A DNA stretch of 64,000 nucleotides from Hoylesella nanceiensis DSM 19126 = JCM 15639. Its GTDB lineage: Bacteria > Bacteroidota > Bacteroidia > Bacteroidales > Bacteroidaceae. Of the stretch, positions 1 through 64,000 are shown in pieces (position 1 is the stretch's first letter; the number at the start of each line of letters is the position of its first letter). The notes beneath the pieces are model-generated. The model made no database searches. It was not told where the DNA came from and worked only from the letters and a program-made list of their open reading frames with translations. Position numbers and translations under genes: made by a program. The stretch lies in NCBI RefSeq assembly GCF_000379965.1, contig NZ_KB904327.1, positions 620,001 to 684,000 of the forward strand, read 5' to 3'.

Positions 1-137
1 CTACCTGTTCCAACATCAAGAATACGTTCACCGCCTCTTGCCCACGCACCAAGTAACACACCATCTGTACCCACTTTCATGGCACAACCAGATTGTTCTA
101 TCTTAAATTGCTTAAATGTAAATACACTATTTGCCAT
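1..137 (-). CDS. trmN6: tRNA1(Val) A37 N6-methyltransferase (TrmN6/YfiC), N-terminal part
   Basis: The first 45 codons of a minus-strand gene that runs off the left edge. The translation begins [15 protein letters not shown], continues with [13 protein letters not shown] and reaches ILDVGTG, the SAM-binding motif I. This order (FxFKQF, KVGTDGxLLGAW, ILDxGTG) is characteristic of the YfiC/TrmN6 family, which methylates N6 of A37 in tRNA1(Val). The start codon is the ATG complementary to positions 135-137. The catalytic NPPY motif lies outside the window, so activity cannot be judged. Confidence 0.85.
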
Positions 138-544
138 TTCCTATTGTTTCTTTATCCTTCACAAAGTAGACACAACGCCCCTTTCCGTCTTCTTGTTTAA
201 CGTATTTTTCTTTTAAATATTACACATTCTGAGGGTGAACTCCAAAAGTTTTCAATTCGATATAAACAAACAACGGAACACAAAGTTAATCTTTCATAAA
301 TAAAAGAGAGGAGAATTTATAATACATACCAATATTTTGAAGGAGAGAAGAAAGACGTGCAAGTATTGTATTTTATAAGTAGAAATTTTCAATTAAAATG
401 AGCAACTCTTCTAATAACACTAACACTCCCCGCACAACTCCACAAGTTTAAACACCTACCAATCAACAACTTACAATAAAACATAGCAAAAATTTGCCAA
501 AAAAATATTACTTTTCAAACCTTATTACTATCATATTCTCCCCT

Positions 545-610
545 AATATCAATGCTTTTTCTTCATAAAAGCCATGCAATTACACTTCAACTGCATTGCT
601 TTTTATCCAC
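545..610 (+). repeat. 22-bp-period palindromic repeat array A (3 units)
   Basis: Three consecutive 22-bp units (545-566, 567-588, 589-610). The middle unit, starting AAAAGCCATGCAATTAC, matches the family core AAAAGCAATGCTTTTAC well; the flanking units keep only the AATGCTTTT or CATTGCTTTT half. Lies in the trmN6/lon divergent spacer. Confidence 0.65.
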
Positions 611-699
611 CTTTTCACCCTATTAAGACAGTAAATGTAGCTCTTTTCTAACTCAATCTACACCTCACTCTCCTACCCCCAACACCATTTTAGAATTAT

Positions 700-714
700 A
701 AAAGCATTGCTTTT
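700..714 (+). repeat. isolated copy of the 22-bp repeat core
   Basis: AAAAGCATTGCTTTT, a 15-bp dyad with one central unpaired base, identical to the best cores inside the arrays. It stands alone, about 90 bp from array A. Confidence 0.6.
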
Positions 715-1020
715 AACAACAAAACATGCTCATTAGCAAACAATCTATCTCATAATAATAATGCAAAACGCCCGAAACACTCATTAAATGAGCTAGAAAG
801 ACAATGAATTCGTACCCATCTACAACACAAAATATGTTAACATTTTTATATTTGGCTCATTTTTTGTTATTCAATATTACACTTTATAAAATACAAGAAA
901 TAAACATATAACACGACATTAAAAAGACAAGATAATACAAAAATAAGGTCATTACAACTCAAGTGCGTGCTCAATAACGAGTTTTAGTACACCTTATTAT
1001 AATATATCAATTATTATTTG

Positions 1021-1028
1021 TACCTTTG
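1021..1028 (+). promoter_or_regulatory. lon promoter, -7 box
   Basis: TACCTTTG matches the Bacteroidetes -7 consensus TAnnTTTG and ends 20 bases before the lon ATG, implying a leader of only about 14 nt. No clear TTG is seen at the -33 position. Confidence 0.7.
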
Positions 1029-1048
1029 TCGCCTAAAAAACAAACAAT

Positions 1049-3523
1049 ATGGACAACAAAATAAATGGCTCAATACAGATGATTGCCGACTATGATGGCG
1101 ATATTTCTACTCTTTTCAACACTACTGTTGAGGGTGAAATACCCATTCTTGCAACCCGCAATCTCATGCTCTTCCCAGGCGTTTTAACTCCTATTCTCAT
1201 CGGAAGAAAACAAAGTTTAAGCCTAATCAACAAGATATCAAAGAAAGAAGACCAAACTTTTGCCATCTTTTGTCAAAAAGATGCTGACGTAGACTCACCA
1301 AAGAAAGAAGATCTTTTCCACTATGGTGTATACGCAAAGCTTGTTCGTATCATTGAAATACCTAACAGTGGCAACAACGTAACAGCTGTTGTTCAAGGTC
1401 TTGGACGCTGTTCTTTAAGCGAAATAACAAAAGAAAAGCCTCATATTCAAGGTATAACAGCTAACGAGCAAGAAAAGATGCCAACCAAAAGAGATAAAGA
1501 ATTCTCTATGGCTATCGACGATTTACGCAAGCAAACAGCTGAATATATATTGAGAAACGAAGATATTCCAAGCGAATCTCAATTCGCAATGAATAACATT
1601 CGTAACAACATCGTTGCATTGAACTATATCTGTTCGAACTTACCTTTCAGCATTGAAGACAAATATAAATTGCTTTCAACTCCTGAAATCAAAGAAAGAA
1701 CCTTTATTGCATTGCAACTCCTTGACCAAGAAATACAAAAATTGGATCTCATTCAAAGTATTCGTTCAAAGACAAGAGAAGACCTTGATGAGCAACAAAA
1801 GGAATATTTCTTGCAACAACAAATAAAAAATATCAAGAGAGAGCTTAACAATGGCGAAGGAAGTCCTGAGAAATTGGCTCTTCGCAAGAAAGCTCTTAAG
1901 AAAGATTGGAACGAGAACATTAGCGAAGTATTCTACAAAGAGCTCGAGAAATTGGATATGTATAATCCTCAAAGTCCCGAGTATAGCATTCAACTTAACT
2001 ATCTTCAACAACTTGTTTCGCTTCCTTGGAACGAGTGTACAAAAGACGAGTTAGACCTTAAAAGAGCTCAAAAGATTCTCGACAAGGATCACTATGGCAT
2101 GGAAAAGGTTAAAGAACGCATCTTAGAACACCTTGCTGTATTGAAATTAAAGGGTGACCTTAAGGCTCCAATTATATGTCTTTATGGCCCTCCAGGAGTG
2201 GGTAAAACCAGTTTAGGTAAGAGTATCGCCGAGTCGATGAAGCGCAAATACATCCGCATGTCATTGGGTGGCGTTCACGATGAGTCTGAGATTAGAGGTC
2301 ACAGACGTACTTATATTGGCGCAATGCCTGGTAGAATTATCAAAAGTATACAAAAAGCTGGTTCGTCAAACCCTGTCTTTATCCTCGATGAAATAGACAA
2401 AGTGGGTACTATGAGCAATCATGGCGACCCTACATCTGCCCTTCTTGAGGTGCTAGACCCTGAGCAAAACAATGCGTTCCACGATAATTTCTTAGACTTA
2501 GACTACGATCTTTCTAAGGTATTATTTATCGCAACCGCAAATGATATCAGTGCTATTCCACGTCCATTGCTCGACCGTATGGAACTAATCGAAGTGAGTG
2601 GATATATAACTGAAGAGAAATTAGAGATCGCTAAACGTCATCTTATTCCTAAAGAGCTTGCAAACACTGGTCTAAATAGCCTTTCTAAGAAGATCACTTT
2701 CCCTAAAGCTACTCTTGAAATGATTATCGAAAAGTATACAAGAGAAAGCGGTGTGCGTCAATTAGAAAAGCAAATAGGTAAGGTTATGCGCAAAGTTGCA
2801 TTCAAATACGAGATTGATGGCGATTTAGCTTATAACAAACTCACAACCAATAACATTGAGGAACTACTTGGGAAAGCTCCATTTAGCAGAGATATTTACC
2901 AAGGAAACCAATATGCTGGTGTTGTAACTGGCTTAGCTTGGACTAGCGTTGGCGGTGAAATTCTATTCATTGAAACATCTCTAAGCAAAGGAAAAACAGG
3001 CAAGCTTACACTCACTGGTAATTTAGGTGATGTGATGAAAGAGAGTGCTGTCATTGCTCTTGAATACATTAAGGCTCATGCTGATGCGCTAAAGATAGAC
3101 TATCGCATCTTTGATCAATGGAATATTCACATTCATGTGCCTGAAGGTGCAACCCCAAAAGATGGTCCTTCGGCTGGTATTACAATTGCAACAAGTATTG
3201 CTTCGGCTCTAACTCAACGCAAAGTACGCAAGAATGTGGCTATGACTGGTGAGATTACACTCCGTGGAAAGGTACTTCCTGTAGGCGGAATCAAAGAAAA
3301 AATACTTGCAGCAAAGCGTGCAGGCATAACAGATATCCTCATTTGTCAAGACAATAAGAAAGATATTGAGGAAATTGCAGATATCTATTTACATGGAGTT
3401 ACATTCCATTACGTAGACACAATACAAGATGTTTTGGCCTTCGCTCTAACAAATGAAAAGGTAGATAATGCCATTTCATTTACTTTCGAAGATACTAAAA
3501 CAAAAGAAGAACAGCACAATTAA
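1049..3523 (+). CDS. lon: ATP-dependent protease Lon
   Basis: LonA protease, 824 aa, the usual length. It unfolds and degrades damaged and regulatory proteins in the cytoplasm as a hexamer. An N-terminal substrate-binding LON domain (about 30-240) is followed by a coiled segment, an AAA+ module with Walker A GPPGVGKT at 380-387 and Walker B FILDEIDK, and a C-terminal serine protease domain. The catalytic Ser lies in KDGPSAG (Ser708) and the Lys in GGIKEK (Lys751), the 43-residue spacing of E. coli Lon. The ATG follows the -7 box at 1021 closely. tgt starts 15 bp downstream, so the two are probably cotranscribed. Nothing is missing. Confidence 0.98.
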
Positions 3524-3538
3524 GCAACAATAGATAGA

Positions 3539-4666
3539 ATGAAGTTCGAATTAAAAGGCGTAGATGCCAACTCAAACGCACGTGCAGGAGTTATAACAAC
3601 TGACCACGGACAGATTGAAACACCTATTTTTATGCCCGTAGGAACATGCGGTAGCGTTAAAGGAGTGCATCTAAACGAACTAAAACAACAAATAAATGCG
3701 CAGATAATACTTGGTAATACTTACCATCTTTATTTGCGTCCAGGACTCGATATACTAAAGAATGCAGGTGGACTACATAAGTTCAACGGTTGGGATCGCC
3801 CTATATTAACTGATAGTGGCGGTTTCCAAGTATTCTCATTAACGGGCATTCGCAAGCTAAAAGAAGAGGGTTGCGAGTTCCGTTCGCATATTGATGGCTC
3901 TAAACACTTCTTTACTCCTGAGAATGTTATGGACACTCAAAGGGTAATTGGTGCTGATATTATTATGGCTTTCGATGAATGTCCACCAGGAAAGAGTGAC
4001 TATCAATATGCAAAGAATAGCTTAATGATGACCCAAAGATGGTTAGATCGCTGCTTAAAGCGCTTTAATGAAACCGAACCACTTTATGGTTATCAACAAA
4101 CTCTATTCCCTATTGTTCAAGGTTGCACTTATAAAGACTTGCGAAAAGACGCTGCTAAGTTCATAGCAGATAAGGGAGCAGATGGTAATGCCATTGGAGG
4201 TTTAGCCGTAGGAGAGCCTACTGAGGTGATGTATGAAATGATTGAGGTGGTGAATGACATTCTACCTACCTCAAAGCCACGCTACCTTATGGGTGTGGGA
4301 ACACCTCAAAACATTCTCGAAGGTATTGCTCGTGGAGTGGATATGTTCGACTGTGTGATGCCAACTCGTAACGGAAGAAACGCTATGTTGTTTACTTATG
4401 AGGGCACAATAAATATGAGAAACAAGAAATGGGAAAACGATTTCTCTCCTATTGACATTGATGGTTGCGAGACAGACCTTATCTATACAAAGGCATATCT
4501 GCATCACTTATACAAAGCTCAAGAGCTTTTAGCGATGCAAATAGGTAGTATTCACAACCTTGCTTTCTATCTTCGACTTGTAAAAGATGCACGTCAACAC
4601 ATCTTACAAGGCGACTTTGCAAGCTGGAAAGCTAGTGTAATTGAAAAACTTGGCAGACGACTTTAA
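3539..4666 (+). CDS. tgt: queuine tRNA-ribosyltransferase (Tgt)
   Basis: 375 aa, TIM-barrel enzyme that exchanges G34 for preQ1 in tRNAs with GUN anticodons (queuosine pathway). Visible signatures are LTDSGGFQVFSL, FDECPP, GGLAVGEP and the nucleophile region MFDCVMPTRNGR. Downstream the family normally has CxCxxC plus His as a structural zinc site. Here that stretch reads DGCETD (308-313): only the middle Cys (C310) remains, the other two are Asp, while the His of IHNL (H339) is kept. This may be a lineage trait rather than damage, as the rest is intact. queG, a later step of the same pathway, lies at 61.7-62.7 kb. Confidence 0.96.
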   Translation: MKFELKGVDANSNARAGVITTDHGQIETPIFMPVGTCGSVKGVHLNELKQQINAQIILGNTYHLYLRPGLDILKNAGGLHKFNGWDRPILTDSGGFQVFSLTGIRKLKEEGCEFRSHIDGSKHFFTPENVMDTQRVIGADIIMAFDECPPGKSDYQYAKNSLMMTQRWLDRCLKRFNETEPLYGYQQTLFPIVQGCTYKDLRKDAAKFIADKGADGNAIGGLAVGEPTEVMYEMIEVVNDILPTSKPRYLMGVGTPQNILEGIARGVDMFDCVMPTRNGRNAMLFTYEGTINMRNKKWENDFSPIDIDGCETDLIYTKAYLHHLYKAQELLAMQIGSIHNLAFYLRLVKDARQHILQGDFASWKASVIEKLGRRL

Positions 4667-4700
4667 AGCTATATTGGCGTAGATTACGAAACAATACGAT

Positions 4701-5930
4701 ATGAATAGTATCACATCAAACATAAAAGAACGATATCAAAAGATATCATCAACCATTAAAGAGAAGGCTTCTTTCCTTCTTCCTCTTTGGAATTTTCTGA
4801 AGAAGTATGGTGCTTTTTTAGCCTATTTCAATCCTAAGAGGTATATAAAGATACTTGATTGGTACATTATTAAGAAGTTTATTGGAACCTATATTTTCTC
4901 TATTATTCTTATCATTTCTGTCGCTATTGTCTTCGACGTGAATGAGAATTTGGCACGATTTGCACAATATCATGCCCCGTTAAAGGCTATTGTGTTTGAC
5001 TATTATGCCAACTTCGTTCCTTACTTCGCCAACCTTTTTAGTCCATTGTTTGTCTTTATTGCCGTTATTTTCTTCACTTCGAAGCTTGCAGGCAATTCAG
5101 AAATCATCTCAATACTAGCTGCTGGAGTATCATTTAAACGCCTTATGCGTCCTTATATGATATCTTGTGCATTGATATCAATGCTTTCTTATTACCTAAG
5201 TTCAAATGTTATTCCACACGGAACCGTTATTCGTCAGAACTTTGAAGCATTGTATAAGAATAAAACAAAGAACACTTCGGCAGATAACACCTTATTACAA
5301 GTAGACAAAGGAGTAATTGCTTCTATTCAACATTACGACAATAACAGTAAAAGAGGCTATGGATTCTCACTTGATAAATTCGAAAACAAGAAGCTAGTTA
5401 GTCACCTGACAGCACCAGAAATACAGTATGATACCATCTCAGACACCAAATATCACTGGACAATATCTAACTGGAAGATTCGCAAACTCGAAGGATTAAA
5501 AGAGAAGATAACAACAGGTTCTCAGCGAGATACAATCATAATGATGGAGCCAACCGACATTGTTTACTCAAAAGGACAGCAAGAAACCTTCACAAGTGCA
5601 CAACTTCAAGACTATATATCAAAGCAAATAGATCGTGGTAGTAGTAATGTTGTGCAGTATCAGGTGGAATATCACAAACGAATTGCATCGTCTTTTGCAT
5701 CATTTATCCTCACGACTATAGGATTATCGCTATCTTCTAGAAAGCGAAAAGGTGGAATGGGACTTTATATGGGTATTGGCTTGGCCCTCAGTTTCGGGTA
5801 TATCATGCTTCAAACGGTATCTGCAACATTTGCAATCAATGCCAATACGCCCCCTATAATTGCAGCCTGGATTCCCAACATCATATTTAGTTTGGTTGCA
5901 TATTTCTGCTATAGAAAGGCTCCAAACTAA
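4701..5930 (+). CDS. LptF/LptG-family (YjgP/YjgQ) permease
   Basis: 409 aa inner-membrane permease of the YjgP/YjgQ family, the membrane part of the LptBFG ABC transporter that extracts LPS from the inner membrane. Three hydrophobic helices occur in the first half (about 65-180), then a periplasmic beta-jellyroll-like region (about 185-315), then three more helices to the C terminus. The recognisable start of the family, LDWYIIKKFIGTY, is preceded here by about 50 extra, mostly basic residues, and no internal Met allows a shorter start. Starts 34 bp after tgt and probably belongs to the lon-tgt unit. LptF versus LptG cannot be decided. Confidence 0.88.
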   Translation: MNSITSNIKERYQKISSTIKEKASFLLPLWNFLKKYGAFLAYFNPKRYIKILDWYIIKKFIGTYIFSIILIISVAIVFDVNENLARFAQYHAPLKAIVFDYYANFVPYFANLFSPLFVFIAVIFFTSKLAGNSEIISILAAGVSFKRLMRPYMISCALISMLSYYLSSNVIPHGTVIRQNFEALYKNKTKNTSADNTLLQVDKGVIASIQHYDNNSKRGYGFSLDKFENKKLVSHLTAPEIQYDTISDTKYHWTISNWKIRKLEGLKEKITTGSQRDTIIMMEPTDIVYSKGQQETFTSAQLQDYISKQIDRGSSNVVQYQVEYHKRIASSFASFILTTIGLSLSSRKRKGGMGLYMGIGLALSFGYIMLQTVSATFAINANTPPIIAAWIPNIIFSLVAYFCYRKAPN

Positions 5931-5948
5931 TCAATCACAAATCAATAT

Positions 5949-5993
5949 ACCTTTTATTATATATAGACCCTCATTCTATTTCATAATAAAGGT
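5949..5993 (+). other. stem-loop between the permease and the DEAD-box gene
   Basis: ACCTTTTATTAT (5949-5960) can pair with ATAATAAAGGT (5983-5993) with one bulge. No T-run follows, so it is not a standard terminator; it might be an mRNA processing or attenuation structure. Confidence 0.35.
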
Positions 5994-6016
5994 TTAGACA
6001 ATAGAAACCAAGAAGA

Positions 6017-7405
6017 ATGTTTTTTGACGAATTAAATTTAAATGATAATATATTAGACGCACTCTATGACATGCGTTTTGACGAGTGTACACCTATTCAA
6101 GAGGCGTGTATTCCTGCCATCTTGAATAAAAGAGACATTTTAGGTGTTGCTCAAACGGGAACAGGAAAGACTGCTGCTTATTTGCTTCCAGTGCTCTCTT
6201 TGCTCGATGATGGAGGCTATCCCAAAGACAAAATCAATTGTATTATAATGTCTCCGACTCGTGAATTGGCTCAACAAATAGACCAAGCCATGCAAGGATT
6301 CAGCTATTATTTACAAGAAGTAAGTAGTGTTGCTGTGTATGGAGGTAACGATGGAAACCGCTATGACCAAGAGATTAAATCGTTAAAGCTAGGTGCAGAT
6401 GTGATCATTGCAACCCCAGGACGTTTAATTTCGCATTTATCTTTAGGCAACATCGATACTTCTGGAGTTTCATTCTTCATTCTTGACGAGGCCGATAGAA
6501 TGTTAGATATGGGCTTTTATGATGATATTATGACCATAGCAAAGCAGCTTCCACCCCATTGTCAGAACATTATGTTCTCTGCAACAATGCCTCCTAAGAT
6601 TGAAACTCTTGCACGAACAATACTCAAAAATCCTGAAACCATAAAGCTAGCAGTTAGTAAACCTGCTGAAAAGATAAAGCAATCGGCTTATGTTTGCTAT
6701 GAACCTCAGAAATTAAAGATCGTTACTAGTCTTTTTAATGCCGACAACTTGCAACGTGTTATCATCTTCTCTGGAAAAAAAGATAAGGTGAAAGACATTA
6801 ATAAAGCATTGCTTTCGAAGAAAATAAACAGTGGTGCTATGCACTCAGATCTATCGCAAGCAGAGCGAGATGAGGTGATGTTTAAGTTTAAAGCAGGGCA
6901 AATTGATGTACTAGTTGCAACTGACATTGTATCGAGAGGAATTGATATTGATGACATAAGAATGGTTATTAACTATGATGTTCCACACGATGTAGAAGAC
7001 TATATACACCGAATTGGTAGAACTGCAAGAGCCGACAGAGATGGTGAAGCCATTACCCTTGTGAGCGAAGAGGATATGTTCTATTTCCAACAAATCGAAC
7101 GATTCTTAGAAAAGACGATTGAAAAGACACCTAATCCAGATAACATTGGAACAGGACCAGAATATAAAAAGATTCAAAAATTCTCACGAAACAAGGGTAC
7201 CAAAGGAAGAAAACCTTCAAGAAAAACATCGTTCAAACGAGGTCAAAACAAAGACAATAAGCCTCAACTGCATAGCGTAAAAGCCCCCAACGCTCACCAT
7301 TCTAAAAAGAATAACAATGAGAACAATGGCACAAAACGCCCACACAAGCCAGTAAAAAGGCACAATAAGCCTACTGGTGCTAGCGAGAATACACCAAAAG
7401 AATAA
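6017..7405 (+). CDS. DEAD-box ATP-dependent RNA helicase (RhlE/DeaD type)
   Basis: 462 aa cytoplasmic RNA helicase for ribosome assembly or mRNA turnover. All core motifs are present: Q motif (FDEC then TPIQ), motif I AQTGTGKT, PTRELA, TPGR, DEAD, SAT, and HRIGRTAR (motif VI). Residues 1-375 form the two RecA-like domains. From about 385 the chain becomes a basic, Asn/Lys/Arg/His-rich low-complexity tail without hydrophobic clusters, probably a non-specific RNA-binding extension. Such tails are common in RhlE-like proteins, so the paralogue cannot be named. Confidence 0.95.
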   Translation: MFFDELNLNDNILDALYDMRFDECTPIQEACIPAILNKRDILGVAQTGTGKTAAYLLPVLSLLDDGGYPKDKINCIIMSPTRELAQQIDQAMQGFSYYLQEVSSVAVYGGNDGNRYDQEIKSLKLGADVIIATPGRLISHLSLGNIDTSGVSFFILDEADRMLDMGFYDDIMTIAKQLPPHCQNIMFSATMPPKIETLARTILKNPETIKLAVSKPAEKIKQSAYVCYEPQKLKIVTSLFNADNLQRVIIFSGKKDKVKDINKALLSKKINSGAMHSDLSQAERDEVMFKFKAGQIDVLVATDIVSRGIDIDDIRMVINYDVPHDVEDYIHRIGRTARADRDGEAITLVSEEDMFYFQQIERFLEKTIEKTPNPDNIGTGPEYKKIQKFSRNKGTKGRKPSRKTSFKRGQNKDNKPQLHSVKAPNAHHSKKNNNENNGTKRPHKPVKRHNKPTGASENTPKE

Positions 7406-7459
7406 TAGAAATAATTTAATAGAATAAATATTTTGCACAATTAAAAACCCGGAAATATT

Positions 7460-7975
7460 ATGCTAAAAAAGAACATCGAAGAAGCATTAAATGCTCAAAT
7501 CAATGCCGAAATGTGGTCGGCTTATCTTTATTTGTCAATGGCAGCGCACTGTCATGCAATCGGACAACCAGGTATGGGTAAATGGTTTGAAATTCAATTC
7601 AAAGAAGAACAAGACCATGCAAAAATTCTTTTCAACTACGTTATCGCACGCAATGGAAAGGTTTCTCTTAAACCTATCGATTCTGTTCCAACAGAATGGA
7701 GTTCTATTTTGAATATTTTCGAAAGCACATTGCGCCACGAACAACAAGTAACAGAAATGATAAACAAGCTGTTTGCTCTTACATCAAAAGAGAACGACTA
7801 TGCAACTCAAAGTATGTTACAATGGTTCATTGACGAACAAGTTGAAGAAGAAGAGAATGTTCAAACCATTATCGACAACATTAAGATGGTTCAAGACAAT
7901 GGTTATGGCTTGTATATGATTGACAAGGAACTTGGTTCTAGAACTTATTCTGAGGCTTCTCCCCTTACAAAATAA
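7460..7975 (+). CDS. ftnA: non-heme ferritin
   Basis: 171 aa, typical of bacterial FtnA, which forms a 24-subunit shell that oxidises Fe(II) and stores iron. The four-helix bundle is visible with ferroxidase-type residues: INAEMWSAYLY in helix A, FKEEQDHA in helix B and WFIDEQVEEEENV in helix D. A single-gene unit is likely, since a strong terminator follows at 8005-8050. The C-terminal tail (SRTYSEASPLTK) is ordinary for the family. Confidence 0.97.
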   Translation: MLKKNIEEALNAQINAEMWSAYLYLSMAAHCHAIGQPGMGKWFEIQFKEEQDHAKILFNYVIARNGKVSLKPIDSVPTEWSSILNIFESTLRHEQQVTEMINKLFALTSKENDYATQSMLQWFIDEQVEEEENVQTIIDNIKMVQDNGYGLYMIDKELGSRTYSEASPLTK

Positions 7976-8004
7976 ATGTAAGGAGTGAGATTTCTCACGA
8001 TAAG

Positions 8005-8050
8005 AATAGCTCTACAAAGCTCAAATTTGACTTTGTGGAGCTATTTTTTT
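8005..8050 (+). terminator. rho-independent terminator after ferritin
   Basis: AATAGCTCTACAAAG (8005-8019) pairs with CTTTGTGGAGCTATT (8031-8045), followed by a run of T. Confidence 0.9.
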
Positions 8051-8101
8051 ATATCCAAATATCTACCCAAATGGAAGACATCTAACCAACACCTTCTAAT
8101 T

Positions 8102-8211
8102 ACAAGGAATATTATTGCTTCATAAAAGCTATCTTTTTGAAGGCTAAAAGGAATGTTATTGCATTGTAAAAACAATGGTTTTAGAACATAAACTCATTGC
8201 TTTTAAAAGAG
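8102..8211 (+). repeat. 22-bp-period palindromic repeat array B (5 units)
   Basis: Five units in exact 22-bp register at 8102, 8124, 8146, 8168 and 8190. Units 2 to 4 start AAAAGC, AAAAGG and AAAAAC. Placed in the convergent spacer between ferritin and the frameshifted transferase gene. A 77-codon ORF (8175-8408) crosses the array and is judged spurious. Confidence 0.8.
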
Positions 8212-8371
8212 AATTTCATCTAAAAGTAAATTCAAAGATATTGCCTTCTTGTCAAGAAAGCCTCAAAATTCATTATATACCTTCACTAAATAAAGATATA
8301 CTTTTAATCAACTGGAAGCCATATATACAACAAATGCCCTCTAAAAGAGAGCATTTATTGTATTATTTGAA

Positions 8372-9551
8372 TTATATTCTATCTACAATTTCTCGCATCC
8401 TGCAATAGAACTTTCCTGCTTCTACATGACTTAATTTTGCAAGATAAGCCAATACTCGATATGGTTTCTTAGAGTGATCTAATCGTCTTACAACATAGAA
8501 GAAACCAGTAGTATTGATTAATCCAATGATAAATACAACAATAAACTGAAGTGTTACACTACCACCCAATAAATATGTTGCTAACCAAGCAAGGATATTT
8601 AGAAGGTTAAGTGATAGAACCATGAACGAAGTGCCTAGGTGTGAGAAACCAATTTCGAGGAACAAGTGATGCAAGTGACTTCTATCTGCATGGAAAGGAG
8701 AAACACCTTTCATAATTCGACCTATCATAACACGAAGTGTATCGAATACAGGTACAGACAAAACAGACAAACAAAATGCTACAACTCCAATATTAGGGAA
8801 ACGTAAAGCCACAACAGCTGTATTATCCAAGATACGCATACAGAAGATAGACATTAACATTCCCATCATCAAAGTACCACTATCCCCGATAAACATCTTC
8901 GATTTCTGTCCAAAAATATTATGAAAGAAGAATGGAATAATAGCTCCTAAGCCTAACATTGACATCACAATCATTGGGTCCATTATAAGCTGCAACGAAT
9001 AGAGCTCCAAACGAAGCGCATGCTAACATACAGAAACCTGACGATAAACCGTCGACTCCATCAATCATATTGATCGCATTAATAATTCCCACACTACCTA
9101 CTATACAAAGCGGAGCAGATAGATATACAGGAAGTTTTTCTATGCCAAATAAACCATGAAAGTGGTTCATACTACTTTGATCCATATAAGCAACGAAGGC
9201 AACAACAAGTATTTCTATCACCAGGCGCAATGTAGGCGAAAGCCCTTGAATATCGTCTAAGGTGCCAATATAAATCATCACCGTAAGCGCAACGATTGAA
9301 GTGAGCAATGCATGGCTATGGAAAACCATACTAGTTATACCCGCTCCAATCACAATACCCCAATAAACTGCCACTCCACCAAGCACAGGTACGGGTTTTT
9401 TTTGAAGCTTTCTGTAGTCGGGTTTGTCTACAATATCCTTTAGTAATGCAGTCTTTACAATCATTGGATGAATCCAAAAGACCAATAACATTGAGCTAAT
9501 CAAAGGTAGAAGAATGCCCAAATTAAAGATTTTGAAAGAGATATGTCCCAT
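8372..9551 (-). pseudogene. WecA/MraY-type polyprenyl-phosphate sugar-1-phosphate transferase, frameshifted
   Basis: Two overlapping frames encode one family-4 transferase, which would load a GlcNAc-1-phosphate-like group onto undecaprenyl phosphate and start surface-polysaccharide synthesis. The 5' frame (from 9551) holds LDDIQGLSP and NMIDGVDGLSSG and is coherent up to about residue 189 (LFVAAY). The coherent continuation is in another frame, beginning MDPMIVMSMLG at 8983, and carries FIGDSGT and the HLHHLF motif. One extra base near 8984 explains the shift. Joined, the product would be about 393 aa with many membrane helices, normal for the family. No slippery heptamer is visible, so a real indel or a sequencing error is likelier than programmed frameshifting. 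Upstream genes also suggest glycan synthesis. Confidence 0.85.
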
Positions 9552-9635
9552 AAATATCGTTTATTTAAATTTCTTATATCATGTTGAATAACAATGGCAA
9601 TCACAAATACCACATGCCTATTGTGTTGTTATGTT

Positions 9636-10763
9636 CTATTTCTTAAATGCTTTTATAAATCGTGTGAAGCCATCTTTAAAGAAGAAAGGAATACCATATA
9701 AAGACTCTTCTGGGAAAGTTACAATGTTTCTAAACTGCATTTCAAGGTGTCCTTTCATTGCAATAAAACGCTGAACAAAGAGATTTTTAGAGGTTGTTTG
9801 TATACGCTTGTCGTGATAACCGAAGTTTCCAGAGTCGAGAATGTAACGTAATAAACGCTTAGCATCTTTCTTATACCTATTATTATATAAAGGCATTACC
9901 TCCTCAGGACAACCTAAATAGTCTACAGCCATTGTTGCAAATACGCTCCAAACCTTTGTTAGCCCAAGATATTCTATATCCTTTAAAAGTTCAGTTCTAT
10001 TGATATCATCTTTATGTGTATAAAGATATCTCATCCAATCGCTCAACTGTCGCAATCCAACAGCACTACCAAAATAGTGTCGAGCCGCATGAAGAAAGAT
10101 GAAAAGAGCATCGAAATGCACTGGAGGTAATACAACTTTAGCCTCTCCTATATTACATATTAAAGGAGGGTTTTGAGCAAACATTCTCTTAGTCCAGGTC
10201 ATTGTATTTTTCATCGCCTTGCGATTTATAGCTCCATGAATATCTCCATGCAATTCAACTACAATGTCTTTACAAATAAACAACGCATGAGGTCTATCTG
10301 GATCTACCTCTGTCATCGGCACAGAAAAGTACTTATGAAGTTCATCTACCGCTTTCTTATACTCGCCAGTTTCTAAGAAAAGCAAGTCGATATCACCCGA
10401 TTGACGCAACAAAGGCTTTGGATAACATTGTGCAACTGCCTGTCCTTTTAATAGGAAAGCTTTAATATTTAGTTTTTCGCAGGCATCAAACAATTCAATA
10501 AGGAGGTTATTCATGGCCTTATTTGCTTGTTCGATGTTTGAAGTAAGCATTATTAAGTTGAAGTAAATGTTTTGATTTGGCTTGAGTTGAGCGGGCAACT
10601 TACTGATGACATTGGTACATACTCCAATAACAGTTTGTGCCAACATCAAATCTTTTATGGTCTCCCAATCTGTCGAACCATCAAATATTTCTTCCTTAAC
10701 AGGCTTTTCCCAGATTCCACTTCTATACAACTCTAGGAATTGTTCTTCTGCTTTTGTAAACAT
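9636..10763 (-). CDS. nucleotidyltransferase-fold protein (NTP_transf_5-like)
   Basis: 375 aa cytoplasmic protein resembling the NTP_transf_5 family (PF14907). The key stretch is FLLKGQAVA followed by RQSGDIDLLF, the DxD-type metal-binding motif of the DNA polymerase beta-like fold (around 100-130). The rest is helical, without signal peptide or membrane segment. Substrate is unknown. It sits between glycosyltransferase genes, which suggests surface-glycan work. Relatives also occur beside PqqD-like and HPr-kinase-like genes in lasso-peptide-type clusters, and such genes lie 7 kb away on the other strand. Confidence 0.75.
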   Translation of the reverse strand: MFTKAEEQFLELYRSGIWEKPVKEEIFDGSTDWETIKDLMLAQTVIGVCTNVISKLPAQLKPNQNIYFNLIMLTSNIEQANKAMNNLLIELFDACEKLNIKAFLLKGQAVAQCYPKPLLRQSGDIDLLFLETGEYKKAVDELHKYFSVPMTEVDPDRPHALFICKDIVVELHGDIHGAINRKAMKNTMTWTKRMFAQNPPLICNIGEAKVVLPPVHFDALFIFLHAARHYFGSAVGLRQLSDWMRYLYTHKDDINRTELLKDIEYLGLTKVWSVFATMAVDYLGCPEEVMPLYNNRYKKDAKRLLRYILDSGNFGYHDKRIQTTSKNLFVQRFIAMKGHLEMQFRNIVTFPEESLYGIPFFFKDGFTRFIKAFKK

Positions 10764-10845
10764 ACAAGCTTATTTTTAGTGTGTTTCTTCTTATTCAAAC
10801 ATGATTAATATTGGTGTTTTTTAAGAAGAATAGCTTCTTTCGTAA

Positions 10846-11670
10846 TTAGTTTCGTAATGCTTTTTTATAGATAAATGTTCGTATACTATTAGGCAACAAG
10901 AATTGAACCAAGCCACGAACACAATCGTTATAAATCATTCTTGGTAAAGAAATTAGTTTCTTTTCATACATCCAATGGTTAAATTTCAATATATCTTTAT
11001 AGTATTTCAAACCGCCACGACGTGCAAACTGGTCGTAACCTGAACGAACATTCACCACTACTTCAGGGATATTTTTAAAGGTACAACCTGCCAAAATCAT
11101 TCTAGCCCAAAGGAAATAGTCTTCTTGAATAAATCCTGCTTGATAGCTTCCCGCTTTTAACAGATCTTCTTTTTTCACTATAATGGTTACATGATTCACG
11201 CCACAACGTGACTTCATAAATTGCTTTATCTCTGCATCTGAGCAAGGAAGGATACGCTTACTGATGATATTTTCAGGTGTTTCTGCAAATTCTGTAATCA
11301 TACCTCCAACTAAAGACAAGCTATCATCTTTCTTAAACTCGTTCATTTGCAGTTCAAAACGATTAGGAAGAGAAATATCATCACTATCCATTCGAGCTAG
11401 ATAGTTATATTGTGCATTCTCAACAGCAATGCGCAATGCTCCGCCTAAACCCACATTTTTCTCTTGATACAATGTTCTTAATTGTGGGAATACACTTTTT
11501 TTATCTTCTAGAACCTTTGACAATGTCTCTGGAACTGGTCCATCTACGACCACAACAATCTCACTTGGAGGCAAGGTTTGATTGATAATTGAGTCGAGAG
11601 CGACATCGAGTTGTTCAGGGTTGTCGTTCTTATAAACCGACATTATTACTGAAAAATCATAATTACTCAT
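10846..11670 (-). CDS. family 2 glycosyltransferase
   Basis: 274 aa GT-A-fold glycosyltransferase. The N terminus (FSVIMSVYKNDNPEQL) is the GT2 nucleotide-binding start and ARMDSDDIS (around 93-101) carries the metal-binding DxD. The later EDYFLWARM fits the ED catalytic-base region. The domain order resembles AmsE-like exopolysaccharide glycosyltransferases. The acceptor and sugar cannot be predicted. It lies in a minus-strand run with the nucleotidyltransferase-like gene and the WecA-type transferase, consistent with surface-polysaccharide assembly at the cytoplasmic face. Confidence 0.88.
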   Translation of the reverse strand: MSNYDFSVIMSVYKNDNPEQLDVALDSIINQTLPPSEIVVVVDGPVPETLSKVLEDKKSVFPQLRTLYQEKNVGLGGALRIAVENAQYNYLARMDSDDISLPNRFELQMNEFKKDDSLSLVGGMITEFAETPENIISKRILPCSDAEIKQFMKSRCGVNHVTIIVKKEDLLKAGSYQAGFIQEDYFLWARMILAGCTFKNIPEVVVNVRSGYDQFARRGGLKYYKDILKFNHWMYEKKLISLPRMIYNDCVRGLVQFLLPNSIRTFIYKKALRN

Positions 11671-11741
11671 TTCTTTTTTCTTCTTTACATTTAAACTTCA
11701 ATTTACTTTCTTAATGTTTTCACTGGCATTGATTATTCTTA

Positions 11742-12149
11742 TTACTTCACAGAAAACAGGTTTACTGCTTCTATATACCTCTCTATTTGAGGATGATACA
11801 TATTTCTCAATCGTTTTTGCTTTATCTTTTTTATAATGAATTGTTGTAAGAATACTAATAAAAAGCCTATCGCAAAGCCCACGAGAAAAGTGTAGTTGCC
11901 TAGCGGAAGGTATTGTTCTGGAAAGGCAGACAACACAAAGAAGGGCAATAAAAAGATGAGAGCTAATAGCGTATAGCGTTTTCTTGCATTGCCTTCCATA
12001 TCTAAAACGGATTGTTTTTCGATGACATAATCGTCAAAGTCTGATTGATTTACACCGAAATCAGCCATCTTTGGAAACGTATCTAAATAGTCGTAATGAG
12101 CTATTTTGTATCTCAATTGTCGTTCGAAATCATTAAAAATCCATTCCAT
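11742..12149 (-). CDS. small membrane protein of unknown function
   Basis: 135 aa with no family I recognise. The first 60 residues are hydrophilic and acidic/aromatic (FNDFERQLRYK), followed by two adjacent hydrophobic helices (about 62-80 and 86-107: LLALIFLLPFFVLSAF and TFLVGFAIGFLLVFL), then a basic KKIKQKR stretch and a short soluble tail. This predicts an inner-membrane hairpin with both ends in the cytoplasm. It is first in the run that continues with the GT2 gene, 71 bp away, so a role in glycan synthesis is possible but unproven. Confidence 0.6.
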   Translation of the reverse strand: MEWIFNDFERQLRYKIAHYDYLDTFPKMADFGVNQSDFDDYVIEKQSVLDMEGNARKRYTLLALIFLLPFFVLSAFPEQYLPLGNYTFLVGFAIGFLLVFLQQFIIKKIKQKRLRNMYHPQIERYIEAVNLFSVK

Positions 12150-12191
12150 ATCGTTCTTTATTGGTTTAGAATGTTACTTTGTTTTCTTGTA

Positions 12192-12278
12192 AATTCAATA
12201 CTTTTACAGCATAATTACAATGCTTTTACCTTGTAATTGCTATGCTTTTATAGTTTAATTACTATGCTTTTAGTTTAC
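12192..12278 (-). repeat. 22-bp-period palindromic repeat array C (4 units)
   Basis: Units at 12192 (21 bp), 12213, 12235 and 12257 (22 bp each). Read on the minus strand, a typical unit starts AAAAGCATTGTAATTAC, close to units of array E. The array touches the stop codon of the BrkB-type gene (12275-12277) and fills most of the gap to the next minus-strand gene. Confidence 0.8.
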
Positions 12279-13600
12279 AATTCCATAACAGCCACTTTCC
12301 GCAAGCTGTTTAAGTAGTTTCGATGAATGGCGTATACGGTTTGCCAAGCATCGCTATCTTCCACCTCTTCACGTATATTCATATCCACATTCCATTGTCC
12401 CAAAGCCTCTAAACGGTCTATTGTCATTCCCACAGAGATATGCTCTGGCGACGTTGTAGGTTGATATACAGGGTCTTGTTCTCCATCTATCATAATACTC
12501 TTACTCATCAAGTCCGCCTCAACTAAATCATCTAATAGGTCTTGCACCACTCTAATAGAAACATTTGTCTCTAGTTTTAATTCCTTGGCAGTATATGGTT
12601 TAAGTCCTAAAGCAAAGCGTTTGCACACCTTATTTAATAAGATGAGGCATAAAAAGAGTTTATATCGATAGCTTAACTTCTTGATATCGGTAAACAAATC
12701 GAACTTTTCTAGGTTCTGATTTGTATAACATAGTTCGGCACCGAACAAACAGATGGTCCATGAAAGTTGCAACCATAGCATGAAAAGGGGTAAGGCTGCG
12801 AATGAACCATAGATGGCATTGTAACTTGAAAGGAATATCTGTGAGTTGATATATACATATTGTAAGAGCTGCATTGCAAAGCCTGAAAGGATTCCAGGTA
12901 CGATTGTTGCCCGTAGTTTTACGTTTGTATTGGGCATAAACACATAGAAAAGGATAAAAACTATTGACATGATGACATACGGCATCAATGCAATAACTCC
13001 TTCCATAACGGTTCCTAAAAAGGTATATGCATGCGCTTTATCTGCTATTGTCGCTATGTATATGGAAAGACCTGATGTTAAGACAATCATAATAGGAATG
13101 ATAAAGAACATCGCAATATAGTCTACAAAAGTACGAACAATGGTTCTTTCCGACTTAACATTCCATATATCATTAAAGGTAAGCTCTGTTTTTCGGGTCA
13201 ACATAATGATAGTCCAGAGCATAAAAAGAAGTCCAATTCCTAAGAATACTCCACTTTTAGTATGCACAAGATAAGAGTTTACAAAGCCAATGATGGTCTC
13301 TGCCGCCTGAGGTTGACTCTCTAAAGCACCTCTAAACCATACTTCTATATATTTAGAGTATCCAAATCCTCTCGCAATAGCAAACACTACGGCACAAATA
13401 GGCACAACAGCAAGGAGCGAACTATAAGTTAATGCAGATGCATAGTCCATTATTCGCTTTGTTGTAAAGAACTTAATAGAGAGATAAAGGATTTTTATCA
13501 CGTTATAAAAGAAATAACGTAAAGCAGACACATCATCAGGACCGATGCGCCAAATATCTGTTGTTAGGAATTGCTTTAAAGCTTCAAATCTAGCTGTCAC
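12275..13600 (-). CDS. YihY/BrkB-family membrane protein with C-terminal winged-helix region
   Basis: 441 aa. Residues about 35-290 contain six or more hydrophobic helices with the family signatures MDYASALTYSSLLAVVP, YGSFAALPLFMLWL and LFGAELCYT of the YihY/BrkB group (once mislabelled RNase BN). After about 300 a soluble region follows that looks like a winged helix (KPYTAKELKLETNVSIR then VQDLLDDLVEADLM), as in many Bacteroidetes members. Transport activity is suspected for the family but its substrate is unknown. The stop codon overlaps repeat array C; rnpB lies upstream in the same orientation. Confidence 0.88.
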   Translation of the reverse strand: MTARFEALKQFLTTDIWRIGPDDVSALRYFFYNVIKILYLSIKFFTTKRIMDYASALTYSSLLAVVPICAVVFAIARGFGYSKYIEVWFRGALESQPQAAETIIGFVNSYLVHTKSGVFLGIGLLFMLWTIIMLTRKTELTFNDIWNVKSERTIVRTFVDYIAMFFIIPIMIVLTSGLSIYIATIADKAHAYTFLGTVMEGVIALMPYVIMSIVFILFYVFMPNTNVKLRATIVPGILSGFAMQLLQYVYINSQIFLSSYNAIYGSFAALPLFMLWLQLSWTICLFGAELCYTNQNLEKFDLFTDIKKLSYRYKLFLCLILLNKVCKRFALGLKPYTAKELKLETNVSIRVVQDLLDDLVEADLMSKSIMIDGEQDPVYQPTTSPEHISVGMTIDRLEALGQWNVDMNIREEVEDSDAWQTVYAIHRNYLNSLRKVAVMEL

Positions 13601-13637
13601 GTATCTTTCTTTATCTAAAGTGTAACAAAAAGAAAAA

Positions 13638-14010
13638 CAGAGTCTCTATAAGCCGGGTTCTGTTCCTTTATATTCTCTCGAAAAATAAAGGCATCTGTCA
13701 TTTATCTAGATTGTAAGTCACCTTACAACTCAAGCATTCTACCCTCCATCGGAATAATTCGAGCGAGCAACTCTCAAACGATGGTATACGCGAACTTGCA
13801 GCTTTCGGTTGGCACAGCTTAACGATCACCCGTTAACTGGTAGTCTCTTACACTACCTTCTCACCCTTACCACCTTGCGATGGCGGTTATTTTCTTCTAC
13901 CATAACCTACTATTACTAGTAGCTTTTACTTTCAAAAGCGAAACGCTCTACGCTGCCCGGACTTTCCTTTTGCCTTCTTTTAAAGGCAAACGACAGAACC
14001 AAGACTCTGC
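13638..14010 (-). ncRNA. rnpB: RNase P RNA (class A)
   Basis: The catalytic RNA that matures tRNA 5' ends. On the minus strand the conserved 5' element GAAAGTCCGGGCAGC (13953-13967 region) and the 3' element ACAGAACCCGGCTTAT (13649-13664 region) are both present in the right order and about 300 nt apart. The ends pair to form P1: CAGAGTCTT near 14008 against AGACTCTG near 13640. Length is about 370 nt, normal for bacterial class A RNase P RNA. A -7 box lies just upstream at 14022-14029. Exact ends are estimated from P1. An ORF crossing it on the plus strand (13880-14113) is a shadow. Confidence 0.95.
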
Positions 14011-14021
14011 ATTTCCTATTG

Positions 14022-14029
14022 CAAAGGTA
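14022..14029 (-). promoter_or_regulatory. rnpB promoter, -7 box
   Basis: Read on the minus strand TACCTTTG, matching TAnnTTTG, 12 bases upstream of the inferred 5' end of rnpB. Confidence 0.65.
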
Positions 14030-14251
14030 CGTAATATATCTGGATTTAGGTTCTCAAAAAGACACAAAAATGAGCAAATACACCATTTTATTTATTATAA
14101 TACATTAATTTAATGAATAAAGTACACATCTACTGCGCTCTGAACCGCATTTATAACAAGAAAGAAAAGCAGAATAAGACAAAAAGAAAGGATTTGAGTT
14201 TAATAGCCGTTAAGAGGTTCCTTAAAACTGTTAAAACAGGATAAAGAATAG

Positions 14252-14291
14252 TGACAAAATGACAGTTTAATATATTTTGCCATTATATTTG
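14252..14291 (+). promoter_or_regulatory. htrA promoter with TGACA direct repeat
   Basis: A -7 box TATATTTG (14284-14291). Where the -33 element should be there is instead a direct repeat TGACAAAATGACA (14252-14264). This may be a recognition element for an alternative sigma factor or a stress regulator; that is inference. Leader about 80 nt. Confidence 0.5.
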
Positions 14292-14375
14292 TAACTACTT
14301 AATACGAAAACAGCATCATTTTCTTATAAGAAAGAAGTATTTAACCATAGAAATAAACAAATAAAATTATTACAT

Positions 14376-15842
14376 ATGAAAAATTATTCAAAGTATTTTC
14401 TTGCAGCTATGTGCGTTGGTGCCATGGCATTATCTACAGGAACATTTTTAAAAGTACATGCAAATACATCAGCAGCAGTGGTTGCTGGGCAGCCAGTTGA
14501 TCTAACTTACGCTGCGGACAAGTCTCTTCCTGCAGTGGTATATATTAAATATGTCCAGAATAGTAAGGTGCAAACAGTGAATGTTGAGTCTGATCCTTTC
14601 TCTGATTTCTTTGGAGATCCATTCGGATTCTTTGGCAATCCACGTGGCGGACAAGGTGGAACTCAAAAGCGACAAGTGCAAACTCCAAAGAGAGAGGCTA
14701 GCGGAAGTGGTGTCATTATCTCTCCCGATGGCTATATCGTAACCAACAATCACGTTGTAGAAGGAGCCGATCAGCTTACTGTTACATTAAATGACAACCG
14801 TGAATACAATGCAAGAATCATCGGTACAGACAAGAATTCTGACCTTGCTCTTATCAAAGTAGATGGCAAAAACTTACCCGCTATTCAAATAGGAAACTCT
14901 GATGACCTCAAAGTTGGCGAATGGGTGCTTGCTGTTGGTAACCCTTTCAACCTCAACAACACTGTTACTGCAGGTATTGTTAGTGCCAAAGCACGTTCTT
15001 TAGGTGCGAATGGTGTGGAGTCATTCATACAAACTGACGCTGCAATTAATAGTGGAAACTCTGGTGGTGCACTTGTAAATACACGTGGAGAGCTTGTTGG
15101 TATCAATGCAATGCTCTACTCTCAAACTGGTTCTTACAGCGGTTATGGATTCGCAATTCCAACAACTATCATGACAAAGGTTGTGGAAGACCTCAAGAAA
15201 TACGGTACTGTTCAACGTGCAGTGCTAGGTATCATGGGTGCAAATGTGCTCGACTGGAAGGACAAACAAAAAGAAGAAGGTAAAGATTTGGACCTTGGAA
15301 CAAACGAAGGTATATATGTTTCAAAGGTTGAAAGCAATAGTGCTGGCGAAGCTGCAGGCTTAAAAGAAGGTGATGTTATTGTCGCTGTAGATGGTAAAAA
15401 GGTTACAAAAATGTCTGAACTTCAAGAGCTCATGGCAGGAAAACGCCCTGGAGACAAGCTAACTATCACTTATCTTCATAACAAGAAGAAAGAAAGCAAA
15501 ACCGTTACACTTAAGAATGCACAAGGAAACACAAGCATTGTGAAGTCTGCAGACCTTGATGTTCTTGGCGGAAACTTCCGTACTGTAACCGAACAACAAA
15601 AAAATGAGCTAAAGATTGCTTATGGATTGGAAGTAATTAAGGTTAATGATGGAGCTTTGAAGAAGGCTGGAATTGGTAAAGGACTTATCATCTTAGATGT
15701 TAACGACACACCAATGAAGTCATTATCTGACCTCCAAAATGCAGTAAAATCTGCTTCTACGGCTAAAGATCCCGTTCTTTATATCAAGGGAGTATGGCCT
15801 ACTGGCAAGAAAGATTATTTCGCAATACAAATCGGTCAATAA
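14376..15842 (+). CDS. htrA: periplasmic serine protease Do/HtrA
   Basis: 488 aa DegP/HtrA protease-chaperone that handles misfolded envelope proteins. An N-terminal signal sequence (about 1-30, cut near VHANTS) precedes a trypsin-like domain whose triad is complete: His126 (NNHVVEG), Asp156 (NSDLALI) and Ser229 (GNSGGAL). Two PDZ domains follow (about 285-385 and 395-488). The Gly/Gln-rich loop DPFGFFGNPRGGQGG near 75-95 corresponds to the LA loop. It stands alone: a promoter lies at 14284 and a strong terminator at 15871. The TGACA repeat upstream hints at stress control. Confidence 0.96.
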   Translation: MKNYSKYFLAAMCVGAMALSTGTFLKVHANTSAAVVAGQPVDLTYAADKSLPAVVYIKYVQNSKVQTVNVESDPFSDFFGDPFGFFGNPRGGQGGTQKRQVQTPKREASGSGVIISPDGYIVTNNHVVEGADQLTVTLNDNREYNARIIGTDKNSDLALIKVDGKNLPAIQIGNSDDLKVGEWVLAVGNPFNLNNTVTAGIVSAKARSLGANGVESFIQTDAAINSGNSGGALVNTRGELVGINAMLYSQTGSYSGYGFAIPTTIMTKVVEDLKKYGTVQRAVLGIMGANVLDWKDKQKEEGKDLDLGTNEGIYVSKVESNSAGEAAGLKEGDVIVAVDGKKVTKMSELQELMAGKRPGDKLTITYLHNKKKESKTVTLKNAQGNTSIVKSADLDVLGGNFRTVTEQQKNELKIAYGLEVIKVNDGALKKAGIGKGLIILDVNDTPMKSLSDLQNAVKSASTAKDPVLYIKGVWPTGKKDYFAIQIGQ

Positions 15843-15870
15843 GATTTTAGTATCAATTTAAAACCTCAAT

Positions 15871-15914
15871 AAACGAGAAGGCAGATTATTTTGCCTTCTC
15901 GTTTATTCTTTTTA
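15871..15914 (+). terminator. rho-independent terminator after htrA
   Basis: AAACGAGAAGGCA (15871-15883) pairs with TGCCTTCTCGTTT (15892-15904), followed by ATTCTTTTT. Confidence 0.92.
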
Positions 15915-16031
15915 TACATCTAAACGCGCTAAAACAACAAGAAAAAAGCTACCAAAATGCTTAAAAACACCTATTCAGACAGTTAAGTATAAAGATTATA
16001 TAAAATGATACAAATAAATCATTTAAAGTTC

Positions 16032-16062
16032 TTGTCAATATAAAATAAAATCTATATATTTG
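16032..16062 (+). promoter_or_regulatory. rpoD promoter
   Basis: TTG (16032-16034), a 20-bp gap, then TATATTTG (16055-16062). This is one of the two clearest full Bacteroidetes-type promoters in the window. The leader is about 20 nt. Confidence 0.75.
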
Positions 16063-16087
16063 CAACTAGCACTAAACCTGCAGACAG

Positions 16088-16951
16088 ATGAGACAACTAA
16101 AGATATCCAAATCGATTACAAATCGAGAAGATTCTACTCTTGACAAATACCTACAAGAGATCACACAAGAACGACTTCTTACCGCAGAAGAAGAGATTGC
16201 ACTTGCTCGTAAGATTAAAGAAGGCGACAAAGACGCCCTCCAAAAGCTTACAAGAGCGAACTTACGCTTTGTTGTTTCAGTTGCAAAACAATACCAGCAC
16301 CAAGGACTTAGCCTTCCAGATCTTATCAATGAAGGCAATATTGGTTTGATAAAGGCTGCAGAAAAGTTTGATGATACAAGAGGTTTCAAATTCATTTCGT
16401 ATGCAGTTTGGTGGATTCGCCAAAGCATTATGCAAGCTCTTGCCGACCAAAGTCGTCTTGTTCGCTTACCACTTAACCAAGTTGGATCAGTAAACAAGAT
16501 AAATAAAATATCAAATAAGTTTGAACAAGAGTTCGAAAGAAAGCCTTCTATTGCAGAGATTGCAGAAGAAATTAACTTGTCACAAGAAAGAGTTTCAGAT
16601 GCAATTAAAGGCAATAACCGCCACGTTTCGATGGATGCTCCATTAACAGACGGCAACGATAACGGATTAGCAGACCTACTTCAAGGCAACGAAGGTCCAG
16701 ATATTGACACCCATTTATTATTAGAATCGCTTCGTGAAGAATTGAAGTTGGCTTTAAATATATTAGATGAACGTGAGCGTTTCGTTATTGAAGCATTCTA
16801 TGGAATCAACCAACCGGAGATGACTCTTCAAGAAATTGGCGCTAAAAAAGGATTAACAAGAGAACGAGCACGCCAAATTCGAGAGAAAGCTATAAGGAAA
16901 TTAAGAAAGAATACACAAAATAAGCTCCTTAAAAGTTATCTCGGCAAATAA
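16088..16951 (+). CDS. rpoD: primary RNA polymerase sigma factor (RpoD/SigA)
   Basis: 287 aa, the short Bacteroidetes form of the housekeeping sigma factor that recognises the -7/-33 promoters seen throughout this window. It lacks region 1.1. Region 1.2 (DKYLQEI) starts near residue 20, regions 2.1-2.4 include [26 protein letters not shown] and the aromatic [18 protein letters not shown], region 3 is present, and region 4.2 shows the helix-turn-helix [19 protein letters not shown]. All core elements are intact. It is a single gene with its own promoter. Confidence 0.96.
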
Positions 16952-16960
16952 GTAAAAAAA

Positions 16961-16995
16961 GGCGAATTAGACTGTGGTCTCTCACTAATTCAGCC
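16961..16995. other. stem-loop after rpoD
   Basis: GGCGAATTAG (16961-16970) pairs with CTAATTCAGCC (16985-16995), with a possible inner AGAC/GTCT stem. An A-run precedes it but no T-run follows on the plus strand, so as a plus-strand terminator it is weak; read on the minus strand it ends in a T-run, but no minus gene feeds it. Confidence 0.4.
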
Positions 16996-17128
16996 CCAAA
17001 GAGCGAACCAATAGAATTAAAATAGAACTCAATTTAAAAGAAAGAAAATAATAAATTGCTGACATAATCGTATGTTTTAAGATTAGAAGTTCATCTAATA
17101 TTTTCTAGGAACATCATCTTTATAGCAA

Positions 17129-17143
17129 CAGAACATTGTTCTG
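17129..17143. other. 15-bp inverted repeat upstream of the secreted unknown
   Basis: CAGAACATTGTTCTG, a perfect 7+7 dyad around one base, 41 bp before the start codon at 17184. It could be an operator or a leader hairpin. Confidence 0.4.
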
Positions 17144-17183
17144 CGATTTATTCAGCAGGCATATTCAATACAAATAATTATTT

Positions 17184-17600
17184 ATGACAATTGCAATTAA
17201 CAAGAAGTTAGGTCTTCTTTTATTATTCTTCATCTGCTTTATCAGCGGATTTGCAGCAACAAAACAAACCAAAATATACATGTTTGGCGTTGCAACTTCA
17301 TTCAATGATTCAACATTATACATTACAGAAATTCAAGAAATAAGCGGTGCTTATATCGATAGTAAAACAAAATTTCTTGTTGAAAGAGACAATTATTCAT
17401 ATCAACTAAGAGATTATCTTAAAGGTATTGGCGAGCAAACTCCGACAGCTACCACCATATTTGCTATCGAAAAGAAAGAGATTGAGAAGAAATACTTGGT
17501 TATAAAGAAGAAATATTTAGATCCAGGATTATACCAAGTAAAGCAAATCAACAACGCAAGTTTCACATTCAAGTCCATTACTCCCACTACAACAGAATAG
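17184..17600 (+). CDS. secreted protein of unknown function
   Basis: 138 aa; no family recognised. A signal sequence is clear (LGLLLLFFICFISGFAA, cleavage near 25). The remainder is soluble, Lys/Thr/Tyr-rich with an even beta-strand-like pattern and no cysteines, suggesting a small periplasmic beta protein. Its stop codon coincides with the start of repeat array D. The HprK-like kinase gene follows after the array; whether they are functionally linked is unknown. Confidence 0.6.
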   Translation: MTIAINKKLGLLLLFFICFISGFAATKQTKIYMFGVATSFNDSTLYITEIQEISGAYIDSKTKFLVERDNYSYQLRDYLKGIGEQTPTATTIFAIEKKEIEKKYLVIKKKYLDPGLYQVKQINNASFTFKSITPTTTE

Positions 17601-17708
17601 CTTTTGCAATGTAAACTCATTGCTATTTGCACTCAAAGGCTATGCTTTTATGCTGTAATAGCAATACTATTGCAACCTACTTACTAAAGCATTGTTTCAA
17701 AAGTAAAT
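17599..17708 (-). repeat. 22-bp-period palindromic repeat array D (5 units)
   Basis: Units at 17599, 17621, 17643, 17665 and 17687, exactly 22 bp apart. On the minus strand, AGCAATGAGTTTACATTGC occurs, very close to a unit of array E. The first unit overlaps the last two bases of the stop codon of the secreted protein gene; the array fills nearly the whole spacer before the kinase gene. Confidence 0.78.
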
Positions 17709-17763
17709 AGGTGCTATTTTACAAGTGGAAAAAGATTATAAGCATAAGACATTATCACAATCA

Positions 17764-18657
17764 ATGAAGAAACAAGATATTCACGATTTTAATATCGCTG
17801 AGTTAGATATAAGAATTATCTTCGAAGGTGATGGAACGAACAATATTAGTCTCATTCCATCATTTAGTCCTTTTGTAATCAAAGAGTCAAAAGGAGAAAG
17901 ATTGTTTACTTTCACGGTTTTAGATGAATTAGAACCCATTGCAGAAGACAAGTTAGACAATATCAGAAACTTTGATACTGGCAATGGAGATACCAATGTC
18001 GACAAGATCATTGATGGTGGTTATCAGTTCAGTATCAAGAACATCAACAACAAAGAATGTTGTTTATTGATAACCAACGATGATTTTACAGAATGTCATT
18101 GCAAACTATCTGGAACCTATACTATGCGTAGTTTTGGTTTAAATAATGCCCTTATTCTTATATATGCCTTTGCAGGGGGATTTAAAGATACCTGTTTAAT
18201 ACACGCATCTTTAGTAAGGCAAAACGGCTACGGCTATGCTTTCATCGCTAAAAGTGGAACAGGTAAGAGCACACAAGTTAGCTCTTGGCTAAGATATATA
18301 CCCAATTGCGACCTCATGAACGATGATAGTCCTGCAATACGAATCATCAACAACGAAGCATTTATATACGGAACACCATGGAGTGGCAAAACTCCTTGTT
18401 ATAGAAAGGTAAAAGCTAAGCTTGGAGCAATTACAAGAATAGACCGTGCTTCGGCAAACTCTATCGACCATCTACGTCCCGTTGAGGCTGTTGCATCAGT
18501 CCTTCCCGCTATATCTACAATGAAATGGGACAAGGTTATCTATAACAATACACACAAAATCATATTCAAATTAGTAGAATTAACATCACATTACATACTT
18601 CATTGTTTACCAAACGAAGAAGCAGCACAAATATGTCACAAAGCAATAGCCAAATAA
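17764..18657 (+). CDS. HPr-kinase-like protein (serine kinase family)
   Basis: 297 aa from the ATG at 17764 (a GTG at 17725 would add 13 residues but abuts the repeat array). The N-terminal half is not recognisable. The C-terminal half has a P-loop AKSGTGKST (Lys168) followed by NDDSPAIR and GTPWSGKTPCY, the pattern of HprK-related kinases found beside PqqD-like proteins in Bacteroidetes and in some lasso-peptide clusters, where relatives phosphorylate peptides. It lacks the HPr-binding context of true HprK. The S26-like gene starts inside its last 25 bases, so the two are translationally coupled. Substrate unknown. Confidence 0.75.
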   Translation: MKKQDIHDFNIAELDIRIIFEGDGTNNISLIPSFSPFVIKESKGERLFTFTVLDELEPIAEDKLDNIRNFDTGNGDTNVDKIIDGGYQFSIKNINNKECCLLITNDDFTECHCKLSGTYTMRSFGLNNALILIYAFAGGFKDTCLIHASLVRQNGYGYAFIAKSGTGKSTQVSSWLRYIPNCDLMNDDSPAIRIINNEAFIYGTPWSGKTPCYRKVKAKLGAITRIDRASANSIDHLRPVEAVASVLPAISTMKWDKVIYNNTHKIIFKLVELTSHYILHCLPNEEAAQICHKAIAK

Positions 18658-19100
18658 AAAAACTTCAATTAAGCAATAAACAATTCCTACCCGAAGTTAT
18701 AAAAGTAATTCAAGAGGGACATACTGCAACCATTAGTCTACGAGGTTACAGCATGCGTCCATTCCTTGAAGACGGAAGAGACAAAGCTATTCTAACCAAA
18801 CCAACCAACATTAAGGTTGGAGATCCAGTGCTTGCAGAATTAACAGGTCAGCAATATGTATTACATAGAATCATTACAATCAACGGAAACGATGTCGTTC
18901 TACGTGGTGATGGCAATTACCTTTGCGAATATTGCACCCTTGATGACATCAGAGCATCAGTGGTTGGATTCTACAGAAAAGGCAGAAAAACAATCGATTA
19001 CACCAATCATTGGAAATGGAAAACCTATTCTTTCTTTTGGACAAGACTGTTTCCTATCCGCCGTTATCTGCTCTATATCTACAGAAAAGTATTCCTTTAA
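18633..19100 (+). CDS. S24/S26-family peptidase-like protein
   Basis: 155 aa from the ATG at 18633, which overlaps the kinase gene by 25 bp. The signal-peptidase-type fold is shown by RGYSMRPFL (Ser40), YVLHRII (His78) and LRGDGN. A His where bacterial type I peptidases have Lys gives a Ser-His dyad, as in the SipW/ER (S26B) branch. There is no N-terminal membrane anchor; a weakly hydrophobic aromatic C terminus (FFWTRLFPIRRYLLYIY) may bind the membrane. Placement between an HprK-like kinase and a PqqD-like protein suggests it acts on a peptide or protein handled by the same system. Confidence 0.75.
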   Translation: MSQSNSQIKKLQLSNKQFLPEVIKVIQEGHTATISLRGYSMRPFLEDGRDKAILTKPTNIKVGDPVLAELTGQQYVLHRIITINGNDVVLRGDGNYLCEYCTLDDIRASVVGFYRKGRKTIDYTNHWKWKTYSFFWTRLFPIRRYLLYIYRKVFL

Positions 19101-19139
19101 AAACATCATTCATCAACAATAATATAATAAAATATCAAT

Positions 19140-19409
19140 ATGAAGACAAAGAAAGATTTCTCATTAAAAGAAGTTTGTGGCGAATTTATCCTCATTGCAG
19201 AAGGAAAAACCAACATAGACTTTAGCGAAATCATCAGCATGAATGAATCGTCTGCGCTTTTATGGAGAGAGATTGAAGGCAAAGAGTTTACCGAAGAAAC
19301 TTTAAGAGATATTCTTTTAGAGCATTATGAGGTTGAACCTGAAGTGGCATTAGCCGACGTTCAAAAGCTAATTCAAACATGGAGAAACTCGCATTTAATT
19401 GAAGAATAA
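19140..19409 (+). CDS. PqqD-family protein (RiPP recognition element fold)
   Basis: 89 aa, complete. Pattern typical of PqqD-like winged-helix domains: a short beta-rich N terminus (FILIAEG), MNESSALLWREIEG, then a helical half with VALADVQKLIQTW. In known RiPP pathways this fold binds the leader peptide and presents it to modifying enzymes. Here it is the last gene of a three-gene unit (kinase, peptidase-like, PqqD-like). No radical SAM enzyme, cyclase or obvious precursor peptide lies in reach, so the client is unknown. Confidence 0.82.
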   Translation: MKTKKDFSLKEVCGEFILIAEGKTNIDFSEIISMNESSALLWREIEGKEFTEETLRDILLEHYEVEPEVALADVQKLIQTWRNSHLIEE

Positions 19410-19432
19410 GCAGAATTACATTCTATTTACAG

Positions 19433-19500
19433 CTCCTTTCCTCGTGAGATGTCCTACAAAATCAAGTAAGATATAAATGAAGAAAGGAGTTTTTATTTTA
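19433..19500 (+). terminator. possible terminator after the PqqD-like gene
   Basis: CTCCTTTC (19433-19440) pairs with GAAAGGAG (19482-19489), followed by TTTTTATTTTA. The loop is long (41 nt). Confidence 0.6.
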
Positions 19501-19667
19501 CTATCTCGCCAAAACACATTATCAATTCACCACTAACGAGCCTCAAAAGAAACGAAATCGATTTTAATCACACACAAAAACAAGAATATTCGTACTTTCA
19601 TCATACTTTCTTTTCTTAAAAAAACACAATACACTTGCATAAAAATAGTTTTTTAAAAGAATAATCT

Positions 19668-19675
19668 TATCTTTG
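19668..19675 (+). promoter_or_regulatory. -7 box upstream of the His/Cys-rich small protein
   Basis: TATCTTTG matches TAnnTTTG. It overlaps an upstream TTG codon at 19673 and so argues for translation from the ATG at 19721 instead. Confidence 0.6.
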
Positions 19676-19720
19676 CAATACTATCGAATAATAGTTTTAA
19701 TTAATAAAATCAATAGTGTA

Positions 19721-20050
19721 ATGATAAGTAGAACCACCATAAAACGCTGCTATGCGTGGATGTTATTAATAACATTCACTCTTATGTTGTCGTTAAGAGG
19801 TATCCACTATCATTATGAAACAAGTCACGATTGTGATGTAAAAACAACAGGAAGCACAGCCTGCACAACAGTCAAAGCAGTATGTAATGTCTGTGATTTC
19901 GTGTTCCAAAAAGCTAATGCTATAAAGAACACAGTTTATATCACACCAGCTCCTTACTCTATTGTAAAGTATCTGTCATTCGATACACCTTGTGTTTATC
20001 TTAGAATTTTATCGATAAACACCAATTCTCCACCATTCTTCTTAGCATAA
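19721..20050 (+). CDS. small exported His/Cys-rich protein, possible metal-related
   Basis: 109 aa from the ATG at 19721; an in-frame TTG at 19673 lies inside the promoter and is rejected. A hydrophobic segment (WMLLITFTLMLSLRG) suggests export or membrane anchoring. It is followed by HYHYETSHDCD and, further on, CNVCDFVFQ, a His and paired-Cys arrangement that recalls small proteins encoded before TonB receptors in Bacteroidetes. The following gene is a TonB-dependent receptor, so a periplasmic metal- or heme-related role is a reasonable guess. I cannot assign a family. Confidence 0.6.
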   Translation: MISRTTIKRCYAWMLLITFTLMLSLRGIHYHYETSHDCDVKTTGSTACTTVKAVCNVCDFVFQKANAIKNTVYITPAPYSIVKYLSFDTPCVYLRILSINTNSPPFFLA

Positions 20051-20314
20051 AGCATAAAAAGAAGAATGTAACTTACTCGTGTTTTCTTTGTAAATATATC
20101 GAAGTAAATGATAGATACGTCCGTTTATACGGGTGTGCCTATATATAATTAAGGTGTAAATAACATCACACTTATTTACTTTGGGTATGTTATGAAAAGA
20201 TGGCATCATTGTAAGTATTCTACAAACACATTAAGCTTAGACTTTAGCTCAATAGCTATTGGCTAACAGTTGTCGGCTTAAGAAAAACAAATCACATAAT
20301 TTTTCTATTTCAAG

Positions 20315-22654
20315 ATGAAACAAAACAAGTATCTACTGGCGCTCAGTATACTTGTTCTTTGGGGCTATTCGTCTCACACTTGCTTTGCACAAACACCTAC
20401 AGAGCAACGTGAAGAAAGTTCCATTGAACTACACTTTAAAGATAAGGAAACCCTATTGCCTGTCTATGACGTAAATGTTTGGATTAATCAGGAGGCTATT
20501 CCAAGCAATAGTCAAGGCTTAATTGCACTTCCAAAAGGCATCAAAAAGACCGACGTTATAAAGGTTTCAAGCATTGGATATAAAACTATTCAATTGCATT
20601 TTGGCGATATAGAACAACAAAATGGTCAGAATGTCATTCTACTTATTCCCGATACAAAACGCTTAGACGAAGTGGTTGTTAGGGGAACTAAAAGCAGTGT
20701 GAGTGTTAACTCTGTGTCATCAACCATCAACTCACAAGCCATTCAAGGCGCAATGGGCAAATCTTTGGCTTCATTACTCGAGAATGTCAGCGGAGTTAGT
20801 AGTATTCAAACAGGTACAAGCACAGCTAAACCAGTTATACATGGTATGTATGGCAACCGAATTCTGATGATAAACAATGGCGCAAGACAAACAGGTCAAC
20901 AATGGGGACTAGACCATGCGCCTGAAATCGATAAGAATAATAGTGCCAATATCAAAGTAATTAAGGGAGCAGAGTCTGTTCGTTATGGCTCAGAAGCATT
21001 AGGAGGAATAGTTGTTCTCGAACAAAAAACACTTCCATATCAAGTAGTTAAGCCTTCAGGAGCCATCTCAACACTTTACGGAAGCAACGGAAAACGCTTC
21101 AATATTGTTGCAGAAGCAGAGGGAACAATGCCTTTCTTACGGGATATTGCATGGAGATTACAAGGAACATACATCAATTCTGGAGACGCTTCAACAGCAA
21201 AGTATGTGCTAAACAACACGGGTTATCGTGAACATAACATGTCGGCAGCCTTAGGATACAAGCATGGTAAACTCAGAATTGAGGGATTTTACAGCTTATT
21301 TAATCGAAAAGAAGGTGTAATGCTCAGTGCTCAAATGGGTAGTGAGGACCTTCTTAAGAAACGTATTGCATTGGGACAACCTGCTGTTATCGAGCCTTTC
21401 TCTAGAAAGATTGATTATCCTTATCATCAAGTTACACATCACACTGCCATCGGAAAGATATATTATGATGCAGGAAAGTGGGGTAATTTCTATTGGCAAA
21501 CAGCCTTTCAACAAGACGATAGAAAAGAAAATAGAGTGAGAAGAATGAATCTTTCAAGTATTCCAGCAACGAGTATGCACCTCACTTCTTTTCAAAATAT
21601 GTTGAAATACGATGTCAACTATGGCGATTGGACAACGGAAGCAGGAGCTTCTTACCTACATATTCGCAACAAAAATAATGAGGGAACGGGTGTAGTACCT
21701 GTCATTCCTAATTATACTGAATATGATTTAGGTATCTATGCCATACAAAAATGGCAGCATAAGCAGTGGAATGCAGAGATTGGAATTCGTTTCGACAACC
21801 AAGAAACAAAAGCTTTGGGATATGATTACACAGGTAGTTTATACGGTGGACACCACAATTTTAGTAATGTTTCATACAACTTAGGTTTTAACTACCGCCC
21901 TTCGGAGAACTGGAGCTTTACTTCTAACCTTGGACTTGCATGGCGTGCGCCTCATGTTTACGAGCTTTATAGCAACGGAAGTGAGCTTGGTTCAGGTATG
22001 TTTGTAGTTGGAGACTCTACAATGCGCTCTGAACAAAGTACCAAATGGGTTACTTCAGCAGTGTATAAAAATAGCTTCATCAATGCAAGAGTTGACGCTT
22101 ATCTTCAATGGATCAATGGTTATATCTACGATGAGCCTAGCAATCAGTTCATAACTGTTATCTCTGGAGCTTATCCAATGTTTAAATATAAGCAGACAAA
22201 TGCCTTCTTTCGTGGTGTAGACTTTGATATTAGAGTTCAACCAACCAAAGCTATTGAATACCATTTCCTATGCGGTTTGATATGGGCGAATGATAAAAAA
22301 ACCAACAATTATCTTCCTTTCATTCCTTCATTCCGCTTCGATCACGATATAACTTGGCAAAATATCAATATCGGAAAGATAAAAGCTTATGCACAATTAA
22401 AGCACCGCTTTGTTGCAAAACAAACACGTTTTAATCCTCAAAGCGACCTTGTAGCCTTCACACCACCTGCTTATAACCTCTTTGGAGCAGAGATTGGAAC
22501 AGAATGGAATATTAACAATAACAACAAATTGCGCATTCATTTGGCAGCAGATAACATTCTAAACAAAGAATATAAAGAATATACCAACCGCTCAAGGTAC
22601 TATGCTCATGACATGGGTCGTGATGTTCGATGCACCATTAGCTGGGTATTTTAA
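20315..22654 (+). CDS. TonB-dependent outer-membrane receptor
   Basis: 779 aa. Signal peptide (about 1-25), a carboxypeptidase-regulatory-like domain (about 33-120, with VSSIGYKTI), a plug domain with SLLENVSGVSS, HGMYGNRILMINNG and GAESVRYGSEALGG, then a beta barrel ending in the aromatic CTISWVF. The plug stretch GQQWGLDHAPEID is typical of the ZnuD-like branch of receptors, so uptake of a metal ion such as zinc is plausible; that is inference. It is preceded by the His/Cys-rich small protein and followed, after 42 bp, by a His-containing lipoprotein, probably one operon. Confidence 0.92.
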   Translation: MKQNKYLLALSILVLWGYSSHTCFAQTPTEQREESSIELHFKDKETLLPVYDVNVWINQEAIPSNSQGLIALPKGIKKTDVIKVSSIGYKTIQLHFGDIEQQNGQNVILLIPDTKRLDEVVVRGTKSSVSVNSVSSTINSQAIQGAMGKSLASLLENVSGVSSIQTGTSTAKPVIHGMYGNRILMINNGARQTGQQWGLDHAPEIDKNNSANIKVIKGAESVRYGSEALGGIVVLEQKTLPYQVVKPSGAISTLYGSNGKRFNIVAEAEGTMPFLRDIAWRLQGTYINSGDASTAKYVLNNTGYREHNMSAALGYKHGKLRIEGFYSLFNRKEGVMLSAQMGSEDLLKKRIALGQPAVIEPFSRKIDYPYHQVTHHTAIGKIYYDAGKWGNFYWQTAFQQDDRKENRVRRMNLSSIPATSMHLTSFQNMLKYDVNYGDWTTEAGASYLHIRNKNNEGTGVVPVIPNYTEYDLGIYAIQKWQHKQWNAEIGIRFDNQETKALGYDYTGSLYGGHHNFSNVSYNLGFNYRPSENWSFTSNLGLAWRAPHVYELYSNGSELGSGMFVVGDSTMRSEQSTKWVTSAVYKNSFINARVDAYLQWINGYIYDEPSNQFITVISGAYPMFKYKQTNAFFRGVDFDIRVQPTKAIEYHFLCGLIWANDKKTNNYLPFIPSFRFDHDITWQNINIGKIKAYAQLKHRFVAKQTRFNPQSDLVAFTPPAYNLFGAEIGTEWNINNNNKLRIHLAADNILNKEYKEYTNRSRYYAHDMGRDVRCTISWVF

Positions 22655-22696
22655 ATTAACATAGAAATAAATTATAAACAAATAAATTTGACTATT

Positions 22697-23716
22697 ATGA
22701 AGAAAAACATTTTTAAAGCATTCCTTTTCTCAGTGCTATCAATTGCATTTTCACTATCATTTATATCTTGTAGCAATGATCCTGATACCCCAGAGGATCA
22801 AACTAAGAATAAATTACACGAAGATCCTGCTAAGGTTGAGGTTGAACTTATTGAGTCTCATATGCACGGAAACTGGAATACTATTGAGACTTTAGGTGGT
22901 CCTCATCAAAATCCTGAGAGCAATGCAAAGTACTTACGCCGCATACAAAAGGTGACTTATGAACTTGTTCAGGGTAAAGGTTGGCAAGTAGCAGAGAACA
23001 GTGCGAAGAAATTCTACGTGATTCAAGCTGCAGAATATGGTACTCCTGACAACCAAAATCCTGCTCCAATCTACCTAATGTTCATAAAATACTATAACAG
23101 TAAGGGTGTACTTATGAATCAACAGTTTATCGATGGAGGTCAAGATAATATTCACCAACATTTCTTTGCAGTTGAAAATGTAAAAGATTTAATGACTGGC
23201 AATGCTAAGACTTCAAACATTTCAACTCTCGATAACATTGAATATAAATATGTAGATACCACTCCTTGGAATAAAACTGTTAAGAACGATGGTGCAAAAC
23301 TAACAGGTTCGACTAATCCATTAGGCTTTAAAGGAGCTGTAAAATTCTTGCAAAACAGAACTACTTTTGATTTAAGAATCCAGCTATATCATGGTTATAG
23401 AGGAAAGAAAGATCCTAAAACACAAGCTTTCAGCCCATTTAATGCTCCTTCAGCATATCAAATTCAGCAAGGAACATGGGACATTAACTTCACTATTCCC
23501 GTTGTTGTTTACGCTAGCAGAGAAGAAAGTCTAGACGAACTTAGCGAAACATTAGACGCTAAGAACAAGCCTGAAAGCGAATATAGTGAATCAAGCAAAG
23601 AGTTTATTCATGCAATAATGAAGGCCTTTAACATCACTTGGCCAGAGGCAGTAGAAGACTATAAGACTCTATATTACACACAAGGACACGTTGAATCGGG
23701 TGCTATTTGGTTATAA
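22697..23716 (+). CDS. surface or periplasmic lipoprotein, candidate partner of the TonB receptor
   Basis: 339 aa from the ATG at 22697 (a TTG at 22688 would add three residues). A lipobox ends at Cys25 (LSFISC), followed by an acidic SNDPDTPED linker typical of exported Bacteroidetes lipoproteins. The mature part has His clusters (ESHMHGNW, GGPHQN, NIHQHFF). No domain is recognised with certainty. Its place right after a ZnuD-like receptor suggests it captures or hands over the same ligand. A terminator follows at 23783. Confidence 0.75.
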   Translation: MKKNIFKAFLFSVLSIAFSLSFISCSNDPDTPEDQTKNKLHEDPAKVEVELIESHMHGNWNTIETLGGPHQNPESNAKYLRRIQKVTYELVQGKGWQVAENSAKKFYVIQAAEYGTPDNQNPAPIYLMFIKYYNSKGVLMNQQFIDGGQDNIHQHFFAVENVKDLMTGNAKTSNISTLDNIEYKYVDTTPWNKTVKNDGAKLTGSTNPLGFKGAVKFLQNRTTFDLRIQLYHGYRGKKDPKTQAFSPFNAPSAYQIQQGTWDINFTIPVVVYASREESLDELSETLDAKNKPESEYSESSKEFIHAIMKAFNITWPEAVEDYKTLYYTQGHVESGAIWL

Positions 23717-23782
23717 TATCACAATAATGACAACCTAAAAAGATATTAGGTTCACAATAAGAAAGTATTCAGTATAACTTAG

Positions 23783-23826
23783 CTCTCATTGTATTTCACA
23801 TAGAATGCAATGAGAGTTTTTTCTTT
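23783..23826 (+). terminator. rho-independent terminator after the lipoprotein gene
   Basis: CTCTCATTG (23783-23791) pairs with CAATGAGAG (23808-23816), followed by TTTTTTCTTTTT. Confidence 0.88.
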
Positions 23827-23920
23827 TTATCCTTCTCTTACCTGCCAATCAGCACCTTACATGTTTTCAATAAGAATGTAATCTTTTTACTAAAGAAAAG
23901 TCATTCTTACATATTTTTTG

Positions 23921-23928
23921 TACATTTG
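23921..23928 (+). promoter_or_regulatory. porin promoter, -7 box
   Basis: TACATTTG, 22 bases before the ATG at 23951. It lies within an in-frame upstream extension beginning at 23918, which is therefore not translated. Confidence 0.65.
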
Positions 23929-23950
23929 CATCAATAAAAACAATCTACTT

Positions 23951-25090
23951 ATGATGAAAAATAAAATTCTTGTAGCAGCACTACTAGCTTCTACCCTATC
24001 AATGAATGCCCAAACAGAAACTCCCAAGTGGGTTACTGATGTTAAAATTAGTGGTTATGGAATTCTAGATTACAATGTAAGCACTCAAAAAGGCAATCAT
24101 TCGAATGCTTTTAACCTTCGTCTTGGACGTCTTTCTCTCGACGGAAAGTTCCTCAACGACTTTGCTTGGAAAGTCCAATTACAAGTAAATGGAAACACAT
24201 CTTCATTGGGAAAATCTCCTCGTTTGGTTGATTTATTTGCAGAATGGCAAAAGTATGACTTCGCAAAGATTAAGTTTGGACAGTTTAAAAGACCTTTTAC
24301 TTTTGACAATCCCTTACACCCTATCGACCAAGGATTCATGGGTGTGGCACAAAGTGTAAGCAGTCTTTCAGGTTTTAGCGATAGAACTGGAGAGCATGCA
24401 TCAAACGGTCGTGATATAGGTGTTCAGCTTCAAGGAGACTTTCTCAAAACTGCTGAAGGTCGAAATCTACTTCATTACCAAATAGGTGTATTCAATGGAG
24501 AAGGTATTAACATGAAAGATGTTGACCAACAAAAAGACATTATTGGTGGATTATGGGTGATGCCTGTTGAAGGTTTGCGTATTGGTGCATTTGGTTGGAC
24601 AGGCTCTACCACACGAAAAGCAAACTATACAGAAGAGGTTACTGTAGGAACTATAACCACAACACAACACGTTAGCAAAACAGTTACATTGCAAAAACGC
24701 AGATATGCATTGTCGGCAGAATATAAAAAGAACGACTGGACTGTACGAAGTGAGTTTATTCACTCTACAGGAGCAGGCTTTGCATCTAGAACTCCCGATG
24801 GAAAGAGCAAGCAATCTGTTGCTATTTCTAGCTTAGGAGACCAAGCAGAAGGCTGTTATGCTCTTATAATTGCGCCAATTATAAAGAAAAGATTGTATGC
24901 AAAAGCACGTTTCGACGCCTACACACCTACTGGCTCTTGGGGACAATCAAGAAGCCTTTACGAAATAGGTCTCGACTATGACATCGACAAACACTTTAGA
25001 ATTGCAAGCGAATATGCGATCGTAAAAGATAAGATGTTGGCAAATCCTAACTACAACATCATGGATATTCAAGTGTCATTTAGATTCTAA
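23951..25090 (+). CDS. porin of the OprO/OprP (phosphate-selective porin) family
   Basis: 379 aa from the ATG at 23951 (MMKNKILVAALL); a longer frame from 23918 would include the promoter. A signal peptide ends near SMNAQ, then a beta barrel with the family features SGYGILDYN, LRLGRLSLDGKF, IKFGQFKRPFT and a final MDIQVSFRF. Porin O/P proteins form anion-selective channels in the outer membrane; selectivity cannot be read here. Single-gene unit flanked by a terminator upstream and one downstream beyond repeat array E. Confidence 0.88.
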   Translation: MMKNKILVAALLASTLSMNAQTETPKWVTDVKISGYGILDYNVSTQKGNHSNAFNLRLGRLSLDGKFLNDFAWKVQLQVNGNTSSLGKSPRLVDLFAEWQKYDFAKIKFGQFKRPFTFDNPLHPIDQGFMGVAQSVSSLSGFSDRTGEHASNGRDIGVQLQGDFLKTAEGRNLLHYQIGVFNGEGINMKDVDQQKDIIGGLWVMPVEGLRIGAFGWTGSTTRKANYTEEVTVGTITTTQHVSKTVTLQKRRYALSAEYKKNDWTVRSEFIHSTGAGFASRTPDGKSKQSVAISSLGDQAEGCYALIIAPIIKKRLYAKARFDAYTPTGSWGQSRSLYEIGLDYDIDKHFRIASEYAIVKDKMLANPNYNIMDIQVSFRF

Positions 25091-25142
25091 AACCATTATA
25101 AATCAACACTAAACGCTATTACACTCAAGTAATTTATATGCT

Positions 25143-25252
25143 AAAAGCAAGAAACTTTATCAACAAAAGGAATGATTTTACCTACTAAAAGCAATGCAAT
25201 TACAAGATAAAAGCAGTGAGTTTACAGTGCAAAAGCAATCCTTTTAAAGAGC
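25143..25252 (+). repeat. 22-bp-period palindromic repeat array E (5 units)
   Basis: The cleanest array. Five units at 25143, 25165, 25187, 25209 and 25231, all exactly 22 bp and all starting AAAAGC or AAAAGG. Third and fourth units begin AAAAGCAATGCAATTACAAG and AAAAGCAGTGAGTTTACAG. It precedes the porin terminator. Confidence 0.88.
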
Positions 25253-25276
25253 GTTTGACGTTGAATTAAGAATAAA

Positions 25277-25312
25277 TGGAGTTGCAACAACAATGCAACT
25301 CCATTTTCTTTT
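25277..25312 (+). terminator. rho-independent terminator downstream of array E
   Basis: TGGAGTTGCA (25277-25286) pairs with TGCAACTCCA (25294-25303), followed by TTTTCTTTT. If the porin transcript ends here, array E is transcribed in its 3' UTR. Confidence 0.85.
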
Positions 25313-25716
25313 ATACCTCTAAGAAGTTTTTTAGAAAAGAATAAGAGATCTTTTCTAATAATATTTCATCGCTTTTGTTTCCTAAAATCTTATTTTCATC
25401 ACACAAAAGCATAAACAAAAAGCCCATAATATCTCTATTCCCCAAACAAGCTGAAAAGAAATACAACACAATTAAAGACTCATCACTAGTCAATCAACCT
25501 ACCCTCTCTCAATAGCTCACTACAAAAATAGATAGAAGTACAAATAACATCGATACATCTTATTCATATATTTATGTATAGAACTTTCTTTTTTAGCTCT
25601 AACCAAATTCTTATTCTATATCAAAAGAAATTATTATAACTTAGAAATTCATTAAAAACTCCATTTAAAGAATTATTAAAAGCACTCAAACACCAGCTTT
25701 ATTGGCAAAAAAGTTG

Positions 25717-25724
25717 TACTTTTG
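25717..25724 (+). promoter_or_regulatory. thrE promoter, -7 box
   Basis: TACTTTTG, 41 bases before the start codon at 25766. Confidence 0.6.
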
Positions 25725-25765
25725 CAATCCGTTTATTATATGATTTAAAAGAATACTAAACAAGT

Positions 25766-27055
25766 ATGCAACACGAAGACATTCACAAAGACCTAAAAGA
25801 AAAGGCAATTTTCTTAGCAGAGTATGCAGCAACTTTAGAGGCTGTTGGAGCACAAACCTCTCGTACTTCTTATAACACTAAGCGTATTGCAAAGTCGTTT
25901 GGCTACTGGTGTAATATGGTTATGCTTCCTAATTCGGTTAGTGTAACCCTACACAACGAAAACAGAGAACATTCATACACATACGTAAAAAAGACTCCTG
26001 AGCTAGGTCTTAACTTCAATATCAATATGAAATTGTCACATCTTTCATGGCTTGCATCAGACAATAACTTTTCATTAGACGAGCTTTGGACTCGCTTTAA
26101 GAAGATTGTTTCAGAGCCTAGAGAAAGCAGATGGACCGTTTTAGTACTTGCATCGCTTGCCAATGCTGCCTTCTGTAGATTGTTTGATGGTAACTATACC
26201 TCTATTGCTATTGTGTTTATAGCTACCTTTGTTGGTTTCTTTGTTCGTCAAGAGTTACTAAAAAGACACTGGCACATACTTGCAGTATTCACAATTTCTT
26301 CTTTTATTTCAACTATGATAGGCTCTACCGACTATCTTTTCTTCCACGGAGGAACTGAAGATATGTCACTGGGAACATCAATGTTGTATCTAGTTCCAGG
26401 TGTTCCTATCATCAATGGAGTAATGGATATGATTGATCATCATGTGCTAAATGGTATTGCACGACTAACAAAAGCCTTCATGTTAGTGGTTTGTATTGCA
26501 GTGGGATTAACCTTTACGGTTATTCTCTTAGATGTAAATCCACTTACAGTAACAAAGGTTAGCTATCCAAATGTATTGCTTGCAGCTGTTAAAGATGGTC
26601 TTTTTGCAACTATTGCTGGTTTAGGTTTCGCCGTAATTTCTAACCCTCCACGCAAAGCTTTGCTTATAACTGCCGTGCTTGTATGCGTGGGTCATGGTAT
26701 AAGATATTTCTTAATGCACCACGAATCGTTGATGCTCGACCAAGTAACTGCATCTAGTATTGCAGGATTATCAATCGGTCTTCTTGCTATTCCTGCAGCT
26801 ATGAAGATACACTATCCAGCAGAGGGATTCGCATTCCCAGCTCTTTTACCAATGGTTCCAGGTATGTTTGCCTACAAAGCCATTAGAGATTTGATTGGAC
26901 TAGTGCGTACCCCTGACACTACAAACGATTGTGTTAATATGTTCTTCCACAACGCAACACTCACAATTCTTGTGATGATGGGTATGGTTGCATGCTGTGT
27001 TATCCCTATTTTCATATTCCATAAGCAGTCATACTCTGTAACTAGAGACGAATAA
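25766..27055 (+). CDS. threonine/serine exporter family protein (ThrE)
   Basis: 429 aa inner-membrane protein combining both ThrE halves in one chain, as in Corynebacterium ThrE. The N-terminal part (about 10-110) has the EYAATLEAVGAQTSRT and VMLPNSVSVTL signatures of DUF1212. About ten hydrophobic helices follow, including LVPGVPIINGVMD and FPALLPMVPGMFAYK, which mark the two homologous membrane modules. It would export small amino acids; specificity is inferred from the family only. Single gene with its own promoter. Confidence 0.9.
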   Translation: MQHEDIHKDLKEKAIFLAEYAATLEAVGAQTSRTSYNTKRIAKSFGYWCNMVMLPNSVSVTLHNENREHSYTYVKKTPELGLNFNINMKLSHLSWLASDNNFSLDELWTRFKKIVSEPRESRWTVLVLASLANAAFCRLFDGNYTSIAIVFIATFVGFFVRQELLKRHWHILAVFTISSFISTMIGSTDYLFFHGGTEDMSLGTSMLYLVPGVPIINGVMDMIDHHVLNGIARLTKAFMLVVCIAVGLTFTVILLDVNPLTVTKVSYPNVLLAAVKDGLFATIAGLGFAVISNPPRKALLITAVLVCVGHGIRYFLMHHESLMLDQVTASSIAGLSIGLLAIPAAMKIHYPAEGFAFPALLPMVPGMFAYKAIRDLIGLVRTPDTTNDCVNMFFHNATLTILVMMGMVACCVIPIFIFHKQSYSVTRDE

Positions 27056-27173
27056 TAGGTTAGAACAACAACTAGAAAGGAAGAATATTGGAAAGGCCAT
27101 CGAATGAAATAAAAAGATGGTTTGTGCTCATAAAAAAGAGAATAAAGCATTCGTTTAAGTAAAAAAAATAAGG

Positions 27174-27181
27174 TATATTTG
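27174..27181 (+). promoter_or_regulatory. -7 box immediately before a GTG start
   Basis: TATATTTG ends five bases before the GTG at 27187. Transcription would start at or next to the start codon, so the mRNA is predicted to be leaderless. Confidence 0.6.
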
Positions 27182-27186
27182 CAATT

Positions 27187-28278
27187 GTGATTGAATTAGA
27201 AAGACATATAGAAGTGCTTTTGCTGAATAATGACTGTGTTATTATTCCTAATTTTGGTGGATTTATGGTCCATCATGTAGAGGCAAGATATGATGAAAAA
27301 GACCATATCTTCTTGCCTCCATATAGAACTTTAGGATTCAATCCACAGCTAAAAATGAACGATTCATTATTAGCTCAATCATATATTGAGGCTTATGACA
27401 TCAGCTATCCTGAGGCTATTAAACGCATTGAAAGTGAAGTTGATGAACTAAACCAGATACTTGACAACGAAGGCGAATACGAATTAAACGATATTGGCAC
27501 CCTACATCGAAACGAAATGGGGTCTTTCGACTTCATACCTTGTGATGCTGGAATACTTACTCCCTATCTTTATGGTTTGAGTTCGTTTGAACTTGAATCT
27601 CTAAGTTCTATCAAAGCCAAGCGCAACAAGGAAGCTATTGAAGCTGAAAAGGAAACAACTAACATTCCTGCTGGCATACAAGCACTAGAGAAAGCCAATA
27701 TCTTTGCTAACCAATCGTCTCTTTCTAACAATACAGAAGACGAGCAAGAAGATCAAGAAAAGAGTATTCGCATATCAATAAGCATGCTTCGAAACGCTGC
27801 AGCAGTAGCGATTTTATTCGTTGTTCTAATGCTTATCCCCACTCCTTTGTCTAACAAAAAGGACAAATTAATACAGAGTGAACTCAACACAAGTCTTCTT
27901 TATAAAATCATTCCAAATGATGTTATCACCGAAAAAGCAGGTGTAAATCCACTTGAGAAGATCGCAAGTAAGCCACAACCTGTAAGTACAAAAGAGGTTA
28001 AAGCTAAAGAAGTTGTTGAGGAGGTGAATACTCCAAAGAAACAAGAAACATTCTATACTATCGTTTTAGCAAGTAGAATTACTAAGAAGAATGCTGAAGC
28101 TTATACTGAAAGTCTTAAAAACAAAGGACTTGAAAATGCTGAAATGATAGCTAAAGGGGGTCATGTTAAGGTTATTTGCGGTAGATATGAATCTGAAAAA
28201 GAGGCATACAAAGCAATGAATAAACTTAATAACAACCCTGATTTTTCAGATTGTTGGGTAACAAAAATTCAAGAATAA
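27187..28278 (+). CDS. HU-CCDC81 and SPOR domain protein
   Basis: 363 aa, GTG start. The N-terminal domain (1-135: IELERHIEVLLLNNDCV, NFGGFMVHHV) is the bacterial HU-like CCDC81 domain, predicted to bind DNA or protein. One membrane helix follows (about 200-220: NAAAVAILFVVLMLIPTP). The C terminus (about 288-363: FYTIVLASRITKKNAEAY, HVKVICGRY) is a SPOR domain that binds denuded peptidoglycan at division sites. Such proteins in Bacteroidetes probably link the cytoplasm or nucleoid to the septum. The start is fixed by the domain beginning. The FHA gene starts 2 bp after its stop. Confidence 0.88.
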   Translation: MIELERHIEVLLLNNDCVIIPNFGGFMVHHVEARYDEKDHIFLPPYRTLGFNPQLKMNDSLLAQSYIEAYDISYPEAIKRIESEVDELNQILDNEGEYELNDIGTLHRNEMGSFDFIPCDAGILTPYLYGLSSFELESLSSIKAKRNKEAIEAEKETTNIPAGIQALEKANIFANQSSLSNNTEDEQEDQEKSIRISISMLRNAAAVAILFVVLMLIPTPLSNKKDKLIQSELNTSLLYKIIPNDVITEKAGVNPLEKIASKPQPVSTKEVKAKEVVEEVNTPKKQETFYTIVLASRITKKNAEAYTESLKNKGLENAEMIAKGGHVKVICGRYESEKEAYKAMNKLNNNPDFSDCWVTKIQE

Positions 28279-28280
28279 GA

Positions 28281-28814
28281 ATGAAAAGAGCAAGATGTCC
28301 TAAGTGCGACAACTATATAACTTTCGACGAAACGAAGTATCAAGCTGGACAATCACTTATATTTTCTTGCCCTGATTGTGGCAAAGAATTTGGCGTTCGC
28401 ATTGGCGTTTCAAAACTAAAGAATACTCAAAAAGAGGAAGTTCTTGACGAAAATGCTAATGAGAAGGGCGCAGGTTCAATTGTAGTTATCGAAAATGTAT
28501 TCCATTATAAGCAGGTTATTCCTCTTCAAATGGGCGATAACGTGATTGGAAGATATATGAAGAACAGTGGAATTAATTGTCCAATCGAAACTAACGACCC
28601 AAGTATTGATATGACTCACTGCATCATAAATGTGAGTAAAGATAAGAAAGGACAACTGAAATACGTTCTTCGTGATGGTCCAAGTTTCACTGGAACATTT
28701 GTAGATAACGAGATTTTAGGAGACAGAGAACGTCGAGTGATTGAAGAAGGATCGTTATTTACGATTGGAGCAACAAGCATAATCCTTCGCTCTGCACAAG
28801 AAACTGAAGAATAA
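28281..28814 (+). CDS. zinc-ribbon and FHA domain protein
   Basis: 177 aa from the ATG at 28281, two bases after the previous stop; an upstream in-frame start at 28251 would overlap that gene and add ten poorly fitting residues. An N-terminal zinc ribbon (ARCPKCDNYITF and SCPDCGKEF) is followed by a forkhead-associated domain (about 80-170) with VIGRYMKNS, DMTHCIINV and GTFVDNE. FHA domains bind phosphothreonine peptides. Coupling to the HU-CCDC81/SPOR gene suggests the two act together in envelope or division signalling; that is inference. Confidence 0.85.
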   Translation: MKRARCPKCDNYITFDETKYQAGQSLIFSCPDCGKEFGVRIGVSKLKNTQKEEVLDENANEKGAGSIVVIENVFHYKQVIPLQMGDNVIGRYMKNSGINCPIETNDPSIDMTHCIINVSKDKKGQLKYVLRDGPSFTGTFVDNEILGDRERRVIEEGSLFTIGATSIILRSAQETEE

Positions 28815-28866
28815 TACTTATCTCTTTAGATTCAAACAAAGAACATAAAACAAACAAAATACAATA

Positions 28867-28908
28867 AAACTCCTCTATAACATCATTGGTTATAGAGGAG
28901 TTTTTCTT
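28867..28908 (+). terminator. rho-independent terminator after the FHA gene
   Basis: AAACTCCTCTATAAC (28867-28881) pairs perfectly with GTTATAGAGGAGTTT (28889-28903), followed by TTCTTT. Preceded by an A-run, so it may also act from the other side. Confidence 0.92.
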
Positions 28909-28956
28909 TATATCTCTGCTTAAGAACGGCTTTATCCCAAGCGAGATAATATTTCT

Positions 28957-28984
28957 TTATAATAGAAGAATTCTTCTATTATAA
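28957..28984. repeat. perfect 28-bp palindrome
   Basis: TTATAATAGAAGAA followed directly by its reverse complement TTCTTCTATTATAA, centred between 28970 and 28971 with no spacer. Located between the convergent FHA gene and rny, outside both terminators. Confidence 0.85.
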
Positions 28985-29049
28985 GCAAAAAGTGCCTCAA
29001 TAAGAAAAGAGCAACAGCTTTCTTACTATTACATTAGAGGTAAGAACAC

Positions 29050-29090
29050 AAAAAATCCCATGAATATTGGAAATCAATATGCATGGGATT
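29050..29090 (-). terminator. terminator of rny
   Basis: On the minus strand AATCCCATG with CATGGGATT forms the stem (29054-29090), with an additional inner CAATAT/AATATTG pairing, followed by a T-run at 29050-29055. Confidence 0.88.
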
Positions 29091-29097
29091 AAGTATT

Positions 29098-30633
29098 TTA
29101 TTTTGCGTAAGCAACAGAGCGAGTCTCACGAATTACAGTGATCTTCACTTGACCTGGGTAGGTCATCTCATTCTGGATTTTCTCTGCTATCTCACCACTT
29201 AGCTTCTCACTTTCATTGTCGTCCATTCTATCTGCACCAACAATGACACGCAACTCACGTCCTGCTTGGATTGCATACGTTTTAGTTACACCTGGATAAC
29301 TCATTGCTATAGCCTCAAGGTCATTCAATCGCTTGATATAAGCTTCAACAATTTCACGTCTTGCACCTGGTCTTGCACCGCTAATAGCATCACATACTTG
29401 TACAATAGGAGCTAAAAGAGTATTCATTTCGATTTCATCATGGTGCGCACCGATGGCATTACAGATGTCAGGTTTTTCCTTATAACGTTCTGCAAGCTTT
29501 GCTCCATAGAGCGCATGAGGCAACTCACTCTCCTCATCGGGTACCTTTCCAATATCATGAAGCAATCCTGCTCTCTTCGCTTTCTTTGGATTTAAGCCTA
29601 ATTCTGAAGCCATAATAGCACAGAGGTTGGCAGTTTCTCGTGCGTGTTGTAATAGGTTTTGACCATAAGAAGAACGGTATTTCATCTTACCTACAATACG
29701 AACAAGTTCTGGATGCAATCCGTGTATACCTAAGTCTATAACTGTTCGTTTTCCAGTCTCAATAATTTCGTTTTCTAATTGTTTCTTTACTTTAGCCACA
29801 ACTTCTTCAATTCGTGCGGGATGAATTCTACCATCAGCAACCAATTGATGAAGAGCTAATCGACAAATTTCACGTCTTACTGGATCGAAAGCAGAAATAA
29901 CGATTGCTTCGGGAGTATCATCTACAACGATTTCAACACCTGTTGCAGCCTCAAGAGCACGGATATTACGGCCTTCACGACCAATAATACGACCTTTTAT
30001 CTCATCATTTTCAATATGGAAAACGCTTACTGAGTTTTCAATTGCAGTTTCTGTAGCTACACGTTGTATGGTTTGAATAACAATTTTCTTAGCTTGTGCA
30101 TTTGCATTAAGCTTTGCTTCATCCATAATCTCATTGATATAGCTTGCAGCATTTGTCTTTGCTTCGTCCTTTAAGCTCTCAATTAGACGATTCTTTGCAT
30201 CCTCTGCGCTCAAACCTGATAGCTCTTCAAGCTTCGCACGCTCTTGAGTTTGCATCTTTTCTAATTCTGCTTGCTTTGTAACAAGAATCTTCTTTTCATT
30301 GTCGACACGAACTTGTGCTTGTTCAACTTCTTGCTTTCGTCTCCCAAGTTCTTCTTGACGTTGATTCAAAGACAGTTCTCTTTGTTTGAGCTTGTTTTCG
30401 CTTTGCTGTATCTTTTGATTGCGTTGCTGTACTTCACGCTCTAACTCTGCTTTCTTATTAAGAAACTTCTCTTTCACTTCAAGTAGTTTCTTTTCCTTTA
30501 TAACCTCAGCATCCTTAGTGGCATTGGCTATCATTTCATTGTATTTTCCTTTTATAACGTATCGAAAAAGGAAAAAACCTGCGCAACCACCAATAAGTAA
30601 TGTGATGATTTCCGTAATCAATGTTCCGATCAT
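29098..30633 (-). CDS. rny: ribonuclease Y
   Basis: 511 aa membrane-anchored endoribonuclease that initiates mRNA decay. One N-terminal membrane helix (about 5-27), a long charged coiled coil (about 30-190, very rich in Glu, Lys and Gln), a KH RNA-binding domain (about 212-275, [15 protein letters not shown]) and an HD metal-hydrolase domain ([13 protein letters not shown], His358-Asp359). Length is typical. It is the last gene of a minus-strand unit with zapA and a small coiled-coil gene, 137 bp after zapA, and ends at a strong terminator. Confidence 0.96.
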
Positions 30634-30770
30634 TTATTTTATACTTTTAGTTTAATTCTTTAATTACTAAAATGTATAACGGCACAAGAATAAAAACAAA
30701 ATAATATTATTGTTTTACAAAGCATCAATTAACAACGAGCCAACTCGCCATCAATGGCTTATTCATAATG

Positions 30771-31079
30771 TTATTTTTCTTTCAATGCTGATTCGATATC
30801 AGAAGTCAATTTCTCAAGAGTTTTAGTCAATTCTCCTTGATCATATCGTCCAGATTCACGCTCATAGCGGAGCGCAACATCAATAAGAGCCATATAAAGC
30901 AAATCTTCTTTGCCTATTGCATCTTGATACTTATTGGTGTAAAAGCCTATAGTATCATTAATTAATCTGGCAGCTTGTCGATAATACACTTCTTCTTCAG
31001 GAGCGATTTCCACAGGAAAGTCTCTATTATATACCGAGAGTGTTATCTTTCTTTTATATTGACTAGGTTCAGACATCAT
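30771..31079 (-). CDS. zapA: cell division protein ZapA
   Basis: 102 aa. The beta-rich N terminus (KRKITLSVYNRDFPVEI) and the EEEVYYRQAARLINDTI segment are typical of ZapA, followed by a helical dimerisation region with LLYMALIDVALRYE and a short C-terminal coiled coil. ZapA crosslinks FtsZ filaments and stabilises the Z ring. It starts 5 bp after the small coiled-coil gene, forming a pair that resembles a ZapA/ZapB-like module. Confidence 0.88.
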   Translation of the reverse strand: MMSEPSQYKRKITLSVYNRDFPVEIAPEEEVYYRQAARLINDTIGFYTNKYQDAIGKEDLLYMALIDVALRYERESGRYDQGELTKTLEKLTSDIESALKEK

Positions 31080-31084
31080 TGAAA

Positions 31085-31378
31085 CTATTTTTCACTCAAT
31101 AGCGTAATACATTTGTTTACATCACGAATTAATTTTGCAAGTCTCTGTTGTGCCTTTTCAACATCAACGTCTGAAACTTCAATCATTCGTGCTATTTTTA
31201 GACTTTGGTAATCATTCTGAGCTTGAGAAAGATGCTCTTCAAGAGTTTTTATCTTTTCTTCTTGACCTTCAATCATGGCATACAATTCTGCATTCTCCTT
31301 TTTAATGTCTTTATATTGGAGAATGAGTTGCTGTATTCTTGCAGCAAATTGAGCTAAGACTTTCTCATTATTGGTCAT
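31085..31378 (-). CDS. small coiled-coil protein, ZapB-like by context
   Basis: 97 aa, almost entirely a heptad-patterned helix (QLILQYKDIKKENAEL, IKTLEEHLSQAQNDYQSL). No enzyme motif. The 5-bp spacing to zapA and the coiled-coil composition suggest a division-associated partner comparable to ZapB, but sequence alone does not prove homology. Confidence 0.65.
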   Translation of the reverse strand: MTNNEKVLAQFAARIQQLILQYKDIKKENAELYAMIEGQEEKIKTLEEHLSQAQNDYQSLKIARMIEVSDVDVEKAQQRLAKLIRDVNKCITLLSEK

Positions 31379-31448
31379 GAATGTTACATTTTGAATACAA
31401 AAATAGGGTAAATATATGAAAACAGCAAATTATTTATTATAAAATATT

Positions 31449-32078
31449 TTATTTACCATTATCATCTGCTTGTGGTTTAGATTCTTTCTTTGCAAGCATC
31501 ACTACTTGATAAACAAAGTCGGTAATCCACTTTTGCGAGTACCCTAATCGTTTGTTTGTTTGGCGTATTCCCACCACAGTTTTCATCACTCCAGGCTCGG
31601 AAAAATCGTTTTTATTGAAGATATCATTAACGGTTTTCTCGGTCATTGAATAGATGGCACTCTTAAAGAATGATGGAAGACGAAGTTTAAACTTCATCAA
31701 GTTGCCAGTTAACATTAAGAGATCTTGACTTAATGTCTGAAATTGAAAGAGATAAGTTTGTACATCTTGCAATTTATGGCAATTGCGTCTAATACTTTGA
31801 TCAATTTCTTTAAAGAAGCTATCATCAGTATTATATATACCTTGCATCATCTTTTTACAAGCTGACTTCTCACCTACTCCAAGTTTATTACCTTGTGTTG
31901 GCACTTTTAAAGTGGTTTTAAAAGTACGCAAATCGGGCAACATAGCAAGATTGGTTATACCTACATTGGCTGCAATCGAGGCTTGAAAATACACTCTAAC
32001 CAATGTCATAAAGTCTTCCATTCCGCCTGTTTTATTTTCTTTTGGTTTACTTCCAAACAGTTTAGATATAAATCCCAT
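31449..32078 (-). CDS. conserved-looking protein of unknown function
   Basis: 209 aa from the ATG at 32078 (MGFISKLFGSKPK); a longer frame from 32144 adds 22 residues that look untranslated. It is soluble, helical and rich in Lys and Phe, with no signal peptide or membrane helix. The start (GFISKLFG) resembles short amphipathic membrane-touching N termini. I recognise no family. It is the first gene of the run ending in rny, 70 bp before the small coiled-coil gene, so a division- or envelope-related role is possible. Confidence 0.65.
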   Translation of the reverse strand: MGFISKLFGSKPKENKTGGMEDFMTLVRVYFQASIAANVGITNLAMLPDLRTFKTTLKVPTQGNKLGVGEKSACKKMMQGIYNTDDSFFKEIDQSIRRNCHKLQDVQTYLFQFQTLSQDLLMLTGNLMKFKLRLPSFFKSAIYSMTEKTVNDIFNKNDFSEPGVMKTVVGIRQTNKRLGYSQKWITDFVYQVVMLAKKESKPQADDNGK

Positions 32079-32741
32079 GACTATTTTATAATGTTTTATT
32101 CGAATATTCGATACTTTTGAACAATTAGAATGAATAGTCCTCATTACCCCATGTCCGTTTCATTAGCAAACAACGCTTACAGGTAAAAGGTTTAAGAACG
32201 ATTCTTTTGCAAAAATACAATAAAAAGTTTAACCTACAAAATATTATTTTACCTTGTTATATAGCATTTATACGTTATTTTAATTATTTTGCAAGAGGAA
32301 ATCGATTAGTATCTATACCATTTCTACTTGCATCGTCATTTTAGATATCGAACAATGCAAAACTACACATAAACTACCCTCCTCACTTCAAACTACTTTT
32401 AAATTTAAATACAGAGAAAAGTATTGTTACATTTTTTACGTATTTAAGTAAATATAATAGTTAAAATGTTTAAAAATAAAGAATCTACAAATAAAGACTA
32501 CGCTCAACATTTTAAACTTACAAACACTTCGTTTCAATTAGAAGAATTATAAAGCATTTCAATCTAACACACTAATCAAAAGAGAACCATACCGATTTAA
32601 TCTATATCATTACCATATATTTATAACGCATTATCTTTCAATACTTTAAAAACTCATAATCTACAATTATATTCTAACTCTATCATTATTATCACTGTTT
32701 CATTGTGCAGATCCGCCTCAGAATACCTAAAATTAAGAGAT

Positions 32742-32829
32742 AAAAGCAATGTTCATACAAGTAAAAGGAAATGTTTTTATAGTTCAAAAACACTACTTTT
32801 ATATAACAAAAGCAATGCTTTTAGTATCT
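32742..32829 (+). repeat. 22-bp-period palindromic repeat array F (4 units)
   Basis: Units at 32742 (21 bp), 32763 (23 bp), 32786 and 32808 (22 bp each), total exactly 88 bp. The one-base shift in unit 1 is compensated in unit 2. The last unit has a perfect core AAAAGCAATGCTTTT. Located between divergent genes. Confidence 0.8.
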
Positions 32830-33155
32830 GTTCTCAAGCTATTCTCCTTACCAACTATGTCGTTCTAGAAATACAAAAGGATACCTTTTCCCTACAAATC
32901 ACTAAGATTCTCCTCTAATACCTTTCATTTTAAGAGCGAAAATGAACAAAATTACACTTAACTACACTATAACCCACCCCAACATCACACAAGTCAAGAT
33001 GTGAAATATTGCTAATTTATTTTATAACCTAAACATTTATTTCCCAAAAGTCCAAATAATATCTCTAAGGAGACTTTTCTTTTTACTCTTAAAATAAATA
33101 ATGACAAATACAAAAAAAATCCTTTATAAATCGTAACTCTTTCAAAATTTATCAT

Positions 33156-33163
33156 TACCTTTG
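33156..33163 (+). promoter_or_regulatory. rfbA promoter, -7 box
   Basis: TACCTTTG, giving a leader of about 85 nt before the start at 33256. Confidence 0.6.
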
Positions 33164-33255
33164 TGCACATAAGTTTTTAGAAATAATAAAGAAAGAATTC
33201 AACTATCATTGTATTACATCTCATTTGAGGATATTTCTGATTAAAACAATACTGA

Positions 33256-34131
33256 ATGAAAGGAATAATTTTGGCAGGTGGATCAGGTACTAGATTGTAT
33301 CCTATCACAAAAGGAATAAGTAAACAGCTCATGCCAATCTATGATAAACCGATGATTTATTATCCTTTATCGGTGCTAATGCTTGCAGGAATTCAAGAAA
33401 TTCTTATCATTTCTACCCCTTACGACTTACCATCTTTCAAACGTTTACTTGGCGATGGAACTCAATGGGGCGTGCAATTTACCTATGCAGAACAGCCTTC
33501 TCCAGATGGATTAGCGCAAGCTTTCATCATTGGAAAAGAATTCATCGGTAACGATAGTGTATGTTTGGTATTAGGAGACAATATCTTTTACGGTGCTGGC
33601 TTTACTGGATTATTAAAGAACAGTGTTGTTGAAGCAGAACAAAACAATAACGCAACAGTATTTGGTTATTATGTGAATGACCCAGAGAGATATGGGGTTG
33701 CAACTTTCGATGAGAATAACAACTGCACAAGTATTGAAGAAAAACCTCAAAACCCTAAGAGTAATTATGCTGTTGTGGGACTCTATTTCTACCCTAACAG
33801 CGTGGTTCAAGTTGCTCAAGCCATTAAACCCAGCGCACGAGGAGAATTAGAAATCACTTCAGTTAACCAACACTATTTGGCACAAAACGAGTTGAAAGTG
33901 CAAACTTTACAGAGGGGATTCGCCTGGTTAGACACAGGAACGCACGAAAGTTTATTTGAAGCAAGTGCCTTTATCGAAACAGTTGAGAAACGACAAGGAT
34001 TAAAAATTGCTTGCATTGAAGAAATAGCTTACCTAAATGGATGGCTAACAAAAGAGCAACTCATTAGTTTAGCGCAACCAATGATAAAGAACCAATATGG
34101 CCAATACTTATTACATTTGGCTCAAGAATAA
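33256..34131 (+). CDS. rfbA: glucose-1-phosphate thymidylyltransferase
   Basis: 291 aa RmlA/RfbA, which makes dTDP-glucose from glucose-1-phosphate and dTTP, the first step of dTDP-rhamnose synthesis. The nucleotide-binding start ([14 protein letters not shown], then [12 protein letters not shown]) and VLGDNIFYG are complete, and length is normal. The usual partners rfbB, rfbC and rfbD are not adjacent; instead a Wzc-type kinase follows after 161 bp, in line with exopolysaccharide synthesis. Confidence 0.96.
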
Positions 34132-34292
34132 ATAGATAACAAAACAGATTCATAGATACAACAAAGAAGAAGATAACTAGTAACAATGTGATACTTAAGA
34201 AATGATTCTCGAAAAAGATTGATAACACTTTATAAAGAATAGTATCACGCATTAAAAGAAGAAATTAAATAAAAAAGAATTAATAACGAAGT

Positions 34293-36791
34293 ATGGAAGA
34301 AAAAATCGTTTTTGACCAAGAAAATAAAGAAGAAAAAGGGAATTCTTTATTAAACTTACAGGCCTTAACCACTTCATTATTCCTTAACTGGAAGTGGATT
34401 GTTTTCTCAGTTCTTATATGTCTTGGATTAGCACAAGCCTATCTTCGCTACACAACTCCAATCTATCGAGTTTCAGCAAAGATGCTAATTAAAGAAGAAG
34501 AACGCACAAGAAGTAGTAGAAATAGTTTACAAAGTGCGACTAACCTTGGTATGATCACCAACTCAACAGGTCTTTTTAATGAGATAGAAATCATTAAATC
34601 GCACGACTTAGCTGAAGCTGCAGTAAGAGATTTAAAGCTTTATGTAAATTATAATACAGACGGAAGAATTAAGAATCTCATTCTTTATGGCAATCAACCA
34701 ATCAATGTTGACATCGATCCTGCAAACCTTGATAGACTATCAAGTCCTATTTCTTTAGCCATAACTCGCCAAGGAAACAACTATCATGTCAAAGGTTCTT
34801 TTAGCCTTCCAATAGGTACTGAGAAGGAAAGTGGTCCTTATTCTATAGATAAGGTACTTACAAAACTACCTCAAACCATTAACACTCGTGCTGGAGTTCT
34901 TAGTTTCCGCCGCAATGGAATCTATTCTATTAACGATGGTGCAACAATGTTTGTAACCATACAATCACCTTCAGTAGCTGCTTATAAATATGCAGGTGCA
35001 TTGACCATCACCCCAAATAACAACACAACAACAATTGCACAAATCTCTCTTACCGATGAGAATCCACAGCGTGCAAAAGACTATTTGGTTCAACTTATCA
35101 ATGTTTACAACCGTCAAGCTAATGAAGATAAAAACGAAATAGCAAGAAATACAGAAGAATTTATCAATAGCCGTCTTGAGAAAATCAATGCAGAATTAGG
35201 TGCAACTGAAGGTGCTTTAGAAAGTTTCAAAAAGAGAAACCGCATCGTTCAGATTGATATGAACGCTGGACAAGCTATGGGTAACGCTGATAATTACGAA
35301 CAAAAGCTTACAGAAGCTAATACTCAAGTGTCTTTATTGAATAGTATTAGCGACTATATGAATCAATCTGGCAATAAATATCAAACACTTCCATCTAACG
35401 TTGGACTAACAGATCAAAGTACAACAGAGCTAATTAATAAATATAATGAATTAGTACTTGAGCGCAACCGCCGTTTAGGAAGTGCCTCAGAGACTAGCCC
35501 TGTGGTAACAAGCATTACCACTCAACTAGACGAATTGAATGGAAGTATCCGCCGTGCAATGAGCCAAGCTCGTAAAAGTATGGAGATTCAACGCAACAGT
35601 ATCGCTTCTCAATTCGGACGTTATCAAGGTCAAATAAGCGCAACTCCAGAGCAAGAGCGCATTATGACACAAATTGGTAGACAACAAGATGTGAAGTCTG
35701 GACTTTATTTGATGCTGCTTCAAAAGCGTGAAGAGAACTCTATTTCACTCGCAGCAACTGCAGATAAGGGTCGATTAGTTGATGCACCAAGCTCAATGGG
35801 TAAGATAAGTCCAAAGAACAACATTGTCTTTATCATTGCATTAGTGATAGGTTTGGCTATTCCTACCTTAATTATTATGTTGCTACAACTTCTTAACTAC
35901 AAGATTGAAGGACACAATGATGTTGAAAAACTTACAAGTCTTCCAATCCTTGCAGACGTTGCAGTGGCTAATGATACCGCAAAAACAAGAGGTGACATTG
36001 TGGTTCATGAGAATCAAAATAACCAAATGGAAGAGATCTTTAGATCGATCCGTACGAACCTACAGTTCATGTTAAAGGAGAACGAAAAAGTGGTAATGTT
36101 TACCTCTACCACATCAGGTGAAGGTAAAACATTCAATGCTGCGAACCTAGCAGTGAGCTTTGCGCTCCTTAATAAGAAGGTTATTCTTATCGGACTTGAT
36201 ATCCGTAAGCCTCGTCTTGCAGAGCTATTCGAAATCGATAACCACACCAATGGTATCACAAACGTATTGGTTTTAGATAATCCAACAAAAGAAGATATCC
36301 GCAGACAGATCCTTCCTTCAGAGGTAAATAATAATCTTGACCTATTAATGTCAGGTCCTATTCCTCCTAACCCTGCTGAGCTTATTGCTCGTCCATCGTT
36401 AGATAAGATCGTAAATCTATTGAAAGAGGATTATGATTACATTATTATTGACACCGCACCAATCGGTCTTGTAACAGATACTTTACAGATTGCACGTGTT
36501 GCAAACACAACTGTTTACGTATGTCGTGCAGACTATACTCCTAAGGATAGCTTCAAGTTCATTAACGCTTTAGCAAAAGAAAACAAGCTTCCAAATATGA
36601 GTTTGGTTATCAATGGTATCGACATGTCGAAGAAGAAGTATGGTTATTACTACGGATACGGCAAGTATGGCAAGTATGGTAAATACGGAAGATACGGCAA
36701 ATATGGTAATTATGGTTCTTACGGAAGTTCTTATGGCGACTATGCAAATAGCCATTACGGAGACAAGAACGATACTTCTGTAAAACGATAG
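34293..36791 (+). CDS. polysaccharide co-polymerase / tyrosine autokinase (Wzc type)
   Basis: 832 aa. A Wzz-like chain-length domain: membrane helix about 32-50, periplasmic GNVR-type coiled region to about 505, second helix about 512-532. A cytoplasmic BY-kinase follows with Walker A TSTTSGEGKT, Walker A' GLDIRKPRLAEL and Walker B YIIIDTAPIG. The C-terminal tail from Tyr783 carries about 15 tyrosines within roughly 44 residues in KYG-like repeats (KYGKYGKYGRYGKYG), the autophosphorylation cluster, unusually long and regular. Controls export and length of surface polysaccharide. The outer-membrane partner (Wza type) is not adjacent. Confidence 0.95.
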   Translation: MEEKIVFDQENKEEKGNSLLNLQALTTSLFLNWKWIVFSVLICLGLAQAYLRYTTPIYRVSAKMLIKEEERTRSSRNSLQSATNLGMITNSTGLFNEIEIIKSHDLAEAAVRDLKLYVNYNTDGRIKNLILYGNQPINVDIDPANLDRLSSPISLAITRQGNNYHVKGSFSLPIGTEKESGPYSIDKVLTKLPQTINTRAGVLSFRRNGIYSINDGATMFVTIQSPSVAAYKYAGALTITPNNNTTTIAQISLTDENPQRAKDYLVQLINVYNRQANEDKNEIARNTEEFINSRLEKINAELGATEGALESFKKRNRIVQIDMNAGQAMGNADNYEQKLTEANTQVSLLNSISDYMNQSGNKYQTLPSNVGLTDQSTTELINKYNELVLERNRRLGSASETSPVVTSITTQLDELNGSIRRAMSQARKSMEIQRNSIASQFGRYQGQISATPEQERIMTQIGRQQDVKSGLYLMLLQKREENSISLAATADKGRLVDAPSSMGKISPKNNIVFIIALVIGLAIPTLIIMLLQLLNYKIEGHNDVEKLTSLPILADVAVANDTAKTRGDIVVHENQNNQMEEIFRSIRTNLQFMLKENEKVVMFTSTTSGEGKTFNAANLAVSFALLNKKVILIGLDIRKPRLAELFEIDNHTNGITNVLVLDNPTKEDIRRQILPSEVNNNLDLLMSGPIPPNPAELIARPSLDKIVNLLKEDYDYIIIDTAPIGLVTDTLQIARVANTTVYVCRADYTPKDSFKFINALAKENKLPNMSLVINGIDMSKKKYGYYYGYGKYGKYGKYGRYGKYGNYGSYGSSYGDYANSHYGDKNDTSVKR
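36639..36740 (+). repeat. coding tandem repeat (Tyr-Gly-Lys) in the kinase tail
   Basis: Nine-base units of the type TATGGCAAG, TATGGTAAA and TACGGAAGA repeat in frame and encode YGK, YGR, YGN and YGS. Slippage here could change the number of phosphorylatable tyrosines. Confidence 0.8.
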
Positions 36792-36834
36792 TAGTCCATC
36801 TCAATTATAAATTCACATTATTATAAATATAAGT

Positions 36835-37257
36835 ATGATTATTGCCGTAGATTTTGATGGAACAATTGTAGAACACAAATATCCTGAAATAGGACAAGAA
36901 GTGCCCTTTGCCATCGACACACTCAAAATGCTTATCAAAGATCAGCACCGCTTAATACTATGGAGTGTTAGAGAAGGAGCTCTCTTAGACGAAGCTGTTG
37001 AATGGTGTAGAGCAAGAGGTGTAGAGTTCTATGCAGTGAATAAAGATTATCCAGAAGAAGAAAAAGAGAAGAACAACCACTTCTCTAGAAAGCTAAAGGC
37101 TGACTTTTTCATTGACGATAGGAATGTTGGTGGACTACCTGAGTGGGGTCAAATATACCAAATGATTAGTCAAAATAAGACTTACAGACAACTTATTAGA
37201 GAACAATTGTCAGTAAACCAAGAACCACCTAAAAAGAAACATTGGTGGAACTTCTAG
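36835..37257 (+). CDS. HAD-superfamily hydrolase (BT0820-like)
   Basis: 140 aa small HAD-fold protein. Motif I is VDFDGTIVEH (Asp6 and Asp8), motif II is LWSVREG, and FFIDDRNVGG carries the acidic metal-binding pair of motif IV. There is no cap domain; the size and order resemble the Bacteroides protein BT0820. Phosphatase activity is likely, substrate unknown. It follows the Wzc-type kinase by 43 bp and shares its transcript, then a terminator at 37352; a sugar-phosphate substrate would fit but is speculative. Confidence 0.85.
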   Translation: MIIAVDFDGTIVEHKYPEIGQEVPFAIDTLKMLIKDQHRLILWSVREGALLDEAVEWCRARGVEFYAVNKDYPEEEKEKNNHFSRKLKADFFIDDRNVGGLPEWGQIYQMISQNKTYRQLIREQLSVNQEPPKKKHWWNF

Positions 37258-37351
37258 TAAACTTACAATCAACTCAAAGGCAATTCATTACAAATTGCAG
37301 AGTCTTATAATATAAGAACAAACAAAATAGAGATGTATTCTTTATTCTCAG

Positions 37352-37412
37352 ATAAAAGGAGCAATTTCTTCCGACCTCAAAGTAGGTCAAAAAGATATTG
37401 TTCCTTTTATTT
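37352..37412 (+). terminator. terminator after the HAD gene
   Basis: ATAAAAGGAGCAAT (37352-37365) pairs with ATTGTTCCTTTTAT (37396-37409), with an inner GACCT/AGGTC hairpin, followed by TTATTTT. Confidence 0.8.
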
Positions 37413-37522
37413 ATTTTCCCAAATATCTATATAGAACACTAGCAAAATACGCAAATCGAAATCTTTTATGTTAACAATCATAAAAATAAAATGACAAATC
37501 ATATTTATAGTTTAAAAGTTTG

Positions 37523-37530
37523 TACATTTG
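37523..37530 (+). promoter_or_regulatory. orphan -7 box
   Basis: TACATTTG in a gene-free stretch. A second box, TATATTTG, lies at 37715-37722. Neither precedes a convincing ORF. Confidence 0.45.
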
Positions 37531-37536
37531 CAATAA

Positions 37537-38030
37537 CTAAAATATAGACAAGACAAACAATCTAAACAAATAGAAAATACTTTGATACTAGAAAACCCGT
37601 TGCGACAAAAAAGGAACAAAACAAACAATTTAAAGAAACAAACAAATTACTATTCCTAAAGCAATAAGTTATTAGTTTACAAAGATTTATCTATATAGAA
37701 CCAATTATTCTATATATATTTGTATCACCAAGAAATTGTTTCATGTCTGTAAGTAGACATTGAATCACTTAATAGTGTATTCAAAATTAGATTTAACAAG
37801 CAACATTCTAAATAAAGAATGGCGCAAGTTTCAACTAAATAGAAAAGAAATTAAAACGAAATATTAAAATTAAGATAGAAAATAATCTACAAAACTACGC
37901 GATTTATGTTTAATTATATCTCCCAAAATGTGATGAACAATCACAGCCTTAATAATTCAATATCGCAATAGAACACTAGAGTACAACATCATAGAGGTTA
38001 CATACATGCTGTTGTGCTCTATCTTTTTTA
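37537..38030 (+). ncRNA. possible non-coding transcript
   Basis: A stretch of about 490 nt (or about 300 nt from the second box) bounded by the orphan -7 boxes and the terminator at 37977-38030. The only reading frames I find are tiny, for example ATG at 37819 encoding MAQVSTK. No tRNA- or tmRNA-like ends are visible. Whether it is transcribed is unknown. Confidence 0.3.
37977..38030 (+). terminator. orphan terminator
   Basis: TAGAGTACAACA (37977-37988) pairs with TGTTGTGCTCTA (38010-38021) with one G-T pair, followed by TCTTTTTT. No annotated gene ends just before it. Confidence 0.8.
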
Positions 38031-38055
38031 TCCCCAGCAACATTCTTACTCAATT

Positions 38056-38143
38056 ATAAAATATGCTTTTAACCTCCAAAAGCATTGCTTTTACCTTGTA
38101 ATATCATAGCTTTTTCAACCTAAAAGCTATCCTTTTTACATTC
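38056..38143. repeat. 22-bp-period palindromic repeat array G (4 units)
   Basis: Units at 38056, 38078, 38100 and 38122, total 88 bp. The second has the perfect core AAAAGCATTGCTTTT. Lies upstream of topB, after the orphan terminator. Confidence 0.8.
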
Positions 38144-38269
38144 CAAAGAAGTAAAGCTATAACTGAAAGACAAGAATATATCATTTAAATTATTAGTCAT
38201 TACATCTTAAAAGACAGGCTTTGAACGTTAATTAAAAGTCAAATCAGCCAAAATGTGCGCCGTTTTTAG

Positions 38270-38277
38270 TAAATTTG
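38270..38277 (+). promoter_or_regulatory. topB promoter, -7 box
   Basis: TAAATTTG, 22 bases before the topB start codon. Confidence 0.55.
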
Positions 38278-38299
38278 CACTAAATAACACACCTGATTA

Positions 38300-40330
38300 A
38301 TGATAGTTTGCATAGCAGAAAAGCCAAGCGTTGCTCGTGACATTGCTCATGTTTTAGGAGCCAATTCATCACGAGATGGATATATGGAGGGTAATGGTTA
38401 TCAAGTAACTTGGACCTTTGGACACCTTTGTACCTTGAAAGAGCCCAACGATTACACAGAAAATTGGAAGCATTGGAGCCTCAGTTCACTCCCAATGATT
38501 CCCGCTCGCTTTGGCATTAAACTCATTGATGACAAAGGAATTCATAAACAATTTGCCGTTATTGAAAAGCTGATGAAAGAAGCAGAGATGATTATTAACT
38601 GCGGAGATGCTGGACAAGAAGGTGAATTAATTCAGCGTTGGGTTATTCAAAAGACCCAAGCTACTTGTCCAATAAAGCGTCTTTGGATTTCATCTCTTAC
38701 AGAAGAGTCTATCAAAGAGGGGTTTAATAACCTCAAAGACGAAGAGATTTATCGCCCTTTATACCTTGCAGGACTATCAAGAGCCATTGGAGATTGGATC
38801 TTAGGAATGAATGCAACCCGCTTATATACGCTCAAATATGGTCAAAATAAGCAGGTTTTATCAGTAGGAAGAGTTCAAACCCCTACGCTTGCGCTCATCG
38901 TTAATCGCCAAAAGGAAATCGAATCATTCGTAAGTGAGCCTTATTGGGTACTCTCAACCATATATCGTAATACCCTATTTACAGCCACTTCGGGTAAGTT
39001 TACAAGTAAAGAAGAAGGCGAAAAGGCTTTTGCTGCAATAGAAGATTATAATTTTGAGGTTACAGATGTACAAAAGAAGCGAGGCACAGAAGCTCCTCCC
39101 CGACTCTTCGACCTAACCTCTTTGCAGGTAGAATGTAACAAAAAGTATGGCTATTCGGCAGAAACCACACTCAATTTGATACAGAGCTTATACGAAAAAA
39201 AGTTCACAACATATCCTCGTGTCGATACTCAATACCTCAGTGATGATATCTATGCCAAGTGTCCTAATATCCTTCAAGGTTTAAAAGGCTATGAAAATCT
39301 TCTTCAACCTCTTATGGGCAAGAAGCTCATCAAAAGCAAAAAGGTATTCGACAACTCAAAAGTAACCGACCACCACGCCATCATTCCCACTGGAGTTCCT
39401 GTACATAACCTCAGTGATATGGAAAAGAACGTTTATCAACTCATTGCTAAACGCTTTATAGGTGTGTTCTATCCCGATTGTAAAATTGCCACTACAACAG
39501 TCTTAGGCATTGTTAATAACATCGAGTTTAAGGCTAATGGCAAAGAAATATTAGAAGAAGGTTGGCGAGCAATCTATGTAAACGAGGTGCAACAAAACAA
39601 TGACGACGAGAAGAAAGAAGGTGAAGAAGAACGCACTTTGCCCACTTTCACCAAAGGAGAACAAGGCAGTCACGAACCAACTCTAAGTCAAAAAAACACC
39701 ACTCCACCTAAATTGTACACCGAAGCCACCCTTCTTAGAGCGATGGAAACAGCTGGTAAGTTTGTAGAAGACGAAACATTGCGTCTTGCTCTCAAAGAGA
39801 ATGGAATCGGACGACCATCTTCTCGAGCTGGAATTATAGAGACTTTGTTCAAGAGAAACTATATTCGCCGTGAGCGAAAGAATATTCTTGCCACACCAAC
39901 AGGTGTTCAACTCATCGACACTATTCATGAAGAACTCCTTAAAAGTGCTGAGCTTACAGGTATTTGGGAGAAGAAATTGCGTGATATTGAGCACCAAAAA
40001 TATGACCCTGCATCGTTTATTGAGGAGCTAAAAGAGCAAATGAATCAGATTGTTCAACAGGTTTTAAGCGATAACTCTAATCGAAGAGTGTGCGTAACCA
40101 CGAAAGAAGACCTCAAAAAACGCATTATTCAAAAGAGTAAAACCAAAGCAACACAAAAGGCAAAAGATACTAAGAAAGAAGCTAAGGAACAATCTTTATC
40201 CCCTACAAACATTGCAGGAACAGTGTGTCCACAATGCAAAGAGGGTATCATTATAAAGGGAAAGAGTGCTTATGGCTGCTCTAATTGGAAGAATGGTTGC
40301 AACTATCGCATTCCATTCGATGAAAAGTAA
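38300..40330 (+). CDS. topB: DNA topoisomerase III
   Basis: 676 aa type IA topoisomerase that decatenates and relaxes DNA through a single-strand break. The Toprim domain is at the N terminus (IVCIAEKPSVARDI; acidic triad with NCGDAGQEGELI), and the catalytic tyrosine is Tyr305 in FTTYPRVDTQYLSDD. The C-terminal end has a single zinc ribbon with four cysteines (VCPQCKEG and YGCSNWKNGC) after a Lys-rich linker. Length is normal. Many Bacteroidetes carry further copies on mobile elements, but nothing mobile is seen nearby, so this is probably the chromosomal copy. Confidence 0.93.
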   Translation: MIVCIAEKPSVARDIAHVLGANSSRDGYMEGNGYQVTWTFGHLCTLKEPNDYTENWKHWSLSSLPMIPARFGIKLIDDKGIHKQFAVIEKLMKEAEMIINCGDAGQEGELIQRWVIQKTQATCPIKRLWISSLTEESIKEGFNNLKDEEIYRPLYLAGLSRAIGDWILGMNATRLYTLKYGQNKQVLSVGRVQTPTLALIVNRQKEIESFVSEPYWVLSTIYRNTLFTATSGKFTSKEEGEKAFAAIEDYNFEVTDVQKKRGTEAPPRLFDLTSLQVECNKKYGYSAETTLNLIQSLYEKKFTTYPRVDTQYLSDDIYAKCPNILQGLKGYENLLQPLMGKKLIKSKKVFDNSKVTDHHAIIPTGVPVHNLSDMEKNVYQLIAKRFIGVFYPDCKIATTTVLGIVNNIEFKANGKEILEEGWRAIYVNEVQQNNDDEKKEGEEERTLPTFTKGEQGSHEPTLSQKNTTPPKLYTEATLLRAMETAGKFVEDETLRLALKENGIGRPSSRAGIIETLFKRNYIRRERKNILATPTGVQLIDTIHEELLKSAELTGIWEKKLRDIEHQKYDPASFIEELKEQMNQIVQQVLSDNSNRRVCVTTKEDLKKRIIQKSKTKATQKAKDTKKEAKEQSLSPTNIAGTVCPQCKEGIIIKGKSAYGCSNWKNGCNYRIPFDEK

Positions 40331-40386
40331 GTATCCAAAACACAATAAAAAGCAATAAAAAGCGTCTTTATCATAAAACAGATATT

Positions 40387-42453
40387 GTGAAACATTATAT
40401 CAATTACATATTATTATTCCTCTGCTTCATATGTTTCTCGTGTGGAGCAGAACGCAATATTAAGAAAGGCGACAAGCTTTTTGCCATCGGAGAGTATTAT
40501 GATGCAGCCGAACAATACCGTCAAGGTTATGCTAAAATACCTGCAAAAGATCGCTCTTTGCGTGGTCAAACGGCCTCAAAAATGGCTTTTTGCTATCAAA
40601 AAATCAATTTTACTCAAAAGGCAATATCAGCCTATAACAACTCAATGCGATATAATCAGCAACTCAACATATCGCAAAGAACCAACTATGCACAACAACT
40701 TTTAAAGGCAGGGAACTACAAAGAAGCCATCAAAGAGTTTAAAGCTATCCTCGATACGCTACCTCAAAACACTATAGCACAAAACGGATTGCAATCGGCT
40801 CAACAAGCTATTAAGGCAAAAGAAATAGGCTCTAAGTATATAGTTAAGCGCATGGACGTATTTAATTCACGTCGAAGCGATTACTGCCCTATGTTCCTTG
40901 GTAACGAAATCAATCGACTTTATTTCTCATCTACACGCAATGAGGCCATGGGAGACGATACAAATGGAATTACAGGAACAAAGAATGGCGATATATTTGT
41001 ATCGGAAAAGAATGATAAAGGTGTATGGAGTAAGCCCGAGCCAGTGGTTGGTGGGCTCTATACAGCATACGATGAAGGAGCTTGTTGCTTTTCTCCTGAC
41101 TTGCGAACAATGTACTTAACGCAATGTGCTAGCGACCCTTCTTATCCTCGTTACGCACAAATTATGACCTCAAATCGCAGCGATGCATCGTGGTCGAAGG
41201 CTAATCAGCTTAAAATAACAAATGATACACTCTCTACTTTCGCCCATCCCGCCATCTCTCCTGATGGTAATTGGCTCTATTTTGTTAGTGATATGCCCGG
41301 AGGTAAAGGCGGATTGGATATCTGGAGAGCCCAACTTACCAGCTCTGGCATAGCAAGTATTGAGAATTTAGGCGACCCGATCAACACAGAAGGTGATGAA
41401 ATGTTCCCTTGTTTCCGTCCAAATGGCGACTTATACTTCTCTAGTAATGGTCATGTTGGATTGGGTGGACTCGACATTTTCATTGCAGCTATCAATCAAA
41501 ATGGTCAATATGAGTTGCAACACCCTAACTATCCGCTCAATACTTCAGCAGATGAGTTTGGCATTACCTTTGAAACAGTGCACAATAGAGGCTTCTTTTC
41601 GTCTAATAGAAACGATGCCCGAGGATACGATCACATTTATAGTTTCGAGTATCCAGAAATCATTCAAACCATAAAAGGCTGGGTTTACGAAGTCGATGGC
41701 TATGAACTTCCTGCCTCACAAGTGTATGTTATAGGTGATGATGGAACCAATAAGCGTCTCATAGTCAAGTCAGATGGCTCGTTTACAATAACTGTTAATC
41801 CAGGAGTTAAATACCTTATATTAGCTTCTTGCAAAGGTTTCTTGAACCACACTGAAGAGATTGAGATTACAAATAGTAGCGAATCGAAAGAGCATGTCTT
41901 GCAATTTCCATTGGCATCTATCACTGCTCCGGTGCTAATTGATAACATTTTCTATGATTTTGACAAAGCAACTCTTCGTCCAGAGAGCACCACTTCGCTC
42001 GACGAATTAGTGAAATTGCTCAACGAAAATCCTAATGTTACAATAGAATTGAGCGCTCATACCGATTATAGAGGAAGCGAAGAATATAACAAAAAGCTAT
42101 CGCAAAAGAGAGCAGAAGCTGTTGTTAACTATCTAATTGCACACGGAATAGCTTCAGATAGGTTAACTCCTGTGGGCTATGGTAAAGAAAAACCAAAGAA
42201 AATAAAGAAGAAACTCACCGAAAAATATCCTTGGTTAAAAGAAGATACTGCATTAACTGAGGCATTCATACAATCACTTGACAAAGAAAAACAAGAGATT
42301 TGTAATCAATTAAACCGTCGAACTGAATTCATTGTGCTACGCACTACTTATGGAATGTTCGATGAAAAAGGACATATTAAGTCGACACCTAAGAAACAAG
42401 AAACAAAGAAGAGCACCTCAACAACAGAGGAACCCAATATCTTCTTCGAATAA
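40387..42453 (+). CDS. porE: PorE-like OmpA/PD40/TPR lipoprotein (type IX secretion)
   Basis: 688 aa, GTG start. A lipobox ends at Cys19 (CFICFSC). The domains in order are TPR-like helices (about 22-140), a WD40/PD40-type beta propeller (about 150-420; repeats with FSPDLRTMYLT, ISPDGNWLYFVSD, FRPNGDLYFSS), a carboxypeptidase-regulatory-like beta sandwich (about 428-510) and an OmpA peptidoglycan-binding domain (about 525-650, HTDYRGSEEYNKKL). This order and length match P. gingivalis PorE, a periplasmic lipoprotein of the type IX secretion machine that binds peptidoglycan. A short Lys/Ser/Thr tail ends the protein. A PorE paralogue cannot be excluded. Confidence 0.78.
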   Translation: MKHYINYILLFLCFICFSCGAERNIKKGDKLFAIGEYYDAAEQYRQGYAKIPAKDRSLRGQTASKMAFCYQKINFTQKAISAYNNSMRYNQQLNISQRTNYAQQLLKAGNYKEAIKEFKAILDTLPQNTIAQNGLQSAQQAIKAKEIGSKYIVKRMDVFNSRRSDYCPMFLGNEINRLYFSSTRNEAMGDDTNGITGTKNGDIFVSEKNDKGVWSKPEPVVGGLYTAYDEGACCFSPDLRTMYLTQCASDPSYPRYAQIMTSNRSDASWSKANQLKITNDTLSTFAHPAISPDGNWLYFVSDMPGGKGGLDIWRAQLTSSGIASIENLGDPINTEGDEMFPCFRPNGDLYFSSNGHVGLGGLDIFIAAINQNGQYELQHPNYPLNTSADEFGITFETVHNRGFFSSNRNDARGYDHIYSFEYPEIIQTIKGWVYEVDGYELPASQVYVIGDDGTNKRLIVKSDGSFTITVNPGVKYLILASCKGFLNHTEEIEITNSSESKEHVLQFPLASITAPVLIDNIFYDFDKATLRPESTTSLDELVKLLNENPNVTIELSAHTDYRGSEEYNKKLSQKRAEAVVNYLIAHGIASDRLTPVGYGKEKPKKIKKKLTEKYPWLKEDTALTEAFIQSLDKEKQEICNQLNRRTEFIVLRTTYGMFDEKGHIKSTPKKQETKKSTSTTEEPNIFFE

Positions 42454-42473
42454 AAGACAGCCTTTTAGCGTCG

Positions 42474-43418
42474 CTATTTAAATTCAAAATGAGCCACTAA
42501 GGGTAAATGATCACTATATCCTTTATGGTATTTTGCACCTACATAGCACCTAAAAGGCTGTTTTCCTCCATATTTTTCATCATCACATAGAAGAAAATCA
42601 GCATCATTTATAAAGCAATCTAACCAATATTTCTTCAGCGATTCACTCACAAAAATATGGTCTAAGCTATCCCATTCACCTTTATATTTATAGGTTCCCT
42701 TTGTGCCGTTCAATCCTTTTGCGTTCGCAGAGATATCGAACAAGCCATTATTAGATAGCATTTCGAGCGACAAATTACCCACATAATCATTGAAATCTCC
42801 TAATATTACAATATTAGGATTCGATGAAGTAGAGAGAATTGAATCTGCTATTTCATTAATTTTCTTGGCTACTTCGCACCTAAAAGCCCTACTAAAATGC
42901 TCTCCTCCCATTCTACTTGGAGCATGAACCACCATAATATGCAAAGTATCAGCATTGAACACACGCCCCGAAACATATAAAATATCTCGTGTAGGGCGCA
43001 TTCCTTTTATCGGATTAACACGCACACTATGACATTGAAGTAATGAGAATGTAAAAGGAGAATATAGCAAAGCCACATCAATACCACGCAAATCGGGCGA
43101 TTGAGTCATGACATATTGATATCGAAGTGTTCTAAGTGGAGCACGAAGTGTTAGATCTCGCATAACAGAATCATTCTCCACCTCGCATAATGCCACGATA
43201 TCTGGCAACGACCAGCTTCCTTTCCAGTCGCCACACGACACCAGTGATTGTGATAAATGATTCATCTTACACCAGTATTTATGAGGATTCCAATGGCGAT
43301 AAGACGTTGGTAAGAATTCATAATCATTCTTTAAAGAATCATGTTGACAATCAAACAGATTCTCACAGTTGAGCTGTACGATAGTAAAAATGCCCAACAC
43401 CAGTGTTGATAGATTCAT
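42474..43418 (-). CDS. endonuclease/exonuclease/phosphatase-fold protein
   Basis: 314 aa. The N terminus is a hydrophobic signal-like segment (LSTLVLGIFTIV) running into QLNCENLFD, the first metal-binding motif of the fold. Further motifs are VVHAPSR, ILGDFNDY, WDSLDHIFVS and SDHLPLVA, so the catalytic set is complete. Members are nucleases or phospho-ester hydrolases; the substrate cannot be told, and export is possible. It starts 16 bp after the MltF-like gene, hence cotranscribed, and converges on porE with a 20-bp gap. Confidence 0.88.
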   Translation of the reverse strand: MNLSTLVLGIFTIVQLNCENLFDCQHDSLKNDYEFLPTSYRHWNPHKYWCKMNHLSQSLVSCGDWKGSWSLPDIVALCEVENDSVMRDLTLRAPLRTLRYQYVMTQSPDLRGIDVALLYSPFTFSLLQCHSVRVNPIKGMRPTRDILYVSGRVFNADTLHIMVVHAPSRMGGEHFSRAFRCEVAKKINEIADSILSTSSNPNIVILGDFNDYVGNLSLEMLSNNGLFDISANAKGLNGTKGTYKYKGEWDSLDHIFVSESLKKYWLDCFINDADFLLCDDEKYGGKQPFRCYVGAKYHKGYSDHLPLVAHFEFK

Positions 43419-43434
43419 AAGTATGTAGTAAGTT

Positions 43435-44613
43435 CTATTTTATAGTAAAGCGATTCTTATGCTTTGAGCGTGTAGGAACACCGCTTCCCATTGTAGTAGA
43501 AGAAGAAGCACGAGCCACTCCACGATATTGTGCCCATCGATTGTGTATTCTTTCCACATAATCAACAGTCTCAGAGCCACGCATATAGCCATATTTCACA
43601 ACAGGATCTCGATAATATTCAGGTTGTTGAAGCTTCAAGACAAACTCTGAAACATCAGCCCATCGATATGGATCTTTACCGTTTTTCTTTGCAAGAGCCA
43701 TCGCATCACGAATATGGAAAGGCCCTCCATTATAGCCAGCAAGCGTAAATGACATCCTTTCTAACGGACTCTTCACATCATTAAAGTGTGCTCCTAGCTG
43801 TGATAAGTATTTTGCTGCAGCCGCAATATTCAGCTCTGGGTTGAAAATGTCTTCCATTTCAAGACCAAGATGTTTAGCCGTTTTAGGCATAATCTGCATC
43901 AATCCCGATGCACCTGCCCACGATCTTGCATTCGGATCGAATGTAGATTCTTGATAACATTGTGCTGCAAGCAATCTCCAATCAAGTCTTGCGACAGGTG
44001 CATAACGCTGAAAATAAGCGTCATAGTGCGATATTACTCCCCCAGCTCTATTCAACATAGGAGAATACACCTTACGAACTACACCACGATTAGATAGCAA
44101 CAGACGCTGTTCTTTTTGCAATTGTGCAATAAGCGTAGGTTTAAACCATTGCTTTAAGCTGTCTGCTAGCTCTGTATTACCATTCTTTACAGCCCATTGT
44201 GTTTTCAAACTATCGACTGAAACACCACAAAACTGCACATTTTTAATATCTTTTGGAAGAGAGAAAGCAATGATATCACCCTCGTCTTCATTCAATTTCT
44301 TCACCATTTCAAGCGTGTCTCTACACAATTCGACACGCAAAGAGACTCCCAAATGCTGTGCAAATTTCTCGCACAACAAATACTGCAGACCCATACCTCG
44401 ACCGTGATAATCATAATAAGTATCAGGTCCTGAGAGGGTTAACATAATCAATTCGCCACTCGAAAGAATGTCTCTCAAGCGGAACTGATTACCAACTGCT
44501 TCGTTGTTCTGCGTTAAAGGCGTCCCCCAAGGGGTCATTTCCACTTTTGGTTTTTGCTTACAAGCCCCTAAAACCATGCAGAACAGCAATAAAAACAAAT
44601 ATTTTAACTGCAT
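43435..44613 (-). CDS. mltF: membrane-bound lytic murein transglycosylase F-like lipoprotein
   Basis: 392 aa. A lipobox ends at Cys18 (CMVLGAC). Residues about 40-205 form a degenerate periplasmic solute-binding-like domain, followed by an SLT lysozyme-like domain (about 210-340) with the catalytic Glu in CYQESTFDPNA and the signatures GASGLMQIMP and AGYNGGPFHI. This two-domain order is MltF. The enzyme cleaves the glycan strand to 1,6-anhydro ends. The Ser/Thr-rich tail (SSSTTMGS) is unstructured. Divergent from the HisC-like gene with back-to-back promoters. Confidence 0.88.
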   Translation of the reverse strand: MQLKYLFLLLFCMVLGACKQKPKVEMTPWGTPLTQNNEAVGNQFRLRDILSSGELIMLTLSGPDTYYDYHGRGMGLQYLLCEKFAQHLGVSLRVELCRDTLEMVKKLNEDEGDIIAFSLPKDIKNVQFCGVSVDSLKTQWAVKNGNTELADSLKQWFKPTLIAQLQKEQRLLLSNRGVVRKVYSPMLNRAGGVISHYDAYFQRYAPVARLDWRLLAAQCYQESTFDPNARSWAGASGLMQIMPKTAKHLGLEMEDIFNPELNIAAAAKYLSQLGAHFNDVKSPLERMSFTLAGYNGGPFHIRDAMALAKKNGKDPYRWADVSEFVLKLQQPEYYRDPVVKYGYMRGSETVDYVERIHNRWAQYRGVARASSSTTMGSGVPTRSKHKNRFTIK

Positions 44614-44626
44614 AAATAAGTCTTCA

Positions 44627-44634
44627 CAAAAGTA
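44627..44634 (-). promoter_or_regulatory. -7 box for the MltF-like gene
   Basis: On the minus strand TACTTTTG, 14 bases upstream of the start codon. Confidence 0.55.
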
Positions 44635-44643
44635 CTATTTTTC

Positions 44644-44674
44644 TTGCACATATAAGCGAAAAGGGATATATTTG
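44644..44674 (+). promoter_or_regulatory. promoter of the HisC-like gene
   Basis: TTG (44644-44646), a 20-bp gap, then TATATTTG (44667-44674), the same geometry as the rpoD promoter. Confidence 0.72.
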
Positions 44675-44700
44675 CAATATATTTTTACGTAAAAAGAAGA

Positions 44701-45735
44701 ATGAAAAGCATCAAGGAACTTGCCAGACCCAATGTGTTTGCGTTGTATAATGAGAAGAAAATCGACACAACACTACGTGATTTAGAAAATGACATCTTTC
44801 TAGATAAGAACGAAATGCCCTACAACAACACTCTAAGTAGATATTCGTTCGAAAGCAACACCCAGTTAAATACCGCTTTAACAAAGACCTTTGGCATAGC
44901 CCCTCAGCAACTTCTTGCCACCAATGGAAGTGTAGAAGCCATTGATTTGCTTTTCCGTTCTTTCTGTATTCCACAGCAAGACAATGTTGTTTGCTTATCT
45001 CCCACTCGTTCATTTTATAGCACTTGCGCCTTAGTTAACGACATTGAGGTAAAAGAAGTGATTCTCGATGCCTCATTTCAACTATCGCATAGCGACATAC
45101 TTAAAGAGATAAACGACAACACTAAGATATGTTTCATCACCAGTCCGAATGCTATTTCGGGTATATTCTTCGACATTAACGAGCTAAAAGAGCTATTAAA
45201 CAAAGCGAATTGCCTTGTGGTTGTAGACGAATCCTATGGCTATTATAGCGAAGAAAACAGCTGTGTTCAACTCATTAACAGTCACTCTAACCTCATTGTC
45301 ATCAACTCTATGAGTAGAACATGGGGCTATGCATCGTTAAGAATTGGCTGTATTATGGCACAAGCTGATATCATTTCGCTTTTGCAAGTGGTGCAACTAC
45401 CCCACACCATAAGTCCAAGTAATGCCTCAAAGGCCCTCAATGTGCTTTCTGATAGATATGAAAAAGAAAATTGGATGCGCATTTGGGTACCCGAACGCAA
45501 CAGACTTATGCAAGCATTTGCATTGCTAAAAGATTGCGAAAAGGTATTTACCACAGGCTCAAACTATTTTCTTGTGAAGTTTAAAAATAGTCTTGAGGTA
45601 TATAGATACCTACAAAGTAAGGGGATAAAGGTGAAATATGTCGACCTACCTCCAGCGTGTGAAGACTGCATAAGAATTTCTGTTGGAACCAAAACAGAGA
45701 ACAGTAAGCTACTTTCTACATTGCGACAATATTAA
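44701..45735 (+). CDS. HisC-like class I aminotransferase lacking the PLP lysine
   Basis: 344 aa, clearly a histidinol-phosphate aminotransferase homologue over its full length: DKNEMPYNN, ATNGSVEAIDLL, VVVDESYGYY and RISVGTKTEN. The segment that should read TLSKAFGLAGLRIG reads SMSRTWGYASLRIG, so the Schiff-base lysine is Arg206 (codon AGA). The NNPTG motif is NAISG (Ala151 instead of Asn), and PTY is PTR. The cofactor-ring Asp and Tyr (DESY) are kept. Catalysis by the normal mechanism is not expected. The frame is open and it has a good promoter and terminator, so it may have another role or be in early decay. No other his genes are near. Confidence 0.88.
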   Translation: MKSIKELARPNVFALYNEKKIDTTLRDLENDIFLDKNEMPYNNTLSRYSFESNTQLNTALTKTFGIAPQQLLATNGSVEAIDLLFRSFCIPQQDNVVCLSPTRSFYSTCALVNDIEVKEVILDASFQLSHSDILKEINDNTKICFITSPNAISGIFFDINELKELLNKANCLVVVDESYGYYSEENSCVQLINSHSNLIVINSMSRTWGYASLRIGCIMAQADIISLLQVVQLPHTISPSNASKALNVLSDRYEKENWMRIWVPERNRLMQAFALLKDCEKVFTTGSNYFLVKFKNSLEVYRYLQSKGIKVKYVDLPPACEDCIRISVGTKTENSKLLSTLRQY

Positions 45736-45757
45736 ATTTACGTTGGACATATAATTG

Positions 45758-45845
45758 AATAGCATTGAGTTTACACCGCAAAAGCACTGCTTTTAAGTGA
45801 TAAAAACTATACAATTATACGACAAAAGGATTGCTTTTAGAAAAT
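45758..45845 (+). repeat. 22-bp-period palindromic repeat array H (4 units)
   Basis: Units at 45758, 45780, 45802 and 45824, exactly 22 bp each, 88 bp total. Second unit has core AAAAGCACTGCTTTTA. In the convergent spacer between the HisC-like and PhnP-like genes, upstream of their shared terminator. Confidence 0.85.
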
Positions 45846-45910
45846 GAACGAAAAGTACTTATCAATCAACACTTTAGCTATACTCTTCAAATTCCATTCG
45901 TAGTAAAATA

Positions 45911-45951
45911 GAAATGCGCTGCAACCTCCAAGCGTTTGCAGCGCATTTTAG
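45911..45951. terminator. bidirectional terminator between the HisC-like and PhnP-like genes
   Basis: GAAATGCGCTGCAA (45911-45924) pairs with TTGCAGCGCATTT (45936-45948). A-rich before and T-rich after, so it can serve both convergent genes. Confidence 0.85.
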
Positions 45952-46001
45952 ATATATCGACTTATAAAATATACTTTGAAAAGATTGTAAGAAGAATGAA
46001 A

Positions 46002-46766
46002 CTAAACCTCAAATTCAAGTCCATCATAAGCAAAATAAACATTACTTGGTAATCGTTTCGATGCTTCAACGTGCACACCTATCTCGTGAGTAACATGAGT
46101 TAAGAATGTTTTCTCTGCACCAATCGACTTTGAAAAAGCTATGGCTTCGTCTATTAATTGATGAGAATGATGTTCTTTCTCCCATCTTAATCCATTCACA
46201 ACCAATACTTTTACACCTTTCAATAATTCTTTTTCTGTATCATCTATCGTCTTCATGTCGGTGATATAGGCCCCTTCTCCAAATCGATAAGCCAGTATGG
46301 GCAACTTACCATGATATACTTTGATGGGCAATACCTCTACCTCATTCACCTTAAAAGCCTTTCCACTCTCAATAGTATGCAGATTTAAGCGAGGTACTCC
46401 TGGGTAAAGTTCATCGGTAAAACAATAAGGCATGGTTTGTTTTAACGCCTTAGCTGTTGACGAATTGGCATAAACATCGATGTCACCAAATTGACAAAAG
46501 GGGCGAAGATCATCAATTCCTGCTACATGATCGTAGTGAATATGAGATATTAAAACGGCATTAATGGGTCTAAAAGGAACTTGAAGAAGTTGCATTCGTG
46601 CATCAGGTCCACAGTCTAACATTATTCTTGTGTTGGCAGTTTCTATCAAAGCAGATGTGCGATAACGCTTATCTTTACTATCATTACTTTGACAAACAGC
46701 GCAATTACAACCTAAAACGGGTACCCCATTCGATGTACCTGTACCCAAAAAGCGTAATTTCATCAT
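46002..46766 (-). CDS. MBL-fold metallohydrolase, PhnP-like
   Basis: 254 aa metallo-beta-lactamase-fold phosphodiesterase. The start KLRFLGTGTSNGVPVLGC and the CNCAVC cluster resemble PhnP, which carries an extra zinc site there. The catalytic metal motif SHIHYDHVAGIDDL is complete, and YITDMKTI and THVTHEIG supply further ligands. Cyclic phosphodiester hydrolysis is likely; no phn genes are near, so the biological substrate is unknown. It is the last gene of a minus-strand run with murB (42 bp gap) and the DUF4348 lipoprotein. Confidence 0.85.
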   Translation of the reverse strand: MMKLRFLGTGTSNGVPVLGCNCAVCQSNDSKDKRYRTSALIETANTRIMLDCGPDARMQLLQVPFRPINAVLISHIHYDHVAGIDDLRPFCQFGDIDVYANSSTAKALKQTMPYCFTDELYPGVPRLNLHTIESGKAFKVNEVEVLPIKVYHGKLPILAYRFGEGAYITDMKTIDDTEKELLKGVKVLVVNGLRWEKEHHSHQLIDEAIAFSKSIGAEKTFLTHVTHEIGVHVEASKRLPSNVYFAYDGLEFEV

Positions 46767-46808
46767 TATTAAAATTGAGCAAATTTAATGAGAAAACATC
46801 GTGAATAA

Positions 46809-47825
46809 CTATAAGATGTTTACCTCTGGGTGAATGGTTATGCCAAACTTACTTTGTACATCGTTGCATATTGTGTTGCAAAGCGTTAGAATATCGTTTC
46901 CACTTGCACCACCTTTATTTACCAACACCAATGCTTGTTTGGCATGAACCCCTGCATTTCCAAGTGTTTTTCCTTTCCAACCGCATTGTTCTATGAGCCA
47001 ACCTGCAGGCACTTTCTCGTGCTCTTCATCAACAAAATAATGAGGCATGTCGGGATATTGGGCAAGAAGTGCTTCGAAAGTAGAGCGTGATACGATTGGA
47101 TTCATAAAGAAACTGCCCGCATTTCCTTCTTCACTTGGTTCGGGAAGCTTGCTCTTTCTTATTTCAATAATCACGTCACGAAGTTGCGATAGTGTTGGAA
47201 CTTCTATTCCTTTCTCCACTAAAACGGCTTTAATATTACCATAACGCACGTTAGGTTGAAACACTTTTTTTACCAGATAGGTTACATGTGTTATGAAAAA
47301 ACGGCCTTTCCAAATAGTCTTAAAGTTACTTTTTCTGTAGCTATAATTACAATCTTCGTTTTTTAAAGTAACTCTTTCGCCATTCGAAAGGTCTATGGCT
47401 TCAATGCGATAGATCACGTCTTTTGCCTCAGAACCATAGGCTCCGATGTTCTGAACGGCGCTTGCTCCAACCGTTCCAGGTATATATGACATGTTTTCTA
47501 AGCCACTCCAACCATTCGAAACACAATAATCTACCACATCGTCCCAATGCTCTCCTGAACCACAACGCACAAAAATACCTTCTGAACAAGGCATTGTTTC
47601 GATGCCTTTTATATCTGAATGCAAGATAGTTGCAGGATAGTTTTGAGTGAACAACAAATTACTTCCCTCGCCAATAACAAGAGTTGGCAAATCGGAGTCT
47701 GTTCTATTGGCAATAAATGAATGTATTTCTTCAGCTGTCTCGAAGCTTACAAAGCGGTTACATTCAACGTCTATACCAAATGTGTTATGTGATAATAAAT
47801 TATAATTTCGAAGGTCTTTCATCAC
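46809..47825 (-). CDS. murB: UDP-N-acetylenolpyruvoylglucosamine reductase
   Basis: 338 aa FAD enzyme that reduces UDP-GlcNAc-enolpyruvate to UDP-MurNAc, the second committed step of peptidoglycan synthesis. FAD-binding signatures are VIGEGSNLLF and YIPGTVGASAVQNIGAYG; the catalytic Ser is in GNAGSFFMNP and the late Glu near the C-terminal HPEVNIL. The layout is the type I (E. coli) form. It starts 6 bp after the DUF4348 gene, so the two are cotranscribed. Confidence 0.97.
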   Translation of the reverse strand: MMKDLRNYNLLSHNTFGIDVECNRFVSFETAEEIHSFIANRTDSDLPTLVIGEGSNLLFTQNYPATILHSDIKGIETMPCSEGIFVRCGSGEHWDDVVDYCVSNGWSGLENMSYIPGTVGASAVQNIGAYGSEAKDVIYRIEAIDLSNGERVTLKNEDCNYSYRKSNFKTIWKGRFFITHVTYLVKKVFQPNVRYGNIKAVLVEKGIEVPTLSQLRDVIIEIRKSKLPEPSEEGNAGSFFMNPIVSRSTFEALLAQYPDMPHYFVDEEHEKVPAGWLIEQCGWKGKTLGNAGVHAKQALVLVNKGGASGNDILTLCNTICNDVQSKFGITIHPEVNIL

Positions 47826-47831
47826 AAGTGC

Positions 47832-48683
47832 TTATGTACTAAGTTTTGTTAGTTTCCATTTTCCGTCCTTTTTCTTAAAGGTTAGCTCGGTTTCTAAGCC
47901 GTTAGCAATACCTCTAATCAAAAAGATTTTTTGAGAACTCTCGGTATATTTCTGTCCGTAAAGGATGTTATAAAGGAGTCCTTGAGGTAATTCTGGAGCA
48001 AAAGCCGACCATTGTTCGGGTTCTAAAGAGCCCGTAATGTTCTTAAAATCATCATCAGGATCGGGACCAACAAATGTCAATGGGCTATTAATACTTTCTT
48101 GTTGAAAAGCTTCATCAGATACAAATTTCTTGTAAAAGCTTAGGAACGAAGAGTTTTGATTGTTGCCAATAGCTTTCACATCAATAGATGTCATCATCCA
48201 TTGACCATTTATTTTGTTAAAAACATATTGCTTAACGGTACTCGATTCGAGATAAATCTTCTCAACAACAACATGCTTTATAGCTGTATCTTTCGACAAT
48301 TCGAGTTGTCGTATGTTATCAAGAATAAGCGTATAAAACTCTTGTCGCATAAAGAAATGATCTATCTTCCACTGATTTTTCTGTAACATTGTAGTCTTAT
48401 TTCCTTGCACTACAGGCAAAGGAAATTGTATTCTCTTATACTGAAGCTTTTTATTTCCACAGAAATTGAAAAAGAAATCGTCGAAAAGTTCATCGGCAGC
48501 TTTAGGCACAGGCGCCTCTGCAATGACCTCTTCTACTGAGTCTTGCGCCACAGTATCAACGTTAACAGTATCAGCTGCGATTGAATCTGAAACTGGTTTC
48601 TTATTAGAACATCCCACGAAAGGACAACACATAGCTGAGACAATAGCTATGAAAAGAATAAAAAATAAAAACTTTCTCATCAT
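47832..48683 (-). CDS. lipoprotein, DUF4348-like
   Basis: 283 aa. The N terminus has a hydrophobic segment and a lipobox-like CCPFVGCSN (around 19-27), then a Val/Asp/Glu/Ala-rich linker (about 30-60) and a globular part starting ADELFDDFFFNFCGN. This resembles the DUF4348 group of Bacteroidetes lipoproteins, which has no known function. Probably in the periplasm or on the outer membrane. First gene of the unit with murB and the PhnP-like hydrolase. A -7-like box TAGTTTTG on the minus strand lies at 48728-48735. Confidence 0.75.
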   Translation of the reverse strand: MMRKFLFFILFIAIVSAMCCPFVGCSNKKPVSDSIAADTVNVDTVAQDSVEEVIAEAPVPKAADELFDDFFFNFCGNKKLQYKRIQFPLPVVQGNKTTMLQKNQWKIDHFFMRQEFYTLILDNIRQLELSKDTAIKHVVVEKIYLESSTVKQYVFNKINGQWMMTSIDVKAIGNNQNSSFLSFYKKFVSDEAFQQESINSPLTFVGPDPDDDFKNITGSLEPEQWSAFAPELPQGLLYNILYGQKYTESSQKIFLIRGIANGLETELTFKKKDGKWKLTKLST

Positions 48684-48777
48684 AATAGCTAAATAGAGAC
48701 TCTCGAGTCTCTTCTTATTTACAAGTGCAAAACTACAATTTTAATTCGATATATTTCGTATTTACATAGTAAAATAT

Positions 48778-48785
48778 TACCTTTG
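48778..48785 (+). promoter_or_regulatory. pheS promoter, -7 box
   Basis: TACCTTTG, ending 19 bases before the pheS ATG. Confidence 0.65.
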
Positions 48786-48804
48786 CATTGAAAAAATAAA
48801 ACAT

Positions 48805-49842
48805 ATGATTACAGAGAAGATAGAGAAACTTCTTGAAGAAGTTAAAGGCTTGTCTACCAACAATGCCGAAGAAATAGAACAACTGCGCATAAAATATCTT
48901 AGCAAGAAAGGTGAGATTTCACAGCTAATGAATGACTTTAGAGAGGTACCTGCAGAACTTAAGAAGACTGTTGGTATGAAAATTAATGAACTAAAGCAAT
49001 TAGCTATTGATAAGATTAACGAGCTAAAAGAAAACACAGGCTCTGCACAAACACAGAATAGTCTGCTCGATCTTACTCGTACTTCATATCCAATCAAGCT
49101 CGGTACACGTCATCCTCTAATGCTTGTACAGAACGAAATCATCGAAATTTTCCAACGAATGGGTTTCACTCTCGCAAGTAGTCCTGAGATAGACGACGAC
49201 CTTCATGTCTTCACTAAATTGAATTTCGCTGCAGATCACCCTGCAAGAGATATGCAAGACACCTTCTTTATTGAAGCAGATAGCGAGAATGTAACCAACA
49301 ATGTCATTCTTCGTTCGCACACATCTAACGACCAAAGCCACTATATGGAGACACATGAGCCTCCTATTAGAGTAATTTGTCCAGGACGAGTGTTCCGTAA
49401 TGAGGCTATAAGTGCACGTGCTCACTGTTTCTTCCATCAAGTAGAAGGATTATATGTTGATAAGAATGTGAGCTTTACTGACTTGAAACAAGTGTTGCTT
49501 TCTTTTGCTCGTGAGATGTTTGGAGCCGACACTAAGATTAGATTAAGACCCAGTTATTTCCCATTTACCGAACCTTCTGCAGAGATGGACATATCTTGTA
49601 ACATCTGTGATGGAGATGGTTGTGGATTCTGTAAGCACACTGGTTGGGTTGAAATTCTTGGTTGTGGAATGGTAGATCCTAACGTATTGGAAGCATGTGG
49701 TATTGACAGTAGCGTTTATACAGGCTACGCTTTCGGTATGGGTGTTGAGAGAATCACTAACCTTAAGTATCGTGTTAGCGACTTAAGATTGTTCTCTGAG
49801 AATGATACTCGATTCTTAAAGGAATTCGAATCGGCAAAATAA
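48805..49842 (+). CDS. pheS: phenylalanyl-tRNA synthetase alpha subunit
   Basis: 345 aa, complete. An N-terminal coiled-coil arm (1-85) for tRNA binding is followed by the class II catalytic domain: motif 1 HPLMLVQNEI, motif 2 region RVFRNEAISARAHCFFHQVEG and motif 3 GYAFGMGVERI. A Cys cluster (SCNICDGDGCGFC) near 265 is frequent in Bacteroidetes PheS. pheT is not adjacent; a terminator follows directly, so the two subunits are encoded apart. Confidence 0.97.
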   Translation: MITEKIEKLLEEVKGLSTNNAEEIEQLRIKYLSKKGEISQLMNDFREVPAELKKTVGMKINELKQLAIDKINELKENTGSAQTQNSLLDLTRTSYPIKLGTRHPLMLVQNEIIEIFQRMGFTLASSPEIDDDLHVFTKLNFAADHPARDMQDTFFIEADSENVTNNVILRSHTSNDQSHYMETHEPPIRVICPGRVFRNEAISARAHCFFHQVEGLYVDKNVSFTDLKQVLLSFAREMFGADTKIRLRPSYFPFTEPSAEMDISCNICDGDGCGFCKHTGWVEILGCGMVDPNVLEACGIDSSVYTGYAFGMGVERITNLKYRVSDLRLFSENDTRFLKEFESAK

Positions 49843-49869
49843 AGAAGATCAACTTGATACAATTATAAG

Positions 49870-49912
49870 AAATCCCTCAAACAAATAAATACTGTTTGAG
49901 GGATTTTTCTTT
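49870..49912 (+). terminator. rho-independent terminator after pheS
   Basis: AAATCCCTCAAAC (49870-49882) pairs with GTTTGAGGGATTT (49894-49906), followed by TTCTTTT. Confidence 0.93.
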
Positions 49913-50003
49913 TCTTATTCGATGTAAATCGGAAAGAACTTAGGAATATTCTTTTATACAATAAGCACCTTCGACTCTCACTACTACATAGTTTCTATCT
50001 TGC

Positions 50004-50091
50004 AAAAACATTGCTTTTACAAGGTAAAAGGATTAACTTTGGTGCGTAAAAGAGCTGTATTTAGAGTATAAAAGGACTGCTTTTATATCGA
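50004..50091 (+). repeat. 22-bp-period palindromic repeat array I (4 units)
   Basis: Units at 50004, 50026, 50048 and 50070, each exactly 22 bp, 88 bp total, all starting with AAAA. The first begins AAAAACATTGCTTTTACAAG. It ends 7 bp before the stop codon of the convergent thioesterase gene. Confidence 0.87.
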
Positions 50092-50098
50092 TACCCTT

Positions 50099-50878
50099 TT
50101 ACTTATTATCTTCAAAGATAAAGGCTATACGACAAACATCGGTTTCTTCTTCTGACGATTCATCGCTCTTTGTCACTCTAATGTGGTAATGGTCCGCAGA
50201 CACTTCTTCTTCATAAAAATGTAAAGTGCAACCATAATAAGCCTCTATAATATAAGCAATCTCTAATCTACGAAGCGCTTTCTTGCCCCAATAGTCTAAA
50301 GAATAGATGTCAAGGGCATGCTCTAAATACTTCATACTGTTGACGTGTCCATTCATATCAATGTCGCTATAAGACACTTTCACTGACTTAATACGATTGG
50401 CTTGCTTGCCTATCTTAACATGAGAAGGATTGTCTATGGGACATTCTTTCTCCTTTTCTACATAGTTTAAGATCGCTCCTTCGTTCAATTCTAATAGATC
50501 TGATGGTTTACGAGTATCGGTATCTATCAACGCCCAGATACTCTTTCCATAGCCGAAAACCTTTCCTTCTGGACTAACAACTGAATAATTACGAGTTGTA
50601 AAGAATTTCATTATTCCATCAACCCATGTCTCGATATAAAATTTATCGTACACTTTGGGCATCTCTTGCATCTCTAAAACTAAGCGAGAAAGCACCCATG
50701 TCTTGTGTTGCGGTAAGAGTTTACTCATTCCATAGCCTCTTTCATCAGAATGAAAGTCAGCTGCATTCAGCATGTGATTACCTAAATGACCTGGGAAAAG
50801 CATTCCCTTGAAGTTACAATGAAATGGCTCGGCCAAGAATAAATATCGACCAACCTTAGGCAATTTGTTATTTTCCAT
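50099..50878 (-). CDS. acyl-ACP thioesterase
   Basis: 259 aa, double hot-dog fold of the plant FatA/FatB-like family (PF01643). It releases fatty acids from acyl carrier protein. The second hot-dog has DMNGHVNSMKYLEHALD with the Asn/His catalytic residues, and the first has WVLSRLVLEM and YIETWVDGI. Gut and oral Bacteroidetes commonly carry one such enzyme. Single gene, converging on pheS. Confidence 0.9.
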   Translation of the reverse strand: MENNKLPKVGRYLFLAEPFHCNFKGMLFPGHLGNHMLNAADFHSDERGYGMSKLLPQHKTWVLSRLVLEMQEMPKVYDKFYIETWVDGIMKFFTTRNYSVVSPEGKVFGYGKSIWALIDTDTRKPSDLLELNEGAILNYVEKEKECPIDNPSHVKIGKQANRIKSVKVSYSDIDMNGHVNSMKYLEHALDIYSLDYWGKKALRRLEIAYIIEAYYGCTLHFYEEEVSADHYHIRVTKSDESSEEETDVCRIAFIFEDNK

Positions 50879-51081
50879 AATTCAATACTTTAGCACTTTA
50901 CTTCTTTTCCCATTATAATATGAGGATTTTCTTTATCTTTTATTCTACATCTACCTTATAGAAAGAGGCCAAAAGCAAGAAGTTAAAATCTAAATCGTGA
51001 GTTCTATCTCCTTTCTTCACAATGATCCATCTTGCTATAAACAACCCATAAGAGTATAATGCACAGAACACTTCGCTTATA

Positions 51082-51122
51082 TAAAAACATAATCCCGACA
51101 CTTATTGTAAGCATCGGGATTA
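51082..51122 (-). terminator. terminator of the OmpA-family gene
   Basis: On the minus strand TAATCCCGA and TCGGGATTA (51090-51122) form the stem, followed by a T-rich tract (51082-51089 region). Confidence 0.85.
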
Positions 51123-51160
51123 GTCGATTTAATTAAAAATGTTCTTATTGATAATTATTC

Positions 51161-52312
51161 TTATTTCGCGTTGTCGTTAAATGTAGCAACACGGTTGAAA
51201 GATACTTCTTCGAATAGAGTATCTGTTACACCCATACCCTTTGTTGTTAGACGGCTAGCAGCAATTCTGTATTTCTTAACAAGAGCTGTCTTAACTGCTT
51301 CAGCACGTGCTGTAGAAAGTTTTTGGTTGAATTCTGCGTTTCCTTCTGGAGAAGCATAACCTCTAATTTCAACCTTAGCTGTTGGGTGATTTCTCATGTA
51401 AGATGCGATCAACTCGATTGGAGCGTATTGTGCAGGGTCAATAACTGACTTACCTTGACGGAACAATACTGTTGGTTGCAAGTTAGTAACAGTTGTTTCT
51501 TTTACTTCTTTTATAACAGCAGTTGTTGGTCTGTTATTAGCATCTTGTAGAGCCTTTTGAAGGTCTGCAATACGTGCATCTTTACCGTTAAGTTCTGCAT
51601 CTTTTACGTTCAAGTCATTGCGTAGACCGTTGATTTGAGCATTCAAACCATCGATTTCAGCTTGATCACGTAATTGAGAAAGTGTGAAGTTGTGTGATCC
51701 GTTAGAACCTTTGAACTTGTAGATCAAACCACCATTCAATTGAACGAATGAACGACGAACATCGAAACGTACATCGTCTCTTCCGCCGAATCCGTTAAGT
51801 GCGTATGTGATTGAAGGTTCTACGTAGAATTGCCATTGCTTGTCTGAACCGAAGTTGAAAGCAAAGTCAAGACCAAGTTTTGATGTTGCGAAGTTTGTTG
51901 GCTTAACATTCTTGTTGTTGAATGTGTGTGCCCAACCTAAACCATATACAGCAACTAGTTCGAAACCACGTGGTGTTCCATTGTAACCACCAAACCAGTT
52001 AGAAAGGTTTGTTGTACCTAACAAAGAAGTATTGATGAACTTTACAAAAGTATTTTCTTGACGATTTGGTTTTACTGCGAAGTAAGCATTGCTCTCAACA
52101 GCTAGACCAAATACTGGAGTGAAGTTGCGACCGATACGTAAACCTGCGTTTGCATTAAGATCGCTTAACCACTTGTGACCTTTAGTAAAAGTCATAACAC
52201 CACCATTTACACCAACATACATGTTGTCAAATGTTTTGCTACCTGTCACTGTTTGTGCAGAAGCAGATGCTGCCAATGTAGCGGCAGCGAGCATTAATCC
52301 TAATTTTTTCAT
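51161..52312 (-). CDS. OmpA-family outer-membrane protein
   Basis: 383 aa. A signal peptide (MKKLGLMLAAATLAASASAQ) precedes an eight-stranded barrel-like region (about 25-205), then a short coiled linker (about 210-265, QAEIDGLNAQINGLRNDL) and a C-terminal OmpA domain (about 275-375; VEIRGYASPEGNAEFNQKL and LSTARAEAVKTAL) that binds peptidoglycan. It resembles the abundant major OmpA-like proteins of Prevotella and Porphyromonas. Monocistronic: promoter at 52365 and terminator at 51082. High expression is likely. Confidence 0.93.
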   Translation of the reverse strand: MKKLGLMLAAATLAASASAQTVTGSKTFDNMYVGVNGGVMTFTKGHKWLSDLNANAGLRIGRNFTPVFGLAVESNAYFAVKPNRQENTFVKFINTSLLGTTNLSNWFGGYNGTPRGFELVAVYGLGWAHTFNNKNVKPTNFATSKLGLDFAFNFGSDKQWQFYVEPSITYALNGFGGRDDVRFDVRRSFVQLNGGLIYKFKGSNGSHNFTLSQLRDQAEIDGLNAQINGLRNDLNVKDAELNGKDARIADLQKALQDANNRPTTAVIKEVKETTVTNLQPTVLFRQGKSVIDPAQYAPIELIASYMRNHPTAKVEIRGYASPEGNAEFNQKLSTARAEAVKTALVKKYRIAASRLTTKGMGVTDTLFEEVSFNRVATFNDNAK

Positions 52313-52364
52313 TTCTCTCTAAGAATTTTGTTTGATAATAATGTATCCTTAACTAAATCTGTTG

Positions 52365-52394
52365 CAAAGTAAAAGAAAATTATTGAGACAACAA
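52365..52394 (-). promoter_or_regulatory. promoter of the OmpA-family gene
   Basis: On the minus strand TTG (52392-52394), a 19-bp gap, then TTACTTTG (52365-52372), one base off TAnnTTTG. Leader about 45 nt. Confidence 0.5.
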
Positions 52395-52666
52395 AATAAA
52401 TTCAAGAAAAAATCATCTAAACGCCCTATTTATAATAGTTTACATTCATTTTTTAATCTATTTAACACGAAATTAGTGCTGCACAAGACATTTATAAGTG
52501 GGAATTTCGTTAAAATTCACCATTTCTGAGCTTTAAAGCACATACACTTTATGTTATTCTTATTTACACATTATTATATTATATGAATTTCAAAACACGT
52601 CCAAAGCGATACCATACAACAAGAATAATAACCCCAAACAAGGATACTAAATTCCCTTCTATTCCT

Positions 52667-52754
52667 AAAAACATTACTTTTGCCACTTAAAAGCATTGAT
52701 ATTACCCTTTAAAAGCAATGCTATTACAATGCAAAACCTATGCTTTTACTTCCC
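52667..52754 (+). repeat. 22-bp-period palindromic repeat array J (4 units)
   Basis: Units at 52667, 52689, 52711 and 52733, exactly 22 bp each, 88 bp total, beginning AAAAAC, AAAAGC, AAAAGC and AAAACC. Lies between divergent genes. Confidence 0.86.
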
Positions 52755-52875
52755 ACAAAGCCTATACCCCACTCCATCAGCATCCACATCAGACCTCAAG
52801 AAGCATAAAACCTGTTATTATTCACATCTTAAATAAATAATAGATTTAAGTCTACTATATTTTAAATTAATGTGT

Positions 52876-52883
52876 TAACTTTG
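52876..52883 (+). promoter_or_regulatory. -7 box of the THUMP methyltransferase gene, with long leader
   Basis: TAACTTTG about 198 bases before the start codon. The leader contains a small GGC/GCC hairpin (52892-52902) and an 11-codon ORF at 52948 (MRSDVLSEGKT). I recognise no riboswitch. Confidence 0.45.
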
Positions 52884-53080
52884 CACCAGATAGGCTCTTT
52901 GCCGAAGAAAAGATTGTAAAACGAATAAAACAAGTACTCAAAACCATGCGTTCTGATGTACTTTCAGAAGGCAAGACCTAACACGAAGCAAGAGATAAAG
53001 CGATTTAAAAGCCTCTAATTGCTTACTTCAATCAAAATAGATTAACACATACATTATCAAAATATTTAAGAAAGACGAAT

Positions 53081-54541
53081 ATGGAATTTGAACTCATCGC
53101 CAAAACCTTTATGGGATTGGAACAAGTATTGGCACAAGAACTCACTCAATTAGGCGCAAACAACATCACCATAGGCAGGAGAATGGTTGCCTTTACGGGA
53201 GATAAAGGACTGATGTATCGTGCAAATTTCCAACTACATACAGCCATCAGAATATTAAAACCCATCAAACATTTCAAGGCAAACTCTGCAGATGACGTGT
53301 ATGAAGAAATCAAAAAAATAGACTGGAGCCAATATATTGAGAAAGGAAAGACCTTCTCTGTTGATTCTGTTGTATATTCTGAAGAATTTAGAAACTCTCG
53401 TTTTGTGACCTATAAGGTTAAAGATGCCATCGTAGACCAATTCAGAGAGAGCACAGGAACACGTCCAAACATTTCGATTTCGAATCCCGACATTCGTTTA
53501 AATATCCACATTGCTGACGACAAAGCTACTCTTTCACTCGACTCAAGTGGTGAAAGTCTTCACCGAAGAGGTTACCGCCAAGAAACAACCGAAGCCCCAT
53601 TAAATGAGGTTTTGGCCGCAGGTATGATCCTAATGAGCGGTTGGAAGGGCGAAACAGACTTCATTGACCCTATGTGTGGCTCTGGAACTCTGCTCATTGA
53701 GGCTGCTCTTATCGCAAGAAACATCAACCCTGGTGTGTTTAGAAAGGAGTTTGCGTTTGAGCGTTGGAATGATTTTGATAAAGAACTATTCGACAATATT
53801 TATAATGATGATAGCCAAGAGCGTGATTTTGAACATCATATTTATGGCTACGATATCGACATTAAGGCTGTAAACACAGCTCGCTTAAATGCAAGAGCAG
53901 CTGGACTTACAAAGGATATCACTATCGAAGAGGCTGACTTCAAGAACTTTAAGCAGCCCGAAAATCCTGCTATTCTTATCACTAACCCACCTTATGGTGA
54001 ACGTATCTCAACACCAAACCTTCTCGGAACCTATAAGATGATTGGCGAAAGACTTAAACATCAATTTGTTGGTAACGATGCTTGGATATTGAGTTATCGT
54101 GAAGAATGTTTTGAACAAATAGGACTTAAACCCTCTATTAAGATACCTGTATTTAATGGTTCACTAGAATGTGAATTCAGAAAGTATGCCCTTTTCGGAG
54201 GAAGAATGAAAGATTTTAGAGAAGAAGGTGGAATTGTAAAAACTGAAAGTGAAAAGAAACAGATGGCTGAAAAACATCGTTTCAAGAAAAATAGAGAGTT
54301 TAAAAAGAAGATAGAAGAAGAGGAAGAGAACGAAGTTTCAGACATTCGATCATTTAAATTCCATTCTCTTGAGCGCAAAAAGCCCTCATCTTTCCGTGAT
54401 AAAGACGACGATGAACGCCGTGAAAGACGTGGACACAGATTCTCTAAAACCGATAAATCTGGTAATAGAAAAGATCGTCAAGAACAACGTCGCAAGATGT
54501 TTGGCTCGTCAAAGCGTGGCAATAAACCTACAACAAAATAA
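53081..54541 (+). CDS. THUMP-domain rRNA methyltransferase (RlmL N-terminal/YpsC-like)
   Basis: 486 aa. A THUMP RNA-binding domain (about 45-155) precedes a Rossmann SAM-methyltransferase with DPMCGSGTLLIEAAL (motif I) and NPPYGER (catalytic NPPY), as in the N2-guanine 23S rRNA methyltransferases. From about residue 378 a highly charged, Lys/Arg/Glu/Asp-rich tail of about 110 residues follows with no hydrophobic core, probably an RNA- or ribosome-binding extension. The gene precedes the DPP-IV-like gene by 10 bp. Confidence 0.9.
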   Translation: MEFELIAKTFMGLEQVLAQELTQLGANNITIGRRMVAFTGDKGLMYRANFQLHTAIRILKPIKHFKANSADDVYEEIKKIDWSQYIEKGKTFSVDSVVYSEEFRNSRFVTYKVKDAIVDQFRESTGTRPNISISNPDIRLNIHIADDKATLSLDSSGESLHRRGYRQETTEAPLNEVLAAGMILMSGWKGETDFIDPMCGSGTLLIEAALIARNINPGVFRKEFAFERWNDFDKELFDNIYNDDSQERDFEHHIYGYDIDIKAVNTARLNARAAGLTKDITIEEADFKNFKQPENPAILITNPPYGERISTPNLLGTYKMIGERLKHQFVGNDAWILSYREECFEQIGLKPSIKIPVFNGSLECEFRKYALFGGRMKDFREEGGIVKTESEKKQMAEKHRFKKNREFKKKIEEEEENEVSDIRSFKFHSLERKKPSSFRDKDDDERRERRGHRFSKTDKSGNRKDRQEQRRKMFGSSKRGNKPTTK

Positions 54542-54551
54542 AACCTAAACT

Positions 54552-56762
54552 ATGATGCTTAAAGGAAAAATCTTGAAATCACTGCTCATTGCAGCATTAA
54601 CGTGCTTTAGTTGGCAAACATCTATGGGACAAAAGACATTTACATTGGAAGACCTTAATTACGGAGGAACGAACTTTTACAACATGAGAGTTCAAACTCG
54701 CTATACTAATTGGTGGGGAGATGAACTCATTAAAGGTGATGTTGAAGCTTGTTACCTTGTTAATAAACAAACAGGGAAAGAGCAAGTATTGTTCGAATTG
54801 AAAGATGTTAATGCCCTATTAGATAGCGACAAAAGCCATCAAGTACACCATTTGATGAGCTGTACTTTTCCTTATAGCAACAAAACTCTTGCATATATCG
54901 TAACAGGTAAGCAACATCTGCTCTATGATTGGACAAAGAAAAAGATTGAATGGATTCAAAATAAAGAAACAACCGATGTACAATCGTGGAACGCCCAGTC
55001 TCTTTCTACAGCCTATATCCTTAACAATAACCTTTTTGTTAGCGATAAAAAAGGCAATAAAACTCAATTAACTACCGACGGAAGTAGTGATATTGTATAT
55101 GGAAAAGCAGTGCACAGAGACGAATTTGGAATATATAAAGGTTTGTTTTGGAGTAATGATGGAGAGCAATTGGCATTCTATCGTATGGACCAAAGTATGG
55201 TAGAAACCTACCCACAAGTAAATGTTTTCACCCCAATAGCAACTCTTGAGCCCGACAAATATCCAATGGCTGGTCGCACAAGTCATAAGGTTACGGTTGG
55301 GATATATAACGCATCAACAGGCAAAACAATATATCTTGCAGTAGGAGATCCTACAAATCGCTACTTCACCAACATACAATGGAGTCCCGATAACAAGATT
55401 CTTTATCTCATTGAGTTGAACAGAAAGCAAACAAAAATGCAGTTAGATGCTTATGATGCTGCAACTGGTAAGAAGATAAAGACACTCTATACCGAAGAAA
55501 GTAACAAGTATGTACACCCTGTAACACCTATCACTTTCCTTCCATGGAATAAGAATCAATTCATTCTTCAAAGTGAAAAAGACGGCTATAACCACCTCTA
55601 TTTATTCAATACTAATGGTGAATTACAACGCCAAATCACTTCAGGTAAGTGGGTAGTGCTAGACCTTATGGGCTTTAACAGCAGTAAAAAATATGCTTAT
55701 ATCCTATCAACTGAATGCAATCCAATACAAAATAACATCTTTGCAGTGGATATAGCAAGTGGCAAACGCACTCTTCTCGATAACGGAAAGGGTTGTCATG
55801 CTAACACGTACGGTGAGAATAACAAACATCGTTTGGCTGTATCTGAGTCTGGAAAGTGGATTATTGATAATTATAGTGAACCACAAGTGCCTCGCAATAT
55901 CAATATCATCAACACCGAAAACAAAAAGACTTTAACTTGGTTTACAGCTCCAAACCCTTGGAAAGGCTACACTGTTCCTGAGTTTACTAGCGGTAGCATC
56001 AAGGCTGCAGATAACCAAACGGACCTTTATTACAGAATGGTTAAGCCTACAAACTTCGACCCTAACAAGAAATATCCAACGATAATATATGTTTATGGCG
56101 GTCCTGGTGTACGCAATGTAGAGGCTCGTTGGAACTATAGTAGCAGGGGTTGGGAAACCTATATGGCACAAAAAGGATACTTGTTGTTTATCTTAGACAA
56201 CAGAGGTTCAAGCGATAGAGGACTCGAATTCGAACAAGCTACTTTCCATAAGCTTGGAGTTGAAGAGATGAAAGACCAAATGAAGGGTGTCGACTTCTTA
56301 ACCTCTCTCCCCTATGTAGATAAGAATCGCATTGGAATTCACGGCTGGAGCTTTGGCGGTTTCATGACAACTAACCTCATAACTACCTACCCTGAGGTGT
56401 TTAAAGTAGGCGTTGCAGGTGGTCCAGTCATTAATTGGGAGTGGTATGAAGTGATGTATGGCGAGCGTTATATGGGCACTCCACAAGACAATAAGGAAGG
56501 TTATAACAACAGCAACCTATTGAATAAGGCTAAAAACCTTAAAGGTAAGCTTCAGATAATCATTGGTATGAACGACCCTGTTGTGGTTCCTCAACATGCA
56601 GAAAACTTCTTAAAGAGCTGTATTGACGCAGGAACTCAACCCGACTTCTTCATCTATCCAGGTGAAGGACATAACATGAGAGGTCATTCAAGCGTACATC
56701 TTCACGAGAGAATTACCCAATATTTTGAAGATTATCTCAAGCCTTTAAAAGCCAAAGAATAG
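54552..56762 (+). CDS. S9 family peptidase, dipeptidyl peptidase IV-like
   Basis: 736 aa exported serine peptidase. A signal peptide (about 1-26, cut near SMGQ) precedes an eight-bladed beta-propeller (about 60-470) and an alpha/beta-hydrolase domain with the complete triad Ser600 (GWSFGGF), Asp675 (GMNDPVV) and His707 (GEGHNM). The propeller contains the dipeptidyl-peptidase-like DEFGIYKGLFWS. It removes N-terminal dipeptides, in line with the peptide-fermenting life of oral Bacteroidetes. It follows the methyltransferase gene closely and precedes purD by 33 bp. Confidence 0.93.
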   Translation: MMLKGKILKSLLIAALTCFSWQTSMGQKTFTLEDLNYGGTNFYNMRVQTRYTNWWGDELIKGDVEACYLVNKQTGKEQVLFELKDVNALLDSDKSHQVHHLMSCTFPYSNKTLAYIVTGKQHLLYDWTKKKIEWIQNKETTDVQSWNAQSLSTAYILNNNLFVSDKKGNKTQLTTDGSSDIVYGKAVHRDEFGIYKGLFWSNDGEQLAFYRMDQSMVETYPQVNVFTPIATLEPDKYPMAGRTSHKVTVGIYNASTGKTIYLAVGDPTNRYFTNIQWSPDNKILYLIELNRKQTKMQLDAYDAATGKKIKTLYTEESNKYVHPVTPITFLPWNKNQFILQSEKDGYNHLYLFNTNGELQRQITSGKWVVLDLMGFNSSKKYAYILSTECNPIQNNIFAVDIASGKRTLLDNGKGCHANTYGENNKHRLAVSESGKWIIDNYSEPQVPRNINIINTENKKTLTWFTAPNPWKGYTVPEFTSGSIKAADNQTDLYYRMVKPTNFDPNKKYPTIIYVYGGPGVRNVEARWNYSSRGWETYMAQKGYLLFILDNRGSSDRGLEFEQATFHKLGVEEMKDQMKGVDFLTSLPYVDKNRIGIHGWSFGGFMTTNLITTYPEVFKVGVAGGPVINWEWYEVMYGERYMGTPQDNKEGYNNSNLLNKAKNLKGKLQIIIGMNDPVVVPQHAENFLKSCIDAGTQPDFFIYPGEGHNMRGHSSVHLHERITQYFEDYLKPLKAKE

Positions 56763-56795
56763 TAAACAACGAATAAATAATATATTGATCAGCAT

Positions 56796-58064
56796 ATGAA
56801 AATATTACTTTTAGGAAGCGGTGGACGTGAACATGCCTTAGCATGGAAGATTGCACAAAGTCCAAAAGTAGAACAATTGTTCATTGCTCCAGGCAATCCT
56901 GGAACTCAAAATGTAGGAACTAACGTTGCAATAGGCGTAAACGACTTCGATAAGATCAAAGCTTTCGCTCTCGAAAAGCAGATCGATATGATTGTAGTGG
57001 GACCTGAAGATCCACTCGTAAAGGGCATTTATGACATCTTTAAAAACGACCCTTCAACAAGTCATATCGCTATTGTTGGACCTTCAAAAGAAGGTGCTCA
57101 GCTCGAAGGTAGCAAAGATTTTGCTAAAGCTTTCATGCAACGTCACAACATACCAACAGCTCGTTACAAAACAGTTACAGCCGAAACACTTAACGAAGGT
57201 ATTGCTTTCTTAGAGTCATTAAAGGCTCCTTATGTTCTTAAAGCTGACGGATTGTGCGCAGGAAAAGGTGTTTTAATCCTTCCAACACTTGAAGAAGCCA
57301 AGAAAGAACTACAAGAAATGCTTGGCGGAATGTTTGGAAATGCCTCTGCCACCGTTGTTATTGAAGAGTTCTTAAGCGGTATTGAATGTTCTGTTTTTGT
57401 GCTTACAGATGGCAAGAACTATAAGATTCTTCCCGAAGCAAAAGACTATAAGCGTATTGGAGAAGGCGACACAGGCTTAAATACAGGTGGAATGGGTAGC
57501 GTAACTCCTGTGCCTTTTGCAACAAAAGAATGGATGCAGAAAGTTGACGAGCGCATTATTAAGCCTACAATAGAAGGACTTGCGAGCGAAAATATCACCT
57601 ATAAAGGATTCATTTTCTTTGGTCTTATCAATGTAGAGGGCAACCCTATGGTGATAGAATATAACTGTAGAATGGGTGATCCCGAAACTGAAAGCGTGAT
57701 GTTGCGCATTAAGAGCGACCTTGTTGATTTGCTCGAAGGTGTTGCAAACGAAAATATTGAAACCAAAGAGATTGTTTTCGACGAGCGTTCTGCAGTGTGC
57801 GTAATGCTTGTTAGTGGCGGTTATCCTGGCAATTATGATAAAGGATTCGTTATCAATAACATTGAAAAGGTGGAAGATAGCGTTGTTTTCCATGCAGGAA
57901 CTACCACAAACAACAACGAAATTGTTACCAGTGGAGGACGTGTTATTGCTGTTTCTTCATACGGACAAGATAAGAACGAAGCTTTAAACAAGAGCTTTAA
58001 GGCTGCCAATACCATTACTTTTGAAGGCAAATACTTTAGAAGTGACATAGGAAAAGACTTATAG
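56796..58064 (+). CDS. purD: phosphoribosylamine-glycine ligase
   Basis: 422 aa ATP-grasp enzyme, the second step of purine synthesis (phosphoribosylamine plus glycine to GAR). The start [15 protein letters not shown], the [15 protein letters not shown]-binding loop and YNCRMGDPE near 290 are family hallmarks. Length is normal and it is complete. The gene after it begins two bases past the stop, so it is cotranscribed with two membrane-protein genes of unrelated function. Confidence 0.97.
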
Positions 58065-58065
58065 A

Positions 58066-58995
58066 ATGGCAATAAGAAGATTACAAAACAAAATTGCAAA
58101 CAACCGATTGTCGTTATTGTTCACGGCTCTTTATGCCCTCGCAATAACGCTTCCAACAGCCATAACAACAGGAACGATATGGGTGCAGCTAGCCATTATA
58201 GCTGCATCTACCTTGTTAATGGTTGAGCTCAACAATGCTTATGCTTTGATAAGAGAGTTTAGTAGGATGGTGTCGTGCAGCTTTTTGATACTCACCATTG
58301 CTCACTTTCAACTCATCTACTCTTTAGAAGGAAGCATTGTGCAAATTTGTTTTATCTTCTTTTACCTCTTTCTCTTCCGTTCCTATCAAAATAAAAGATC
58401 GCCTGGGTGGGTCTTTTATGCCTTTATGTCATTGGGAATAGCAGGAATATTCTTTCCACAAATCGTATTTTTAGTACCTCTTTTGTGGATAATCCTTTTC
58501 TCTAAAGTACTTGCAGGCAGTATAAAAACACTCACAGCATCAATATTAGGCTACCTAACTCCTTATTGGATTATAGGCGGTTACTTGGTTTATAAAGACG
58601 AGTTATCGGTTGGCTACGATTATATTGCACAGCTAACACAATTCGAACCCATCTGCATTTATAATCAGATAGAGTTTAAAGCCTATCTATTCTTTGGATT
58701 CTTAATGCTTTTAACCTTAGTAGGAACCATTCATTTCCTACGCAACAGCTTCCTCGACAAAATCAAAACACGAATGATTTACGAAGCATTGATGGTTATA
58801 AACATTGGTTGTATTGTGTTTCTTATACTGCAACCACAGCATTATTCATTCCTCATTCGACTCATTATCGTTAATACATCGCCTTTTATTGGGCATTTTA
58901 TCACACTCACTCGCACTCGTTTAACCAATATAACATTTATTGTTTTCACTCTCAGTGCAGTGGCATTAACTCTTTATACTTTATGGATGCCATAA
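58066..58995 (+). CDS. polytopic membrane protein of unknown function
   Basis: 309 aa, mostly hydrophobic with about ten predicted helices, short basic N terminus (MAIRRLQNKIANNR). No transport or enzyme motif is visible. It begins two bases after purD and overlaps the next gene by 13 bp, so translation is coupled to both. It may belong to a Bacteroidetes-specific family of undetermined function. Confidence 0.72.
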   Translation: MAIRRLQNKIANNRLSLLFTALYALAITLPTAITTGTIWVQLAIIAASTLLMVELNNAYALIREFSRMVSCSFLILTIAHFQLIYSLEGSIVQICFIFFYLFLFRSYQNKRSPGWVFYAFMSLGIAGIFFPQIVFLVPLLWIILFSKVLAGSIKTLTASILGYLTPYWIIGGYLVYKDELSVGYDYIAQLTQFEPICIYNQIEFKAYLFFGFLMLLTLVGTIHFLRNSFLDKIKTRMIYEALMVINIGCIVFLILQPQHYSFLIRLIIVNTSPFIGHFITLTRTRLTNITFIVFTLSAVALTLYTLWMP

Positions 58996-59435
58996 CAGAT
59001 CTTCTCGTAAACTATGGTTATTGGGGCATGCTTCTTTCAGCTTTTCTTGCTGGAAGCTTCCTACCTTTTAGTAGTGAAGCCGTTATGGTGGCTCTTCTTG
59101 CAGCTAAGTTAGACTCTTGGCAGCTCATCATCTACGCAACAATCGGAAACGTCTTAGGTGGAATGTTTAACTATTGGTTAGGCACTTTCGGTAGAATAGA
59201 CTGGATTGAGAAGTATTTACACGTTAAAGAAGAGAAGCTTAAACGCACCCAACGCTTTATGGAAGGACGTGGAGCATGGATGGGTTTCTTTGCATTTGTA
59301 CCCATTGTTGGTAGCGCAATTACCATTGTTTTAGGCTTAACACGTGCCAATATACCCATTTCTGTAACCTCAATAACAGTAGGAAAGTTCCTACGTTATG
59401 TACTTTTAGTTTATGGTGCAAGCCTATTTTTTTAA
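58983..59435 (+). CDS. YqaA-family small DedA-like membrane protein
   Basis: 150 aa, four or so hydrophobic helices with the family features GYWGMLLSAFLAGSFLPF, SEAVMVALL, IGNVLGGMFNYWLG and FFAFVPIVGSAITIVLG. The DedA/YqaA group has been linked to lipid flipping and membrane potential, but a specific role is not established. It overlaps the previous gene by 13 bp and the next start is 5 bp on, so all are one transcript. Confidence 0.85.
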   Translation: MDAITDLLVNYGYWGMLLSAFLAGSFLPFSSEAVMVALLAAKLDSWQLIIYATIGNVLGGMFNYWLGTFGRIDWIEKYLHVKEEKLKRTQRFMEGRGAWMGFFAFVPIVGSAITIVLGLTRANIPISVTSITVGKFLRYVLLVYGASLFF

Positions 59436-59439
59436 GAAT

Positions 59440-60270
59440 ATGAAAAGAACTTTCTTTTATTTACTGATATGTTTAATGGCTTTTTCTGCCTGCAAACAAA
59501 ACAAAACACAAGACTCTTCGCTCGTATTTGTAACCATCGAGCCTTTAAAATACTTCGCTAATGAAATAGGTGGAGATAAGTTTAAGGTAGAAACAATGGT
59601 TCCCAAAGGCGGAAATCCTGAGACTTACGAACCTACAGCGAAGCAAATGATGCGTCTTTCGCAATGTCCTATCTTTATTAAGGTGGGCAATATTGGTTTT
59701 GAAAGAACATGGAACGAACGACTACATCAAAGTGCTCCTAACACAATGTTCATAGATTCATCTGAAGGAATCAGTCCAATTGAATCGTCAGAGCATGTAG
59801 ACGACCCACACACATGGATGAGTTGCGACAATGCTATCGTTATAGCACGACACATTTGCAATGCTTTTAAACAACAAAAGCCTGCCGACAGCACCTATTT
59901 CAATCAGAATTTAAATCGTTTCATTGCCAAGGTCAATCTAACTGATCAAGCAATTAAGGGAATGTTGTATAAGAGTAACACCAAAGCATTTTTGATATAC
60001 CACCCCACCCTCACCTATTTTGCGCACAACTATCAGCTCATTCAAATTCCAGTTGAGGAGGAAGGACGTGAGCCAAGCGCAGCACAATTAAAGCAAACGA
60101 TTGTCTTTGCCAAGAAGAACAACACAAAGATTATGTTTGTTCAGAAAGAGTTTGCCAACAGAAACACTCAAGTTGTGGCTGAGGGAGCAGGCGTTAAACA
60201 AGTGGATATCAACCCACTGAGCTATCAATGGCACGACGAAATGATGAAGATTGCAAAGGCTTTACAATAG
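59440..60270 (+). CDS. ZnuA-like metal-binding lipoprotein of an ABC importer
   Basis: 276 aa from the ATG at 59440; an upstream in-frame GTG-type start at 59413 would overlap the YqaA gene. A lipobox ends at LMAFSAC. This is a cluster 9 (ZnuA/TroA) solute-binding protein: FVTIEPLKYF, PKGGNPETYEPT, DDPHTWMSC, YHPTLTYFAH and VDINPL. The canonical first His ligand (PHxYEP in ZnuA) is Glu here, while the second (DPHTW) and third (YHPTL) are kept, so the metal could be zinc or manganese. Coupled to the ATPase gene downstream. Confidence 0.86.
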   Translation: MKRTFFYLLICLMAFSACKQNKTQDSSLVFVTIEPLKYFANEIGGDKFKVETMVPKGGNPETYEPTAKQMMRLSQCPIFIKVGNIGFERTWNERLHQSAPNTMFIDSSEGISPIESSEHVDDPHTWMSCDNAIVIARHICNAFKQQKPADSTYFNQNLNRFIAKVNLTDQAIKGMLYKSNTKAFLIYHPTLTYFAHNYQLIQIPVEEEGREPSAAQLKQTIVFAKKNNTKIMFVQKEFANRNTQVVAEGAGVKQVDINPLSYQWHDEMMKIAKALQ

Positions 60271-60319
60271 AATTTCCTTGCAAACGAAGATTTCTCACAA
60301 CATAAGAAAGGGAGAACAG

Positions 60320-61075
60320 ATGACACCTATCATTGAAATAAAAGATTTATCGGCTGGTTATAACGGCAAGACTATCATCGAAAACATATCGCTCACTGTT
60401 TTTGAGAACGACTTTTTGGGTATTATTGGACCCAATGGAGGCGGAAAGACAACACTTCTTCGCACCATTCTTGGTCTACTAAAACCCTATAAAGGCACCA
60501 TATCATTTTTCGACAATGGCGTTCCTTGCGATAACATTGCAATAGGTTATCTTCCTCAATATAGTAAGATAGATAAAGAATTCCCTATCTCTGTGTACGA
60601 AGTGGTGCTCTCTGGACTTAGTAAGAACAAACCTCTTTTTAGATCATACACTAAAGGACAACACGAACAAGTGAAGCAAACGCTTGAAGAAATGCAGCTA
60701 ATGCCTTTCGCACAACGCCCTATTGAAGCTTTAAGCGGAGGTCAGTTGCAACGTGTTCTACTTGCCCGTGCCATTGTTTCAAAGCCTAAATTACTGGTAT
60801 TAGACGAGCCAAACACTTACATAGACCGACGTTTTCAAGACCAAATGTATGAGATGTTGAACAATATCAATAAGCATTGTTCCATCGTTATGACTAACCA
60901 CGACATTGGAACGATTCTACAAAATGTCAAAAATATCGCTTGCATGAACAAGCACTTACACTACCATTCTAACACTGAAGTACCCGAAGAATGGATTGAA
61001 GAACACTTTGGTTGCCCAATAGAAATGGTTGCTCATGGAGATATCCCACACCGAGTACTTAAAAACCACAAATAA
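60320..61075 (+). CDS. ZnuC-like metal ABC transporter ATPase
   Basis: 251 aa from the ATG at 60320 (preceded by GGGAGAAC, a rare visible ribosome-binding site); a longer frame from 60251 overlaps the previous gene. Walker A GPNGGGKTT, signature LSGGQLQRV, Walker B LLVLDEPN and H-loop NHD are complete. It pairs with the ZnuA-like gene. The expected membrane permease (ZnuB) is not encoded next to it: repeat array K and a convergent gene follow. Confidence 0.9.
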   Translation: MTPIIEIKDLSAGYNGKTIIENISLTVFENDFLGIIGPNGGGKTTLLRTILGLLKPYKGTISFFDNGVPCDNIAIGYLPQYSKIDKEFPISVYEVVLSGLSKNKPLFRSYTKGQHEQVKQTLEEMQLMPFAQRPIEALSGGQLQRVLLARAIVSKPKLLVLDEPNTYIDRRFQDQMYEMLNNINKHCSIVMTNHDIGTILQNVKNIACMNKHLHYHSNTEVPEEWIEEHFGCPIEMVAHGDIPHRVLKNHK

Positions 61076-61085
61076 GTTTCGGAAC

Positions 61086-61173
61086 AAAAGCAGTGATATT
61101 GCAACCTAATAGCAATGTTATTATAAAGCAAAAGCAATGTTTTTAGCCTCTAAAAACATTGCTTTTATATTTA
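61086..61173 (+). repeat. 22-bp-period palindromic repeat array K (4 units)
   Basis: Units at 61086, 61108, 61130 and 61152, exactly 22 bp each, 88 bp total, beginning AAAAGC, AATAGC, AAAAGC and AAAAAC. In the convergent spacer between the ZnuC-like and DUF4112 genes. Confidence 0.86.
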
Positions 61174-61261
61174 CATATCAATATGTCTTCGTTTTAAAGT
61201 CTTTCTACGACTCTCCTATTTAAATAAAAAAGAGAGATATTGTAACTTACTTATTTTATCT

Positions 61262-61747
61262 TTACATTCCACTCAAAAGAAACGAAAGTAGCCATGCTGT
61301 GAGTTTAAAGACCACCATTAACAGAGCTGCAATTGCTACAATGAGTGCCAATATGGTTAAAGCTGCTTTCCAGGCTTCACGTTTCACCTTACTAATGATA
61401 AAGGCATCGTTATTTATAAAGCCATCAATAAGTATCATATTCCGCTTATTCGACTGATGAAGGAAGTCAATTACATCTCCAATAAAGAAGGGCAAAAGTC
61501 CTAAGAAGATATCACGCAAAGCGTTATTTATGATGGCAAGCGTCAAAGGAAAAGAGCGCAATTTTACTGAACTGAAGTATATGTGCACGCAAGAGAACAT
61601 GGCTGCCACCACATCTCCAATTCCATAAGGTAAAAAACCTATCACTCCATCTAAATAATACTTATCGAGTACTACCGATATTCTTTTCATTAAAAGATAA
61701 AGAGAACTGCTTTTAAGGCGTTCTTTCCTCATTTCTGCACTGTTCAT
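61262..61747 (-). CDS. DUF4112 membrane protein
   Basis: 161 aa, two to three hydrophobic segments. The DUF4112 pattern is clear: DGVIGFLPYGIGDVV near residue 33 and LGLLPFFIGDVIDFLHQSNKRN near 95. Function unknown. The first start overlaps queG by 35 bp; the ATG at 61690 (MKRISVVLDKY) would avoid the overlap and fits the family better, so the true protein may be 142 aa. Third gene of a minus-strand unit with the deacetylase and queG genes. Confidence 0.78.
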   Translation of the reverse strand: MNSAEMRKERLKSSSLYLLMKRISVVLDKYYLDGVIGFLPYGIGDVVAAMFSCVHIYFSSVKLRSFPLTLAIINNALRDIFLGLLPFFIGDVIDFLHQSNKRNMILIDGFINNDAFIISKVKREAWKAALTILALIVAIAALLMVVFKLTAWLLSFLLSGM

Positions 61748-62699
61748 ATTGCTCTATTGTTTTGATGTTTCGCATTAAACCTGAATATTTTGCACGTTTA
61801 ACGGCACTTCCTTTAAATAACTTTTGATATTGTTCTATCGTTAAATTGCTCCAACTCTCTTTGGTCATTGTCAACAATTCTGCTTTAGGATAAAATTCTT
61901 CTATTGTTGTTGGCGTGCTTTTTCTATTCCATGGACACACTCGCAGACAGATATCACACCCATAGATATTGTTAGAAAGCTTAGAGGCAACCTCTGTTGA
62001 GATATCATTTCGATTTTCTATGGTTTGATAAGAGATGCAAAGAGCAGCATCCATTTCAGTATTTTCCTTGATAGCTTTAGTGGGACAAGCGTCTAAACAC
62101 AATCGACATCGTCCACATTTGCTTTCCATTGGCTCGTCATACTCTAACTCTACATCTAAGAATAGTTCTGCAAGGAAAAACATGCTACCAGCCTTTGGAA
62201 TGATGAGTTGGCGATTTTTACCAATCCAACCCAAGCCTGCTTTAGCTGCCCAATAACGTTCTAGCACAGGAGCTGTGTCGCAAAAGATTCTAAATCGAGG
62301 GTGTTCTGTTTGCAAAATTGGCTCACCTTCGGGCTCTGCAGGAACGAAATGAAGATTAGAAGCCAGCTGACGTAGCTTTGCTTTCACCACATCATGGTAG
62401 TCGAGTCCATAGGCATAAGCAGCCAACTGATACTCGTCTTCAGGAATAAAAGAATGAGGCGTGTAATTAATAGCAAACGAAACGATACTTTTTAAGCCTG
62501 GCATAAGTAGTCGAGGATCAAGTCGTTTCTCGGTATTGTTGTTCATATACTCCATACCTGCATACTTCTTATCCCCTAACCAACTACGAACATGCTCTTG
62601 AGTAGCTTCATCTACTCGTTCAGCTCGTGCTATTCCACAGGCAAAAAAACCAAGACGTTGTGCCTCGGCTTTGATATCATTCGAAAGTTTTAAATTCAT
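61713..62699 (-). CDS. queG: epoxyqueuosine reductase
   Basis: 328 aa iron-sulfur and cobalamin enzyme that reduces epoxyqueuosine to queuosine in tRNA, the last step after Tgt and QueA. Signatures include GFFACGIAR at the N terminus, YHDVVKAKLRQLA, GWIGKNRQL and two [4Fe-4S] motifs, CGRCRLCLDACPTKAI and GCDICLRVCPWN. It overlaps the deacetylase gene by 23 bp and DUF4112 by 35 bp. Together with tgt it shows that the organism makes queuosine. Confidence 0.95.
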   Translation of the reverse strand: MNLKLSNDIKAEAQRLGFFACGIARAERVDEATQEHVRSWLGDKKYAGMEYMNNNTEKRLDPRLLMPGLKSIVSFAINYTPHSFIPEDEYQLAAYAYGLDYHDVVKAKLRQLASNLHFVPAEPEGEPILQTEHPRFRIFCDTAPVLERYWAAKAGLGWIGKNRQLIIPKAGSMFFLAELFLDVELEYDEPMESKCGRCRLCLDACPTKAIKENTEMDAALCISYQTIENRNDISTEVASKLSNNIYGCDICLRVCPWNRKSTPTTIEEFYPKAELLTMTKESWSNLTIEQYQKLFKGSAVKRAKYSGLMRNIKTIEQYEQCRNEERTP

Positions 62700-63288
62700 A
62701 TCCTTGTGCCTTCAACCACTTTATAGCTTCGGGTAAAGCATATTTTAATTTCTCAATACTTTTCAAAGAGTCATGAAAAGTAATGATAGAGCCGTTTCGA
62801 GCATATCGTTTTACATTGAGAAGAACGTCTTCTGCGGTCATCCATTTTGAATAATCACGAGTTACAAGGTCCCACATCACAATGCGATATTTACGTCCTA
62901 ACCATGCATATTGGGTTAGTTTCATCCAACCATGTGGTGGTCTGAATAGGTGTGAACGTATATATGCGTTAGCCTTTTCGGTGTTGTAACTATACTCTTT
63001 GATCGAATGTCGGAACCCACTTATATGATTATAGGTGTGATTTCCTACCTGATGTCCTTCAGAAATAATTCTATCATACAGCTCTGGGTGCTTTCTTACG
63101 TTGTCGCCAACCATAAAGAAAGTAGCCTTAACCCCTTCTTCTTTCAGAATATCGAGTATAAAAGGAGTAGCTTCTGGTATGGGGCCATCGTCAAATGTCA
63201 AATAAACTGCATGCTCGTGCTTGTTCATTCGCCATGTTGCACGTGGATAAATCCACCTTAACCATTTTGCTGGCTGTTCTATAAACAT
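62677..63288 (-). CDS. polysaccharide deacetylase (NodB domain)
   Basis: 203 aa CE4-type deacetylase. Motif 1 is LTFDDGP (catalytic Asp and metal Asp), motif 2 HQVGNHTYNH (metal His pair), motif 3 RPPHGW, and later MWDLVTRDYSKW. The set is complete. A short hydrophobic start (WLRWIYPRATW) gives no clear signal peptide. Substrate, possibly peptidoglycan or a surface glycan, is not determined. It is the first gene of the unit with queG and DUF4112. Confidence 0.9.
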   Translation of the reverse strand: MFIEQPAKWLRWIYPRATWRMNKHEHAVYLTFDDGPIPEATPFILDILKEEGVKATFFMVGDNVRKHPELYDRIISEGHQVGNHTYNHISGFRHSIKEYSYNTEKANAYIRSHLFRPPHGWMKLTQYAWLGRKYRIVMWDLVTRDYSKWMTAEDVLLNVKRYARNGSIITFHDSLKSIEKLKYALPEAIKWLKAQGYEFKTFE

Positions 63289-63479
63289 ATATAATTATTT
63301 CTTGCTTTCTTGTTTTAGTACAACTCAAAGAATAAGATTTAGTACTAAAGCATTACGCCCTTTAGGGCAGAATGATGATTGTATCACTTTTAAGATTACA
63401 CCCATTTATATATAGGCTATCTCATTTCAACATTCACCTTGTATATACTAAAACCTAACTTGTTATTCCTGAGTATAAA

Positions 63480-63548
63480 AAGGTTGGTGATTCTAACAAG
63501 AAGGCTATTCTTTTGAGATACAAAGAACAACAACTTCGTGTTAGAATC
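63480..63548 (-). terminator. possible terminator of the DUF2723-type gene
   Basis: GATTCTAACA (63489-63498) pairs with TGTTAGAATC (63539-63548) plus an AGAAG/CTTC extension; on the minus strand it is followed by CCTTTTT. The loop is about 30 nt. Confidence 0.5.
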
Positions 63549-63558
63549 ATCAACTATA

Positions 63559-64000
63559 TTAATTTGTTGAGTCGCTAACTGCAGTCATATCAGGTGCAGT
63601 TGGAGCGCCACCCCACATTTGAGAAGCGTTAGAACCCAATCGCTTTACAGCAATACTACGCATTGAAAGGAGGTCTTTTGCCCATCTTTCGGCAATCTTA
63701 CCATCAACCATTTCCATTACCTTGTAGGTATCTTCTAAGATAAGGAATTGTGTTGCAATATCGTTTTGTGATAAATAAAGCATGTTATCATTTAGTGATA
63801 GATACCAACCAAGATATTGATAAGCATCTTTCCACACTCCATTTAAGTATTCTGTTGCCTTTGCTTTGTTTCCAACAATTGCATAAGCACGACCTAACTC
63901 GCTTGCTCCACTGATGTAAGTAAGTGGTACATTGTATGCAGAAATTTCTTTGTCAGCCTTCTCAAGTACCTTTATTGCACGAGCCTTGTCGTTCTCTGCA
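63559..64000 (-). CDS. C-terminal end of a DUF2723-type membrane protein (partial)
   Basis: About 146 codons enter from the right edge and stop at 63559. The visible part is a helical, TPR-like soluble tail: DKARAIKVLEKADKEI, NVPLTYISGASELG, AYAIVGNKAKA, YLGWYLSLND. This resembles the C-terminal end of the large DUF2723 (protein O-mannosyltransferase-like) proteins of Bacteroidetes. The membrane part lies outside the window, so the assignment is by pattern only. A GTG at 63837 that could be read as a start is internal. Confidence 0.65.
   Translation of the reverse strand, partial: AENDKARAIKVLEKADKEISAYNVPLTYISGASELGRAYAIVGNKAKATEYLNGVWKDAYQYLGWYLSLNDNMLYLSQNDIATQFLILEDTYKVMEMVDGKIAERWAKDLLSMRSIAVKRLGSNASQMWGGAPTAPDMTAVSDSTN

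Follow-up and report, generated by a model that had tools for sequence, protein, structure and literature searches.

Eleven arrays of a degenerate 22-bp repeat lie between the genes of the 64,000-nt window (the whole stretch of DNA analysed here) of a Prevotella-like bacterium, and bear on the folding of bacterial DNA at the 10-1000 bp scale and on the disputed role of its weak 11-bp rhythm. All eleven arrays listed in an earlier note on this DNA are present (Table 1). The starts it gave for arrays C (12192) and D (17599) were out of register and have been corrected to 12191 and 17591, while array A stands as a weaker five-unit run that begins at 501 and not at 545. An isolated perfect dyad site lies beside array A at 700-714. 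The note had proposed comparison with shuffled sequence and a search of the rest of the genome, and the arrays came through both. Shuffled sequence does not reproduce them: the palindrome AAAAGCAWTGCTTTT is matched at 12 or more of 15 positions 56 times in the window, compared with 9.2 on average and 15 at most in 20 dinucleotide shuffles, and the strict 22-bp step is borne out by 25 pairs exactly 22 bp apart versus none in all 20 shuffles. The rest of the genome carries arrays too: over the whole genome 247 places match within one mismatch, the reversed-pattern control giving 0. Tandem Repeats Finder (score 30) assigned a period of 22 to just two arrays (12192-12272 and 52689-52749), which may be why such arrays go unannotated.

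Table 1. Arrays and base-composition register in the window. Phase is the local coding G+C phase relative to the array centre, in turns.
Feature	Coordinates	Strand	Description	Phase
Array A	501..603	.	five degenerate units	-0.16
Array B	8102..8204	.	five units, convergent spacer	-0.07
Array C	12191..12271	.	four units, tandem spacer	-0.03
Array D	17591..17671	.	four units, tandem spacer	-0.02
Array E	25143..25245	.	tandem spacer; four profile units (25165-25245), with a further weak one at 25143	-0.13
Array F	32742..32822	.	four units, divergent spacer	-0.02
Array G	38056..38136	.	four units, tandem spacer upstream of DNA topoisomerase gene	-0.17
Array H	45758..45838	.	four units, convergent spacer	0.00
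Array I	50004..50084	.	four units, convergent spacer, 162 bp past pheS stop	-0.05
Array J	52667..52747	.	four units, divergent spacer	-0.18
Array K	61086..61166	.	four units, convergent spacer, 11 bp past stop codon	-0.15
10.98-bp base-composition register	1..64000	.	runs through genes and spacers, keeps phase with each of the eleven arrays and wanders slowly over kilobases	

The repeat is a degenerate 22-bp dyad unit, (AAWA)(GCAWTGC)(TWTT)(RCNNNGY), in which 15-bp cores alternate with 7-bp joints. In 840 kb of genome there are 129 multi-unit arrays, 98 of which comprise exactly four units; their edges are sharp, conservation being the same for units 1 to 4 and below background at positions 0 and 5. 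Identity between arrays is ~0.69 in the core versus ~0.30 in the spacer. Hairpin covariation, sought in 259 units, was essentially absent, with pairing above expectation in two of seven pairs, by at most 0.013, and below it in five. Unit-order memory in the window's genome (G000) is likewise essentially absent (71.5 bits of information inside the arrays versus 69.4-70.6 in five permuted sets), and there are essentially no shared flanks, the excess of flank information (12.2 bits versus 4.9-5.7 in five shuffled-flank sets) being mostly phased A/T. Conserved cores, unconserved spacers, the lack of a systematic arm-pairing excess and the fixed 22-bp step support, as the best reading of the sequence, the earlier note's suggestion that a protein may bind one face of the DNA with two helical turns per unit.

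Arrays lie closer to 3' than to 5' gene ends, and 21 of the 115 placed in spacers occupy divergent ones. The impression that a spacer never holds two arrays, true of the first 50, was broken in the larger set, where 109 of 112 spacers hold one and three hold two. Mean inter-array distances are 5.6 and 7.9 kb. Gaps shorter than 2.5 kb are deficient in the 420-kb stretch (8 versus 19-23 expected) and in the 160-kb stretch (0 versus 3.5-5). Regular spacing was not established, the coefficient of variation being not significant in the former stretch and only partly so in the latter.

The earlier note, right about the arrays, had missed the strict four-unit count, the change of cores from species to species over an unchanging scaffold, and the register that extends for kilobases into coding DNA. 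Around the arrays the base usage of genes oscillates with a period of 10.98 bp and remains in array register for 2-3 kb on each side; in the window the local coding phase lies within 0.18 turn of the array in all eleven cases. Coding G+C at 100-1500 bp from arrays is phased to them with z = 48.7 (264,595 bases), compared with a mean of 5.4 and a maximum of 9.6 in 10 sets of gene-end anchors. The array-anchored signal far exceeds what jittered or random anchors or gene ends yield, and also what is obtained from synonymous shuffles, from E. coli and from 76 other Bacteroidales loci. The coding of this register is largely synonymous: four-fold degenerate third codon positions display the strongest oscillation, where the modulation of G and C amounts to 41% (z 23-24) in mirror-symmetric phases, and synonymous shuffling cuts the coding z to ~16. 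About a third of the signal remains after such shuffling, and codon positions 1 and 2 oscillate too (amplitude 0.04-0.10). A 22-bp component in coding G+C is weak (z 3.9 in G000 versus 1.5-3.2 after synonymous shuffling; 0.6 in a second species, G108). Persistent helical A-tract periodicity, with A/T near 11 bp, is found across the 840 kb examined, where autocorrelation at 10.98 bp reaches lags of 4 kb, and anchored power extends to 3-4.4 kb at periods of 10.97-11.005 bp. The reference period matters, phase being lost at 1.5-2 kb with 11.00 bp and retained with 10.985 bp.

Neighbouring arrays are locked to one another at 21.95 bp, not at 10.98 bp, when more than 1.5 kb apart (nR2 = 24.7 for n = 108, with none of 500 jittered nulls above 11.7). 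This lock is absent at distances of 6-20 kb (n = 41), does not show when the C1 stretch is taken by itself (p 0.27 at 22 bp, n = 19) and is not evident among the ten distances of the window; in G108 it is clear at short distances only, and genome G010 gives no clear showing. Array-free regions bear on whether arrays make or mark the register. In two acquired-looking islands without arrays the rhythm is weaker, and a first impression of foreign islands devoid of rhythm had to be softened: they have the lowest amplitude of 13 array-free gaps longer than 10 kb, yet the rhythm is still present in them, and in most array-free gaps of 10-16 kb it is near normal. Out to 4 kb from an array the local strength of the rhythm hardly changes (4.1 to 3.4). 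Since the rhythm is flat near arrays and kept in most array-free gaps, the arrays look like marks of the phase more than its source.

Other species of the genus retain the 22-bp scaffold and differ in their cores. G108 agrees on the register (four-fold sites z 5.6-8.4; coding z 14.7); its arrays sit in a ~190-bp repeated element with oriented shared flanks and imperfect inverted-repeat-like ends, and have likely spread by transposition. G010 contains arrays and only weak long-range order. In P. pallens (L205) and in Prevotella sp. S7-1-8 (L218) the rhythm is detected by AA/TT autocorrelation, and when A/T content is used on single loci it is barely above shuffles; P. falsenii is another type strain with this signal. 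Conservation of array position was not detectable when orthologous flanks were compared among three species (small tables; Fisher p 0.30-1.0), against the impression of conservation that the spacer after pheS had given; wide syntenic spacers between species are too few for a comparison of positions.

We give an even chance to the reading that the arrays serve as high-affinity reference sites for a putative nucleoid protein, sequence-specific and repeating every two turns, whose register is imprinted through the genes; the result from array-free gaps lowered our estimate from slightly better than even. An abundant candidate protein would bind DNA as a dyad-symmetric unit each 22 bp, or two helical turns, on one face, and four adjacent units (~81 bp) would constitute a platform, with rarely more than one platform to an intergenic spacer. 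The protein, or a regular DNA path that it imposes, would carry on through the flanking genes in register, leaving an evolutionary imprint with G/C and A/T on opposite helix faces, mainly at synonymous positions and repeating every 10.98 bp. Drift of the protein's sequence preference between species would change the cores while the 22-bp geometry stays constant. We infer the protein itself, its polymerisation or continuous wrapping of DNA, and a purpose in compaction or in the separation of transcription units. Among candidates, an Lrp/AsnC octamer appealed because its four dimers would match the four units, and was set aside in view of the recognition helix of the single conserved homologue in G000, which is near-invariant across species with different cores; a species-variable reader matching the variable cores was not found in this conserved paralogue. 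As array partners, HU (18/18 genomes) and ParB/Noc (ParB_N in 17/17, with one gene in G000) offer no contrast, and the histone fold PF00808 occurs in 0/18 genomes.

A register could also arise with no dedicated protein if intrinsically bent arrays pinned supercoiled loops (plectonemes) at their tips, the register then following the path of the supercoiled arms. A/T tracts every 11 bp and the mean inter-array distances are consistent with this, as is a period near 11 bp, commonly taken as a sign of negatively supercoiled DNA (passages of PMC4132750). A wedge model gives the arrays more curvature than shuffles of the same arrays (length over end-to-end distance 1.08 versus 1.04 in G000, 1.31 versus 1.04 in G108 and 1.22 versus 1.05 in G010). 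The G000 curvature is slight, however, and a bent tip requires neither a species-specific 7-bp core nor the 22-bp step at which, rather than at one turn, arrays lock; we consider bent tips unlikely. BrickBuilt-like miniature mobile elements, spread separately in each species and inserting or surviving in phase with a pre-existing helical rhythm, would account for the flanked G108 copies, for the sequence peculiar to each species and for the lack of detectable position conservation. They would not be expected to show a near-random spacer beside a conserved core, sharp-edged arrays of, in most cases, exactly four units, or, as in G000, neither shared flanks nor index memory worth the name, and insertion alone leaves the coding register unexplained. 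The Y1 (RAYT) transposase PF01797 has 0 matches in G000 (positive control in 5/14 genomes), which speaks to the Y1 family and not to DDE transposases. The latter are the usual partners of MITEs. Such an origin appears rather improbable.

Palindromic AAAAGC-GCTTTT units nearer 3' than 5' ends are what transcription terminators or RNA hairpins at gene ends would provide, but the lack of systematic compensatory pairing largely contradicts an RNA hairpin, the arrays in divergent spacers do not suit a Rho-independent terminator, which has a GC-rich stem and a T run and is confined to 3' ends, and the coding register is again left unexplained, so that an action in RNA is scarcely credible. The concentration of signal at synonymous sites, and its weakness in a capsule locus and a defence island, would fit a mutational imprint, in which mutation or repair is biased at each turn, without selection, by a bound protein or by the regular course of the DNA, and the arrays are the selected part. 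Signal at codon positions 1 and 2, and the portion that outlasts synonymous shuffling, argue against it, and we hold it quite improbable; as it still requires a stable register, it amounts to a version of the main reading.

Judged from base composition and array geometry, the arrays and kilobase rhythm look like the imprint of regular bacterial chromatin. That some Prevotella chromosomes are packaged in regular, phase-continuous chromatin of two-turn repeat, with species-specific four-unit arrays as register marks and the packaging written in synonymous codons, a bacterial counterpart of nucleosome phasing, is a tentative proposal to which we assign somewhat less than an even chance. If true, DNA packaging would set a constraint on codon usage, and a fast-evolving DNA-recognition system would be held uniform over hundreds of sites per species. 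The rhythm described here is strong and runs without a break for kilobases, and its tie to discrete, mutable sites makes the question of folding directly testable.

Known systems resemble the arrays in part. A CRISPR array, accompanied by cas genes, has near-identical repeats set apart by unique spacers of much the same length, instead of the degenerate cores and joints found here; by the structure of their repeats the arrays are not of this kind. REP/BIME elements with RAYT transposases are intergenic palindromic elements, present in hundreds and often near gene 3' ends, and the arrays are like them in these respects; they differ in their strict 22-bp tandem geometry and in lacking a Y1 transposase in the genome and a compensatory hairpin, and this identity was rejected. 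H-NS, ParB/Noc and Lrp/AsnC are nucleating nucleoid proteins that have high-affinity nucleation sites and spread laterally or wrap DNA. The arrays, with their predicted binding, would work like such sites, although searches of the Lrp/AsnC and ParB families linked no protein to them. The BrickBuilt MITE of Porphyromonas gingivalis, as described in parts of PMC4596501, has 23-nt units (AGAYCATARTATCCTCTCRTRTG), 19 copies in ATCC 33277, 18 full repeats in BrickBuilt_5, and a leader and tail whose ends resemble IS5-family elements. It shares with the arrays intergenic tandem units of about two turns, occurrence in Bacteroidales and restriction to species, and with the G108 form inverted-repeat-like ends. 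The arrays differ from it in their 22-bp period, different palindromic (dyadic) unit, four-unit length and hundreds of copies; a conserved leader and tail bearing inverted repeats at their ends are missing in G000 and partly present in G108.

Helical (~10-11 bp) A-tract periodicity is known in prokaryotic genomes from passages of Abel & Mrazek 2012 (PMC3431218), the 'structural code of cyanobacterial genomes' (PMC4132750) and Atzinger & Lawrence 2020 (PMC7537859), the last of which, in the parts concerned, disputes the supercoiling reading of the ~11-bp period and reports correlations in E. coli to at least 1 kb. The word Prevotella is absent from these three articles and from PMC3940949, and neither array-anchored kilobase phase order nor the present arrays are named in the titles, abstracts and passages of the open-access literature searched, in which a weak ~11-bp bacterial periodicity is already familiar. 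The rhythm described here is like the known periodicity in its period near 11 bp and in being strongest at the third codon position. In E. coli that periodicity is weak, with ~2% variation in spacings (a different measure from the present one) and no anchor named in the passages concerned. In contrast, the rhythm of the present genome combines kilobase phase order, a 41% four-fold G/C variation, a register set relative to intergenic arrays and a lock between the arrays themselves.

The eleven arrays of a degenerate 22-bp unit that the earlier note had described in the window (A to K) proved to be real, and a search of the remaining genome located such arrays outside it as well. A periodic profile trained on the window together with another 19 stretches of 20 kb from the H. 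nanceiensis genome (G000) displays the unit consensus (A A W A)(G C A W T G C)(T W T T)(R C N N N G Y), with two palindrome centres per unit, 11 bp apart. The 840 kb of G000 examined contain 129 multi-unit arrays (154 per Mb), versus 0 in one block-shuffled copy of the sequence; in 444 kb, 82 hits of any kind compare with 2-5 in five dinucleotide block shuffles. Exactly four units are present in 98 of the 129 arrays, five in 17 and another number in 14, while the smaller 444-kb sample presents four units in 53 of 65 multi-unit arrays. Conservation is equal across units 1-4 and falls below background at the flanking positions on both sides; the array is thus an 81-bp module rather than an open-ended satellite.

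Coordinates of arrays A and K and of individual features observed alongside the arrays (C1 and C2, contigs of G000; L-numbers, loci; G212, another genome)
Feature	Location	Description
Array A	window 501-603	degenerate 22-bp dyad units
Isolated dyad	window 700-714	perfect AAAAGCATTGCTTTT, ~100 bp from degenerate array A
Array K	window 61086-61166	degenerate 22-bp dyad units
HU-type gene pair	G000 C1:50025-50583	ORF of ~100 aa adjoining one of ~380-550 aa, the longer being an HU domain plus long extension; pair present in 18/18 genomes searched
L157	G000 C1:684001-700000	just right of window; capsule/polysaccharide cluster (UDP-galactopyranose mutase, LicD, glycosyltransferases); no arrays; 11-bp rhythm weaker than in surroundings
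L152	G000 C2:380001-400000	restriction/defence genes and LRR/RHS protein, within 32-kb array-free low-coherence stretch
L089	G212, ~8935-9110	downstream of pheS; tight 22-bp tandem array of at least 6 near-identical units AAAGGACAACTTTGATGCGACC; overlaps naive ORF call; more satellite-like form

Beyond the arrays, AA and TT stay in phase with the unit every 22 bp, and this phasing carries on past the gene border. Coding-only profiles averaged over 123 arrays reveal a spectral peak at 10.95-11.00 bp, whose power is 50-98 in all bins 100-2400 bp from arrays, where medians are 0.7-1.2; on either side of the arrays, finer fits place the period at 10.97-11.005 bp out to 3-4.4 kb, the signal fading with distance. 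Jittered or random anchors reach at most 0.78 on the scale where the data attain 1.5-2.3 within 1 kb. The order is also visible free of any anchor: at lags of 2.5-4 kb the autocorrelation of AA is coherent with a period of 10.98 bp (power 232, median 0.4), and phase agreement between 500-bp windows is 0.76, 0.57, 0.33 and 0.11 at 0.5, 1, 2 and 4 kb, respectively, the values for E. coli K-12 (100 kb) being 0.03-0.19 with noise at 0.07. In the window alone, a z of 13.0 exceeds all 300 jittered (maximum 10.2) and all 300 random anchor sets (maximum 11.7), and all eleven arrays lie -0.18 to 0.00 turn from the surrounding coding phase.

It is mainly the DNA, rather than the protein sequence, that carries the register. 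At about 36,000 four-fold degenerate third codon positions located 100-1500 bp from an array, modulation amounts to 41% for the frequencies of G and C (z 23-24) and to 18-19% for those of A and T; modulation at codon positions 1 and 2 is 4-10%. The phases of the two strands are mirror-symmetric about the array centre. Array anchoring yields z = 48.7 over 264,595 coding bases, versus a mean of 5.4 (maximum 9.6) in 10 sets of gene-end anchors, and within-gene shuffling of synonymous codons leaves z ~16.

Between arrays, the cores display ~69% likeness and the five middle spacer positions ~30%, near chance. Likeness is slightly, yet significantly, higher among the units of one array than between units from separate arrays (cores 0.711 vs 0.688 when permuted, maximum 0.701 of 300; spacers 0.320 vs 0.295, maximum 0.336), and units of equal number across arrays are barely more alike than unequal ones (0.691 vs 0.688). 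Arm covariation of the hairpin or cruciform type was absent from 259 units. In the first dyad, pairing exceeds expectation in two of seven pairs, by at most 0.013, with one pair well below it (0.43 vs 0.52); in the second it does so in 4 of 14, by at most 0.026. Of the 21 pairs, three have clear mutual information: 5-11, 6-10 and the second dyad's innermost pair. In two of these three it runs against pairing. The missing covariation points to half-sites that would be read by a putative protein.

Based on simple ORF calls, 115 of the 129 arrays occupy 112 spacers (tandem 64, convergent 30, divergent 21; two arrays in three spacers), 11 lie within called ORFs and 3 at stretch ends. In the first 444 kb, 26 of the 39 spacers measuring at least 400 bp hold an array of at least three units, as do 16 of 51 measuring 200-400 bp and 6 of 48 measuring 100-200 bp. 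Two continuous stretches, with 76 and 20 arrays, have mean inter-array distances of 5.6 and 7.9 kb; in both, gaps below 2.5 kb are rarer than under random spacer filling (8 vs 19-23; 0 vs 3.5-5), although gaps of 0.1, 0.5 and 0.8 kb are nonetheless present. G000 and its relatives G010 and G108 do not share the presence of arrays at the flanks of orthologous genes (p 0.30-1.0, 12 small tables), so placement looks lineage-specific.

The G000 consensus is common only in G000, since 59 other genomes carry it at 49 (G012), 17 (G014) or 0-9 places. The bare scaffold A4-N7-T4-N7-A4-N7-T4 (at most one mismatch) occurs at 100 or more places, up to 774, in 17 of 200 genus genomes, G000 included, and at fewer than 30 in most, in a search whose reversed control also matches arrays and hence is not a null. 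Different cores occur elsewhere (AAAAGRTNAYCTTTT in G010, AAAACCTACGCTTTT in G017). An unbiased lag test over 20 genus stretches (385 kb), several picked for high scaffold counts, singled out 22 bp (32 windows; other lags of 10-43 give 2-10); in 20 genomes of other families 22 bp was nothing special (1 in 274 kb, N runs excluded). In G108, the arrays of its own C2 (L181-L200; about 50 places over 400 kb) sit inside an oriented ~190-bp repeat whose ends, TGTAAATATTTTTC and GAATTATCTTTACA, are imperfectly inverted; this is a MITE-like form, and no such element was found in G000.

Scoring covered the 76 loci of at least 7 kb among 80 named Bacteroidales pheS neighbourhoods. Phase order of AA/TT is conspicuous in Prevotellaceae KH2P17, P. 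falsenii, P. pallens and Prevotella sp. S7-1-8; Segatella copri, P. ruminicola and Dysgonomonas are not conspicuous in this respect; in 76 pooled loci, the four with order set aside, phase agreement equals that of shuffled sequence (0.024 vs 0.021). A Bacteroides locus (L237) displays a peak near 11 bp limited to lags 700-1500. In the 21-kb L270 (Bacteroidia bacterium 43-41), AA/TT order at long lags is strong and has a period of 12.1 bp instead of 11 (power 64 for lags of 700-1500). Among 20 further genus stretches around pheS, two measures agree on order in G108, G017 (only just by the second), G142, G161, G210, G006, G003 and G099; the second alone detects it in G012 and G063, and G010 is weak.

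Among periods of 8 to 30 bp, 21.95 bp best fits the distances between neighbouring arrays of at least three units, which are locked at that value (nR2 25.6, n=110). For the 108 distances above 1.5 kb, nR2 is 24.7 vs a maximum of 11.7 in 500 jittered nulls, and second neighbours lock at the same period (nR2 14.7, n=97); at 6-20 kb no lock was found (41 distances). The C2 stretch (n=73) is the main source; the C1 stretch with the window displays none by itself (n=19), the window's own ten distances being scattered and too few. G108 locks at 21.92 bp for 16 distances below 4 kb (nR2 10.9), its longer range not being clear, and in G010 a lock is not clearly seen.

The arrays might serve as reference sites for a dimeric nucleoid protein that repeats every two turns, or for a DNA path of the same repeat set by a protein. 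The species-specific dyadic core, fixed 22-bp step, preferred unit number, register through genes and 22-bp locking between arrays argue for this account, the simplest, to which we give an even chance. That the chromatin is regular and phase-continuous at two turns, with arrays as register marks and written into synonymous codons, is somewhat less probable. Pure intrinsic curvature of the arrays is a weaker explanation: a wedge model predicts only slight bending for G000 arrays, although those of G108 are more bent. Searches for Lrp/AsnC, histone-fold, HU and ParB proteins as candidate readers gave no support.

Array-free DNA bears on these readings. The two longest of 13 gaps above 10 kb in two stretches have the lowest rhythm amplitude: 1.06 vs a stretch median of 2.14 over 32.1 kb (neighbour coherence 0.46), and 1.26 vs 1.70 over the 18.7 kb starting at array K (coherence 0.54). 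Six proteins tested in the former comprise two GmrSD, McrBC, an EVE-domain AAA, a 2056-aa LRR/RHS protein and one without match; in the latter, beyond the window edge, all ten tested match Pfam, nine in polysaccharide or sugar-transfer families. Both gaps look horizontally acquired. Most of the other 11 keep a near-normal amplitude (1.3-2.2), with coherence of 0.46-0.90, which speaks against arrays doing much to generate the rhythm and lowered our estimates, for the nucleoid protein from slightly better than even and for phase-continuous chromatin by a similar small step. Local rhythm strength is almost flat up to 4 kb from arrays and drops to roughly half past 6 kb. When the two stretches are divided into 10-kb bins, coherence rises with the number of arrays in one of them (rho 0.40, p 0.008), the other showing no correlation (rho -0.22, p 0.41).

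Passages of PMC4132750 and PMC7537859 establish a weak ~11-bp periodicity that favours the third codon position and, in E. coli, extends over at least 1 kb. New here are the strength of the rhythm, its kilobase phase order and its anchoring to discrete arrays.
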